This document shows positions 1-64,000 of a stretch of DNA of 64,000 nucleotides, in pieces (position 1 is the first letter of the stretch; every line of letters begins with the position of its first letter). Location of the stretch: assembly GCA_000310025.1 (NCBI GenBank), contig FN649736.1, forward strand, positions 524,016 to 588,015, written 5' to 3'. The notes under the pieces were generated by a model. It saw only the letters and a program-made list of their open reading frames with translations, ran no database searches and had not been told where the DNA came from. Source of the DNA: Ectocarpus siliculosus. Taxonomy: Eukaryota; Sar; Phaeophyceae; Ectocarpales; Ectocarpaceae. The position numbers and the translations under genes are program-made.

Positions 1-599
1 TACCGCACGCGCATACAGGGGTGGCGTCAGCGTTACAACACCACCCCCCCCGTGGTAAAAACAGTAAACAGTCCACCAAACACACTCCTCATGCACCATC
101 GCTTAAGTAAGTGCACGAAAGGTAGGAACATGGGGATGTACTCCATGTATGTATGTGTATATTACCTGCTATAGATATACATGCACGATCCGCGGTGCAT
201 GCATGCAGTAACGTGCGTCACGTGCACGCGGTTGTCAATTCTTCTTCAAAATTCATGTTCCGAGATAGGTTGAAATTATAAAAAAACACCGACAGCATGG
301 TAAAGAATGAATTGACACACGTCTGTCTGGCAGGTATTCTTTGAGGTCAACAGCTTGCCGCACGCGCAATCCCAGCAGTATCGATCAGCTGCAGAAAAAA
401 ATGCCGGCAGCACCACTCACAGTAGAGTTGCATCTCTCAACGCGCCATGCCTAAATAAAGCGGTCACACAACAACATATTTCTACATACATTGCTTACAA
501 TGCACAGATGCGTGTTGCAGTGCACAATGCACAACAACAGCAACAACACACCACGCACGTCACTTCAAGTTCTCAAAAACACGGAAAGACGTTAGCCAC
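1..599. other. Non-coding sequence, nothing recognised
   Basis: The stretch is AT/CA-rich low-complexity sequence with short CA and CAACAG runs near 520-550. Open frames here have no recognisable protein features and are not supported by splice-phase continuity. Confidence 0.4.
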
Positions 600-905
600 C
601 AATCGGATCGCTGATTTGAGCGACAGTCCCGAGCGGAGGGGTCCGAGGTGGAGAGAAAAAGTGCCACGACGAGGTTTTGACCCGTCCCGCCGGCGCGTGC
701 AGCTCGCCCGTCGCTGGACGCCCGGAGCCCCGCGCGGCGGCGTCTCGCTGAGAGAGGGCTCCCGGCGGGCTCCGCGGAGCGGGAGGGTGAGCGGCGGCCC
801 CTGCGTCGCGCGCCAACACTCGACGCTATCGTGTCGACTTGAGAGTGGGCGCAATCCCGCCGCTTCGCTCTCGGGCACCGAACGGAGGCCTGCGGCGCGC
901 CCTCA
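600..905. other. GC-rich island of unknown nature
   Basis: About 300 bases are sharply richer in G+C than the flanks, with edges near 600 and 905. The content resembles structured RNA-spacer or rDNA-spacer DNA more than coding DNA: runs such as GCGCGGCGG, CCCGGCGGGC and many short self-complementary G/C stretches. Both strands contain overlapping open frames, which is expected for stop-poor GC-rich DNA and is not evidence of a gene. A displaced fragment of ribosomal spacer is one possibility, but I cannot identify any conserved rRNA core sequence. Confidence 0.4.
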
Positions 906-1289
906 GCCTGAGTTATTTTTTACCTACACTACGAAGAGTATGACGCACAATCAGGTAATGTAGATTGGGCATTGCACATACACACACCATGTGTGCTCTA
1001 CACACACCACGTGTGCTCTGAAAGGCACGTTCAACCACAGGCTGAAGTTATGCTGCACCCCTCTTGACCCCTCCATTCAAAATCTTCCCGACATTTTCCT
1101 CTACAACCCCCAGGTAGAACAAGCAAGATGACCACCGAACTGCCCGCTTGAAGCTGTCACCCTAAGTTAAATACTCGAGGAAGTGGTTTACGTTGCACTA
1201 CTTGAAAATAGAGTACTGTGGACAAGGGTGCCGGGAAAAAATATTTTCTGACACCTAGATCTATGTACCCTCCAGAGGCGATGAGGGGG

Positions 1290-1885
1290 GGAGGTGTACT
1301 CATAGTCGTGCATGCCGTAGTCGTTAGACCATTGACCTCGCATCCCTACAAAGCCGGGAAGGAGCACGCCGGGTTCTCACCGGACCAGGCTCTCACATCA
1401 CCAAGCGCGAAGCGCCGTGAGGTGTTCGGCGAGTCGCATGAAGGGTGAGCCGCATTCTGCTAAGTGTGTTCGGCATCTTGTGCTTATTGCGTACGGATGA
1501 CAGCTGCGTATGACTTAGTTTATTTTCTTGTGCTTTCATTTCCAGAGACAGTTGTAAGCACTGTGCAACTGCCTCGAGGATGCTTGACCATTTTAACACA
1601 ACGTGGGTCGATCATCCCCTTTGCGCGGAGTGAGGGTTCTCCACCCCGCACAACATGATCTACCCGACCACCATTATGGTTACCGCCAAAAAAAAAAAAA
1701 ACGTACAAAAAACCCCGGTAACCTGGTTGCCGAGTTCACGAAGTGAATTGGTTTGTTTTACAACGTCGTTGCCAAGCGACGGAAACCCAATCCCGATGGC
1801 AAACACCGAGGGGGGGGGTTGCTTTACAACGTCGTTGCCAAGCGACGAAAACTTAACCCCGATGGCAAACACCGGGAGGGGGCTG
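1290..1885. repeat. Dispersed repeat R1, copy 1, with internal tandem duplication
   Basis: From GGTGTACTCATAG at 1293, this block matches 7190-7628 nearly base for base over its first 150 bases and more loosely to the end. It ends in GATGGCAAACACCG followed by a G-tract. Its right part contains two tandem copies (about 1753-1818 and 1819-1880) of a 64-base unit carrying GTCGTTGCCAAGCGACG; the other copy has a single unit. Both copies are bracketed by G-tracts. I see no terminal inverted repeats and no protein, so it is a non-autonomous repeat of unknown class, SINE- or Helitron-like at best. Confidence 0.7.
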
Positions 1886-3399
1886 AGGGGGGGGGAGGGG
1901 GGGTTATGCGAACATCAAGTAAAAAAAGATCCAATAAACTTTATTTTTTGAACTTTTCTCGCAATTACGGCACCACGAATATTTTTCATTTCGACTTCTC
2001 TAGGACGTAGGTTTCGTTTTCACTTTTCTGTGGGCACCCTTGCTGTAGATGGTGATTTTGTTTCGTCTTGTTTTTCTTGCGCACGCCGCACACTTTTTGT
2101 TGTTGTGTGAGACTGAATGCGACGGCCATGGCTGCCCCCAACCGCCAAAACGTTTAACCAACCGAACATGTACTCTCACACTTGAGCATTGGTCATGATC
2201 GGATGAGTGTTATGAGGAATTGTAGACGAACATACATGCGGTCTCTTGAGCAGCGCACGATTTACGTACACAAGAGCGACCGAAGGTTTGGTTAGTTGTA
2301 GCCGCTGTACAGCACACACATCCTGTGTGGCGTGGGTTCGCGGCAGATCAGTGTGGACCTTAGCTCAAGCACGTCTCACATAGGTTACGGTTCGGACGTT
2401 AGGTCGAGCGTTCTCGAGTTCACGAGTATGGCGCTTGGTCATGCCGTGGGACATGCATGACAGCCGCGTGCGTACACCAGCACCGAAGCACAGGAAGAGC
2501 ACAGAGTTGGCAACACAGGGAACTACTGTTGTCTCCGCAATGTAAACAGCAGCCAACACCACACGATTCCAGGATGTCGTCAACCCAGCCATACAACGCG
2601 CACGGAAGGCCGTCAAGCCATGAAGAAGTACACACATCGTCTGCAACACTGCTGTATGTAGCGGAGAGAACTTGCCTTCCCCTGCTACGTGTCAACGACA
2701 CCGACCGCGGTCATCACGCAATACGCTGTGCCTCTCCTTTCCACTCCAACTCGACATGCCTACAACAGCTATATTTTGCGTTCGGCAACTTCCTTCAACG
2801 CACGGCACCCCCAACATGACGCACGTTTACTCTTACTGGGTTCGCTTGGCATTAACGCCCTGGAGAGTGACGTTGAAACTACTGGTGATACGCGGCAACC
2901 ACAATATACATGTCTCGAGTTTGAACTGAAGAATGTGTGGCTTGGTGTCGAGTACAACATCTTCCCTGTGTCGTTACCGCACATTTTGCGGTTCCGTGTG
3001 AAGAAAATTCTTCAAAAAAACTGTGCTCGCCAGATGATCACGGCATCAAGTCACGCAATCACAAAGCCAATCTCCCTGAATCTGTCATTTCGTCATTTCC
3101 GTGACACTGTCAAGTCAAATATACTCCAGAATCTCCTCGCCCCTCCACAACTCACCCAACTACAAACTCTGTAGATGTATGCCCAGTATTTTTCACCCGT
3201 TTGGCTCATGCCACGAGTGTCTCTAACAATCCCCTGCTCGTGTTCATCGTCATGCTTCGGGAAATATCATTTTTTCCCTCGTTTTTCCAAAATCTCCGAA
3301 CAAGCAAGAAAATCTAACACAGAAACCAAACTCTCTCTTTCCCTCGCTCTCTCTCTCTCCGCGATAAAACACAACTCGACCCCAAAGCACTCCCCTCTC
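1886..3399. other. Non-coding sequence, nothing recognised
   Basis: Overlapping short frames occur on both strands, but none shows a domain, conserved motif or plausible splice-linked exon series. A CT-rich run lies at about 3330-3365. Confidence 0.4.
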
Positions 3400-3870
3400 T
3401 CTGCACGTTCATCATGAAATCGTGGTGCAACGCGAACCCCTCCCCCTTCCTGTTCGGCAAGAGATCCGCGTGCTGAAGATCCGACGTAACACGACTGATG
3501 AAAATCTCCTCCCTCTACATCAGCTCCCTGATAAGGTGATACCTTACGCCGACGTGATTCTAGTTGGAAGTTCTGGTCGGGTTGTGCCAAATTTGAATCT
3601 CGCTGTGCATATCCTCGAAGACCGGAATGCACGGCATACCCGCATCTGGCAACATGCAACGCCAAACTTTCCTTCAGAGCAGCACTTCCTTGATGACGTC
3701 GGTATTATAGTTGCCACATGCTCTGTTTCCGTTGTCGAAAGCGTGACGGACTTCTGCGTCCTAGAGAAACCCATACCACTCCCCCACCCACCCACATCAC
3801 ACAACAACCGATGACCACGCAAAGAGGGCGGGCCTAGCAATACGTCTTCCGTGATCCGTGGGGAAGTACA
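3400..3870 (-). pseudogene. Ty1/copia retrotransposon remnant, RNase H end of pol
   Basis: Read on the minus strand, this fragment carries the signature of the C-terminal RNase H of a Ty1/copia polyprotein. It reads FSRTQKSVTLSTTETEHVA at about 3740-3800, then, after a frame change, IQIWHNPTRTSN, NHVGVRYHLIREL and LQHADLLPN toward 3430. The order and spacing match the family pattern STTEAEY, then N-P, then HIDVRYHFIRE, then ADxxTK. Frameshifts and stops break it into at least two frames, and no RT, integrase or gag is visible nearby. It is a dead fragment; the assignment rests on motif recognition, not a search. Confidence 0.65.
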
Positions 3871-5814
3871 AAGGGGACGAGAACGACGGACAGAAGAAAG
3901 AGTACGGTCGCACATGCCTCAGTATCGTATTATGCTGTAGACGGGAAGGCGAGTGTATGAAGGGTTACGGTTGAGGAAAAGGGTGTCAAGTTTAACCACT
4001 ATTTATGCGTTCCCGGTGTTTGGCTGTCCCTTGTTGGGGATTGCTTAAAACGAGGAAGAATGGAACTGGGCATACGTGGTATTTCACCCCAAATCTTCCA
4101 AGAAAAAATGGGTACTTCGAAGCCTTGTGCCGACAACCTGGGTGAATACGAAACCTCTCATAATTTTCCCGACCCACAGCCAGGGTTCATGAACGGCATG
4201 AGCATAAAGAGTTTCGAACATTAGGATGCAGTTTCGGTCCAAAACCCGCCGTGGCTCACAAGGGCCCAACAGGTCACCTGAAACAGTCTGATACCCGGGT
4301 TGGGTGAATTATCGACTTCTACTGGGTTGGTGAAGAACCCACGTTTGCCAATTTTGGTACCCACGACAGTCCGAAGTGTACCCACGACTATCCACTTCCG
4401 GACCTCGAAAACCAACCTTCCCGTCACCGCACGGCAGAAGGTCGAATGGCCTCGGAATGCCTTGGCAAGATATCCATGGCACACTTCACAACGAAAACCA
4501 CCGACCGCGGACCGCAGTGAAACATGTGGGGCGCATGCGGTATCAACGGGAAGTGCAGCCCACGCCGTGCACACCACAAAGCACATCAGCACAACGGAAA
4601 GCGAACCCCGATGGAACTTGCACAACGAATCCCAACGGAGCGCGAGCGCGACCAAGCAACAAAGAGCTCAGCGTTCTCTCTCAAACTAAGCACACACCCA
4701 GCGAAAGTCTCCGTGATCTGGGTGTAATACCTTTATCGAGGGAGCTTGCCTTGCAGGGCGCCCGCCCGGGGGCATCCACCAGCAAACATCCGTCAATTGG
4801 CGCTGGCGCCATACGGTGGGAGGCCGAAACGTTTTCAACATGCAAATAGTTCAAGATGGACTTCGATATTCCACTCTCCTGTTCGTTCCACGGCTCCTCG
4901 CCCAAGTTGGTTATTTCACCCGTTTGACAACGGTTGAGACCCTGGTCGGGAACTCTCTCGGTTGGGGAATGAGCATCTACACGGTATGGTTTTCGACAAG
5001 TTCGACCGGGAAGACAGGGGACGCACCAAAGAGAGAGTCGAGATCGGTGTCCAATAGCTTTCTCACAACAGGTGGCACTCGAACAGGAATTCTCAGTAAT
5101 ATCGTTCCGGGCAGGGGGGGGGGTGTTTGCAACTGAGTCACTTTAGGCTACCATGCAGAGAGAGTATTTCCAAAACCGAAGACGGCGTGGAGGTACATGA
5201 GATTCATCGAGGAGATGGTACCACCGGGGGCTTGAAGTGACGGGAAAGGCTCACAGAGGAACAGTTCGACGAGTTGAACGAGTTTACCCTGAGTGAACAA
5301 AGCCGCTCGATGCAACGTTGATTGGCAGCAAACCTCCGACCGTACAGTCTTCAGTGAGAATGAGAATTGGCATAGTGATTGTCAAGTAGTACTGCTGTGG
5401 GAGCAAATCCTTCAGATGTAGATTGGAACGATATTTGGAGTTATGGAAGGGCGACTTCACGTGCCGTGGGAAGTGTCACTGTTTTGTGCCACTCTATCGG
5501 GGAAGGAGAAGCTCTCGGTGAGATACTGATATACTCCGAATACTCTATGACCGGGTTCGGGGACATCCCAAACATTTCTAGTACCTCTGACTCACGATGC
5601 CACATACTGCATCCCGAGGCGACGATTTTCATTCTCACTTGTTTTCGTAGACGAAGGGCCAACACAACAACCAGCAGGCGAGGGACAGCGCCATCAAAGC
5701 ACCATCCACCCACCCTCTCATGGATGGCTGCAATGAGCATTAGGTTAACATCTAGTGCCCGTCGAAATATTGTAAATGGGTCCATGAGCGTGTAAATGGG
5801 TCCATGAGTGCATC
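3871..5814. other. Non-coding sequence upstream of Zn2Cys6 copy A
   Basis: No gene is recognised. The phrase GTAAATGGGTCCATGAG is repeated at about 5773 and 5791. Sequence homologous to the upstream region of copy B starts at about 5820. Confidence 0.4.
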
Positions 5815-5819
5815 AACGT

Positions 5820-5969
5820 ATGCGAAACTTGCATCGAGATTGTATTCACGACGGGTGGCGTCATCAGCCTATAGTAGTGGGAGGCGATGGTCACCCTATC
5901 GTTCCTCTGATGAAATCTGCGTCTTATCATTCACGCAGGACAACGACGCGCGACGCAGCGACTTCAGCC
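5820..5969 (+). promoter_or_regulatory. Conserved upstream block of the Zn2Cys6 pair (copy A side)
   Basis: About 150 bases before copy A's ATG align with the sequence upstream of copy B, on both sides of the element inserted there. Shared stretches include CGAGATT, GTATTCAC followed by ACGGGTG, AGTGGGAGGCGAT, TTCCTCT, CACGCAGG and CGCGACGCAGCG. No TATA box is obvious. The conservation shows that the duplication included the promoter-proximal DNA; which bases bind regulators cannot be told. Confidence 0.55.
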
Positions 5970-7189
5970 ATGATTCCAAGTATCAGGAAATACGGAAGCG
6001 TGCCTACATCGAACAGCTTGGGGATGTGCAAGAGTTGCATGGAATGTGGGCGAAGGAAAAAGAAGTGCGACGGCCTGACGCCTTGCAGGTGTGTGAAGTA
6101 TCGACAAGGGCATTGGCCGTGATGTTGCTGCTGGAAGCCGTGATTGTCCGTTAGGTCTTTAACGGATTGCATGCGGTCGACCTTGATCTTCTCTGAACGA
6201 AAAACCAACCGAAAGGAGCGCTAGCCGATCGATCACCACTATCGCGATGCTGATGCGTTCCGCGTAGCGCATCTGACCAACTGCTTTGCACCAGCAATTG
6301 CAAGGTACTCCGCCTACCTGAATCCCGCCGGAGACGACACTCGGATGTCCAGACCTACGTAAACCGTGCATCGCGTCAGTGTGTGATAGGGCAGTGACCC
6401 CCATCCCTTGCGCATTGTACAGCTGGTGCCTAGGAGCTGGGGTTTCATGCACCTACGTAAAGCGGAAGTGGCACCAGCCTCAGTCTGGGCACCAGCACAA
6501 ACCATGTGGTCCTGCCGTCACCATGAAGTCGACAGAGTCATCATCTGGCGCACCCCTGGCCAGGGGCGTGCTGCCTTTGAAGAGGTCAGCCGTCTTTGTT
6601 CGCCGCCCTTGATTGTTTGGACTACCATGGAAACACAAATGGTCGCCTTCAGCGCATGTCACACAAACTGCGTGGCAGCGTCGCATTCAGGCTTCACGAT
6701 GGTAGTGTACAGAAAGCAAGGGCAGGAACGAGAAGAACAAAACCGTGCTGAAACGGCTGCCCATCGGCATTGGTGTTTATCGCTACACTTGAGAGACTTT
6801 CACCGTCGAACAGTCCCACCACACACATGTTTGACCTGGGGTACGTCATGGTCTCAGATGTGAGCTGAAGGAGGACAAAGGGTGCTCTCGACGTTGAAGA
6901 GGCTCCCAAGTCTTGGGTGTCATATCGGGCGAGACTTGTTGTCGCCATTTCACCGTGTCCAAACGTATGTAATCTTGTACCAGATGCAGGTTGAGTGCAT
7001 CTCCGGCAACCGGGCTGGTGGGCATGCCGGAGAACGCATTCCTCAGTGACTTCTTCGGCTGCATTGGCTTCCTGCCACTCACCACACCAAGGTTCAGATA
7101 AGCCTTTATGGCATACACTAGACCGAGCTTCGCTTCCGAGAGTATCCCGTACTGCCCCGTCTGTTGTCGGTCAAGGAATCCGAGCGGGG

Positions 7190-7628
7190 GGTGTACTCAT
7201 AGTCGTGCATACCGTAGTCGTTAGACCATTGACCTCGCATCCCTACAAAGCCGGGACGGAGCACGCCGGGTTCTCACCAGACCAGGCTCTCACATCACCA
7301 AGCGCGAAACACCATGAGGTATTCGGCGAGTTGCATGAAGGGTGCACTGCATTCTGCTACGAGTGTTGGGCATCTTGTGATTACTTTCTTGCGTACGGAT
7401 GACAGCCGCGTATGACATTAAAGTTAACTCTGGCATTTTCACTTCCAGAGACAGCAGTTATAAGCACTGTGTAACTGCCTCGAGAGTGCTTGCCCAATGT
7501 AGCATAACGTTGTGCGATCATCCCCTTTGCGCGGAGTGAGGGTTCTCGACCCCACGCAACATGATCTACTCGGCCATCTTTGCCAAGCGACGAAAACCCA
7601 ACCCCGATGGCAATCACCGAGGGGGGGG
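7190..7628. mobile_element. Dispersed repeat R1, copy 2, inserted in intron 3 of Zn2Cys6 copy A
   Basis: This block matches the repeat at 1290-1885. It lies between exon 3 (ends 7091) and exon 4 (starts 7723) of copy A. The corresponding intron of copy B (30325-30504) has no such block but keeps similar sequence on both sides, including CGTCCGAGCGAT, which is at 7656-7667 in A. Copy A is therefore a filled site and copy B an empty one. It has G-tracts at both edges and no terminal inverted repeats. Confidence 0.7.
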
Positions 7629-10600
7629 AATACCAGGGGGTGGGGGGCAGTGATTCGTCCGAGCGATGGTAACTCGTACCCCAGTCCATCACCCAATTTA
7701 AGTATCCTGTTCGATTATCCAGCAACATCCGTGGAGCCATGGTGAGGATGATGACCCGCTCCACTGTCCAAGAACAGCGAGGAAAGATGCATGAAACCCC
7801 CGAGCAAGGCCGGGTCGGCGTCATCTCCGCCGAGGGTCGTATCGGCGCGGAAAATCAGCTCTCGATTGGCCCCTCTGCTTGCACATTTTGGTGCGCCGTT
7901 GGTATCGGGGCGCTTGTGAATGGAACTCACTTTGAGTCGGTGAGGAAGTGCTGTGATTGTCTTTGCCTACCCTTTTGCGAGTAGAAGCATGTTCCTCTTG
8001 GCACTAAGGGCGCTCACCCTTGCAGAGCTACTACAGAGTTTCCGGTGGAACCATCGCCTAAGGGATCACGCCAATTTCAATATTGGAAGCCCTGCTTCCT
8101 GTTAGGCGGCTACTCCAGTGTGGTCGAGCAATGTATTGCATACTTTCAGTAGGATTTAGTATTGCTGGGGTAAAGCCTGCATATTTCGACCTTTGAGCAT
8201 ACCACGCCTAATCGTAAGCAAGGACCCACAACGTATTGGTCACAATGAATCTTAGAAGTTGATAACAGGCCGCCCGTTCTCTCTACTGCGTCATGCATCC
8301 ATTTTGGCACAGTTCTTCAAAATTATAACTGGTGTGCCGCTTACATCGCCCGCGAATTTCAACACCTCCGCGATGAGTCGGAATAGGTCGCGAAGTATTC
8401 CCGAATGGCGCAAGATGAACTGGACGCCTATGATGGTTCTGCGAATACTGAGTTGGCAGAGTGAGTTGCGCGGAAAAATTGCAACACGAGGGCACTCTGT
8501 ACCGGGACCCATGCGTAAGTTCGTCGTATGTGTCGCGCGGGACGTATCGGTAGGAAGTGTTGGTTCGGGGTGCGCTTTTTTGCTGTCTGTCCATGTATGA
8601 AGATATCAGTACACATACGTTACCCGAGCAACCTATTTGCCTGGCAAGACAACCAAGGCATACTGTAGACTGATAGCGACACAAAAATGCCACACGCCCT
8701 CGACCAGGTTTGCATGGCTCGATTTTTCGTCATCAGCGACGTGGGCAATACCGACCTATGGTAGGTCCTCAAGGACAGGTTGAAGCGGTAAACTTTCATT
8801 GCCAGCCTTTTGGGCATTGACGCTATCGTTTCCTTGAACAACTCCTGCGTCTTCCTCAGCCCAGGGGATGGTATAGTATCTCGTATGACATACGTTATCC
8901 TTCCGTTCAACCCCTTACCCGCCTCCTTTCCTCGCGTCAGGGCGTGCGCGAGCCTGGGGCATTTCCTTGGGTTCATGGGAGATACGGTGAGCTCGACTCC
9001 TCCTGTGCGAGGTGCTGCACGTCGATCGTTCTGCCCGTGTCGCGCACACGTGGAGCAGTCCTCTTTCCGTTTGAAAGAGCCGATCGCGCAGCCACTGCAC
9101 TATTCTGTCGTCAACAACACCTCGAAAGATTGGAATCTCCCACTGGATGCTGTTTTTTGATCGACCCACTTATTTTCATTGCGATGAACATGTGTGTTTG
9201 TGTGCTTCAGGCGAAGTACGGAAAGTACCTGAAGCTTTCGGACTCCTTTTTGACTTCTTGCGTCGAGCAAGGCTCGACTGATATGCTGCCATTGGTGAGT
9301 GCGACGTCATTTACCTTTACATGGACCATGGTACTCCAAAGCTAGAGATCCTTTTTCCCTGCCTGGCAAAACTGACTATATGAAACCGATGACCGCTTGC
9401 TCCCTGAAGGCCACAAACACAGGAACGATCCCAATTGTAGTAATTCGCGTTGCAGGCTTAGACTACAACAACAGCACCGAGACGCCTGTGGGCTTAGCCA
9501 AGCAGAGAACCACTACACACCCGTGAATACTTCGAGACTGGTTTTGCCGTTTCAATTTGTTGTTGTATCCTGTAGACGGTGCGTGAGTGTAAACAACTGT
9601 TACGCGTTTTATTCTGCAGCGAGTTTTTCAACCGTGATCAGGAGAAAAGGGGGGGCTCACCCGCAGCGTCGCGCGGAAAACACGCGTGTGGGGTGATGCG
9701 TCGCGATCGAACAGGAATCGATGGTCTTATCCACTCATGGCTTGGAGCTTGCGCCGAGTCCGCGGCGAGGAGGTTTAGCCGATCGAGCGTTGCTGCCCTG
9801 AGACCACTGTATAGTTTTTCACATGCGTGTTAGGCACGAAAACGAACTCAGACCCGCCGTCGTGAAATAGTATCGGGGTTGCGGAGGTTGTGAACATAAC
9901 CGCGCTGCCCAATATAGCCCGAGGTCAGAGGTTGAGGTCGACCAAAGTATGGGCGTGAGGCGCGCTGGTGCTGGCTGTAGATTGTGTTTTGGGCAGGCTC
10001 GTTGCTGTGGAGATGGTGGACCTCCAAGGAGGATCAGATCGTGGCCGCCCGGTGCCCGAATAACACATCGACTACCCTACACCTCAAGCCACCGACGCGA
10101 GGGTCTTGTTGGATGCATGCAAGGTTGTCGCGTGGGAGACTATCCTGGCGGCTCCTCTGAGGAACTACTGTATTCTTCACAGACGTTGATTGATACCCTT
10201 TGGTAGGTGCAGGATCGCTTTGTTCAGACGTTTGTAGCCCGATCACGGCGCAACCGTCGCGCGGTTGCTCCTTCCTTCATGTGACGGCAACATGCTGGTC
10301 ATCGCTACAATGACGCGGCGATGGAGTTCGGTGTGGTCGGACCAGTCTCGACCGTTGTACTGCTTTGTAGTGCAGTGGGGCAAGGATTTGTTTTCGCTGT
10401 TTCCTTCAGATAATGCCAAATTGGTTTGTGTTTAATAGTTGTTGCAGTCGCGCGGATCTGCTGAACTCTCGTAAATTGAAACATGTACCCTGGACAGGGA
10501 TTCGCTGAGTTGGTGTACCAGAAGGACATGGTCCATGTCCAGGTGTTCGCCGGAGATCTTGGCACTCCGGACATCGACGGTATGGCCAACCGACGTCAGC

Positions 10601-13600
10601 ACCCCCCGCAGGTGTGTCCTGTAACCGCGTGGTAGCCGAATTGATTGGCCAATACACCAAGAGGGCCACTGTTGTTTCTGCGCTCCTTATATGTATGGCA
10701 CAATTGGTTTGGAATCGCTCATCGTCCGACTTTGAGCGATGGGTACGTGGGCACTTCTCGCGGGATTTGTCTGTGCTCTAATGTATGGGGTTAGATTGTC
10801 CGTGCTCAATCTCTGGGACGTTTGATGGTACCCCTGCTTGCATTGCCCATTCCTTGTCAAGTAGGGTTTTGAGAGTACTGAAGATGACGTGCTAGGAAAA
10901 GGTCAAATTGTGTGGGTGTGACAACGACAACATCAGGAACAACGACAACCAACACAGCAATGCTTGCTGCCGGCACCCTTGACGTTTCTTGCGACTTTGT
11001 GGTCACGTCAAGGTGACATGCATGTGGACCATGCCTCGAAACGTCAGCGTGCATCATTCCGGCCTGACAGGGAGTCGAGGGTTGTGGGCAGTGCTGCATG
11101 ATTGTGAATGGATACTACTACTGTAGATTTGCACTTCCGCTCTCTTCTGCTGCTCTTTATTTACCAGATCAAACCGGCTCTAAACGAAGGGGATATATTT
11201 CGGTACGTTGTCCAATCGCTTACGGGATTCATGGAGTGTGCCTTCGAGAGAGCTGGCGAGAACAATTCTATGCGCAGACAGTCGAGAGACAACGAGCCTT
11301 GTGAGGAGGACATACGCGGTGCTAGCCCACACGGCAAGATCCCCCGAGCGGAAGAACTGTCACAGGCTGTGGTGACTGGGATCAAAGAGGGCCTGATCGA
11401 TTTCGATCACCTTCAAGAAACAGTCGATCGGTGAGCAAGTTCAACCTTGCTTGACGGATGGTTTTGGAGTGCCATTCGACACGTATATGTGGTCAAGAAG
11501 CTCGTTTTCTGCAGCTCCTCTGTTGATTGACCCACTTGATTGTACATTTCAGCAAAGGGTAGATAGGTCGAGCTCTAGCACGCTTAACACGCGCCCCCAT
11601 ATTTCCCTTTCTCCTCTTGGCCGGCCTTCATATGGACGGCGAGCAGACCACACATTCGCTTGGGCGTCGGCAGCCTCATCATTAACATGTAAGTATTCCT
11701 GAACAATCGAGTGTTCAAAACAACGCGCGCGGTGTTGTGTTCTTTGCGTGCCATGCCCCAGGCTCCGTAGAGTTACGCACACCACAATATAGTTGCAGTG
11801 CCTCACGAACAACCTGGGTAGAGGTGAAGATTTAATAGCGATGACTGACTGCATGTTGTAAAATGGTTTCGCCATCTCTACAATGCCACGCTCCGGAGCT
11901 GTCAGGAGCCTGGGATATCAACATGCAGCGAAAGAGGACGTTGGAGGGGCGCTGGAGAGGTTTAGTCGCTGCGTCGAGGTATTCGAGCGGTACCCTGGCG
12001 TGTGTCGCTGCATGCTAATATGGTGAGCCGGTCGCGTGCACGTCACCAAAGCCGACGTTGAAAGGTTCGCTACGATTCTGTCGTGTGGTGGCGAGTTCTG
12101 AGACAGGCGACGACGTGAGTCTATGCGCGAGAAGAGTGTTTCGGAACATGCTGTTGTTGTTCAGTACTGAGATTTGTGAAGACCTCTTGCGATAGTGTCG
12201 CGACTGCCGATTTTGTGGAACCTGCCCGAAGACTAGAGTTAAGGATTGCCCCCCCGCCCCCCAATGGGGCGGGTGGCCATAACGAAACGGATGGCGGTGA
12301 GCGTTTAGGAGGAAGTGAACTAAAGAAGAAGGAAAACGACCACACTCCTTTAGTCGATGTATATACTCATCATAAGTAGGTGGCGATCAAACCAAAGAAG
12401 TCAATAGACGTGAAAGAAAGAGCCGAGCAGTCGCGCATGTGTTTCTCGTTCAACAATGTCAACCATCATCACAACAGAGAGCGTGTGTTGCGAGGTGCTG
12501 TGCTATGACGAGCAAATATGTGTGTGTGCGAACGAGCCTCTTTCTACCCTCCACCTGCCGCTGTTTGTGTCACATGTTTGGACTTCCTCTGGCGCGCACA
12601 TACGGTTGTTTGTGTCGTTCCCAGTCCCACGGGGTATCTCATGGGGTGCTCGGACAACCAGCAACTGTTCCCAAAAAATATAAAAAATCTCACAATATCA
12701 AAATTAGGATTTCCTCAAGATCCAGCGGACCTCGATCCTCGGTGATAGAAGAGGCCATCAACATGAATCAAAATTTGATTTTGGAAAACTCCGATATTAG
12801 TAATTAGCTTGCGACTGGTGGTATCGCTTGAAGTAGGGACGGCTGAAAACCGAGAAGATTCGCCGTGCAGTTCAGCATAGTCGACAGCAGCAGGTAGTAG
12901 CAGGTAGTTCCTGATACCCGCCTCAAGCCTATCCGCGCAGTCGGTACTGGGAAGCACCAAGAGACGTTGATGCCCAGCGATATGCATGAATGAAGAGGAA
13001 GCCAGTATATGTGAAAATGCTGAATGGACAATCATACGTGTATGTAGCTCTGGATACGTACACAAAAAGAGATCGCTCCGGTCTCGAAGATCCAAAGCGA
13101 CACACGATAAAGGTATACGAGATACAACGCGCAATCGGTATTAGGCAGTGCCGATAATCGTTCACACCCAGTGATGTTCATGGGGAGGAGAAGAACATGT
13201 GGAGCTACTCATGGACAATCATACTTGCATAGTCCTTGGTGATGTACACCAACAGAGATATCGCAACGTTCTGCACGATCCAAACGGCACCCGACAAACG
13301 TGTAAGACATCACTCAAATACTTGTGAAAGATGCCGCAGCGTGCAGCAACGTTTGTAGACAGGAGGTGCTCCGCTCTGGCTCGATCATAGGAACAGTACT
13401 ATCATGGCAATGGAGCAGGTATTGCCTTGTCAATTGTTACGTTTCGGTTTCCTTGTAGAAGTTCATAAGTAGATGATTATAGTAGTCCCTTTTTGCTCGG
13501 CGACCACAATATGGTGACAACTATACGTGCATCTGTTGGTCGGCAGCATCATGTGACAGGTGCACAACACGCGCACGGTTATTTCGCATCGTATTGAAGA

Positions 13601-15348
13601 ATGCTTTGTCGTCGCAGGAGGTATCCCATACGGTCATGGTCGTCGCGATAGGCAAACGTTCTTGGGTGGTCGATTTCTGATCCATACTGCTGTACCCTAA
13701 TCATTTATGGATCCTTGGATATCCATGCTGAAACACAAGTAATGTGTAACGACACGACGACCATCCTGTGAGTATATGTATACCATGATGACGTCCGTGC
13801 AGGCATGTCAATAGCATAGCACTGAGATCTTATGCGCTAGTCGTCTGTCCTGATGTGTTTTTTGCTGCCCCCCTCGTACCTCCCGTCGTGTAAAGGCGCC
13901 ACATAGCACACGGTGTCCTGGGGAGCCTAGCAGCGATTGACGATTCCAGAGCTCGAGGGCTGTACGATCGGTTGCGGGAGGTCCACAATTCGTCGCGTCC
14001 CTCTGCCTCTCTTCCGGCGCCACCTCTTGAGGAGTGGGGTGGGATATCTGACCTCTGCGATAATTTCCAGTGCAGGTGCGTGGGGAGGATGTCGAACGTT
14101 TCCATAAAGCCAAGACGAATTTGTGTTCGGGATAGAGGTGTTTTGTCCGAAACCTCTAAAGAACCACGACAGGCGCCTTGTCTGCACATGGGCAACATCG
14201 GACGATGGCATTGGTCACGCCGTTTCCTTTGGCTTGTTCGCCCTAGATCAGCTGAAAGTTATCGTTTATGATGGGACGCACTTACCGAAAGAAGCGGGGA
14301 GATGGCACCCCCCCTAGATGGACTTTCGAAGCTCGATTGCTCCACAAACAAGTGGGTGCGGAAAGAGCGCGGTACCTCTGCGGCAAATCCTAGACGAGAT
14401 GCTTTCACAACCACCATTTGTGGTGTTGGCATAAGCCTGGTTGTGAAGCAATTAGCTTTGAACATTGGTCTAGGGGGGGTCGCCTCTTTCGGTATTCATG
14501 AACGGCAAGGGTTCCGCGGACAAGGTTATTTATGTATTCCCCGGGTGGAGACGTTTCTTTTTCAGCTCAGCAAATTATGCGAAATCGACAAAGGGGGGTC
14601 CGGGAACTACATCAGGAGGGTCGATCGGTTCGTTCTGTCCGGAGAACAATCCGCACTTTAGGTTTCGATCGGCAAACCATTCCGTTAGTCAATCTCATAG
14701 TTGATTTTTCTCGTGGGCAAAATGAATCTTGATAGGTTCTTTCGTAGGCTTGGTTAACCGCCAAAGGACAAACCTGTTTGGCAACATGCCGATGTGCATC
14801 GAAGCGATGGAGAGGTACAAACGAAAAAAAACACGCAGGTTGCTAGATGAACGAATCGACCATGAACCTTGTGTTTGATTTGAACACCTAAGAGGTATGT
14901 AGTGCAAACATTGTCGTTGGAGGTGCCTACACAATATTTCCGGCTGCTGTTCAGTGCGTCCTTGCTCCTCCTCGAAGGCTTTTCACAAAGTGACGAACAA
15001 ACTCAAGACATACTGAAGGAACGCGTAGGGATTCTGCAATTCGAGAGAAGGCAAGTAGAGACTACCAGCAGAACAGTGGTTTGGAAAGTAGAACAAACAT
15101 AAACGATGCAGCGACCATCGGTCTACACGGGACCGGAGCCACCAACCATCAGTTTTCGGAGTTTCCTTTCCGGCGGGTACGTTTTCGCCCATGTCGCGGC
15201 GGCATATTTGCTCGGGCGCTGGGCAAGTATATTCTGATGTGGCACTCCATGTCATATCCAACCTGTTTCAGTGTTGTCGAGGCAGCAGCACTGTCGCTGC
15301 AGTCGCTGTACAGCTATTCCTTCAGCTGTAGCTACAAAGTAGCTCGCA

Positions 15349-15796
15349 TGTGATGCGAGGTTAGTAGGCAAACACACAGAGAGATCTCATAGTACACACA
15401 GACGCCCAAGCTGTCTTCACCTGACGGTTACAGACTTGGCAACGCCTTCACGGTACTGCATAAACCCATGCAGTAGAATAGAGTCGTTCTTGTACCACAA
15501 TTACTCCGACATGTCCTCTCAAGAACTACCCGGTTCTAGTACCAATGCATCAGATCCAATTCTCTCTCAATGTCGTCTCGAAACAATATCCATGTCCTCT
15601 CGAAACAAATCTATCTAAAGAACTTTTGACTCAATATCAATTGTTTTGCCTCTCTCAGCTGCGTTGCATCAGCAGCGATTTATTTTGCTTAAAATCTCCC
15701 GAATTTTCTTCTAACTTATACACACACATACACCATCCAACCCTCAAGACATAAAAGTCTGATTACGAAGAGGGGAGGTGATTAAACTCCTAACAG
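15349..15796 (-). repeat. Possible copia LTR fragment
   Basis: This is AT-richer sequence directly downstream, in the minus-strand sense, of a copia RNase H remnant. Read on the minus strand it begins TGTTAGGAG at 15795. That position would suit a 3' LTR, but I see no purine tract beside it, no second LTR and no certain far boundary. Confidence 0.25.
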
Positions 15797-15828
15797 CATG
15801 CCACGGGCGCGGAGAAACGCCGACGGGT

Positions 15829-16015
15829 TTAGCCCTTTCGTAAAACATCCGCTTTCTGGAGCGACGTCGATATTTGCTTCACGTCTAAGACTCCGTCAGC
15901 TACCAGCGACCTTACGTGGTGAAACTTCACGTCAATGTGCTTAGTCCTTGGGGTGATACGGAGGCTGCGAGTTAGTTTCAGAGCTCCCGAGAATATGGTA
16001 GTAGCCACCGTCAAC
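15829..16015 (-). pseudogene. Ty1/copia RNase H remnant in intron 13 of copy A
   Basis: The minus strand reads FSGALKLTRSLRITPRTKHI, then DVKFHHVRSLVADG and QISTSLQKADVLRKG, then a stop at about 15829. This is the copia RNase H end: R-T-K-H-I-D-V-x-x-H-H, a valine/aspartate stretch, then the A-D-V-L segment. Only the last 60 or so residues remain. On its other side it abuts the plus-strand LINE, as if one element landed in the other. It belongs to a different subfamily from the remnant at 3.4-3.9 kb, judging by sequence. Confidence 0.7.
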
Positions 16016-19000
16016 CTCGGTAGCAGGCTTGCCCACACCCGTGCAGTCCGGACTAAACCGAAACAGAAGCAATTCAACCGACGGGAACTGCAGTTCGAAG
16101 CAGCACGGTGTGCGGAGACTCATCAGTTCCTCCTCAACCTCGACACACGACTGGACGAGCAAACAACCACCGCCGCGGAATTGGCGACCGGCTCTACCAA
16201 TGCTCTCCTCGAAGCAGCACGGACGACCCTAGGGGAGGAACCGCGGAGACGCCGCACGCAGGAGTGGTGTGAGACCCCAGAGACGAGAGCAGTGCTGGAG
16301 GAGGCCCTTACCAAACGGCGGGAAGCGCGCCGAGCGATGAGGGGCAATTGGAACTCAGGAACGTGGAGGGTTCTGAAAGCAGCGTGTAAGGGAGTGGCTA
16401 CAGCAGTCGAAACGGGCATTTATGCCCATCTGGACGGATGTGTGACTGAACTTGAAGCAATCTACAAAGAACGCGACATGAGAGGACTGTACCAACACCT
16501 CAAGAGATAAGTGGGCTTCAGCGGGAGACAAGCGGGGGAACAGCAGTTCGTCACGGATGAGAACGGCGTGTCGCTCCGGAACAGAGACGACACCCTCCAG
16601 CGGTGGGCGAGATTCTTCAGCACCCTGCTCAACACCAGATCCCCTACCCTGAACCCAGGCATCATCGAACGAGTGACGCAGCGGCCAGCGACAAGTTACA
16701 CTCAACGGTTGGGAGAGGTGCCAGAACTCGAGGAGGTGAAACGGGCAACGAAAGGCCTCAAGAACTGGAAGGCACCCGGCTATGACTCCCTCCCTGCCGA
16801 GTTGCTCAAGATCGATGACGACGAACCCTTTGTCCTGGGACACCTCTTAACCATCCTCGTCAAGGTGTGGAACGGAGGAGATATCCCGCAAGAGTGGAAG
16901 GATGCAACCATCAAGGTGTTGTACAAGAAGGGTGACCGGTCCAACTGTAACAGCTACAGGGGGATTTTGCTAATATCTCACGTAGGCAAGGTCCCCATCA
17001 AGATCATCACCAACCGTCTAAGCGCCTTCTGCGAAGCCAACAACATCCTCCGGGAGGAACAGTGCGGATTTCGACCCGGGTGATCCACCGTCGACATGCT
17101 GCTCGTCGTGCGCCGCCTCCAGGAGCTGGGGCGGAGAAAGAAAATACCGCTCTACATGTGCTTCGTCGACTTGAAGAAGGCGTATGATTCGGTGAACCGA
17201 GAGATGCTATAGAAGGTGCTGGCCAGGGCCGGGATTCCTGCGAAGCTAATCAAAGTCATCCGCCAATTCCACGATGGAATGCGGGCCCGGGTGCGCATGG
17301 ACGACGGAGAACTATCGGACTGGTTCTTCGTCGCACAGGGCGTGCGACAAGGATGTGTGCTATCCCCACTGCTGTTCAACATCTTCTTCGCCGAGGTCCT
17401 CGAGGTCGTCGTTATCCGATTCAGCGAGGATGATGTTGTTCTGCGAAACCTGGTGTGCTTGGAGGAGGGGAAGACGGAAGCGGGGGGGGCGGAGGAGACA
17501 CCCCTTGACCGAGTACGGAAGGCAGTATAGGGGATGCTATATGCCGATGATGCCGGCGTCGTATCGAGGTCTGCAGAAGGACTAGCGAGAATGATGACCA
17601 TCATCGTTGAGGTGTTCGGGGAGTTCGGGCTGGCGGTATCAGAGAAGAAGGCGGAGACACTCCTGATGCGCGCGAAGGACAAGCCGACTACAACACCACA
17701 ACCCCCCTCCGCCTCCACCTCTGACCATCGAAGCCGCGGGACAGAAAGACGCCCAGACGACCGAGTTTCGGTACCTCGGTGGCCTCGTCAACGAACATCG
17801 CGACCTCCCCCGGGAGATCAACTACAGGAGCAGAGGAGCGTTGGCGTGCCTCAGGCGATATGGCCCGGAACTCTTCGACAGACCGAAGCGCCATACCGAC
17901 TCAAGATCCACCTGCTCCAGGCGGAGGCGATGGAGGCACTGCTGTACGGCTGCATGACAGGTCACCACTCAGCGGCCACTACCAGACGCTGCGGTCGATA
18001 CACCACCGACTGCTCGTTCGAGTTATCGGGTACAAGCGCAAGAAAGACACCTACCGGCAGCGTTCTTACGCCCAGACGCTGAAGAGGGTCGGATGCCAGA
18101 GCGTTGAAGCCACGATCCGACAACGACGCCTACTGTGCGCGGGAACATTGGCAAGGCAGCCGGACGGGCGACTCCCGAAACGACGGATGCTCGGCGAACT
18201 GGCGGGGGGGGGAGAAGCGACGTAGGGGGGGACAGGAACAGAACTGGCCGAAGTGTGTGCTCGAAGGCCTGAAGGCATTCGGGGCCGACCACGGATCTAC
18301 GAAAACCGATCCATGTTGTCTCGGAATCCCGGTACCGAAAGACACGGCACGTAAGTTCAAGTGGACGGAAGCCGCCAAGGTGGAGGGGGAGTACCCTGGC
18401 ATGCGGCGGTGCTGCAGGGAGCTGAGAGGTTCATGATCTCCTGTCACAAGAAGGAAGAAGAGGCCAGCCGACAACGAGCGCTCAAACGAGACCACAAGCC
18501 AACAACCAATGGGGCGGGAGGGGGGCAGGAGACGGACGAGACGGCGAGGGAAGAAAGCAAACGAGAAGAGACGGACCGAGTGGCGTGATACGTGCCGGGT
18601 TGAATTTCTTTTAGCCGATTCCACCCCCCCAACGCTGCACCACTGCACCAACCCCCCACTAGTGATGACGTACCATTACCATGTATCGCTGGTTGGTGGC
18701 CATGTTGGCGTGTTTGCCTGTTCGTCAGTGGTCTCTCCACCGTGTGCCTTTTTCTGTCTGTTATTTCTTGTTATTTCGACCTGGTCCCTTCTTGTCCTCG
18801 CTCTTTTTCGTTTTCTTTCTCTTTCCTTCCTGTTTCCTTCTATTTTGTTTATTTTTTCCTCTTTTTTCTCTTTGTCGCTCTTTTTTCTCTCTCTTTCTGT
18901 GTCAGATGGCCTTGTCTCTGCTTGCGTGTGAAGCACCAAGATTGAACCAAGGGGGTGTACCTCTCTCTGGCCCGTGATGCTGACTCCTAGTCTCAGTTGG

Positions 19001-19225
19001 TACCTCGCATAGCGCGCAGAGGGAGAGGAGGACTCCAGAATATCTGTCGTTGATTCCTATTGACTTGCGGACCCCTCGGGGCCAGTTTATTTGAGTGTAC
19101 CTTTTTAGGGTAAGTTAGCCTGTGACCAGGGGAATCGACCGCGTCAAGTGTTGGATCAGTACGTATGAAGGTACTGGGTAGAGAGAGATCGGAACGGTTT
19201 TTAATGTGCGAAGACAACAACAACA
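16016..19225 (+). mobile_element. Degenerate non-LTR retrotransposon (LINE) inside intron 13 of copy A
   Basis: A reverse transcriptase can be read in one frame from about 16020 to 17690, crossing stops at 16508, 17081, 17210 and 17528. RT blocks in order: [16 protein letters not shown] (about 16765), [20 protein letters not shown] (about 16930), EEQCGFRPG (17057), FVDLKKAYDSV (17163, first catalytic Asp region), [14 protein letters not shown] (17340) and YADDAG (17540, catalytic Asp pair). After 17690 the C-terminal region continues in two other frames: EFRYLGGLVNE, then RLKIHLLQAEAMEALLYGC, then VRVIGYKRKKDTYRQRSYAQ. The order is typical of LINEs, but no endonuclease precedes the RT, so the copy is 5'-truncated as well as frameshifted. 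The 3' end is placed at an AACAACAAC tail near 19215; the last 110 bases recur at 37.83-37.94 kb. It cannot be active. Confidence 0.85.
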
Positions 19226-19800
19226 AGTGTTGGAAAAATATTCAAACCCTCACCCGTGCTGCCTCCAACTGGTCCGTCAACACGGTCTTTGCAGGTTATA
19301 TGATTGTGTCATCGCGAGTCAAGCCTTCAGCGTGTTCTCCGCCACGCCCAAAAGCACTAGGAAAGCAGCTGCATCGGCTCACGCCGGGCGCATCGTCCGG
19401 AAGTGAATCTGCAAGGTTGTCGTTGAGGAACAACGTAGCAACATCGTGCCGCCGGTTGTCACTCCCGAGGACGCGGCCGGCTCGATCATGGTTACCCGTT
19501 GCAGCAACCACGACAAGCCAGTGGCATCTACTAGCTCGTGGGAGTCGAACCAGGAGCCTGCGCCGCAGCTGTAGGATCGAGCTTGTCTACTACACATTAC
19601 AATGGCCTTGAATCGGTCATGGGAGGAACAAGTGATACTGACGTTTTCCACAGCAATGGGGTGGTGGTGGTGGTCGTGAATTTTCTGACTTGATAGCCCA
19701 AGTTCCCGGTGTATCTCCGACACCGCTCGCATCGAGAGAGGTACATGGGGCCCCAGAGGAGATCGAGGATGATATTTATTGCCGCGGTGGACTGATTGGA

Positions 19801-21000
19801 TAGTACTCATGCCATTCTGGAAGCAGTTTGTGATGAGAGTCCGAAGATTTGACGTTGCGGATGTATTCGGATTGCTTGTGCCAGCCCCTGATGGTGCAGA
19901 TTGCGGATTTGAAAGCGGACTCTCTTTTCCCCTGTGGGACAAAGTAGAACAACCTTCCACGTCTTGTTTGGCAAGAAGCGGGACGCCAAGATAACACCGC
20001 ACACGGTCATGCCCACCAACCGGCCCTCCGTTGCCGTAGGGGCGTTCCTCAGAGCATGGTCCTCCTCTTTCCAGCGGTCTCTGTGGTTGGTTGTTGGTGC
20101 GGCAATGTCGGACAATATTGAGGTTCTTGTAGTCTCTGTCCCCGATACACCCTGCTTCAAATGGTTTTTTTGCAGTGTCAGAACGTGTATCGATTCAACG
20201 GGCACGACCACGCGCTGTTGCTTACCTACAAGGAATACACCTCCTCGGTTCTTGCATCAACGGCTGGCACTCCTCAAGATTGAAGCATGATGTGTCCCCG
20301 ACCGATGACGGCACTTACCCGTCGATCTTGCGCAAGATCGTCCACCATCAATACTCATGTTTTCCTCCCACAGTCTGAACAGCTCCGGGGCATTCCAGGC
20401 ACGGTTGACCATTGTTCCTATTCGACGGCGGTGTACACGAATCACGCTCGATGGGTGGTTGGCGCCCGTCTACTTGGATAAAATTTGTACTGGGGGGGAC
20501 GGTAACGTTTTGATGCGTCGCGGGTTAGTCGCCTCACGGAGCACGTTGTCTTTGCCTATGCGATGAGGCTGGTATGTATGGGAGGGAAAGGGTGACGGAG
20601 ACAACGCGAGAAACAGCAGTGAGCGGCAGCACCCCGGCGGAGATTTAGGATTTGGGAGTTGGTGATATGATGCAACGAGTCACGCGCGCTCCTATATTGG
20701 CTGAAACCTATAGTTGTGTATGGAGGCACGGAAGGATTAATTGGCTACATTCAGGGGGGTGGCGGGCTCTCTTCTTTTCCTATCGCTTTTCCGACATGTC
20801 ATCTACAAAACCTGGCCGCTTGAGGAAGGCGCCCGCATAAGTTGGACCAGTATGGATGTTAGAAAAGTGCGGAACTGAGCAGGAATCTGGACGTTTTTTC
20901 TGTAACGGCACAAAGGCAACAAAACCACCCTCAACCGTCACGACTAGCACCAACATCATCACCACAACCTTAGTCATGAGGAAGACAGGTTCACCTCATG
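19801..21000. other. Intergenic DNA downstream of copy A, nothing firmly recognised
   Basis: Several frames of 70-130 codons overlap on both strands. The minus frame at 19807-20211 has a faint retroelement-like flavour (DRWKEEDHALRNA) but no diagnostic motif. I call no gene here. Confidence 0.35.
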
Positions 21001-21039
21001 AAGAGCGACCTGTTGAGACGTCGTGATACAAGTTCCTGG

Positions 21040-21600
21040 GCATGAGGAATAATCACCTCGCCTTTTCCGAGTCCGTTCAAGTCGTGACCGATCACCGGCA
21101 GAGAAGACCACACCATGACAAAGTCATTTCCAGGCCATGACCGGGCTGACTCCGTGAGACGTAAATATTCAATGCGATTACAGAGTCATAACTCTGCCGC
21201 AATCAAGACGGACATATGACCCGGTGGTGGTATCTCGGTCTTGATCTGGTCAGGTCGCTGTAACGATCAGGCCATGAAAATTCATGGAGGGCGTGACAGA
21301 GGTCCTATAGTTAGAGTTGTTGACCAATCCGTCGATACGGGTCATGACTCGGTCATGATCTGGCCATGTCCTGGTTAAGGACGAATCATCACAGAGTCAT
21401 GGTCATGAACCAGTCATGACCTAACCATTCATGATCCAGTCGTGACCGAGTCATGACTCAGTTGTGGTCATGAAGGTGGCATGGCCTCGACAATCACCGA
21501 GGTCATGGCCCAATTCCGTGATCAAGTCATTACTCATGACTGGTTGATGATCGGGTCATGACCCGATCATACGTAAATCTGAAAAGTCGTACGGTCCTGA
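21040..21600. repeat. GTCATGAC-rich array, left
   Basis: The block is dense in variants of GTCATGAC, GGTCATGACC, CGGTCATGA and GAGTCATGA in both orientations. The core TCATGA is its own reverse complement, so the array is a field of short palindromes. A second array lies at 22900-23340 with the same order of flanking phrases. Subterminal arrays of this kind are known as transposase-binding regions in some DNA transposons; that role is an inference. Confidence 0.65.
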
Positions 21601-22286
21601 CCAAAGATCAAACGATCACGATCACGATCGCGAAAGAAAAATAATATAGCCAGCCATGTTTGCTATGTAGAGTCACAACAGTTGATCTGTGATTCGTCAG
21701 AAGCTTTGCGATAGGTTCGGCCGTACTTCATTCCAAGGGCCCATCGTTATTCGCCAAGGATGGATGTGTAACATCTTGAGGAACTGCGCTGGATCTTCGG
21801 CGTTCTTCCTGCTGTGTTGTTCTAAGCTCGCCCCTTCTGCGGCCGCCAAGGTGAGATGCGAGATTTATGAAGAAAGTTTGAGTGATGATCCAGACGGAAC
21901 CTGTGGCTGGCTGGCCAATAAAACATATAGAAGTAGCAGTGAAAATGAGGCCCCGTTGGAAATCCGTTCTGTTCATAGGGTGAGCCCAAAATTAGTAGAG
22001 TCGAGGTCCGCCGACAAAAACCCCATGGTTCAAGTGTGGATGAATCGATTCCCCAGAGTCGGACTTCGCCGAACGCGATGTATTTACCAGGGAAGAAGAA
22101 GTTAGTCTCTCACCGCCTGGAAGCGTCCATACTTTTTTTACCACCGACCAGGCGAACTCCCCCGACACCCGGGAGTGCGAGAAACGCCGTAGAAACCATA
22201 TCAGACGAGGCAGGAACAGCATTCTATTCATGCTGTCATAGTAGGATATACCTTACATGGTATCCTCACGCGCGCCCACCGTACCG
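21202..22286. repeat. 1.1 kb direct repeat, left member
   Basis: This unit begins TCAAGACGGACATATGACCC and ends near CACGCGCGCCCACCG. It matches 22882-23944 in the same orientation: the GTCATGAC array, then GATCTGTGAT, CAAGGATGGATGT, CGCCCCTTCTGCGG, CGATGTATTTACCAG, CTCTCACCGCC and the end block. The divergence is visible as many substitutions and small indels. The pair brackets about 600 bases, a geometry like a solo or short LTR-type unit, but no primer-binding site or polypurine tract was found. Confidence 0.7.
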
Positions 22287-22323
22287 GGGTAACCCACACT
22301 ATTTGACAAATGGAGTAAGATTA

Positions 22324-22875
22324 CATGGAAGTCGAAATTGACTTCCATGGAAACGGTTCACTGCTTCCATGCCATGGAAGGGGTTCACTGCTTCCATGGA
22401 AGATGTTCCGCTTCAATGGAACCACCCGATATCAACCGCTCGTTGCTTCCACGGAAGTCGCATTTTGGACCACGGAAGCACGACGAGTAGTACTTACATG
22501 GAAGCTCGTCGCTCGACAGAGTCTCTGCTATTCGCATGGCAGCACGAAAACTTCCATGAAAGGAACTTCCACGGAAGTGGGTGACAGAGCTCGAAACCGA
22601 CTTCCGTGGGAGCACCGAAATTTCCATGAAAGCAACTTCCACGGAAGCGTCTGGATATGTGGTGTACCCGGCTTTCCTACGCTAACCCTACCCTTTTCCC
22701 TATCGCTAACCGCGAAAAGATCATGGAAGCTAACCCGAGGCTGAATGCTTCGATGGAAGCTGCCCTACACCTGGGTTCTAAATAGCTTCCATGAGATTTC
22801 AATGAGCCTTCCGTGAAAGTTGACTTCGATGGAAGTGGCACATCAACATGTAGCAAATACCATGGTAGTTCGTTG
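22324..22875. repeat. Cluster of CTTCCATGGAAG palindromes
   Basis: Over 550 bases the motif CTTCCATGGAAG and near variants (ACTTCCACGGAAGT, CTTCCGTGGGAG, CTTCGATGGAAG, CTTCCATGAAAG) recur every 15-60 bases. The core TTCCATGGAA is a perfect inverted repeat. The cluster sits exactly between the two 1.1 kb direct repeats. Frames of up to 139 codons cross it but are repeats in translation (FHGSG/FHERNFHGS-like) and not a credible protein. Confidence 0.75.
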
Positions 22876-22881
22876 GTCACG

Positions 22882-23944
22882 TATTCAAGACGGACATACG
22901 ACCCGGTGATGGTATCTCGGTCTGGACCGGGTCATGCTGCTGTATCATGAAACGTTGCATCGGGATCTGTAGTTCATGTCATTGACGATTGTGACCCAGC
23001 TCCTGACGTAGGAACGTCCAGGTCGTAGCACCGTCGATATGGGTCATGACTCGGCCATGACCTGGCCATGTCCTGATCATAGCCTGGTCATGATGAACCA
23101 ATAAACGGTCATGGCAGAGTCATGACGGAGTCATGGTCCGGTCATGAACCAGTCATGACCTAACCAGGTCATGGCCGAGTCATGGCCACGAACGTATCAT
23201 GACCTTGACAATGACCGAGGCCATGACTCAATTTCGTGACCAAGTCATGACGATTGTGGCTAAATAAGTCATACGGTCATGACCAATGACCAAATGATCA
23301 CGATCACGAGAGAAAAATATCGGAGTCATGTTTGCTCTACGTGGAGTTGTAACACCTGATCTGTGATACGTTGGGAACTCTCCCATAGGTTCGGCAGTAC
23401 TTCACTAAGGATGGATGTACCATCTGGGGGGCTGTGCGGGACGTTCATTCGTCTTTTCTCCGGTGTTGTTCTGAGTTCGCCCCTTCTGCGGCGCCCAAGG
23501 TTACATATGAGATTCCCGAAGATTTTTTTGAGATGATGCAGACGGAAACCCTTCTCGGATGTGGCCGGCTACATATCCAAAAATAGACGTAGAAATAGTA
23601 GGGGTGGAGAGGCCAGGTTGGAAGAATCTGGTCTGTTCAACGGGTGGTCCAAAACTAAAAGAATTGAGGCCCGCAGACAAAAAATCCCATGGTTCGTGGA
23701 TGAGTCAATTACCCGGAGTCGGACTAAGTCGCAAGCGATGTATTTACCAGAGGCGGAGAAGTCAGCACTGTAGTTAGCCTCTCACCGCCAGGACGCGTCC
23801 ACCTTTTCCCCGCCGACCAGGCGAACTCCCCCCACACGCGGGAGTGAGAGAAGCGCCGCAGAAACCAAGTCAGACGCGGCAGGAACAGCAACGTACTCAG
23901 TGCTGCTATACCCCAGAAAGTATCCCCACGCGCCCCACCGTGTC
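22882..23944. repeat. 1.1 kb direct repeat, right member
   Basis: Same orientation as 21202-22286, beginning TCAAGACGGACATACGACCC. It contains the second GTCATGAC array (about 22900-23340) and the conserved right part with CGCCCCTTCTGCGG, CGATGTATTTACCAG and CTCTCACCGCC. It lacks coding capacity. Confidence 0.7.
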
Positions 23945-24838
23945 GTGGACTCTTCTGGTGGAAATATCCCTCAAGTGCATTCATTGCCACAGATTCTCAG
24001 GTGTAGGGGGGCACAGCCATCGGGGACCGCCCACGATGCTACCTACTGTTCATTCTACGAGTCCGTTGTAGTTCTCGTTGTTGTTGTTGTCTCCTTTCCG
24101 GTCTCCGTCAAGTACTTTCCGATACCCGTTCTGGTCCAACTGACCCGAACGCCTTCCTTGGCCACGAGACAACTACCCAAAGAAGGGTACGCCGCTATTT
24201 TCTATAACAAAACCATAAAATGATGACGAAACTTCTTCAAATGCAGCATCCAGTATGTACGGGCCCGCAGTCTAGAAATACCAGTACAGTTCTTCGTAAG
24301 AAACAGTCGATCAACATTTCACGAAAATAAGAAATTACGTCCAGCAAATACATCTCAGCGGTGCCCCTGCGCTACTTTACACTCCATAAAATAACCTGCG
24401 GTCGACAGCGGCGACGAACACGAGAGGCTGAGCCTCGACCCGATTTTGACATTTCTTATCTGCTGGCTGTAGGCCAAAAAGCAAAAACAGAACCGTGAGA
24501 TGATCGACGCCGGACAAAAACGACAAAAAACAACGTGACCATATAGAATGAAAATACACTACGAGAGGGCACCTGATGAGGAAATGTGTGCATGCATGTG
24601 AAACTTGAGTATGTAGAGACGGGCGGCGTTCTCGTGCCTCTGTGTACTACCCTTGCCGTGGCTGCGTGAGTGTCACTGACTCTTCCGGCAACTGGGGACA
24701 AATCCGCCGTAGCTCGACCATTATCCAGTGTATTGTTCTACCAACATGCGAGACAGCAGCTCACACGTACTCCTTAGGAGATCCAAGAACTATGCATACG
24801 ACCCGCATCAAGAGGTTGATACAAGAAAATGAAAATCG
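23945..24838. other. Intergenic DNA between the repeat block and the 3' end of copy B
   Basis: No gene recognised. The stretch includes the 3' flank and presumed poly(A) region of copy B. A GTTGTTGTTGTTG run lies at about 24076-24090. Confidence 0.4.
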
Positions 24839-27800
24839 TCAACATCGAAGCGCCGCATCTTTGTCTTCACCTGCATCCATCATGGCCTGAGAAATATCCA
24901 GCCAGTCTGATGCGGTAAGAACATCATCCCCGGTTGTGGTCCCGTCCACCTCTCTCAACCCCGGCGATGTCAAGGGCATATCGGGCACGTGGGGCACCGA
25001 GCCAGCAATTACACCACCACTGCCACATCCCTCGATCGCACCACTCAACACGTCAGTATCATCACTTGTGCCTCCCTTGACCGGTTCGGAGTGGACATTC
25101 AAAGGAAACACGCTCGGTCCGACCGGCAGACTCATTTGCGACGCAGGCTCTTGGTGCGATTCCCACGAGCTAGTACATGCCATTGGTTTGTTTGCGTTGC
25201 TGCAAGAGGCAACCATGATCGAGCCGGTAGCATCCTCGGGAGTGACACCCGCCGACCCGATGCTGCTACGGTGCTCGTATTCAACAGTCTGCAGATTATC
25301 TTCCGTGCCTTGTGAGCCTGCGCCGCTGCGAGCGCAGAGGGGCTGGGTGGAGAAAACACTCAATGCTTGTCTCGCGATAACACCCTCGAATATCCTGCAA
25401 ATAATGCATTGACGAACCAGAGGGAGGCAGCAGGGGCGAGGGTTGAATCCTATGTCCACAGTAGTGGAACGGGTTGGTTTGGACACGGAGTGCCACACCA
25501 ACAAAGTTGTCGGCTAACCGTCGAGTCATATTCGCCGCTTTTGAGCGAAAGCACAACCACGCGGAAAGAGACGCTGCTACAATCATTAGTGGTCCAGCTC
25601 TCGAGTGGACCGATGGACTGTGTTCCGTTCGCTTTTTTGGACGGGGTCACTTGCCCTACTCTGCGTGTCTTTTCTTTCATGGTCTCATGGGGAAATGCAG
25701 GGATCTCTTCCCGTGTTCATCTATCGTTTTCGTTTGTACCTCCCTCTGGGATAGGTTGAAAAGACTGGGGTTGATTCCTTCAAACGAAAGACTTCAAACG
25801 TTGTTGCAACAACCACTTTGTATGTAGTACATCTCTTGAGATTTCACATCTGAACACGAGGTTCACAATAAATTCGTTCACTTATCAACGATGCGCGGTT
25901 ACCGATTTCTATTGAAATTCGTACGGGCTGTCCCGACAAGAACGAATCAAAACGACCCTCCCGACCGAGCGATTTGCCATCTCAATCGATCATTCATATT
26001 TAGAAAATAAAATAAAGAGAAAGTCACGCTGTGAAGCTGTAGGAGTCCTCGGAAATCCGTGCCATTGAAGGAAAAGAGCACTTCAATAACAAAGGCTTTT
26101 CGGTTTTGCGATGACGAAGAGGCAATCATTCACGCCGAAACAAGGCCAACGATTAGGGTTGTGCCTGTAGACTAGACAGTTTGTCAGCTTTGTTCTTGAG
26201 AAATTCGACAGACACGGCTTTCCCGCACAGTAGCTTGCCTTGGTGTTGACAACAGGTTGGACAACCCCCAGTGCATGTGTCATAGCCGGGAATCATTCCC
26301 CGCACGCACCTGCATAGGAAATGATCGCAGAATGCAGATATCCCACGCCACTCCTCCAAAGGTGGCGCTGGCAGAGAGGAAGACAGCCGGGACGGATTGT
26401 AGACCTCTCGCAACCGAGAATACAGTCCCCGAGCTCTGGAGTCGTCAATCGCTGCTAGGGACCCGAGGATTCCGTGTGCAAGGTGACACCTTACATGGTG
26501 GGAGGTAAGGTGGGCGGCAGTAGCACAAGATGAAAATGCCAAGGTCGTACCACACACGGTCTCCGTACACACCGTTGACACGCCTTTACCACGAATGCCA
26601 GAACTATTAATAGTGGCCGAGCTCCTCCGTAGGAGAAGCCACACACATGATACTGAGCAACAAAACTGGCACTACATCTTCTCGTCCTTTAGACTCATGG
26701 CGCAGCTTGTCCCACAGCTCGCCACGATCACGGATCGCAGCCATCGAGGCTATCAATGTCAGCTACGGTGATATTAATTCAATCGATTTGGCTCACCATA
26801 ATATCCTGTACCGGCACAAGCCAGGGTACCGCTCGAATACCTCGATGCAGTGCCCGAACCTCTTTAGCGCTCCAGCCGCATCCCCATTTACTGCTTTTTG
26901 AAATGCCAGGGTTCTGTCACACGCGGCACGTGGCATTGTAGATGTGGAGCGAGTCGTCGCTGTATATAACAGTAATACAAATTCTGTACTACCCAGAGTT
27001 GTCCGTATGGCAGTAAACACAGGTTGTATTGCTCGTAGGTCAAACCAACGTGAGCCATCGTACGGAAACAACACAGAAAAATATTGCGGTTTCTAGCAGT
27101 CAGGACCATGTTGTCAGGCTTACATGTTGATGAGGAGACCGCCGACGCCCGTGCGAATGTTTGGTCTGCTCGCCATGTCGGTGAAGGTCGGCCACGAGGA
27201 GAAAGGGAACGAGGGGTGCGTGAAAGGATGTTAGAACCCTGCGCTGATACCAAAAAGTGCGGAAACAGGGGTCGACCAACAGAGGAGGTGCAGAAACAAA
27301 GGTTCTATGGAATTATGGATATTTCGATGTCGCATGGCCTTTGAAAACTACCCGTCAAGCAGGGTTGCAATTTGCTCACCGATCGGCTGTTTCTTGTAGG
27401 TGTTCGAAGTCCATGAGGCCATTTTTTAGGGCAGCCACCATAGTATCAGACACCTCTTCCGCTTGGGGGGCGCTCCCGTGTGGAATAGCACCGCCTCCGT
27501 TGTCTTCGCAAGGCTCGTCTTCTTTCGGATGTCTGCGCGTCGCACTGTTCTGACAAGCTCTCTCGAAGACAACTTGCTCGAACGCCGCATGCGACTGGGC
27601 AACATACCGATATAAGTCTCCTTCGCATGCAGCTGGCTTGATCTGGGTGACAAGTAGCAGCGGAAGAGGGTGAAGGTGCAGATCTCGTTGCTTGCACATA
27701 CATAGTACAACACTATCATAAACTCTCGACTCCCTGCCGCCTTGAGGTTCCCACGAAGTCGCACGAAACGCCAAGGGTACCGGCAGCAACCATTGCTGCT

Positions 27801-30800
27801 TCGGTATCTTGTTGCTGCTCTTGTTGTTTTCACATCAACATTTTTCTGCCCGTTTTTCCCCGTACGTCGTCTTCAGCACCCTCCCAACCCTGGTTCACGA
27901 AGAATTCGATCATGCAAACTTAGAAGCCCTTCAAGTTCGCCGAAACTTTGAGAAAAAAGAACTCCTTAACGTCGAACTACAGGTCAGTGCAGAAAAAACT
28001 CCTGAAAATCGAAGGAATTATCGCTCAATGTGGGATGACGACATCTTAATTCTTTTTTCAATGTTCTGTTGCTCAATGTCTTTGCTGGTGTGGGCGAGCG
28101 CACATGTTCACCTAAGAGTACCATGATCATGTCTGTTGCCGACTGCCCAACCTGACACACCTTATTGCCGTGGCGGACAAGGAATGTTGCGAGAATTGAG
28201 TAGCGGCATCCCACATCGCTGTTGCAGCCACAAGCACTCTGTGCGCAACTTTACGAAGACACCGTAAGCCAATTAGCCTCAGCTACGAGGTACAGGACAC
28301 ACCTGCGGAGCATCTTGACGAAGGGTGCCCAACGACTCGATACCCGCAGCGTCTAGATGTCCAGAGTACACCTGGACAGTGTCCTTCTGACTGACGATCT
28401 CTGCGAATCCCTGGCCAAGGTACATGCATGCGTACGAGAGTTCAGCAGATGCGTACGACCGCAACACTAAACCACAACAGTGTAGCATTATCTGAAGTAA
28501 ATGGCACAAAAACATGCCTGCCCCACTTCACTTCAAGGCCGTACTCCGGGAGTGATCGGTCAGACTACACCGGACCTCATCGCTGCGTCATTCGTCGACG
28601 AACAACATGGTACCAACGTCGGACGGCCGAGTGGCATGAAGTAAGAGGAGCAAGACGCTACTGTAGTACCGTGATCGGAATACCAACGTCTGAGCAATGC
28701 GATGCTGCGGCTACCAAGCGCATCAACGCACTCTGTGAATACTACGGTAGTTTCTGAGACGAGCTGCCAGGATGATCTCTCCCGTGATGGCCTTGCACAC
28801 ATCCAACACGATGTTTACGTCGGTGGCCTAGCTCATAAGGGAAAGTTGCTCATAGGCGTAGGACGGCAACAATCTGAATCTCCTTTTTGGGAAGCCGGCC
28901 GGGCTGCCAGTCCACTGCTGTCCGTGCAGCAATCTTCCTGTTGTAAACAGCCACACTTTCGTCGACCTCAACCTCTAGGCTTTGCTACAGTCCAACGAAA
29001 TGCAATGGCGTCACACTCACCGCTGGCAGCATGTCAGTTGACCCTTGCTGCATGGAATCAATCAAGAAGGAGCCTGAAAGCTTCAGGTACTCCTCATAAT
29101 TCGCCTAAAGCACCGGAGCACAACGTGTATGGCGCCAACAAAAATACGTGGGTGGGTCACATCATAGCGTCCAGTGGGAGGACACCATTTCCAACATATT
29201 ATAAGCGTCGTCGACTATGGGAATCATGAGGTGGCTACGCCATCGGCTCTTTCGACGGGCAAGAAGGCATGCTCCTCCTGTGGACGACGCGGGCATAACT
29301 ACCAAGGGTGCCGCACGTCCCACAGAAGTTGACCTCACCATGTCTCCCATGGAACCGTGGAAGTATCCCAGGATCGCCCACGCTCTGACGCGGGGAGAGG
29401 CGACGGGTTCTGGTGTAAGGGGTCGAACGGGGAGGACCACTGTATGTCACACAAGATTCTACATTTCTTGGACTGAGTTTAAACGCTGGAGTTTGTCAAA
29501 GTAGCGAGAGCGTTACTATCCAAACGGTGGCACGAATCTGGCCGTGTTGTCCACCTCACTGAAGAGGACAAATCGACCGTTACGAGCGCGGTGCAAGGCG
29601 TGTGGAATCTTGTGTGGCGTTAGCTTTGAACGTTTGATTGCCTCGCCAGGAACATAGATTGCTCGGAACGTGTTTGTCCAAAGATGTACATGGTCAAACA
29701 GCAAAAATTGTAAGAAACAACACCTCCCTCCGACAGACACGTGCCACCCGATACATACCACAAAAATACGCATGGGTCCCGGTATAGGTTGCCCCCGTGA
29801 AGCACACAATTTGTCCGCGTGACTCACTTTGCCACCTCGGCATTCACAGGGCCTATGTAGGCGTCCAGTGCATCTCTCGCCAGTCGGGAGTAGTTCGCAA
29901 CCTTTGGGACACATTTTTGGAGGTGTTGCAATTCGCGGGCGGTGTGTTGACTAGCGCCATCGGTAGTAGCGAAAATTGTGGTGGTCGGCAGCTGCACACA
30001 ACAATCTGCGGTGGTACCAAGCAAGGATCAGAGTCACAACGCGACGGGGAAACAACGGCGCTTCTACTCGTAAAGGGTAGACAAAAACAAATGCGGCATG
30101 TTCCCACCGATTCAAGAGGGCTTCCCTTCACAACAGCCCCAACACCGACTGCACACCAAAATGTGCAACAGGAGGGGCCCGTCAAGAGCTGATTTCTCGT
30201 GGTGATGCCGTCCTCGGTGAAGTTGGGGCCGAATTGGCCTTGATCGGGGGAGTCGTGCAGAGCGCCCAGCTGCTGTTGGACAGTGGAGAGGGTCATCATC
30301 TTCACCATCACTCCACGAATGTCACTGGCGGCAACAGCGAATCGCAAAGGAATCTTTTGTTGTACGATTGACTGTTTACGAGTTATGATCGCTCGGACGA
30401 GTCTCCGCCCCTCCCGGAAAAATCGTTAGCGACATAAGGGACAATACGGGTACCCCCGGCGGTGGTGTGCGCATCAGTGTATCCCATCAAAGCTAGATCT
30501 GCACCTTGGGGTGGTGAGGGGCAGCAGCCCAACGCAGCCGAAGAAGTCGCTGAGGAATGCGTTCTCAAGCGTGCCCACAAGACCAGTCGCCGGAGATGCG
30601 CTCCATCTGAACCTGGTTCAGATAGGAGAGCATGTCTTTAGACGCGGTAAGATCATGCGCAAAACTCTCGCCCGATATGACACGGAAAGCCTTGAGGTCT
30701 CTTCGGAGAACCCTTAGTCCTCCTTTAGCTCATACCTGCGGGTTCGATGTACCACACACAAATAATGTGTTTGGACGTGTTGGTCGACGGTGAAGCTCGC

Positions 30801-31708
30801 GCACGTGCGGTAAACGCCAACGGCGATGGGCAGAAATATATTTCAACACGGTGTCGTTCTTCTCTTTCCTGCGCCGGTATTCTCTGAACGTTGCTACTAT
30901 GAAGCTCGGATGCGATGTTGCAGACACAGTTTGTGTGATACCAGCTGAAGATGACCGTTTGCATTTCTATTGTTAATGACGACTGACCTTTTCAAAGGAA
31001 GCATGCCGCACGCCAGGAATGCGCCGGATAATGAGTCTGTCGACTGCATGGCAACCTGACCACGTGGATGGTGCTGAGGCTGACGCTCGTGCCCAGGCTG
31101 ACGCTGGTGCCACTTCCGCTTGCTGTAGGTGCATCGAACCCCAGTTTCTGGGCAACGGCTACACAACGTCCACGTGGGGGGGGTAACGGTCTTACTTTCA
31201 CTGGTGCACGATTTTTGTAGGTCCGGGCCGTCGATTGTCTACACCGGTGCGTCCGGTGGGATTCAGGTAGGTGGGATACCTTGCAATAGCTGGTGTAAGA
31301 AGTGTGTCAGGTGCGCGACGCGAAGTGCATCAGCGTGGTGATGGTGACGGGAAAACATCACTCCGGGTTCCGAAATCGATGTTATTGACCCGAGCTCTCG
31401 TTGAAGATCACCGACGTTTTCAGCACGAGCCGCGTGTATCTGTGCTATTGATTGGCAAGCGCTCTTTTCGGTTGTTTACCCTTCAGAGACGATCAGGGTT
31501 GACTGCATTCAATCCCGTACAGACAAAAAGGAGCATCATGACTTAAGTAGCAACATCATGGCCAACGTCCATGTCGATACATCACACACCTGCAAGGAGT
31601 CAGGCCATCGCACTTCTTTTTCTTTCGCACACATTCCAAGCAGGCCCTTCGCATCCCAGCATTTGTCAATGCAGGCAAGCTTCCCGCTTTCTTGCTAGCA
31701 GCACTCAT
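24839..31708 (-). CDS. Zn2Cys6 (fungal-type) transcription factor, copy B, 14 exons, intact
   Basis: Predicted nuclear sequence-specific regulator. Exons in coding order: 31708-31590, 31158-30988, 30606-30505, 30324-30108, 29901-29828, 29384-29339, 29104-29021, 28827-28732, 28410-28303, 27642-27380, 27165-27124, 26913-26797, 26489-26310, 25394-24839. All introns are GT-AG, phases match throughout, and 2175 bases give 724 residues plus stop. The binuclear zinc cluster has Cys 23, 26, 33, 39, 42 and 49 (spacing 2-6-5-2-6) with basic KKKK between the second and third Cys, followed by TYSKRKW. The first intron splits the codon after Cys39. Later landmarks: GCVGLLPLTTPR, GPSCCTFWCAVGVGA, VANYSRLARDALDAY, AWAILGYFHGSMGD, EVFERYPGLCRYR, SLPAPPLEEWRGISAFCDH. 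The last exon gives an acidic/Ser-rich tail with SDWLDISQAMMDAG, a candidate activation segment. I do not recognise a fungal middle-homology domain. The start was chosen by gapless alignment of exon 1 with copy A (21 of 39 identical). A hAT-like element begins 45 bases upstream. Exon 11 has a weaker acceptor context and is the least certain junction. Confidence 0.87.
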
Positions 31709-33043
31709 GATCCAAGACGCTGCGTCGCGTTACCCTGCGTGCATAATTGTAGACAGGGGTGTTCACGGAGCGGGGCGGGGCGGTTGTTGTCATTTGCAAA
31801 CGTCATGGAGCGGAGCGGTGCGGTTAATCCGTACGTTTAGCACGTTTTTTTACGGAGCGGTTTAGTCTCCTTTGTAGCATGACGCGCAATACCGTGTCCT
31901 TGACGACGGTGCCCCGTCAGACGAAAGTTCCACTCATCCGGATATCTGGCAAACTGACATAGTACCTGCAACTTCGTAAAGTGCGTTGGGTTTGAGAAAT
32001 CGAAAATCTATTTTGCTGCGCGGCGTGCTGTGCATGGAGGCCGTCGGCTACGCCGTACGCGTTCTCGCGGCCGGAACAGCCCAAACGAACGAAAGAGCTG
32101 TCGATCTGTCAGATTGCTGGACCAATCAAGTAACCATTGCCCATATCGATGCCTCCTCGACATGTTCGTTCCTGCAACACGCACAAAACAGCAGGACATA
32201 ACCCCTTTGCGTCCTATCCTGCTAGAACCACTAGAGTCAAGTACGCCAGGTGCTCCCGTTTGCATATTGCTCTCCCGCACGAGCAGCACGGACAGATTCA
32301 GCTCTAGCCTGCCTAAAAGACTGCGCCATAGTCCGCTTCCCCCAACCCCTATGACGTATGGTCGAACTGTTTTGGTCTCCGGAGGAAGATCGGGCTTCGA
32401 CGTGAAGAACAACACAACCATCTCGTTAAGGTCATCAGGCGCCATTTTCTTCCAAATGAGCTTGTACACGAACCCCAGTCATGAAAAATCCCTCTCCCTG
32501 AATGGCAACTATTATTGCACTGCCAATGCAAAGGTCACATACGTAGTATTGGGGGGCGCACAGGTTCACGCACGATATTGTATGAAAGACTCGCGCCGTG
32601 CGAAAGCCGTGGCTCCGTGGCAACACCAAGGCGGTATTACAGTTTTAACCGTAGATTTAGTGGTTTCACGAGTGGATGATGTGACAGAGTAGCTCATTCT
32701 TCTTTCTCCGCAAAAACCCTTGTACGGATATTTTGGAAACCTCACGGACGGAGCGCAGCCGTTATTTTACCGAGGACATAATTCTTTCGGAGCGGATCGA
32801 GTTATTTTGCACACGTCACAGGACGGAGCGAAGTGTTGTTTTATTCTTTTTCATTGGGAAATGTCACGGAGCGGTTACAACCGCTCCGCTCCGCCGAGAA
32901 AAACCGTTCCGTGAACACCCCTGGTCAAGTTCACAGCAGCAAGATTGTTTAGAGGAATCATACTAGGCATCGATCGCCTCCCACTGGGCTGGTGAAGTCA
33001 CCCGTTGTGAATACCTGGTATAAATCTCGGTGGGTGTTTCGCG
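31709..33043 (-). promoter_or_regulatory. Upstream region of copy B, split by a 1.17 kb insertion
   Basis: The 45 bases next to the ATG (31709-31753) and the segment 32924-33043 both align with the continuous block 5820-5969 in front of copy A. The ancestral proximal promoter of B is therefore interrupted by the element at 31754-32923, and any element further out has been moved more than 1.1 kb away. Confidence 0.6.
31754..32923. mobile_element. Non-autonomous hAT-like DNA transposon next to copy B start
   Basis: The ends are inverted: CAGGGGTGTTCACGGA at 31754 and TCCGTGAACACCCCTG ending at 32923. Inside both ends lie GGAGCGG-type repeats (31774-31870 and 32740-32895), giving subterminal repeat arrays. 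The CAGGGG terminus resembles hAT-family ends. No clear 8 bp target duplication is visible (flanks ATTGTAGA and GTCAAGTT differ). Internal frames of about 150-220 codons show no hAT dimerisation motif or DDE pattern I can recognise. Copy A carries the uninterrupted equivalent of the flanks. Confidence 0.7.
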
Positions 33044-33122
33044 TTACATACTGATGGACCAATTTCTCATATAAGACGAACTTAGGGGGTGGTAGACAAC
33101 CCCTCCTGACGCTGGCTCTATT

Positions 33123-33524
33123 TTAAAAAATTGAAATACAAGAACGCAACCTTAACGCCGTTGAGATCATACGCATACTACCGTTAGTAGAGAACACCAT
33201 GAAGAGCTCGGATGGGGCGTCAGCAGCAACGAAGTTGACCGCTCCGCAGTGACCTGTCACCTCAAGCTGCCATAAGGCATTCATCGATATACTTCTTAGT
33301 GAGCGTATACTGTAGGTCTTGCACATGGACTCTTTAATGGCCATCCCCACCCCGTGGGATCCACCCTTCTCCATACCACAGCCGAATACTCGGAAACCCG
33401 CCCCTGCGAATCTACCTCGGCTCCGTGTCTCCTGCAGTTCTATCACCGATACGTTTTGTTTTGTTGCCTCCCACAAGACACTGTAGGCCGGCCCGTACTC
33501 ATTGCTTTCACAGCCAGAGTTCAC
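33123..33524 (-). pseudogene. LINE endonuclease fragment
   Basis: The 133-codon minus-strand frame reads like the apurinic-type endonuclease domain of non-LTR elements: VSVIELQETRSRG (family: GLQETRRPG, catalytic Glu), FRVFGCGMEKGGSHGVGMAI and KESM (family: GVGLAIKESI), then VNFVAADAPSE (family: NFVVAYAPTE). No RT follows on the minus strand; the fragment ends about 80 bases from the outer edge of the duplicated upstream block of copy B. Confidence 0.7.
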
Positions 33525-33764
33525 ACATTCCAGGTTGCTACCCTAGGAAGTCGAATCTGCTGTCTCTTTCGGGGGGCGTGTTGCTCCCTTGCCAGCCTTC
33601 GCTTCGCCCGTCCCCTCCTTTTCCCCCGTCTTCACCTTCCTTTTAGAAGTATTGTCTTGCGGACTCGGGCTAACGTAATAGTTCCCGGGTGGTTGCCTTT
33701 TGTATCAGAGACTTGTCGTTTAGTTCCGGAGCGGTGTGGCCCTCCAGCTCTGGACTTGTTTTAT

Positions 33765-34507
33765 GAGCAGTGGCCAAAATCGGGCGTACAACCGGTCCAA
33801 CCACGGTCATAATCGGGTACCCCTACAAGATGCTGCTGGGAGCGAGCGCATGGCACCATCTGATTGGCCGACGCCCGCCCCTACCCGACCTTGACCGCCT
33901 TTGCACCGGGTGCACCCGATCTTGGCTACTCACCCTCTGGAGGGGTACCCGAATTTTCTTTCCCCTACCCGAAAATGGCTGGGCTGTTCGCCAAAACCCA
34001 TGCACAAGCAAACGTCAAATGCCCTGCCCTCGGAGTCGGACGTTCCGACGGCGGGCGGAAGCAGACCCACCGCCGGCGGTGGAACTCTCGCTTGCGGGAA
34101 ACGGCAGGTGGGCGGCGGAAATGGTCGAGAAGAGCTGGATACATACCTCACTCACGAGATGCGACACACACGAGACTCATCAAAAAACGACATATTCTTT
34201 GCCTCCGTCGCTTCTCATTTGCGACAAACGAGCGGCCAGCGGTGTGCGTCCGACCCGTGATCTTGTGCATGGGTATTGGCCGAACAGCCCAGCCATTTTC
34301 GGGTAGTGGAAAGAAAACTCGAGTACCCTTTCCGGGGGGTGAGTAGCCAAGATTGGGTGCACCCGGTGGAAAGACGGTCAAGGTCGGGTGTAGGGATGGG
34401 CGTCGGCCAATCAGATGAAGTCATGCGGTCGTTCCCAGGTGCGTCGTGTAGGGGTACCCGATGATGGCCGTGGTTGGACCGGGTGTACCCGATATTGACC
34501 ACTGCTC
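33765..34507. mobile_element. Foldback/MITE element with about 240 bp terminal inverted repeats
   Basis: The left arm (33765-34007) begins GAGCAGTGGCCAAAATCGGG. The right arm (34260-34507) ends in its complement, CCCGATATTGACCACTGCTC. Along the arms GGTCCAACCACGG, ATCGGGTACCCCTAC, GATTGGCCGACGCCC, CACCGGGTGCACCC, GTAGCC/GGCTAC and GGGCTGTTCG/CGAACAGCCC pair in order. The spacer of about 250 bases has no transposase. TTTTAT precedes the left end and occurs 4 bases beyond the right end, so target-site duplication is unresolved. Open frames in the arms are mirror images of one another and not genes. Confidence 0.8.
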
Positions 34508-35620
34508 TTCTTTTATTCTCTCTTGTGCATGCTCCTGACGGCTTTCGGCTGGCGGTGACTTCGCCACCCTCACCCCGCTCGCTACTGCTGCATGGCCCCG
34601 GTGTCCAAACCGAGGCATTAGGATTCAGTCTCATTTGGCAGCTGCCCAAACTGGCAAGGTCATGAGATACTACGATCTCACGACAGCGGTATCTCCCGAC
34701 CGCGTGTGTGCTCTATGTAGTGATATCATTCTGAATGCAAAACACCTCTGCAGTATTGTACAGCAGTAGTCCGAAACCGACCTCATTTGAGCGCTTGCGG
34801 TTTCAGGCATTTTCACTTGATTTTGACTAGTGTGAAATTTTATCTTGATTTCAAGGGAGTCCTGCGGAGGTAGAGATGTGCGAGAATCACGATTTCTGTT
34901 TTTGCCTGTACTGTGCCTTCCAACTGGTCTTACCGGTCTCGTGTGGGTTGTCTGTTTTTTTTTCCAAAGTCAGCAGGCCACATTGAAGTCGGTTGTGTGC
35001 CTCTGCCACCTCTTCAGCTTCACCTTCCGGTCGGTCGGTGTGGTGACAGGACCCTACAGAGTATACTTCCTCTGTATCATAAGTATGTGCCGTTATGTTT
35101 TTGCGCCCCCTTAACGGTGTCCGATCTGTTTTCCGATTTTTTCGTTGAATTCTCCGGCGTTTTTTTAGCAAGAATTTTTTTTTCTTTTTTTTCAGTTGGT
35201 GCCTAAACCATGCGACTGAACGGCCGGAAAACATTGAGTTGGCCTGAAAACGGCCATATTTTGCCCTTTTCCAGGTAGGGGGTGGGTGGGGCTAAGCGCC
35301 TGTCCCGCCCCCACAAACTCAAGATTTATCCCCACCCCAAAGATAACCCCCCTCCTATACTCATCAGCCAAACGCGCCCCCCATACTAAAACCAGTATAA
35401 TAGTGACCCCCCACACTCAAATCAAGACACTTGGGAGTTCCACACTAAAACCAAGACACTTGGAGGCCCCACACAAGAAACGAGACACTTGCGGGGCAAC
35501 AAACAACAGTAGTGCCCGAACCCCACCCTTCGGTCTCGACATAAGAGGGTAACCCTTCAGGAGTACCTCGGGATGACCTATTGCGGTACGATCTTGCGAT
35601 GTATGTACAGAGTGCAGTCG
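34508..35620. other. Gene-poor DNA, nothing recognised
   Basis: A T-rich run lies at 35160-35190. A small local repetition of CCACACTAAAACCAAGACACTTGG-like phrases (three loose copies) lies at 35410-35500. No gene is supported. Confidence 0.4.
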
Positions 35621-36040
35621 TCCGGACAAATATACCTTGGACAACACCCTCTGGCGAAGAAGGAACGTAGTATGCAAAACAAACCTTATTTTCCTCGCTC
35701 ATCCTGTACAAACCTACATACTACGTAGACCTGTGTGTACTTCAGTGCTGCTGTCCCACTGCTGTAGCGAGTCGAGGCGGTGATGATCGATATTGATACT
35801 CTCATCCATGTTGTACCCTCACTCAGTACGTCCGGACAAATATACCTTCCTTGGACAACACCCTCTGGCGAACAAGCAACGTAGTATGTAAAACAAACCT
35901 GATTTTCCTCGCTCATCCTGTACAAACCTACATACTACGTAGACCTGTGTGTACTTCAGTACTGCTGTCCCACTGCTGTAGCGAGTCGAGGCGGTGATGA
36001 CCGATATTGATACTCTCATCCATATTGTACCCTCACTCAG
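35621..36040. repeat. 210 bp tandem duplication
   Basis: Two head-to-tail copies, 35621-35830 and 35831-36040, each beginning TCCGGACAAATATACCTT and ending near ACCCTCACTCAGTAC. They differ by only a few substitutions and small compensating indels, so the duplication is young. Translated frames repeat accordingly and have no recognised protein. Confidence 0.85.
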
Positions 36041-37825
36041 TACATATACCGGATCCAGGCACGGCTCCTGGTGGGCGAGCGCGGAACGGTGTTGTTATTG
36101 TCGTGGATCATGCACGAACGAACCGAGGAAAAACAAGGAAGACCACAGTTTTTGGCTGCGCCAGCCGGTTGATTTGTGCGTGCTGGGGTGGGCTGAATAT
36201 AAACCATGGTTTCTACGCACCTGAGAGGTTCGCTGTGCCGTGTCCTGCGGGGGCGGTCGTTGATCAGGAGGAGCAGACGCAGCGCGTCGCTCCAGCTGTA
36301 AAAGTCAGTTCCGGTGGAGCCGTTCCTCTTGCTTGTACGTTGTTGGTACCCTGTGGAGGGAGTGAGAGAGACGGCAACGTGGGCTCCAATGTGGTAAATG
36401 AAGACAACAGTTATAGCTGTCTCTTGCAGGCCTGGAAGGAATCCGAGAGGAGGACCGTTACGAACTCTTGGGTTCTCGCCTGAGTGTAGGTAGGTACGTG
36501 AGTTGGGGGCGGACCAATCCCGTACAGCAAGCGGCAGCGGCGGCTGTTTTTTCGTATCGGAATGCGGAAATGCAGCCACAGCCAGCCCCGCTCTCGGTGG
36601 GTTCACGCTTTTTATGTTTGCCATGCTCTCTCTCCCTTCCTACCTCCCAACCTCGACTTGCTCGTTTCAAGACACAAAATCTTGGGTAGCGGCCAGATGT
36701 GTGAAGTTGCCTCCATTCGAGTCCGCGACCTCTGGTCCCTCTGGTCGCGTAACGACCAGGTCCGGGAAGCATTTCCTCCGACAGTCAGTAATATTATGGT
36801 CTGTAACAGCCCTGACAACTGTTTGCTCAGACAAATTGGCTCATAACGAACGGTTCGGTATTGTAAACTCGAATTTGCCACAAGTTGTGGCCACGTGGCC
36901 ACAGATATGCATATAAATTTGCAATGTGGCTGTACATCCAGGTGGGTAATTTCTACGCGTTGTATCCTTCGCCACTCGGTAACATGTCCACACCACTGCT
37001 CCACGCGGAGAGACCAACTGCTACTCGCTGCTGCTGCTGACCTTCATGACGGATGGTCTACGACGTGATTACGACATGGTTGCGACAAGATGTCTCGACA
37101 AACCGCTTTGAGGAACAACACCAGCCAAGTTGACAACAACCACCACATTGGATGTAAATCATTTGAAAACTTTCCATGCTCTACTGATGGTGTTTACCAA
37201 CACCCAACATAACAAGAAACAAGCTAACATGATACAACCTGAATGGTATGCCCTACCTACCATGCACCAGGTATACCATTCTCATCTACTGCTGTATAAA
37301 CATCACTGATACGTTACCCCAAAGGATCAAAAACGATTTGTAAATTCAATAAAACGGCGGGAAACACCTGCTGTCCATGAAATTCAAAAATCTGTAGATT
37401 TATTTGAAAAACGAGTGATGTAGGGCTGGTGATGTACTGCTGTTGTAGACTTCGTTCCACCCAACTTGTTCCACCTTCCATGATTTTTGCAGTATTATTC
37501 CTAGTATGTCTAATAAACCAGCAAGCTGTCAATAGACACTGCGCCGTGTCCCCTGTGAAGGTTACATTTTACAATACACGACACAACGGAGGGATTCTCC
37601 CCGATATTTTGTCATTGACCCAGTAGAGAACTACTACAGGAGACGTATTGTAAAATGTAAGTTACCTATACAGATGTTTTTGTACTTAGCACCACCAGCT
37701 GGCATCACTGGTATAAATCATCAGTGTATAGTCTTAAAAAGACTCGAAATAAGTCCAGTACCCAGCCGGTTTCCCTCCACTCACTGAAAAGACTCCACCA
37801 CATCCCGTTCGACTGTGGGTATATC
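36041..37825. other. Gene-poor DNA, nothing recognised
   Basis: Plus-strand frames at 36007-36483 and 36503-36916 and their minus-strand shadows have no motif I recognise and no convincing exon partner. A single-copy hypothetical gene here cannot be excluded. Confidence 0.35.
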
Positions 37826-37828
37826 TGT

Positions 37829-37945
37829 GACCACGGGAATCGACCGCGTCGAGTGTTGGATCAGTACGGACATACGAAGGTACTGGGCAGAGAGAGATCG
37901 GAACGGTTTTTAATGTGAAGACAACAACAACAACAACAACAATAT
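37829..37945 (+). repeat. LINE 3' tail copy with (AAC)n microsatellite
   Basis: GTGACCACGGGAATCGACCG through GGTACTGGGCAGAGAGAG and GGTTTTTAATGTGAAGACAA matches the 3' end of the LINE at about 19120-19225. It is followed by six to seven AAC units. Homology stops abruptly at the 5' side, as expected of an extreme 5'-truncated insertion. Confidence 0.65.
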
Positions 37946-39803
37946 CTCGAATGGTTAGTCTTTCTGTGTGTGTTTTTATTATATGGCGAGCAGACAACGA
38001 CCACACCTTGAATGGATACTCCGAACATCTGTATCCCCCGCACCACATCCAGGCTAGCTATCCAAAACAGAGCAGAAGCCGAGCCTACACCTGCACCGTG
38101 GGAATATATTCATGCGCCATGTGCTCCTACATAGATAGCGGGTTGTGTTGTTGCGTGGGTCCAAGCATATACCAGCTGCTCGCTGAGAGATCGACAGTGC
38201 GGTCATCATGCGGCTTTGCTGCACCTTGAGGAGGTAGGTGCACAGCCGGGAGCTGACGAGCAGATCGAAGAAACCTCTGAGGGCCTGAGGGTCTACTAGT
38301 CTACTTCCGTCCGTTCTCACAGGACGCGGTTGCCCGCGATCGGTTCAGGTTTTGCTTACCGCGCCGCTGCTGTCGGCCTGCATTTATTGCGTCGTGCTTG
38401 CCACACGTGTCACACAACAACTGCGTAGCTGCAGTTCCCAAGCTCGGCAGAGCTCGGTCTCGTCGTCTCGTCGACCAAAGTCGGTTTCTGTCTGTTTATC
38501 TGTGTCATTTGTATTCGCATAGTCTATACCCTGACCGGGTCTCCGAGCCAATCTCAGCCCACGCTGCGAACCTCCGAGAAATTCAAGCACACAGAGCCGC
38601 GGCAGGCAGCTCTACGTTGGTTGCGTTTTGACAACGAACTGCTGTGAGAACAGTGACCAGCCAGGTTGAGTTTTTTCGTCCGAGAGACATTATTATCCCA
38701 AGAAGAAGCTCAAACTCGACACCCGCCATGTTCTCCTTCTACTGCGGCTGCTGCTGCAGCCGCCCTTCTCGTTGAGATTGTGTTGTGTGTTGTGCTTGTT
38801 GTCTAGCGGGAAACTACGGCGGGTAAGTGCATGTTTTTCTTGCGTTGTCTAGATGAAGAGGAGGAGGAGGTGGAGCATAATGACTATACTGCGGTTTACG
38901 AGTTATACGGGCAGTTTTCGGCACGAGTTTTTTTAGGCCGAAGAATAAGACGTAACCAATGCCCAAAAAGCGTGGCCGCCCTTTCGTAGCATTGCTTTCC
39001 TATGTCCGTTCGCAAAATAAACAATCACAGAAACGCCACGTACCCGTTCCTCCTCCAATCGCATAATAAAACACACACCACGACATCCGTCTATCCATCA
39101 CGGCTGAAACTCGCTGCTGTACGAAACGAATCGCATATATTCGGCGAACTGTTACACAACATGCTAAGCGCGCGGACTAACGAGTCAATTCAACGCCATC
39201 CCCTAATATACTCTACAGAAGACCTCAATGACACGTGTCCTCTCGGTCGGCTATTTTATCCTAGCAAGGTATGCGTGAACCTCAATAAGTTGTGACACCA
39301 ACCGACTTGCTGATAGGCATGCATGCCACCTCGGTCCATCTCGCTAATTCTAGCGCTCTCGCACCAGCCATCGCGCAGTCGAAAGAGGTCTGCGCGGCAC
39401 AAGTATCTTAGACTACACCGCCAACAACACATGGTAAAGCAAAAACAAAACCACAGCTGTGCGCCCGATCGTTGACTGCAGACAACACGACCCACAGGAC
39501 AAAATTCGCAGGAACGCCTGCACGAAACGCACCCACGTCGGTAGAAACAAGAAAAGAAAACCAAGAAATCAAGTGTGTACAAGACGGGTAGGATGCTGCC
39601 TTTTTCCGCGAAAACAACAGTGGCCACGCAGGTAAGACAACACAAAAATGTAGCAAAGGTTTGGCCTGCTCGCTGTCTCCTCCCAGCACCGCATATGGCG
39701 GACGCTTCTGCTCGTTCCGCCCCCAGCAGAACGCCTCCGTGGTTGTTCTGGAAACACCGCCGCGTCTCACAAAAGGGCCTTCTCAGTCCTCGCCAACGTG
39801 GCC
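37946..39803. other. Gene-poor DNA downstream of the transporter gene
   Basis: No gene recognised. The transporter's 3' flank and poly(A) site should fall just left of 39804. Confidence 0.4.
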
Positions 39804-42800
39804 TCAGTAGACTTCCTCTTCGTCGTCTCGAGCCAATGGCACGTGTCGAGGCCCTCCGTTCGCTGGGCCAGCTCTAGGCCCAGGTACGGTGGGGGGCAGT
39901 GATGACCCCAGGTCGGCGGTGATTTCTTCCAGAGTCCTCCCACGTGTTTCGGGCACCTGGGGAAAACCGCGCGCGCGGCCGGGGGGAACACGGTGATGTC
40001 GTTGCTGCCGTTGTTTGTGTCGTTCGCTGTTTCCTTTCACAATGGTAGCAAGTCTACACCGTGCAATCTAGATAGCCATCACAAAAGCGGTGATGGACGA
40101 GCACGGACTCGGTGGGGGGTACATATGACGGCGTTCGTTGGCTACGCGGTTCAACCAGTGTGGTGAATACCTGGGACTCTTGAACGTATTGGGGCTTTCA
40201 TGATGACGGATGCGATAGTGCACGGACGGAAGGAGCGGAGACAAATCGTTCAACCACACCAGCACGTCCAGAAAAAACGGCAACACAAAGAGACCGAAAA
40301 CCCCCCTACAGCGCCGAGAAACCCATCAACGATTACGGACCGAACCGTGACTGGGGCAATCGTATACCCTCGTGGCACATGGTGAACGCGGAGTACCATC
40401 GCAAGCAATTTGTTTACTCGTCAGTAAGCTTTCATAGTTTCTTGGAAAAAAACAAACAAAAGTTAACAAGGAACTCAGACGCTAGAACGGAATCAATTCA
40501 AACGGGAGTGCGCATGTTCTTAGCACTGTGGGCTGGTGTCAAGTCCGAACAAAGTAGGTCTTGTAGGAGAGGGTCTATAGCTCGGGGGCGCCGCAGGATG
40601 AATGTGCCCCCGCGACACAAACATTAAACATATCCTTTTCTTGTCTAAACGCGCGTCTGTGTGTTATCCTCCATGTCTCGGTGTTCTGGACGTCGGAAAA
40701 CCTACGCTTGCGGACACACAAGTCTCCATCACACAGGAGGTTCCACCTTTTATCCGGTTTCCTTCTACAGCGCTTGCCACCATTTTTATCGAGAGAAGCA
40801 TGCAGCTCTTCTTTGCCCCCGGTGCACGGTACAGCTGACAATTGTTTCGCATCAGCACCTCGCTTAATTCTCCATATTTGTGTGGATACAACGTGGAGAG
40901 AAAACACTGTGCGTGCGACTGCGCCAAATTTGCAAGAATCAAACTTACTTCTCCAACGCCACAGCCGTAGCCACTATTTAGATGTACTGTCGAGGCACTA
41001 GTTTACCCTTCTGCCACGCCCTTTGCCAGGGAAAAGAAACAACAGCACGCAAATGGCGGAATAACTAACCCAAAGTTGTACGCAGCAGGTGTTGCTACCG
41101 TAGGTGACATGAAATATCACACCCCCTGGACCAAGTTTTCAAAGCTAGTTTACTCCACAGCAACAAAAAAATGATGGCGTCGAAAATGGCGACGTCGCAA
41201 TCGACTCGTCCAGAGCTTTCCGAAATGTATCATCTTGTTTACACCTGATTTTGTCGCGTAGCACTCGAGCTTTGAAAATCGGGTTAGGGGTGGTGTTATC
41301 GTACGTCACCTATGGTATACCACAACACTCACCCAGAAATAGTAGAAGGCGACGGAGATGGCAGACAGCGCCGCGAAGAAGTAGAAGGATCCCTCCGGCG
41401 TCATGGCCTCTGACATGCTCTGGTACGACAGAGCGATCACCCCGCTCATCATGCGGTTAACAAAGATCACGACCGACATCGCCTTGCCCCTGATGGCCAC
41501 CGGGAAAATCTGTCACCACACACAGGCACATGATCATCGCGTTCCAGAGGCAACAACAGGATGGGGGGGTCATTGTGTCTGAAAACAAGATGGGGGGGAG
41601 CGGTCACGAAGCCAAAAAAAACTCAAGGCCAGTCAGAAACGGCGAAGAAGAAAAAAGGAACTGGAGTATCACCGGCACAAACGATACCCTCAACCGTACA
41701 GGCTCCCTCTCTCGCAAACACAAAACACACGCATTCGACTCGACCAGAGCTCTAACGCAATGCTTTCCGCACAGATTTCGGCGCCGCGTTCCGCGCGGGA
41801 CGCATGCAGTCTTCTCAGTTCTTATCACGAACTCGGCAATCCACTAGCATAACTCTACAATCGGCGCGACTTTTTCGCACAAAGCGCGGACCACCCCATA
41901 CATGTCACGCACACACCCGCACGGGGCCCCCGATCACGGTCGGGAGAAGCGTGTTTCATTGTTATCCGCAATGATACGGTGCCCCTTTCTCGTTGGTAAG
42001 CTCGTTAGCGTGCTCTCGAAACTACAAAAAAAACACACACACATGCGTGGGACATCCTCGTCTATCTCCTGCGTCCCAACTTTCAGTAGAACCCTATGAT
42101 AGATTGCGCGCTTGTTCCGCTCAATTAGGGCTAGGTCCGCCGATTCGCGGTCAACGCTGACAAAGGGCACACACACATTTAACACATACATACACAAAAA
42201 TGCAGCATTCATATTGGCATTAGCATTCAGCGGCTCACGCGCTTTTCGAAGTTTGGCTCCCTTCCCTTGATTTACCCGCTGATACTGACGTCTTTTCATT
42301 GGTCAGCCGGTTAGCGCGGTCGATGCTTATCAAAGAAACACACGTGCGCATACATGTACACACGTACACACACAGGCGCGCCTCCGGAGTGGGCTCATCT
42401 GAGCAAAGTAGTGTCATCAAGGCGTGATGCAAGATGAAAGTAACGTGGTGTTCGTGTGAATCAACTTGCCACCTGCCCTGCCATCAGCAACGTTTCCCAA
42501 GCTCGAACAGGTCACACGGCTGACGTGTCTTTGACTCCAAGAGCCCAGCGAACCTCAACGAAAGGAACAATTTCGAAATCTGTACAAAGCGATGTGCAAA
42601 TAACGCACAAACACACCTCGGAGGCCACCACGAACGTCACGGGCCCCAGCCCAAGCGAAAAGGTAAACATGAACATGCACAGCCAGAACAGGGTAAGCAT
42701 GCTCGTCCAGTTGAGAAGGAATGCGAAGCCGACCATCAGCAGGCAGAGCGTCACCAGCACGCTGCTAACGAGAAAGAGCGGACGTCTTCCGATTCTGTAT

Positions 42801-45800
42801 ATGTGTGGCGGAAAGGGGTTCCGGCGGCACGCATGAGGGAAGGGGATGGGTACGGGACAGTGGGACATGTTTGCGATACTTCATGGGAGGTTCCACGCAT
42901 GCACGACCTCCTCTTCGTTGATATTTTCCCCTCAGACTCCGCAAACGCGAACGCTGGTTCCGGTAGTGGGAGGGTCACCTTGTGGTAGTGATCACGCGTG
43001 AAGTAAAGCTGCACACGTGTTGTGCTAATCCTGTCGGGTCACGCTAGCCGGGCGTCGCGCAGACACCCGACGGCGTATCGTGTGACATCACACAAGATCG
43101 CTCAAAGAGCACGACAGGAACGTACGAACAAAAGAAACGACAACGACAACGACAACAGGTGCTTACGAAGATGAAAACTGATGTACATGACGCACAACAT
43201 CGTATGCACAACATCGTATGCACAACTTAGGAGGACAAAAACAAGAGCACACGGCACAATACTTCCCAAACCAAAAACGCACCTGTCGAGCAGCATGAAG
43301 GCTACGACCTCTCCGAGCAGCTTGAAACCGCCCACGCCCATGTTTCCCCTTAAGATCGCCCGGTTGGCCCATCTGCACCACACCCATCATTCATCAACGC
43401 CGTTGAGTTGTTCCCACGACGCGGACGAGATGGGCATGAGGGACTGGGGGGAGGCGGACTCGTGTTTTGCATGCCTTAGCTTTACGTATGGGTGTCTGTG
43501 GACCGACAGCAAGCGTCGTCAGCGGGTGCAGGGCATGGAGGGTTCCAAGACACGCAACAGCTTCGACACTACCGGACAAACAATTTGTCACGACCGCAAC
43601 AGTGCGGGGAGGCATTGATGCAAGCGCTGTATTACTCGTGTGCTGCTGTCGATGGGGGGGGGTCGTTTGTTCCGTGCCTCGGTGATGTGATGCGACACAT
43701 TTCACCAAGTTTCGCGTCGGCATCGATCGCTCGCGAGCTCATGCTCCCGCCGCAGACACCACAAACGCCGTCTCAAGCTGCAAATATTCCATGCGTATGT
43801 TTTCCATCATGGAGACCGGGTCCTCACTCACCCCTTATCCTTGAGCACTTCCGGCGTATAGTAGACCGCCGCCTGGCCCATCAAACAACGTTCCAAGTGG
43901 AATCCAAACGAGGAACCAGCAGCCCGATGCACGCAGACCGACGTGTGCGGTAGTGTCCGAGGGTAGCAGATACGGGTTCAGAACCCGCCGAGCGGGTTTC
44001 ATGTAGAAGGGCGAGAGGCGGCCGAGCGGGAAACGTGAAACCAAAGAAAGTGAGCTGACGAAGAGGCAGCAAAGCGTAATGGCGCCAACCCACGTCAGCG
44101 GTCGTAGATAGACACATGATCCTTTTTTCCCAAAAATGGTACTTGTAGCGCAAGTACAAGTAACACGCGCGTCTTCGGATGCTTTCCAGGTGTTGATATC
44201 GTCGGAGAGGGCATACTGTAGCCACCAATGTGCCACGAGCTGCGGTCAATCCAACAACACAAAATACGGTCGTCTTCTCATAATAGTTTCAAGAAAAGAA
44301 AATCCGATTTTCCAACCCCCGAGCAATAAAAAGGCAAGTCGCCGACTCTGTGCAACGGCGGCTAGTCAGCTGGGAATCACGATGCAACAGGCCTGGGGTT
44401 AGACGACTGCTGCCGCACCTCACTCCCGCTGGCTTGTTGCCAGAATCCTAGGCCGATCCCCAGGACCATGGCCGCCTTCACCGTCCGGTCGCTAGGCGCC
44501 AGAACGTCCCTCCACGTAGCTGGATCGACGGCGCAGCAGGACCAGGGCGGGCCACGATTAACGGGAGTGGAGCGCAGCGAACGGACCGCCGGAAAAATAG
44601 TCCAGACACGCATAAAACACCAAAAATAAATCTTCGGCGATTTAGGCAGTGCGGGGCGGGAGATGCGAACACAGTTTCGCCCTAAAAGAACATGTGACCT
44701 CCAAATTCACCGTGGATCAAGTGGGTTCAGCAACAATTGATTGTCGCCTTGCGACTGCTTCGGCCGACGGCCTGTCTTCCATTATTGAGCGCAGAATCAC
44801 CATAAGTGACTGCGATGGCATTGGTACGGGGTAGGCCGTGACGGTAGCGTTTTTGGTGCTTACCGTGTCTTCGCCGAAAGTATCCTCGACACGACCATAC
44901 TACAGCATTACCACCGTCCTGTGTCCAAACCCATGTCGACAGCGGTGACGGATTGCGCCTCAGTATCGCCAAAGGTTCGGGCGAAGGCACGTGTGTGCGA
45001 TGGACAAACGACAACCTCGGTTGCTCCACAACCAGAAGGCTTCGAACGCCGATAAGGGTGGCTTCGAGAGCTTTCCTCCCACACGTTTCTCACCCTTTTG
45101 GTAGTTAACGGGGAGCAATCGATCATCCAAGATGGATCGCACGCCGGCGCCTTCGCCCGCGCCACTAACGCCAAGCACCGTCCCCCAAAATTTGGCCAAG
45201 GGCATACAATTGCAAGAGTCCGGTGTGACCGTATAGTGTTTTCCAGGAAGAGCAAAAATAGACGGTCTCCGGACAAAACCCCAAAAAAAATACTTCCCAC
45301 ACATAACAGTGTGATGGGTACATATAACAATACTGGACGACGTTACAAAAACAATACAACTCGATCCTTCACTGCCGTACCACGTCCAGTACCATGCGAA
45401 TCTATGTTATAACCCAAATGGGCTGAAAAACAGCGCGTTCTTCGCATCTAGCAATTCCGGCCCCGCTCTAAAAAATGTGCTGGATACCCGGGGGGCCGAA
45501 CGGCGTGATCGGGGCAAGGGCTAGCTTGGGGCGGCCAGGGGCGATGTTCGATCCGTCTATCTTACCCTCGGTGGTGGTAGTGGCGTCCGAGATGGTCTGC
45601 AGGGTGCTCTCCGCATCGTCTTCGTCGTCCATTACCTGGTATGTTGCATACAAAACACCCATCGATCGGGACAGGATGTGCCGACTTGTCCATCGAAATC
45701 AAAACACACCAATTCGATCAACTTTGTACGGACTCGTACATATGTAGAACCGTTACACCATGCCACGAAATGGACAGAAACTTTACACAATATATAAAAA

Positions 45801-48800
45801 CACCCCCACCCACACGTGTCGCAAACGCGCGGGCCATCTATATGATATAAACAAGCAAGAGAGAGTGAGAGGACCATCAGCGATGGCGGTGCGACAAAGG
45901 TCACCAAACCTCGAGTATCAATCCTCCTCTTCGCTGCGCACCAATCAGAGTCGATGTGCGACGTGTTCCAACACCGTGATAGAAGGTCGGACACGCAAGA
46001 ACAACGCCCGCCACGCAGAAAAAATATAAAAACGAATCCCTAAATTCACCGGTTACGGCGACGGCGCTCCTTCCGCAGCTGTGCACACAACACCCAAAAC
46101 GTCGCCACCGCGTCCGCCGCCACAACATTTCATCATCATCAGACTTTGATTCTCTTGGGGGCGGCGAGAGGGAGGAAAACACCTCCTCTCGTTTTCCCTC
46201 CCGACAAGGCGAGGAATGCCAAAAAAAAATTTTAGCGACATCGATACCGGCGGTGCGCACGAAGACAACAGCGGTCGCTGGCATGATGGACGTAATTTCC
46301 ACGTAAACAACCTTCCACAACCCCCAACAACAATTTCACCCCGCCAAAAAAAACACAAGCTCCACAACCGCAACAACATTTCAAAACAAAAGGCTCGCTC
46401 ACCCTCTTGAGGACGTGCAGAGCGTCCGCGTTCCTTCCCGCGGCAACGAGCCATCGGGGCGACTCGGGCATGAGAGAGAGGCACGCCAGGATGAGGAGGG
46501 GCGGCAGCATGCCGATGCCGATCATGGAGCGCCACTTGGCGGAGTCGGAGTTGAACACGTCCGAGCACAGCAGGCTCGCAGCGTAGCTGCGGGGTGAGTT
46601 GCACACACCGCCACCACCACAATCATCGTAGACGCAAAAGGGTTAGAGAAGACGCCGATCCGAGGTAACCCATTCACACACGTGAATGGGCGACGATGAA
46701 AAAACTAACTTCTCTGGTAAACAAGCAAGCAAAAGCAGTAGCAACAACGAGCTCAACGTCTCGCTGAACGGTGTGTATAAGCTGCTCGTTTGAGATATAC
46801 ATATGAGGATATCTAGGTATATATCTTCTTGAGAAACGAGCAATAACTCCGGAAGGGGCAGCGCTAGATGTGCTGCTGTAGATACGGTGCTGCGGGTCAC
46901 CCGAACCTCCTCCAAGCACAACAACGCCTCCGTCCGATGCATGCAACAAACTCGGGTGTGAAGCAACTATTCCTGGGTCTGAACGTACGCTCCGGGTGCG
47001 AAGAGGTGCGCTCTATCTCCCTTTGCTTTTTTCCACGTCCCGGATGCCTAGCCACAACTCTCGCCCTCGTTTTTTGTCCCTGTCCCTGTCCCTGTCCCTG
47101 TCGCTGTCTCTGTCTCTCTGTCTCTCTGTCTCTCTGTCTCTCTCTGATTCTCAATCTCATTCTCTCTCCGCCCCCCCCCCCTCTATCTCGTGCCTTGTCC
47201 GTCTGTCTGTCTGTCTGTCTGTCTGCCTGTCTCTCTCCCTCCCCCTTCTCACCCAAACACGATCCCCACGTTGATGCAGATATCAGTCAGCGACACCAGC
47301 ATGCCGCGGACGTCAGGCGGGGCCAGCTCAGTGATGTACACAGGAGCGATCACCATGGCGCATCCCACCCCGATTCCCGTCACCACCCTGCCAAGAAGCA
47401 GGAACCAGAACGTGTGGCTCAAGGTCATCATGGTAGCTCCGGTGATGAACACGACGCACGCCAGAGCCGTCGTCGGCTTCCGCCCGAGACGGTCCGCCGC
47501 TTTCCCCGCGACGAGACCTCCGAACGCCGCCACGATGTTGAGCGACCCTACCATTACCTCCTGCAGTGGCAGGAAGAAGGGTAGGCAGGAAGCAGTGAGC
47601 GGGGAGGGAGGGCGAGCCCACAGGGATGCGAGTTTTGACTACTACGGCATGCGGTTACACGAGTACAACCCCTGCCGGGCCTTTAGCGGTGATTCTTGAC
47701 ATACCGCCGGTGCGGCGCAACTAGAGGGCCGTGATTGTCGAACTATTTGGTGCCGTGCTTCACGGTGCCGCAACACGCACAGAAAACGCACAACTGCGCG
47801 AGTTGCTACCCGCGCTCGCTTGTGTGCGCTCGCCGCGCCCGCACGCTGTGTACTGCGTACGACACCTACTACATATTACTGATAGGCGACGAGAGGGAGA
47901 GCGTGATTAGCGCACCCTCACGCAGGTGCGCAGGCCTAGCCCAGCCAGGCTGTTCCGGCGCAAGACGGGAATATTCACTTTCGGACAAATTCATCGAAAC
48001 GTGATGCATCACTACTGACAATGAATCGTTTTGACTATCGATGGGATGCTTCTTGTTGAGTTTTGTCAACATCGGGGCATTTTCCCTGTCACAATGGGCC
48101 ACTAGAATACCTTGTAGTCACGACTGACAGAGGATTTTATCATTTCACTACGACATTATTGACCAACATTGATCGTTGAAGACAAGGAGGAAGGGGACAA
48201 AGAGGAGGAGGAGGAAGAGGAGCCGGACGTAGTAAGCTCGTCGCGGAGGCGCAATCGCGCGCCGAAACGGCGTTTTACAGGGGGGGCGTTGGTGGCCCTC
48301 ATCACTTCTGCGTGCGAAAATGTCGGGAAAAGATGGTATAGGCACGGAACGGTAGGTGAACGGAACATTCTCAGGAGAACTGCGAGCTCCTAATAATCAA
48401 ACATACAGTCAGTATTCCGTGGTTTGCGTTCTTCGTTCACGCGCGTACAAAGGCGTGATGCTACTCACTTCGGGCTTTAAGTCTTTCACTGCAAAGTGGT
48501 TCGAGGGTTGACGGATAGTCTATGGGGGTGTGGGTGGTGTGTGGAGGGATGTTACGTATGTGGTTTTATTCATTTCATTCATTATTTTCGTACGAGGTGG
48601 AGTTAGAAGATCTCTTACTGTACAAGTATTGTGTTATCCAATCATCAATCCAGACAACGGGGGCATATTATTTGGTTGTCCAAAGTCTAACTTTCAGCGA
48701 ATCTACTATTATTGCACATGAAGAACCTCACAATATGGCCGAGGCTCGGTCCTTCTTTGTTTGGTCTATCTACATGGGGTACCCCCACGGCAACTACATT

Positions 48801-50796
48801 GAGCACCTGGTCTTCTCACGGCTATAAAAGGTGGAGCGTTCTGGAGAGAGATGCACACTATTCATGAAACATGCAGCAATCAGATGGTAGCAACAACAAC
48901 ATCGAGATATAAAAACGGTTTCGGATTGAGGCTCAATATTGTCTACTATGATGTAACCCCCTGCCGTCGTGGCGGAACGACTGCTGGTGCCTTGTCTGTC
49001 ACACGTACGTATGTACCTCCTGTGCGCCCTCGTGCCACTCATTTTGAAATTTCCCGGACATTTGTGATTGCGTGCGTGCCTGGATGTAGCATCCGCCAAA
49101 CTGCGCCTCACTCCTTCTGCTAGACACCTCTTGGGAATGTTTGACCGTGCATGCGGGTACCGTCATGCATGGAAGGGGGTGCACAAATGTGTGCTTCAAG
49201 TAATTTTCCCCTACAACTTGCATCGGTGGCCCAGCTGCCGGGGTTATCTCTAAACCAGAGGCATTTGTAGCCTGTGCCTCCGACGTGCACACAACTGTGC
49301 GGAGGGAGAAGGAAATAGGTCTGATAGGGTGAACGAAACTAACAAATATCGCAGTTTTCTTCAAGCGAAAAGCAGTGAGAGGAAAGAGGGGCTGGCTCCC
49401 CGTGCAGTTCCCCTGGGCCCCAAAAAGAAGAAACAAATAAGCAAAAAAGCTGTTGATCGGATGCTACGTCGAAGGGCTGATGCAGGTAACGCAAACAACC
49501 GAGTACGTCAACGACCGACATTACCAAGAACGAGGACGATCTGGGGGCAGAAATCGACGCCATACCTGCCCATACTCCTGCACGACATCCCCAGGAGCTA
49601 CTGTACGAGAGCAAGAGCGATCTCGGGCGTAAACCAAGCAAGGTCCCCTCCCCCCCCTTCCCCACCCCAGAACTCACGTTCTGCACGGTCGAGAGGCCCA
49701 AGTCGGGCCGGATGAACTCCTTAGCCCCCGACATGACCCCGACGTCGTAGCCCAGCAGAATTGAGCACAGCGACGAGCAAGCCGCGCAGAGGTACACCAG
49801 CGGTCTCCCCGATACGGTGCAGCACCCCCCCCCGCCGCCGCCGCCGCCGCCACCCCTACCCCTGTAACTGTTCCGATCCGAGAGTCCCTCGCCACCGTTG
49901 TTCTGTACGCTGCCGGACCTACCGTGCTGCCCGAACGCGGGGCCTAACGAGGAGTCTCCCCCCAACCGTAAGGAGGGGTTGTCGCCTGCGCTCCAAAGCA
50001 GGCCGGCCGCCATGCTGTCATGGTGAGTGTTTCGCGTGTGGTTGTTGAAGCAGGGGGGCGTGCGGGGTAATGGTGTGAGAGGGAAGTGGTCGGGAGAGCG
50101 GATTGATGTGCTAGACGGTGGTTGGAAGCACGACAAAACATTTGTTTTTGGTATTTTCAAACGGCTGTTTGTGCACGTTGCTTGTGGTGTGGGTCCACCG
50201 ACCAAGACTTTTTCTCGCACAACAACCTGTTCCTAACCGCTTCACTCACAATCCAAGACACGAGTCACACAACCACGTCCAACCGCACGGAACACGAGGG
50301 CGCACGGCTCAAGCGCGACGTAGGCATGGCCGTTAGCACGCACACAACTGACATCTTCTTCTGCACACGCACACCTCTCATCGTTCTGCTCCTCGGGTCC
50401 CCCCTCGCGCAACAACGGCTCCTCGCGTTCCACCACCTCGTACCCCCCACCAGACCCATCCGCGCCCCCTCCCCGACCGTTGCGACTGCTCGCGCCACCC
50501 ATACTACTACCGCCTCCTCCCTCGATGGACTCCCAGCCCGGTCCTACTTTTCCCTGTCGCCACGGCTCTCTTGAAAGCTCCACGCCTTCTTCCAGGGATA
50601 TGCGGCGGTGGTTCACCGGTGAAGGGGATCGGGAGACCCGGCCGGAGGTGATTTGGCGCGGAGTAAGCTTGCGAGATCTGGACGGCGAGGACAGGCCGCC
50701 GCCGCCGCCACCGGGGCCGCCTGAGATTCTGCTGCTGACGTAGGTGTTGCCGTTTGTGGCCGCGTGCCTTGTCTTCTCTTCTCCGTTCCTCTGCAT
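39804..50796 (-). CDS. Major-facilitator sugar/polyol:H+ symporter, 11 exons
   Basis: Plasma- or inner-membrane transporter of the sugar porter family (12 membrane helices), most like the plant and algal polyol/monosaccharide branch; mannitol would be a plausible substrate in a brown alga (inference). Exons: 50796-50375, 50014-49678, 47560-47253, 46586-46403, 45635-45488, 44519-44419, 43872-43832, 43372-43283, 42794-42617, 41509-41333, 39956-39804. All phases join; 2139 bases give 712 residues. Signatures in order: LLGYDVGVMSGA (helix 1), GKAADRLGRKPT (loop 2-3), GRVVTGIGVGCAMVIAPVYI then TELAPPDVRG, PESPRWLVAAGR, QQASGSEAAVYYTPEVL (helix 7), DRIGRRPL, GPVTFVVASEIFPVAIRGKA and VPETRGRTLEEI. 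Oddities: a hydrophilic Gly/Ser/Arg-rich N-terminal extension of about 190 residues, an acidic Thr-rich central loop (VMDDEDDAESTLQ), and a 41-base micro-exon. An upstream in-frame extension exists, so the first Met is the least certain point. It is divergent from the enzyme gene at 52346. Confidence 0.9.
41094..41320. mobile_element. MITE in last intron of the transporter gene
   Basis: The terminal inverted repeats are about 60 bases. The left reads ACCGTAGGTGACATGAAATA, a CACACCCCCTGG block and TTTTCAAAGCT. The right, in reverse complement, reads ACCATAGGTGACGTACG, CACCACCCCTAA and TTTTCAAAGCTCGAG. The spacer is about 100 bases with no coding capacity. It ends 12 bases from the splice donor of the exon at 41509-41333. 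A relative lies at 54634-54834. Confidence 0.7.
47080..47240. repeat. Pyrimidine microsatellite in transporter intron
   Basis: (TCCCTG)n is followed by (TCTCTG)n, a C-tract and (TCTG)n, ending 13 bases from the splice donor at 47252. On the coding strand it is a purine-rich tract just inside the intron. Confidence 0.8.
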
Positions 50797-52345
50797 GAAT
50801 AAAGGATCTGCTGTCGAAGGGGGTGGTGGCGCGGGTTTCGTTTCGGGGGGTGTTTCAGGTGGTAAAAAACGAAGAGTGTGTGGAGGTGTATATCTGGGTG
50901 TCACCAGCAGGTGGGCAAGGACGAAAAGGACGATCTGCAATATCGAAGGCGCCGTACTCCATCTGCAGCTCTGCTTCACCCGCGTGACAAGACCACTTTG
51001 TTTGTTTTTCTGCCTTAAGTTCCAGAAAGCACTACTCTGGGTCAGAACATTCGGCAGTCCATTTGAAATGAATGAACAATAATTTAGTTGAAACTAGCGT
51101 TCATCCAACCGGAACCCAGAGTTCCTAAGGCAACAAAAATTCGGTCCCATGGCGGGTTGATGGCGGGACTGTCGTGCTTCCCTCCCCCCACGTCGGCACA
51201 CCAGCCTACACCACTCGCGCCGCGTGCGACACACGCTACCAACTCGCGAGCAAAAGGAGTCCTCTCCCTGTGCGAACCACCACCACCATCACCACCAACA
51301 GCAACCCGCGAGGAAGGGACCAGGACCGCAGCATGTGCCGCACCCTCCAAGTGGTTGCTACTACGCGTCCGTCCCGCCCACGTTTGCGCCAATTTGGTCC
51401 CCGGCCGCGATGGGCCAGGGACCCAAGGGACGCAGCAGGTCGCGCTGGGCCATCCCCAACAGGGAACGTTCGCTCCAGGCCCCCAGTCGCCAATGCTGCA
51501 AGGGGCTGTTCGTTGTTGTGCCGCACACTTGATTCCAGCTATCGGTTGCTACAAAGCGGTGTATATGTAGACCCGCCACCATTTTACTCCCACAGCCCAC
51601 AGCAGGAGTTTTGTGGATCTTCCGGTTCTAACTGGTGATGTGGGTGTGAAGTGTGGGTGCACCAATCTGGACAAGACCAGCCCTGTACCTCCTCAGCTCT
51701 CGAGGTACCTGGTAGGTCACCACTGCTGAGATTTGAATGTTTTCCGATAAGAAAGCGACACGCAGAGGCGGAGGCGCAGCACACCACAGCGCCTACGCAA
51801 CCGAACTAACTATTGCCGTAAAGCTGATGGTCCCACAAAGCTGAGAGGTAGTCTACGCCTTCTCTGTCCCAATGCTCACCTAAGTTGCTAGCAGAGCATG
51901 TCCCCCGAGATAGACCTGAGCTTCCGTGTTCCCAGGTGCAAGACGAACAACAAGGATGCCGTTCGATGAGGTGCTTGACTGCGTTATCGTCGTTTTATAC
52001 TTCTGGTGCCCGCTTCGGGAAGAGCTTGTAGTGGCCGGTAGCTCTTGTTCGGATTCTAGCTGCCAGCATGAGGATATAAGCGATGTCGACGTTGCTGACA
52101 GGCCCTCGCGGAAGACGGTGGCGGCTCTCACCAGCGTGCAAACTTAACACAACGCGCAGCGGAGCAGAGGCACAACAGAGTGGGACAGTCCGTGTTGGGG
52201 CCCCCGTGAATTCATCTCACGGTTGTCCATCAAAGAAGGCGTTTGCCTCCAGGGACGACCATGCATTTGCGTTGCGGCCGCAGCGGTTGCAACCCGGCCG
52301 AGACTACTACTGTGTAACTCTCAGCCCGCCTGTGTGTGCGAGGAC
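50797..52345. promoter_or_regulatory. Divergent intergenic region between transporter and Met-gamma-lyase-family gene
   Basis: The spacer of 1549 bases lies between two start codons on opposite strands and must hold both promoters and 5' untranslated regions. I see no obvious TATA box or shared palindromic operator. Open frames here lack any recognised feature. Confidence 0.5.
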
Positions 52346-55300
52346 ATGAGTGGCGTCCCTCGCCATGTTCTCCTCGTTGCTTTCTCGTTCCTGCTGGTCC
52401 TGTTGAGGTTTTCAAGCGATGGCGGTGGTGCTACTTGTAGCGGTTTCGTTGTTCCCTACAGCAGCGGCAGCGGAAGGGGCGCTCCAACCGCTCATCAGAG
52501 GGCGACCAGAAAGGTGCACCAGTACCGCACTCGCGCAGCCTATCGTCGCCTGCAAGTGCTGTCCCTTGCCCCTCGGGCACAAAAGGCAGCAGTAGAAGGA
52601 GCACAACGAGTGGGGTCTTCCTTCGGGGCTGGGCTGTCGGGCAAGGAAGCCGTGGACCAGGCGGGGGAGAGACTGATTCCGCTTTTCGCCGAGGTCGATG
52701 CCCACACGAAACGGTGGGTAACTGCAAATGGGCGAATGACAGAGGACCCGCAGGGTTTGGACGGCGCAGCATATTATTCTATGCACGCGTGGTAGCAGTA
52801 CCGCGCGAAAGCTGTATGTATGCCGACTACTGTACCGGTTGTGGGGCTTAGTTGGCAGCGGTATGAAAATGGGGTGGTCCACAGCATAGCTGCACAGCAG
52901 CAGCAGCGTACTGTAAGCGTCGGGAGCAGGATTCTTGTACTGTGCTCTTACTGTGGGGGAAGCCCCCCAGCGGTACAGCACTACAAAAACCAACGTGCCT
53001 CCATTCCCTGTTTATGAAAGGTAGTCATTGTCATTGTCATGTTTGCGAAGGTGCCCACATGTTTGTCCACCTTCTGGAATGCCTGGGTGCTACTTACGGG
53101 ACGTCTCGGCGTATTTGATGGCCTCTGCAAGCCATGGCAGCAAAAGATAGCGAGTGTCACGGCGTCGTCGTCGCAAAGACGGCCAAAACTCCAAGCACGG
53201 TTTCCTCCGATCAATCGTGTCCCCGCCACACACATCTGTCTCTGCTGTCGATAACAGCACGCTTCGTCGTGTCCTCGACACCTTCCGGGAGTTCCGGGTT
53301 GGCAGCAACGTATTCGCAGGGGTGGACGGCTATGGCCACGGGGACATCGGTAGGGAGACGCTCGACAAGGTCTACGCCCGGCTTTTCGGGGCGGAGGCGG
53401 CCTTGGTGAGCTGTGTTTTTTTATATGTCGTCCCTGGTGTCGCGATCGCCGTTGCCGGTTGTCGCCATTGTCGCTACACTTGTTGCGGTTGCTGTTGTCA
53501 CGGTTCTACGTCGAAACAAGAAAGGTCGCTGGGCTAGATAGCAAACGATCATCACGCAGCAGATGCGCACCCTGAACCTTCGGCCAACTGAACCGCCTGC
53601 ACAGGGATAACAAGGATTTGTCTCTTTTTACCCCCCCCCCCCCGATCTCTCTCACCTGTCTTTCGTGGATGATGTTGACACACGCCCCTCGCAGGTACGC
53701 GTGCAGTGCTTCAGCGGCACCCACGCCATCGCTTGCGCGCTCTTTGGCGTCTTGCGGCCGGGAGATACCATGCTGGCGTGCAGCGGCCGGCCGTACGACA
53801 CCCTTGACGAGGTCATCGGAACGCGCATACCGATGAACGTGAGGGTCTTGAGTGACGCGAAAAAAGGGCAGAACGGGGTGGGCGACCTTGTTGTGTTTCC
53901 CTCGAGCTCTAGGCTAGGTGGCTCGTGCCTCTCCGTTGATTCCTCCTCGCCGATAATGAGGGCGTTAAACTGCCAGTGAGTTTCGCACGCAACGTGCTGA
54001 TGAGCCTTAGTTTATTTTCAAACTTGACAGACGGATAGTCACCCCCGACACTTTGGTAGCACTGCATGCGCCGCTTGTCGAACGCAGCAACAGCGGGCTC
54101 GTGAGAGCACTCTAGTGCTATCAGATGACGGATGCAAGATGAAAATGAGCGCCCAGAAAGCTGACTGCCAGCTTTTTACATCTTCCACAACCCAGACAGG
54201 GGGCGTGTTTAGAATCGAAGAGCCCGGCGAACCCACACCGAACAAAATAATCAGACATACAGAATGGTCTTATGTGCATGGCTCGCGTGGTATCACCTCT
54301 GCAGGATGAATACGCAGACGCGAGTGACCCGCTTCCTGAGGGACTCATCGGCAACCTCAAGGAGTTCCACGTGTCCTACACGGAGGTGCGAAACATTGGG
54401 GTGGGGGGAGACTGTGACGCAGAAATAGAAGGGCATCTCCCTGGTCACTGTCGTTGGGGCCAGCACTAACTTATGAACAAGCAACACAACTTTTGGGGAG
54501 GGGGAGAAAGTTTGGGGCGGCAGTTCAGAGAACATCGAAGGCCATATTCCCGCCGACCGTTTCTCAAGGCTGCCTGAATAGCCACTCACCGTAGATAATA
54601 TGACATAAGATATCACACCCCGTGGATGGCACTCACCGTAGGTAACATGGCATAAAGATATCACACGCCCTGGACCGGTTTTCAAAGCTCGATTACTCCC
54701 CTCCGGAAAGAGTGCCATGCCGAAAAAGGCAGCGCTGGACCTATCTCGCCGAGATCTTTCTGAAGACACTTCCTTTGAGTTGGGCTTTGAAAACCAGCCC
54801 AGGGGATGTGGTGTCTTGCGTCACATACGGTATGTAGCTCCTGTGGCGTCGTTGCGCGGATCACGAGGCAAGGCTTTGCTCGTTCTTTTTCTGTCGAGAG
54901 TGTGTTGTGTGATGATCATCACGGAAGGTGGGGATATCGGGTAGTTTGCGGATTTCGGCTCTGGCTTATTGGCTTCGCACACAGCACGAGACCCCCGCAG
55001 CACCGCAAGCGCGGCCAGTTCGACAACTTCCGTCGCACTCGGTGGATGTCGATTGGTTTGCTGCTCTCCGTACGGCGTATATCATGTTTTCCCGTCCCGT
55101 CTACGTGACGAGGTTCGATCTTGATGAATATTATTCAGTGCTTCACAAGGTGCCTTCCAAGCACATGAAACAAGCATGCTTAGAGTTAGGCTTGAAGTCA
55201 AGGGGTATCGTTGGCACGTAACCACATGTGGAAGTTGGATTGGGGCACACGAGACGCGAACTAATCAAGAAACGCGCCTATACCGCTTCGAAAGGTTCCC

Positions 55301-58300
55301 TTGCAGCCTGGGGGCTTGTTTGATCTTGAGGCGATCGACGTGGCTATAGAGGCAGACCCCGCCGTCAGGCTGCTACATGTGCAGCGTTCATGCGGCTACC
55401 AGTGGCGGCCGTCGCTTCCCATCAAAGAGATAGAGAGGTAAACTTGCCAGCCGCGGGTGCCTGCCCTTTGCTCTTTTAGTGTTGTTTGGATGAGCTCAAG
55501 ATGTTTCATCCCTACTCCAAGGGACGGTATGCATGAAACCACATTGCTTTTGAAAACCCTGCGCAAAGCCCACGTTGTAGATGTTACATGTAGTCAAGGC
55601 GGCGATCGGCCAACGTATGACTACCACCGGGCACATGCCCATCGGTGGGCTGTTCGGATGACCATTCAGATCGCCGGCCCACCGCCGAACATCCCAACCA
55701 CATGGCCATCGAAGCACTCGGTCGACCAAACAAGCAGCAATACACCGCCTAGTGACGGTCCACACAACCGCAGGCTTTGCTCGCATGTCAAGGCTCGCTG
55801 GGCGGAGCGCGGGCTGGTGGTGTTCGTCGACAACTGCTACGGGGAGTTCGTAGAGGAGAAGGAGCCGTGCCACGTCGGCGCGGATCTAATCGCAGGGTCT
55901 CTCATCAAGAACCCCGGGGGCACCATCGCCAAGTCTGGTGAGCGGTTGCTTTTCTTCGACGCTTTTTTCAAAGCGTGGACGGGACCCTGAGCTCGAGAAT
56001 CTCAACTGTATGGTCTGAATCAGGGGTGGACCAGGGACCAGGAGGAGGTGTGCTGCCTCCGCTTCTTGCTCTTTCTTCGCGACGAGTAGAAGATTTTGTC
56101 CGGTCGTTCGCGTGTCCAGCTAATGGCAGCTTCCATGTGGCTGTGTCTTGTTTGTCGAGAAAACAACGTCCAGCGAGAGCCCTTTCCACCCGACCAAGGG
56201 CGTGTTCTTTCGTGCATACGTCTCCGGCCGTCCCTTTCAGCGTGGTCGTGTCCCGTGCAAGCCATCGGTAAGCGCCACACGCACGCACGCACGCGCGCAC
56301 TGTACGGTTAGGTTTTAAACCCCGCCGCCGCCGCCGCCGCCGCCGCCACGCGGCGACGGGCGGCGACGACATCGATGTGGTCACTAAATGACCATTCGGT
56401 CGTCCGTACCTCTGACAAGAATAATCCCTCTCGTTCGTTCGTGAAGGGGGCTACGTCGCTGGCAAGCGGAGGCTTGTTCGGGCCGCGGCTAACCGGCTCG
56501 GTGCCCCCGGGGTGGCGGGGGGGGCGACCTTGGGGCAGAACCAGAACCTCTTCCAGGTGAGGCCTTCGACAGACAGACTAGCAGATATTTGACAGCACGC
56601 GTCGAACGTTCTTCGATGGACAGACAGACAGATGACAACCGCTTGGTGAGTCACTCTTACACGGGTGGCAGGTGCTCCTTATTTCGGACGTGCGCCGCAA
56701 TATTGTTATCGGTTGCCTGCACGACGCGGAAACACGGCTGAGGAGGGTCCGAAGAAGCAGGTGCAACTGCTCCCGCTAACGCGATCGTAATATTAAACCC
56801 ATCGATGTCGTGCGCGAGCGAAAGCGACATGGAAACCCCTTTTGGATGTCCCAGCCTTTTTTCCGGCTTGTTTTTTTCCCGAGCAAGGCGCTCCTTGGCG
56901 GCTTGCTGTTTGTGTGCTGTGTTTGTGGTTTCGTCCCATCTGTTCTGACGCCAGTCTTCCCCTTGGGTATATATATATATCCAGCCGGGGTCACACAATA
57001 GAAAACACCAAGATCCAGTTGTTATTTTGTCTAGTGCATTCCCCTTGTTGGCCTTAAGAAACCCGAGTGACAGTCACGGTCGCTTTCTTTCTTGCATTTT
57101 CGGCAACGAGGGCACGCAGGGCTCTCGATGAAGTCTGGGACGGCCAGAGGCAATCTCCTTTGTATTGCTCCAATCTCCTTCGTATGGCTCAACGAGCCCA
57201 CGTTTCTCGGCCAGCCGCAAAATCAACCCCACTGTAGAACGCGCTCGGAGATAAGAAACCTCAAAATGGGGTCGAGGCTCAATTTTCTTGTTTCTTCGCC
57301 ACTGTCGAGCACCGGTTGTTTTAAAGAGTATGGTCTAGGATCCACCGCTGAGCTGTGTTTCTCAACCCCATTTTCTTTTTTTTCGTGTAATGTTGAGCCT
57401 GTGTTTCTTAACGAAGTATTTCTTAACCGTGGGCCTGTAATGTTCCCGCTCGGGTGCTTGCTCCCCCCCCACCGATTCGGGTCTCACCAAGGAAGGGATT
57501 ATTTTTGGCGCCGACCATCGTCGGCGAGAGTCTGAAAGGCGCGATCTTGCTAGCGGAGGTGTTCGGTGGCACCTTCGGGCTCCCGACAAACCCGCCGCCA
57601 CCTCCGCCGCCGGTGTTCGATGACACGGCTGCAGACGTGAACGGCGACGCGCGAGGGGCGACGGCGGCGGCGGCGGGGGGCGGGGGCTCGGTTGGGGCCG
57701 AACTTGGAGGGGGGGGCGCAGGAGGACGGACGGACATTGTGCAGGCCCTGGAGCTGGGGGATCGAGATAGGCTCATCAAGTTCTGCGAGGCGGTGCAGTT
57801 ATTTAGTCCCGTCAATGCCTACGTGCGACCGGGTAAGCCGTGGTGGATGTAGGTCGGAGTTTTTTCTTTCTAATGCTGCATGGTTGCAGTTGGTCGAGCC
57901 ATGAAAAGAGTGTTGGTGGTGGCATTTTGTCCGTGATATGCGTTCGGGGAGGGACGACCATGTATTGTGCGGCATTGCGTTTTCCTTAGCGAGGCGCGTC
58001 GGCTTTGCGGCTTGCGGCACTGTGCGTCTCCCATACCGAGGTTTGGCATAACCCGCAGTCTTGAGGTGTTGCAGTATTGCATCCTTCGCTGCAAACATTT
58101 CTCTCGTGTCCCGCACCCGTGACGCTTTCCGTACCATGCATGGGTTGGTTCTTTCGCCCCCCCCCTCCCCCTCTCGTTCCCAATATCCCCGCCTTCTCTG
58201 CATTTACACTTACCCCTTTTTTTTTCTGCCTCCGAAGTCGATCCCCACCCCCGCCCCCCGTCTCCCTTGCCGCTGCCTTTCGATAGTCCCGGGCGTCACG

Positions 58301-58486
58301 CCAGGCTACGGGGACGAGGTAATATTTGCCGACGGCACCTTTGTCGACGGGAGCACTCTCGAGCTCAGCTCGGACGGTCCCCTGAGGCCTCCCTACATCG
58401 TCTTTGCCCAAGGCTGCACTCACTGGACCCACTGGGCATTGATAATTGAGCAGGCGCTGTTGGCGATGGGCTTGGTCGAGGAGTGA
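52346..58486 (+). CDS. Aluminium-resistance / methionine-gamma-lyase-family PLP enzyme, 9 exons, likely plastid-targeted
   Basis: PLP-dependent enzyme of the cystathionine beta-lyase/methionine gamma-lyase-like family annotated in bacteria as aluminium resistance protein; the exact sulfur amino-acid reaction is uncertain. Exons: 52346-52713, 53258-53405, 53695-53838, 54305-54385, 55295-55437, 55774-55937, 56447-56556, 57496-57832, 58287-58486. Phases all fit; 1695 bases give 564 residues. Landmarks: VGSNVFAGVDGYGHGD, FGAEAALVRVQCFSGTHAIA (cofactor-phosphate region), VLRPGDTMLACSGRPYDTL, VQRSCGYQWRPSL, VFVDNCYGEFVE (Asp314 for the pyridine nitrogen), SLIKNPGG (Lys340, Schiff base), GATLGQNQNLFQ, LFLAPTIVGESLKGA, DEVIFADGTFVDGS and the C-terminal GPLRPPYIVFAQG. 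The N-terminal 45 residues have a hydrophobic core (LLVAFSFLLVLL) then CSGFVVP, resembling the signal peptide plus Phe of heterokont plastid presequences. Exon 8 carries a Pro, then Ala/Gly-rich insertion of about 50 residues absent from the usual family. An alternative acceptor for exon 5 at 55307 would drop VPLQ. Confidence 0.9.
54634..54834. mobile_element. MITE in intron 4 of the Met-gamma-lyase-family gene
   Basis: The left repeat CACCGTAGGTAACATGGC, CACACGCCCTGGACC and TTTTCAAAGCTCGA is mirrored on the right by CTTTGAAAACCAGCCCAGGG to CACATACGGTATG. A partial extra copy of the left end lies at 54583-54630. Same family as 41094-41320. Confidence 0.65.
56318..56347. repeat. (CCG)n microsatellite in intron
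   Basis: About eight uninterrupted CCG units in intron 6 of the PLP enzyme gene. A similar run at 49830-49852 codes for glycines in exon 2 of the transporter. Confidence 0.8.
57333..57440. repeat. Dispersed repeat, inverted relative to 63185-63305
   Basis: CTAGGATCCACCGCTGAGCT followed by GTTT and a T-rich tract in intron 7 of the enzyme gene matches the reverse complement of 63185-63305 (GTAGGATCCACCGCTCAGCT, then a T-rich tract). It is non-coding, about 110 bases, class unknown. Confidence 0.5.
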
Positions 58487-60429
58487 CGGACGACGCCAGG
58501 GTTGACACCCAGCGGTTTGTCTGAATCCTCGAGCTCCCGCGTGGTGTGCGTATTTAGGGCGGAACGGCCGCTTTTAGAAATAGGTGTGGTAGGACGGGCT
58601 TGGGTTATAGAGTTAGGGAAGCCTAAGCCTAAGGCTCGAAAATCGGTTCCTCGATTGGTGTGTTGCAAGACACCGACATGTAAATACGGCTTTGTTGCAT
58701 GGGGGACTGCCTGGTCTTACGGCTTTGTTGAACGGGGGACTGCCTGGTGCGGGGATATTTTGCTTCGGAGATTCGTGTACGATTTCGTCAGCTTTTCTTA
58801 GGCGTGTTGGGTTAGGGTTGGGATTAGGTGTTGCCCTTGCTCATGCTGTTTGTGTCAATCCGCGGCAACACACCCCTTCTAGGGTCCTTTTGATACCAAG
58901 CACAAGAGGGGTTACAAACGGGAGTAACAGGTGCGCTGCCCCTTTTCCTTGCTCACAGGAAAAGCGGCGATAGACAACGTTCAGTATGTTCCTCAAGATA
59001 ATAGCAACACCAAGCAACCTTTGCAAAGAAATGTTTCACTTCCTGCTACTACAATCATGCAGTTTTCTGAAGACATACATGCACCTCCTTAGAAAAAGTT
59101 GCAACCACTGACCGACGCATCTAAATCGACCACGCGAAGCGTGTTTGAGAAGCTCGCCCTCGACATGATCGCCCTCGGACCTGAAAGCGCGAAAAAAAAG
59201 CTCCAGAGGTCTGGCATTTACTTGTGTCTCCCTTCAAATCTATCGCTCCACCTTTCAGTCTTCCCGAAGACTTTCCCTCTCGAACCGAGGGGATTGGTTC
59301 CAAGACTACACATGGAAATACTCCGTGGAGCCCCATTACACGACGGTCTAGATTTGGTGTCACGCTAATACCGGTTCTGGCCTCTGCTCCGGACCTGTTC
59401 TATACTGTAGCAGAACGCCACCACAAAAAACACAAACTTTGGCCCCAGATGCATGCTGTCAGACGTCGCCGGCGACATCTCCTACAAAGGAGGCATGCAA
59501 TATATAAACTCAAGAGCCCGTCGAAGAAACCTCAGTCCGTCGATACATTTTCACAATCCATTAGAGCTGTCGCCCAGAACAGCTGGGACGAAACACAACA
59601 TACAACACACGCGTTGTTGGCCGGGCTTTCGTGGACACGGATCAATCGGCCGTATCGACGAGAAGCGACCAATTGCTTCGTGCAGCACAAATCATAACCT
59701 TTCTGTTGGCACCAGCCCATCAACTCTCTATGTTCGATGGAAAAACTCATGCTCAGCGCAGCACAAAACCATAACCGTCATTTCGGCACCAGCCCGTCAA
59801 ATCTCACATAAATGTTGACAGAAAAAAACTCATTGTCACACGAACGATGATCTTCCCTCAAGCTATCTCCGGCCACGTGTCCATCCAGTGACAGCACCGT
59901 AAATTTAGCGGAGAGGTTCCTGGGTATTAAGGACGGCTCTTCATGCTCGTCTCTCTCGAACAACTCCCTTGGCAAGCCAGCGGTGGGGGTTCTAAGCTCC
60001 AGTCTACGTGGATAATGTAACCATACATTTAATTGTTCACATCAACAAGAAACACACACACCTGAAGATACGCAAGAAAAGCGCAGGTGAACGAAGATAG
60101 ATGCACCTGACTCCAAAACGGCCAGCTTGTTGTCATCCTTTCATACTCGACGGATACGACGTAAGATAGCACACCCCCACCCAACAGCTAGCAGTACCGC
60201 ACCTGGTGGCAAGACGTTTACGGGTCAATATCAACCCAAGATAAAAAACTACACTTCAACCACATCATCGGGCTACGTGAGACACCACACTCAACACTAA
60301 TGTAGATATCTGGTGACCATTCGTTTTGAAAGCCAAATTCTCAGCAACGGGGGAAGCAACCCTTTCTGGTGTCATACTTTACAAGATAGGATGCTTTCAG
60401 CTCTGATCGAGAGCTCTCGGAGCGCCCTT
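58487..60429. other. Convergent intergenic region with one orphan exon-like frame
   Basis: The spacer lies between the 3' ends of the PLP enzyme and beta-helix genes. At 59097-59208 a plus-strand frame reads like real protein (TTRSVFEKLALDMIALGPES) but has no partner exon and a weak donor. At 59681-59839 a unit of about 80 bases containing GGCACCAGCCC is tandemly duplicated. Nothing else is recognised. Confidence 0.4.
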
Positions 60430-63400
60430 TTACACCCTGACGTAGCAGGTGCCGTCGAGGGTAAGCTCGTCTTCGTCGGCGTCAATGGTCACCGTGCTGG
60501 TGTCGTCAGTCTGATAATGGCACAAAAAGTTCAAAGAATTCAACGAACACCAGTTATGGGTCGTTTTCTGTTGTCGGCACGTGATAATCATTTGAGTCAT
60601 ATCAAAGGCAGCGACCTGACAACACGAACAAACAAGAAATCCACGTTCTGGGTACTTATTGTGTAAGGCTCATGGATCCACAGCAAGAGCAGCGATTGAG
60701 CCATCTTAGAGAAAACCAACGACTACCACGTGTTGACAATACATGTTGTATGGAATATAATTTGAGTTCAACCGTTGTACGAGTAACACTAGCATGGAGC
60801 CACAGTAAAAGCAGCGATGCAAGCTAAACAGAACAACAACCGCGTTCTGACAGAATCGAAGGAAGAGAAAACAGTGTCATCCACCGTGCCTCCAGACTAA
60901 TGCCGCGTCGATCGGTTGAACGATAGCGAGTGGTAGCTTTCCGGACATTGGATCTTTGGGGTTGCGCACATGTGCACTACACCTGCCAGCTGCGTCTCAT
61001 TACTGTGCTCATTCGGTTGTTGTTCGGCCCTGTCCTACCGCGGGACATAAAATTCGTTTGCGTGAAGCCACGCTCCCGCCCGGACATACCTGGATCACGC
61101 AAGCATCTGCCTCAACGCGGCTTAGGCCGAGGTTGTTGAAGGACACTGTTGAGTGGTCAGAGACCGTCATTATCGGATCTGTCGCAGGATGGAGACCACA
61201 GCGGCCAGCAAACAAGACAGGCCACAAAGTGGTGTTTGTGTGAGGGGAGTGGAATTTCGGCAAGGGATGCGCAGCCTCAGTAGGCCAGTCAACTCCAACT
61301 CAGAATTATTTAGCGAGACGCAGCCGTGCAAAGCAGTAGAGACGTAAAAACACAGCAGATGTACTCAAACATGTGTACTGAAAGTTTGGCCGTCGTTGCG
61401 GTTGCCGGGTGGAGGAGCCCGAACCAATCGAGGCGTGTTTTCCCAAGACATTTTCAGAACCAAACGAACCTCACCGCAACTCGTGGCATAGATTTACGGA
61501 GATATTGCCGACCACTATTGCCTCGAGGATAACAAGACTTACTGCAATGGCAATTGAAGCTTCCACGCACAGCACGCGGATCCCCACACGACCCTGCATG
61601 GCAGTGTTCTGTAGACGGACGCAGCGTTCGCCTAGATAACATTCGTCCGCGTGAACCAAGCATGTTTTCTCGACGGGTGCGCTACATACGCTCTTACCGT
61701 TGGATGACTGTACCCTCAGGTCGTTGAAGGTCACCAAGGTCGAGCTTTCGATGATAACGTCGATCGGCTGCTGCCCGTCCAAGTTTCCGACGTTGCCTTC
61801 GCCAACGTTGCTCTCTTCGCCTATGGTCGCGTCGAAGGTGAAGTTGGTGGTCCCCATGATGTGGATCCCCGCGACGCCATTCTCGTAGAGCTGTATGCAT
61901 ACATGCAGGAGAGAAATAAGGCGACAATGGGGGGGGGATTCAAAATTGTGGACGAATTGGTTGAGGTAACGCATCTGTTTCAGCAGCTGGCGGAAATACT
62001 TTGTTTTCTCTTCGAGGGAGGGTTCGTAAAGACCATCCCCCGTGGAAGTAGAAGAAGCCTCGCCTCCCCTCCTGGCTGGGTCTATCCTAGTTGTGAACAT
62101 CAAGCCAATAGGCAGCTTACGCCAACTTTGGGGTAAGGCCCATGGAGAAGTCGCCTCACTCCGCGCTCTCCTTAAACTGCTTGTGCAACTTCTTTCCACC
62201 ACAGGTAAGGGAGCGCCAAACCACGACACATACCATCGAAAGAACTGTGTTTAAAGAGCATAAATCACGAGATTTCGTGAAGGAGTTTCGTTAAGGAGGA
62301 AGAAGAGCGCGTCCCGGCCTGCTTTCGAGGACCCTGCCTTGGAATGAAAACCCTGGCCTCGGCATGCTGGCCATGCTCTTGTTCAAGGGACTTTGCATAT
62401 GTCATGGTGAATCGCGTGATACACAAGGCGCCATCACTTCAGAATCTCCAATTTTGTCCGAGGCTCGCTCCTAAGTTTTTCTGTGGGGTCGCTCAACATC
62501 GACTATGAAAAATATCCGTTCGTGAAGGATTCTCATCTGAGTAGCTGGCCTTTGGCGACCGCCTAGGTCGTGTCCTCACGAGCGTGGGTTTCGCAACTCC
62601 CAGGATATTCAGTGCTGACGCGTGTAGTGCACTTACGGTGTGACGGCGAACGTAGATGGAGTCGCAAGAGTCCACGATAAGCCCGGTGCCTCGGCTTGAA
62701 GCAAGGGACCAGGGGGTGTAGAGCCTGCCAAGGTTTGAGGAACAGCGCGGTCGAAATCGACACACGCGGAGGAAGCCATGCAACATAAGGGATGCGACGG
62801 TGGTTGATTGACACTTGACAAGGCGACACGAGCAAAACACGTTTGTGATGGATCAACCTGCACGGGGTGCTTTTGTCACACAGCCGACACGTTGTAGATT
62901 TTGGTGGGCGAGTCGGTCCGTCCCAGTGCTGAGGGTACCTGGGTCCCCGCAGCTAGAAATACCAGTCACAGCAAGAAGAAACACTCAGACGTCGAGCGTT
63001 GATCATCCGGACACCAACGGAAAATTCCGACGCACGACGCATTCTAGTCATCGACCTATTATCGCCCCCAGCAAAGCAAACCACTAGCCAGAAGCGGGCA
63101 ACCGACCAAGACCTCGCGATATGAAGCCGGGAGGTTGAATACAAAGCTTGATTGAATGAACACACCACCCAGCCTTCTCCTACAGCGGCCCCGTGCTAGC
63201 ACGAAAAAATCTATTCAGACTTGATGGCTCCAACTTTCCAAAAAAAATTAAATTGGCGGTAAGAAAACCCAGCTGAGCGGTGGATCCTACACCACAGTCT
63301 ATGCTAGACGGTGAAAACGATACAAAATAGTGACCTTCCACATTTCTTCGCGTTTCGACGGGAGTGTTCTCACTCTTCGTATTCGCCCGCATCGATGCTG

Positions 63401-64000
63401 ATCATGTTCGAGTCGCGAACAACCAAGGCGTCGCCGTCGATAAAGCGGATCTCGGCGTCCAGCAACGTGATGTTCTGGGTTGAGGCGGTCGGGGGGACAA
63501 GCAAAGGGTATCGGATGCTGTCATCATGGTCCAGAATCGCCTCGTGTACAAGCGGCTGGCTGCGAGGGCAAGAATTGTGAACTCATGCGGATTGAATGGT
63601 ATGTTACATAGAACCGAACAATATCAGCCGACAAAGTACAGTAGCAAACGAGGTGATGCTTCTCGCATAAAACTAAGCATCCAAATGTCACAGGTGAGGC
63701 TAACGAAAGTACGAGAATGGACAGCATGCCTTGGCTCACCGTGCTGCCGACAACAGACAATCCGGTCGATCCCAGGCCGGGGACGGCGGGAGTGTCGTTG
63801 CTGGTGTCCGGGTCGTAGTGCCCACGGATCCAAATGTTGTCCGTCTGAGAACGTGCAAGAAGATTCAGCAGGAGAAAGGGAAAACTCTGAGATGAAGGGA
63901 AAATTCTGAATATGAAGAAATAGCGAATCGGCGAGGCGGGGGGAGTGCAGACGCGTTCACCGCAAGGATGCCTTGTGATGCATTTTCCGCCAACGGAGAC
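60430..64000 (-). CDS. Probable secreted right-handed beta-helix protein, 3' part (5' end beyond window)
   Basis: Seven exons join in phase: 64000-63961 (partial), 63844-63740, 63555-63374, 62724-62637, 61890-61698, 61631-61543, 60510-60430; they encode the last 258 residues. The sequence is a series of short Val/Ile/Asp/Asn-rich rungs typical of parallel beta-helix proteins: TDNIWIRGHYDPDT, NITLLDAEIRFIDGDALVVR, DSNMISIDAGEYE, TGLIVDSCDSIYVRRHT, GVAGIHIMGTTNFTFDAT, PIDVIIESSTLVTFNDLRVQ and, at the end, TVTIDADEDELTLDG. Many N-x-S/T sites fit an extracellular protein. I cannot name the family; cell-wall polysaccharide epimerases and lyases use this fold, but no catalytic motif is visible in this part. 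For the exon at 61631-61543 another acceptor (61608) gives a Cys-rich reading, but only the longer exon keeps phase with the last exon. That exon and the last one are the least certain. Confidence 0.65.
63185..63305. repeat. Dispersed repeat, inverted relative to 57333-57440
   Basis: Lies in the intron between exons 63555-63374 and 62724-62637 of the beta-helix gene, contains AGCTGAGCGGTGGATCCTAC, and matches the other copy in reverse complement. Confidence 0.5.

Follow-up and report, generated by a model that had tools for sequence, protein, structure and literature searches.

Two facing Zn2Cys6 genes of Ectocarpus siliculosus belong to a large, mainly clustered family

Introduction

The closest described systems are the fungal Zn2Cys6 transcription factors (PF00172). 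In such proteins, the Zn2Cys6 cluster and an adjoining basic linker bind DNA. Some clustered regulator families are known to grow by tandem duplication.

In stramenopiles, 24 canonical Zn2Cys6 proteins have been counted in Ectocarpus siliculosus (PMC5611559) and 9 Zn-clus proteins in Nannochloropsis oceanica (PMC3499364). These proteins have the same DNA-binding domain and belong to the same wider group as the genes studied here. The accessible text of the two reports gives counts only, with no gene clusters, exon plan or middle region, and the 24 Ectocarpus proteins may or may not be the clustered family described below. No account of a clustered Zn2Cys6 family was found in the titles and abstract openings of the matches listed for brown algae, stramenopile, diatom and Ectocarpus, drawn mostly from outside the subscription literature. 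Zn2Cys6 proteins of a brown alga are already published; what is new here is the clustered family and the intron that splits the zinc cluster.

In this study, we analyzed a window of 64,000 nucleotides (the whole stretch of DNA under analysis) from E. siliculosus that contains two such genes, A and B. Like the fungal factors, both have the six-cysteine spacing, the basic KRK linker and a score above the Pfam cut-off. Unlike them, they show no Pfam match to the fungal middle homology, their cluster is split by an intron, and their family is clustered in a non-fungal genome. The family resembles tandem-grown regulator clusters in its same-strand runs with flips and its patches of near-identity, but its zinc core bears no sign of diversifying.

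Results

The initial annotation of this DNA described two copies of a gene facing each other. This arrangement was confirmed by self-comparison of DNA and protein, in which A 5949-19571 formed a collinear inverted match with B 31729-25133. Exon borders, all inferred from sequence, were picked manually in the paired sequences, allowing only introns with GT and AG. The spliced models are as follows, with Pfam as additional evidence for the two whole genes.

5970..19406, + strand: gene A, 13 coding exons, 543 aa
5970..6088, + strand: A exon 1 (Cys1-Cys4 of the Zn2Cys6 cluster), also matched by the exon-1 genome search
6423..6584, + strand: A exon 2 (Cys5-Cys6)
6990..7091, + strand: A exon 3
7723..7939, + strand: A exon 4
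8387..8460, + strand: A exon 5
8941..8986, + strand: A exon 6
9211..9294, + strand: A exon 7
10498..10611, + strand: A exon 8
11168..11430, + strand: A exon 9
11647..11688, + strand: A exon 10
11906..12022, + strand: A exon 11
13896..14075, + strand: A exon 12
19295..19406, + strand: A exon 13, premature TGA at its end, following stretch decayed
24839..31708, - strand: gene B, 13 coding exons, 692 aa, intact
31590..31708, - strand: B exon 1 (Cys1-Cys4 of the Zn2Cys6 cluster)
30988..31158, - strand: B exon 2 (Cys5-Cys6)
30505..30606, - strand: B exon 3
30108..30324, - strand: B exon 4
29828..29901, - strand: B exon 5
29339..29384, - strand: B exon 6
29021..29104, - strand: B exon 7
28303..28410, - strand: B exon 8
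27380..27642, - strand: B exon 9
27124..27165, - strand: B exon 10
26797..26913, - strand: B exon 11
26310..26489, - strand: B exon 12
24839..25394, - strand: B exon 13, acidic C-terminal tail of DWLD type, a motif present in relatives

Each gene was thus modelled with 13 coding exons, not the 14 first claimed. Ten of the exons have the same length in both genes (119, 102, 217, 74, 46, 84, 263, 42, 117 and 180 bases) and two differ by multiples of three (162/171 and 114/108). To this extent the reported list of matching lengths was correct, and the equal phases it came with were also seen in the paired spliced models. Its 96-base item is no exon:

10088..10183, + strand: conserved stretch of intron 7 of A, outside the exons of the 13-exon model

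As an exon it was rejected on two grounds: an in-phase AG is present in B but in none of the other four genes aligned over this stretch, and in A a stop interrupts the phase-0 frame that begins at the available AG. The last exon measures 556 bases in B and 112 in A, where it is shortened by the premature TGA.

When exons 1 and 2 are spliced, both proteins show the spacing C-x2-C-x6-C-x5-C-x2-C-x6-C followed by the basic KRK linker, and intron 1 splits the cluster after the fourth cysteine. PF00172 (Zn_clus) matched B (E 7.8e-8, 32.7 bits) and A (E 3.8e-7, 30.5 bits), both above the curated cut-off of 21 bits, which bears out the Zn2Cys6 identity first assigned. A search of the PDB with the B protein gave 10 weak matches (best E 0.049), nine of them zinc-cluster regulators. 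Across 10 pairs, no diversifying selection was seen on the zinc core (relative dN/dS 0.43, 0.22-0.69), and the N-terminus and linker were loose (0.94 and 0.92). At sequence level, no Fungal_trans-type middle homology was matched by Pfam in any of the nine scanned family members, which include A and B. TPR_8 matched weakly in three of these nine (best E 0.021) and TPR_12 in one (E 0.016), and a PDB profile search with the family middle region (alignment of 9 of 21 models) gave no hits. Since the middle region has no significant Pfam or PDB match, any role assigned to it is a guess.

A and B belong to a large Zn2Cys6 family that is mainly clustered, on contigs C32 and C34. The brown-algal nature of the genome is supported by EsV-1-7: all 150 candidates scored, out of 880, matched, against 0 of 14 control genomes. 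Several searches, merged by hand, located matches to exon 12 at no fewer than 43 loci of the genome, so the pair does not stand alone. Of these loci, 27 lie on C32, 6 on C34, 5 on C11 (A and B included), 2 on C16 and one each on C116, C30 and C3. The exon-12 alignment used 14 of 16 modelled exon-12 sequences; in one scan of viral contigs with it, 40 stretches matched the pattern and none was a relative. Exon 1 alone, as a genome query, gave 43 hits at E up to 1, and a six-frame genome scan with the whole Zn_clus model gave 12 places, only one of which (on C21) overlaps the exon-1 hits. So small an overlap is expected if an intron splits the cluster; the exon-1 search cannot by itself show that intron, because the query stops at the exon end.

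The exon plan recurs among relatives. Counting A and B, the length of 217 bases was found in 15/15, 74 in 15/15, 46 in 14/14, 84 in 14/14, 263 in 16/17, 42 in 16/16 and 180 in 16/16. The relatives were modelled under a set phase and length range, so agreement in phase among them is built in. Among 16 relatives, all 13 exons were recovered in 5, 12 exons in 7 and 3 to 8 exons in four. The exon finder missed exon 1 in half of the 12 otherwise nearly complete relatives. It was recovered from further upstream DNA for c538m, c438m and C3_975p, and was not found in such DNA of c509p, c478p, c420m and c451m, which have same-strand exon-1 search hits about 5-9 kb upstream (all models were left unchanged). 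The copies form same-strand runs with flips between runs, and some members share patches of near-identity that point to gene conversion or a recent partial duplication.

The initial annotation spoke of one damaged member without saying which; damage was indeed found, at the C-terminus of A. Decay was seen only in the last exon region of A, which contains five frame-shifting indels, and the acidic C-terminal tail is missing. Two repeats lie in its introns.

7186..7576, + strand: dispersed repeat in intron 3 of A, from self-comparison and repeat matches
15992..18900, + strand: repeat resembling a retrotransposon (probable LINE) within the final intron of A, right end unmapped

The second occurs at 39 other places with 91-95% identity among the 40 scored out of 1149 candidates, and its RVT_1 match (E 0.0048) lies under Pfam's cut-off. 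That A is a decaying pseudogene, its first 12 exons spared so far by chance, would account for the premature TGA, the indels and the repeats; we regard this as a possible, somewhat doubtful reading. Against it, exons 1-12 of A hold no stop and no frame shift, and 12 of 12 introns have GT/AG, borders having been chosen by that rule. The chance that all five indels fall in the tail is 0.0014 if they are placed by length alone. The branch dN/dS of A (0.51-0.54) is like that of eight other members (0.43-0.72). Simulated neutral drift of the A coding sequence at d 0.28 produced a mean of 11.4 stops, and none of 2000 runs was free of stops; together with the branch dN/dS, this rejects neutrality of A over its whole branch. 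Because the tail is lost yet the other 12 exons appear constrained, the product of A, now or until recently, is probably a protein of cluster and middle part without the tail, judging from the sequence. A could also be freshly dead, with a recent stop.

We investigated the relationship between A and B. B is 86-87% identical in coding sequence to c313m, c271p and c351m on C32 (dS 0.21-0.23), vs 75% to A (dS 0.52). The dS of A is 0.44 to c271p and 0.44-0.53 to 13 near members, B included. The clade of B and the three C32 genes had bootstrap values of 100 and 99 in two trees, the first built without c583m and c240p (2 of 18 rows, < 200 residues) and the second, on exons 3-12, without c583m, c240p and C11_4086p (3 of 21 rows). 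In both, a sister relation of A and B was rejected (AU p 3.6e-6 and 8.6e-4), on overlapping data and one substitution model. In the exon 3-12 set, placing A as sister to the entire B clade does as well as the best tree; a position of A outside the near members was not rejected (AU p 0.154), and its placement is not firm. Gene conversion between the facing copies should leave stretches in which A resembles B clearly more than it resembles the sisters of B; per-exon identity revealed none. Only in exons 8 (69.4%) and 10 (82.1%) was A-B identity higher than the identity of A to each of the three sisters, exceeding the nearest sister by 0.9 and 2.6 points, respectively.

The DNA upstream of the two genes was also compared.

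5794..5908, + strand: upstream block before A, common to A, B, c313m and c271p
32951..33065, - strand: the same block before B
31756..32921, - strand: stretch with inverted ends that separates this block from B exon 1 and is missing from A

The upstream DNA reported as shared does exist (A 5794-5908 vs B 33065-32951, 67% identity), but it is not specific to the pair, being present before c271p (71%) and c313m (67%). A homologue of 31756..32921 precedes each of the three C32 genes of the B clade; at those sites the exact inverted ends were not seen. This upstream DNA is common to the B clade and could reflect loss in A instead of gain in B's line.

An old local inverted duplication on C11 could have given A and the B lineage, which later seeded the C32 copies. 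The two genes adjoin and face each other, and the position of A beside the whole B clade agrees with it. However, c351m is the C32 gene with which B groups in the smaller exon 3-12 set (86; 51, unresolved, in the first tree), so that C32 would have been seeded twice. There is also a second convergent pair, c530p/c538m, on C32 (exon 12 at 535.5 kb, +, and 539.3 kb, -), whose members are not sisters in either tree; convergence alone therefore says little. We consider such an origin unlikely. That one of the two genes arose as a local inverted copy of the other, with no further genes taking part, as the claim of one gene duplicated in place implied, has in its favor the facing order, the equal exons and the common upstream block, but it is refuted, unless the models are badly wrong, by the two rejections of the sister tree, the greater closeness of B to the three C32 genes and the presence of the block in two of them.

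Discussion

Our preferred reading of the sequence, with a probability of about 0.8, is that A and B are members of a clustered Zn2Cys6 family with a 13-exon plan, B grouping with three C32 genes and A being a truncated member of a separate lineage. The plan is common to the relatives as far as modelled, with intron 1 splitting the cluster after the fourth cysteine. As part of the clade of three C32 genes, B probably reached C11 from the C32 cluster, a direction suggested by the tree, and A would represent a separate, older lineage whose best position is beside the B clade. From what is known of the zinc-cluster family, the N-terminal cluster and basic linker are predicted to bind DNA. The conserved, perhaps TPR-like middle part may mediate contacts, and the acidic C-terminal tail, ending in the DWLD-type motif, would activate transcription; both genes are presumed to be, or to have been, expressed. 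A has lost this tail, and its other 12 exons stayed constrained. It is rather improbable, though conceivable, that A and c351m lost the tail independently, with the zinc cluster and middle part retained, and that such tail-less members compete with full-length activators such as B, taking up their sites and damping them.

These results suggest that similar genes can face each other without having arisen by local inverted duplication. With the zinc cluster interrupted by intron 1, most family members would escape a count based on poor gene models. The fungal-type zinc-cluster regulators of this brown alga are not a few strays; they have at least 43 exon-12 loci, mostly clustered, with a recurring exon plan.

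Gene Structure of Two Facing Zn2Cys6 Genes

The initial annotation described A and B, two facing Zn2Cys6 regulator genes, as an inverted duplication of one 14-exon gene with one damaged copy. The features considered here are as follows.

5970-19406, plus strand: gene A
31708-24839, minus strand: gene B
5794-5908 (A) and 33065-32951 (B): shared upstream block of 115 bases, also present before two relatives on contig C32
15992-18900: repeat in the last intron of A, 91-95% identical to 39 other places among 40 scored of 1149 candidates

When the window was compared with itself, the region of A at 5.9-19.6 kb (plus strand) matched 31.7-25.1 kb (minus strand) collinearly and in inverted orientation, as initially described, with 72-81% DNA identity in pieces. 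Exon borders were set by eye from the paired sequences, and only borders with GT and AG were accepted. The equal structure held for phases and for ten exons of identical length, and each gene has 13 coding exons instead of 14. In two further exons the difference in length is a multiple of three, and exon 13 is unequal because A has an early stop. A 96-base exon proposed earlier was found to be a conserved stretch of intron 7: among five genes aligned there, AG is in phase only in B, and in A the phase-0 frame read from the AG present contains a stop. The predicted proteins have 543 (A) and 692 (B) residues, with 59.5% of 531 aligned residues in common. Both carry a canonical Zn2Cys6 cluster, in line with the initial assignment to Zn2Cys6 regulators, scoring above the Pfam cut-off, and intron 1 interrupts it past the fourth cysteine in both genes.

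The spacer between A and B contains a direct duplicate (21203-22221 and 22885-23890, approximately 74% identity over the largest piece). Just beyond B lies an inverted repeat, perhaps a mobile element (33765-34008 and 34262-34507, 87% identity), followed by a direct duplication at 35615-36043 with 94.5% identity and about 215-220 bases per copy. When 8 of the 57 window frames were scanned, an open frame at 55442-55990 (plus strand) proved to contain 46 residues matching Met_gamma_lyase (PF06838, E 1.3e-22).

A Clustered Gene Family

A search of the genome (189 Mb, 492 contigs) with the B protein returned many matches beyond the window, mostly on C32. The search was extended with two further queries, and the exon-12 matches of all were merged into loci. 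At least 43 loci were found, namely 27 on C32, 6 on C34, 5 on C11 (the contig of the window), 2 on C16, and one each on C116, C30, and C3; these counts are lower bounds, and a match is no proof of an intact gene. Along C32, the strand order was 11 plus, 7 minus, 3 plus, and then mixed. With exon 1 alone, 43 matches were obtained at E of 1 or less, and 41 of them extended to the last residue of the query; this search does not by itself show an intron because the query ends at the exon end. Intron 1 was at the same position in all eight gene models having exon 1, including A and B. A six-frame whole-genome scan with the Zn_clus model (PF00172) detected 12 places, one of which (on C21) overlaps the exon-1 matches.

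Sixteen relatives and three more distant ones were modelled using an exon finder that imposed phases and a length range and left exact lengths free. All 13 exons were recovered in five of the 16, 12 in seven, and 3 to 8 in four, the last partly because the locus was fetched only in part. With A and B included, the recurring lengths were 102 (14/16), 217 (15/15), 74 (15/15), 46 (14/14), 84 (14/14), 108 (13/15), 263 (16/17), 42 (16/16), 117 (15/16), and 180 (16/16).

Some C32 members, named by kilobase and strand (p, plus; m, minus), are nearly identical in patches. c438m and c451m (438.2-463.0 kb) share 97.8-99.5% identity in exons 4-6 and 86-93% in the remaining exons compared, and c538m and c583m share 97.7-100% in exons 2-5, the sole exons modelled in c583m. 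These identities suggest recent gene conversion or partial duplication within the cluster. The modelled exon 2 of c451m has GS in place of the RC of its relatives; either this member may lack the fifth cysteine or the exon model may be wrong.

A large EsV-1-7 repeat family is a mark of brown algae. In this study, all 150 candidates scored, out of 880, matched this family, compared with 0 of 14 control genomes, and the genome is probably that of a brown alga. One paper gives 90 EsV-1-7 proteins for Ectocarpus species 7 (PMC12629598). Published counts also include 24 canonical Cys6Zn2 proteins for E. siliculosus (2014 review, PMC5611559) and 9 Zn-clus proteins for Nannochloropsis oceanica (PMC3499364). 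No clustered Zn2Cys6 family of this kind appeared among the literature matches listed, whose coverage excludes most subscription papers.

Relationship between A and B

B shares 86-87% coding and 78-81% alignable non-coding identity with c313m, c271p, and c351m, compared with 75% and 72-73% with A; the dS values were 0.21-0.23 and 0.52, respectively. The dS of A was 0.44-0.53 against 13 members including B (at least 450 codons compared) and 0.38-0.65 against four members with fewer than 450 codons, such as C3_975p on contig C3 (0.385 over 389 codons). In a 16-protein tree, the clade of B with the three C32 genes had a support of 100, while a tree constrained to join A and B was worse by 49.8 log units (AU p 3.6e-6). 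A second tree of 18 proteins, with three more distant members added and exons 3-12 only, supported this clade at 99, paired B with c351m at 86, and rejected A and B as sisters (8.6e-4), the two trees having mostly common data and a single substitution model. With the second data set, a topology placing A as the sister of the B clade was as good as the best one, and a topology with A outside the near members was not rejected (0.154).

These sequence comparisons indicate that A and B are not sisters. Arrival of B from C32 is favoured because B is nested among C32 genes. It is also possible that the duplication was local and old and that the B lineage spread afterwards. The simple inverted duplication claimed initially is rejected, since B is nearer to three C32 genes and trees with A and B as sisters fail.

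The upstream DNA reported as shared by A and B is real and is common also to the two C32 relatives. The block of A resembles the c271p block (71%) more closely than it does the block of B (67%); among the three relatives examined that far upstream, c351m gave no match. Between this block and exon 1, B and the C32 relatives have homologous DNA that is absent from A, possibly through loss from A. Exact inverted ends of the DNA preceding exon 1 were seen in B only.

c271p (271 kb, plus) and c313m (313 kb, minus) are sisters in the two trees (support 98 and 97) and face each other, with last exons approximately 30 kb apart. Origin by inverted duplication is more plausible for this pair than for A and B.

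Constraint and Proposed Function

B is open throughout, and exons 1-12 of A contain no stops or frame shifts. The terminal-branch dN/dS of A was 0.51-0.54 with three reference pairs, and eight other members gave 0.43-0.72. Neutral simulation from exons 1-12 of A yielded a mean of 11.4 stops at d 0.28, with none of 2000 runs stop-free, and 0.25% stop-free runs at d 0.1. The last exon region of A has a premature TGA and five frame-shifting indels relative to c313m; the description of one member as damaged fits A, with the damage confined to the C-terminus. c351m is also shortened and has four frame-shifting indels there, at other sites. The repeat at 15992-18900 accounts for the length of the last intron of A; this repeat has a reverse-transcriptase match (E 0.0048) below the Pfam cut-off and is taken for a probable LINE.

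Over 10 pairs, constraint was strongest in exon 6 (relative dN/dS 0.12) and exon 3 (0.21), compared with 0.43 in the zinc core, near 0.9 in the linker and N-terminus, and 0.75 in the last exon. The middle part showed weak TPR matches in three of nine members and no matches in a PDB profile search. An acidic C-terminal tail with a DWLD or DWLE motif was found in 13 of the 16 genes having a modelled last exon, the others being A, c351m, and c400m.

Fungal zinc-cluster relatives bind DNA through the cluster. By analogy, the cluster and basic KRK linker of this family would bind DNA. The acidic tail may activate transcription. A is read as encoding a protein that lacks the acidic tail, either as a live gene or as one that died only recently.
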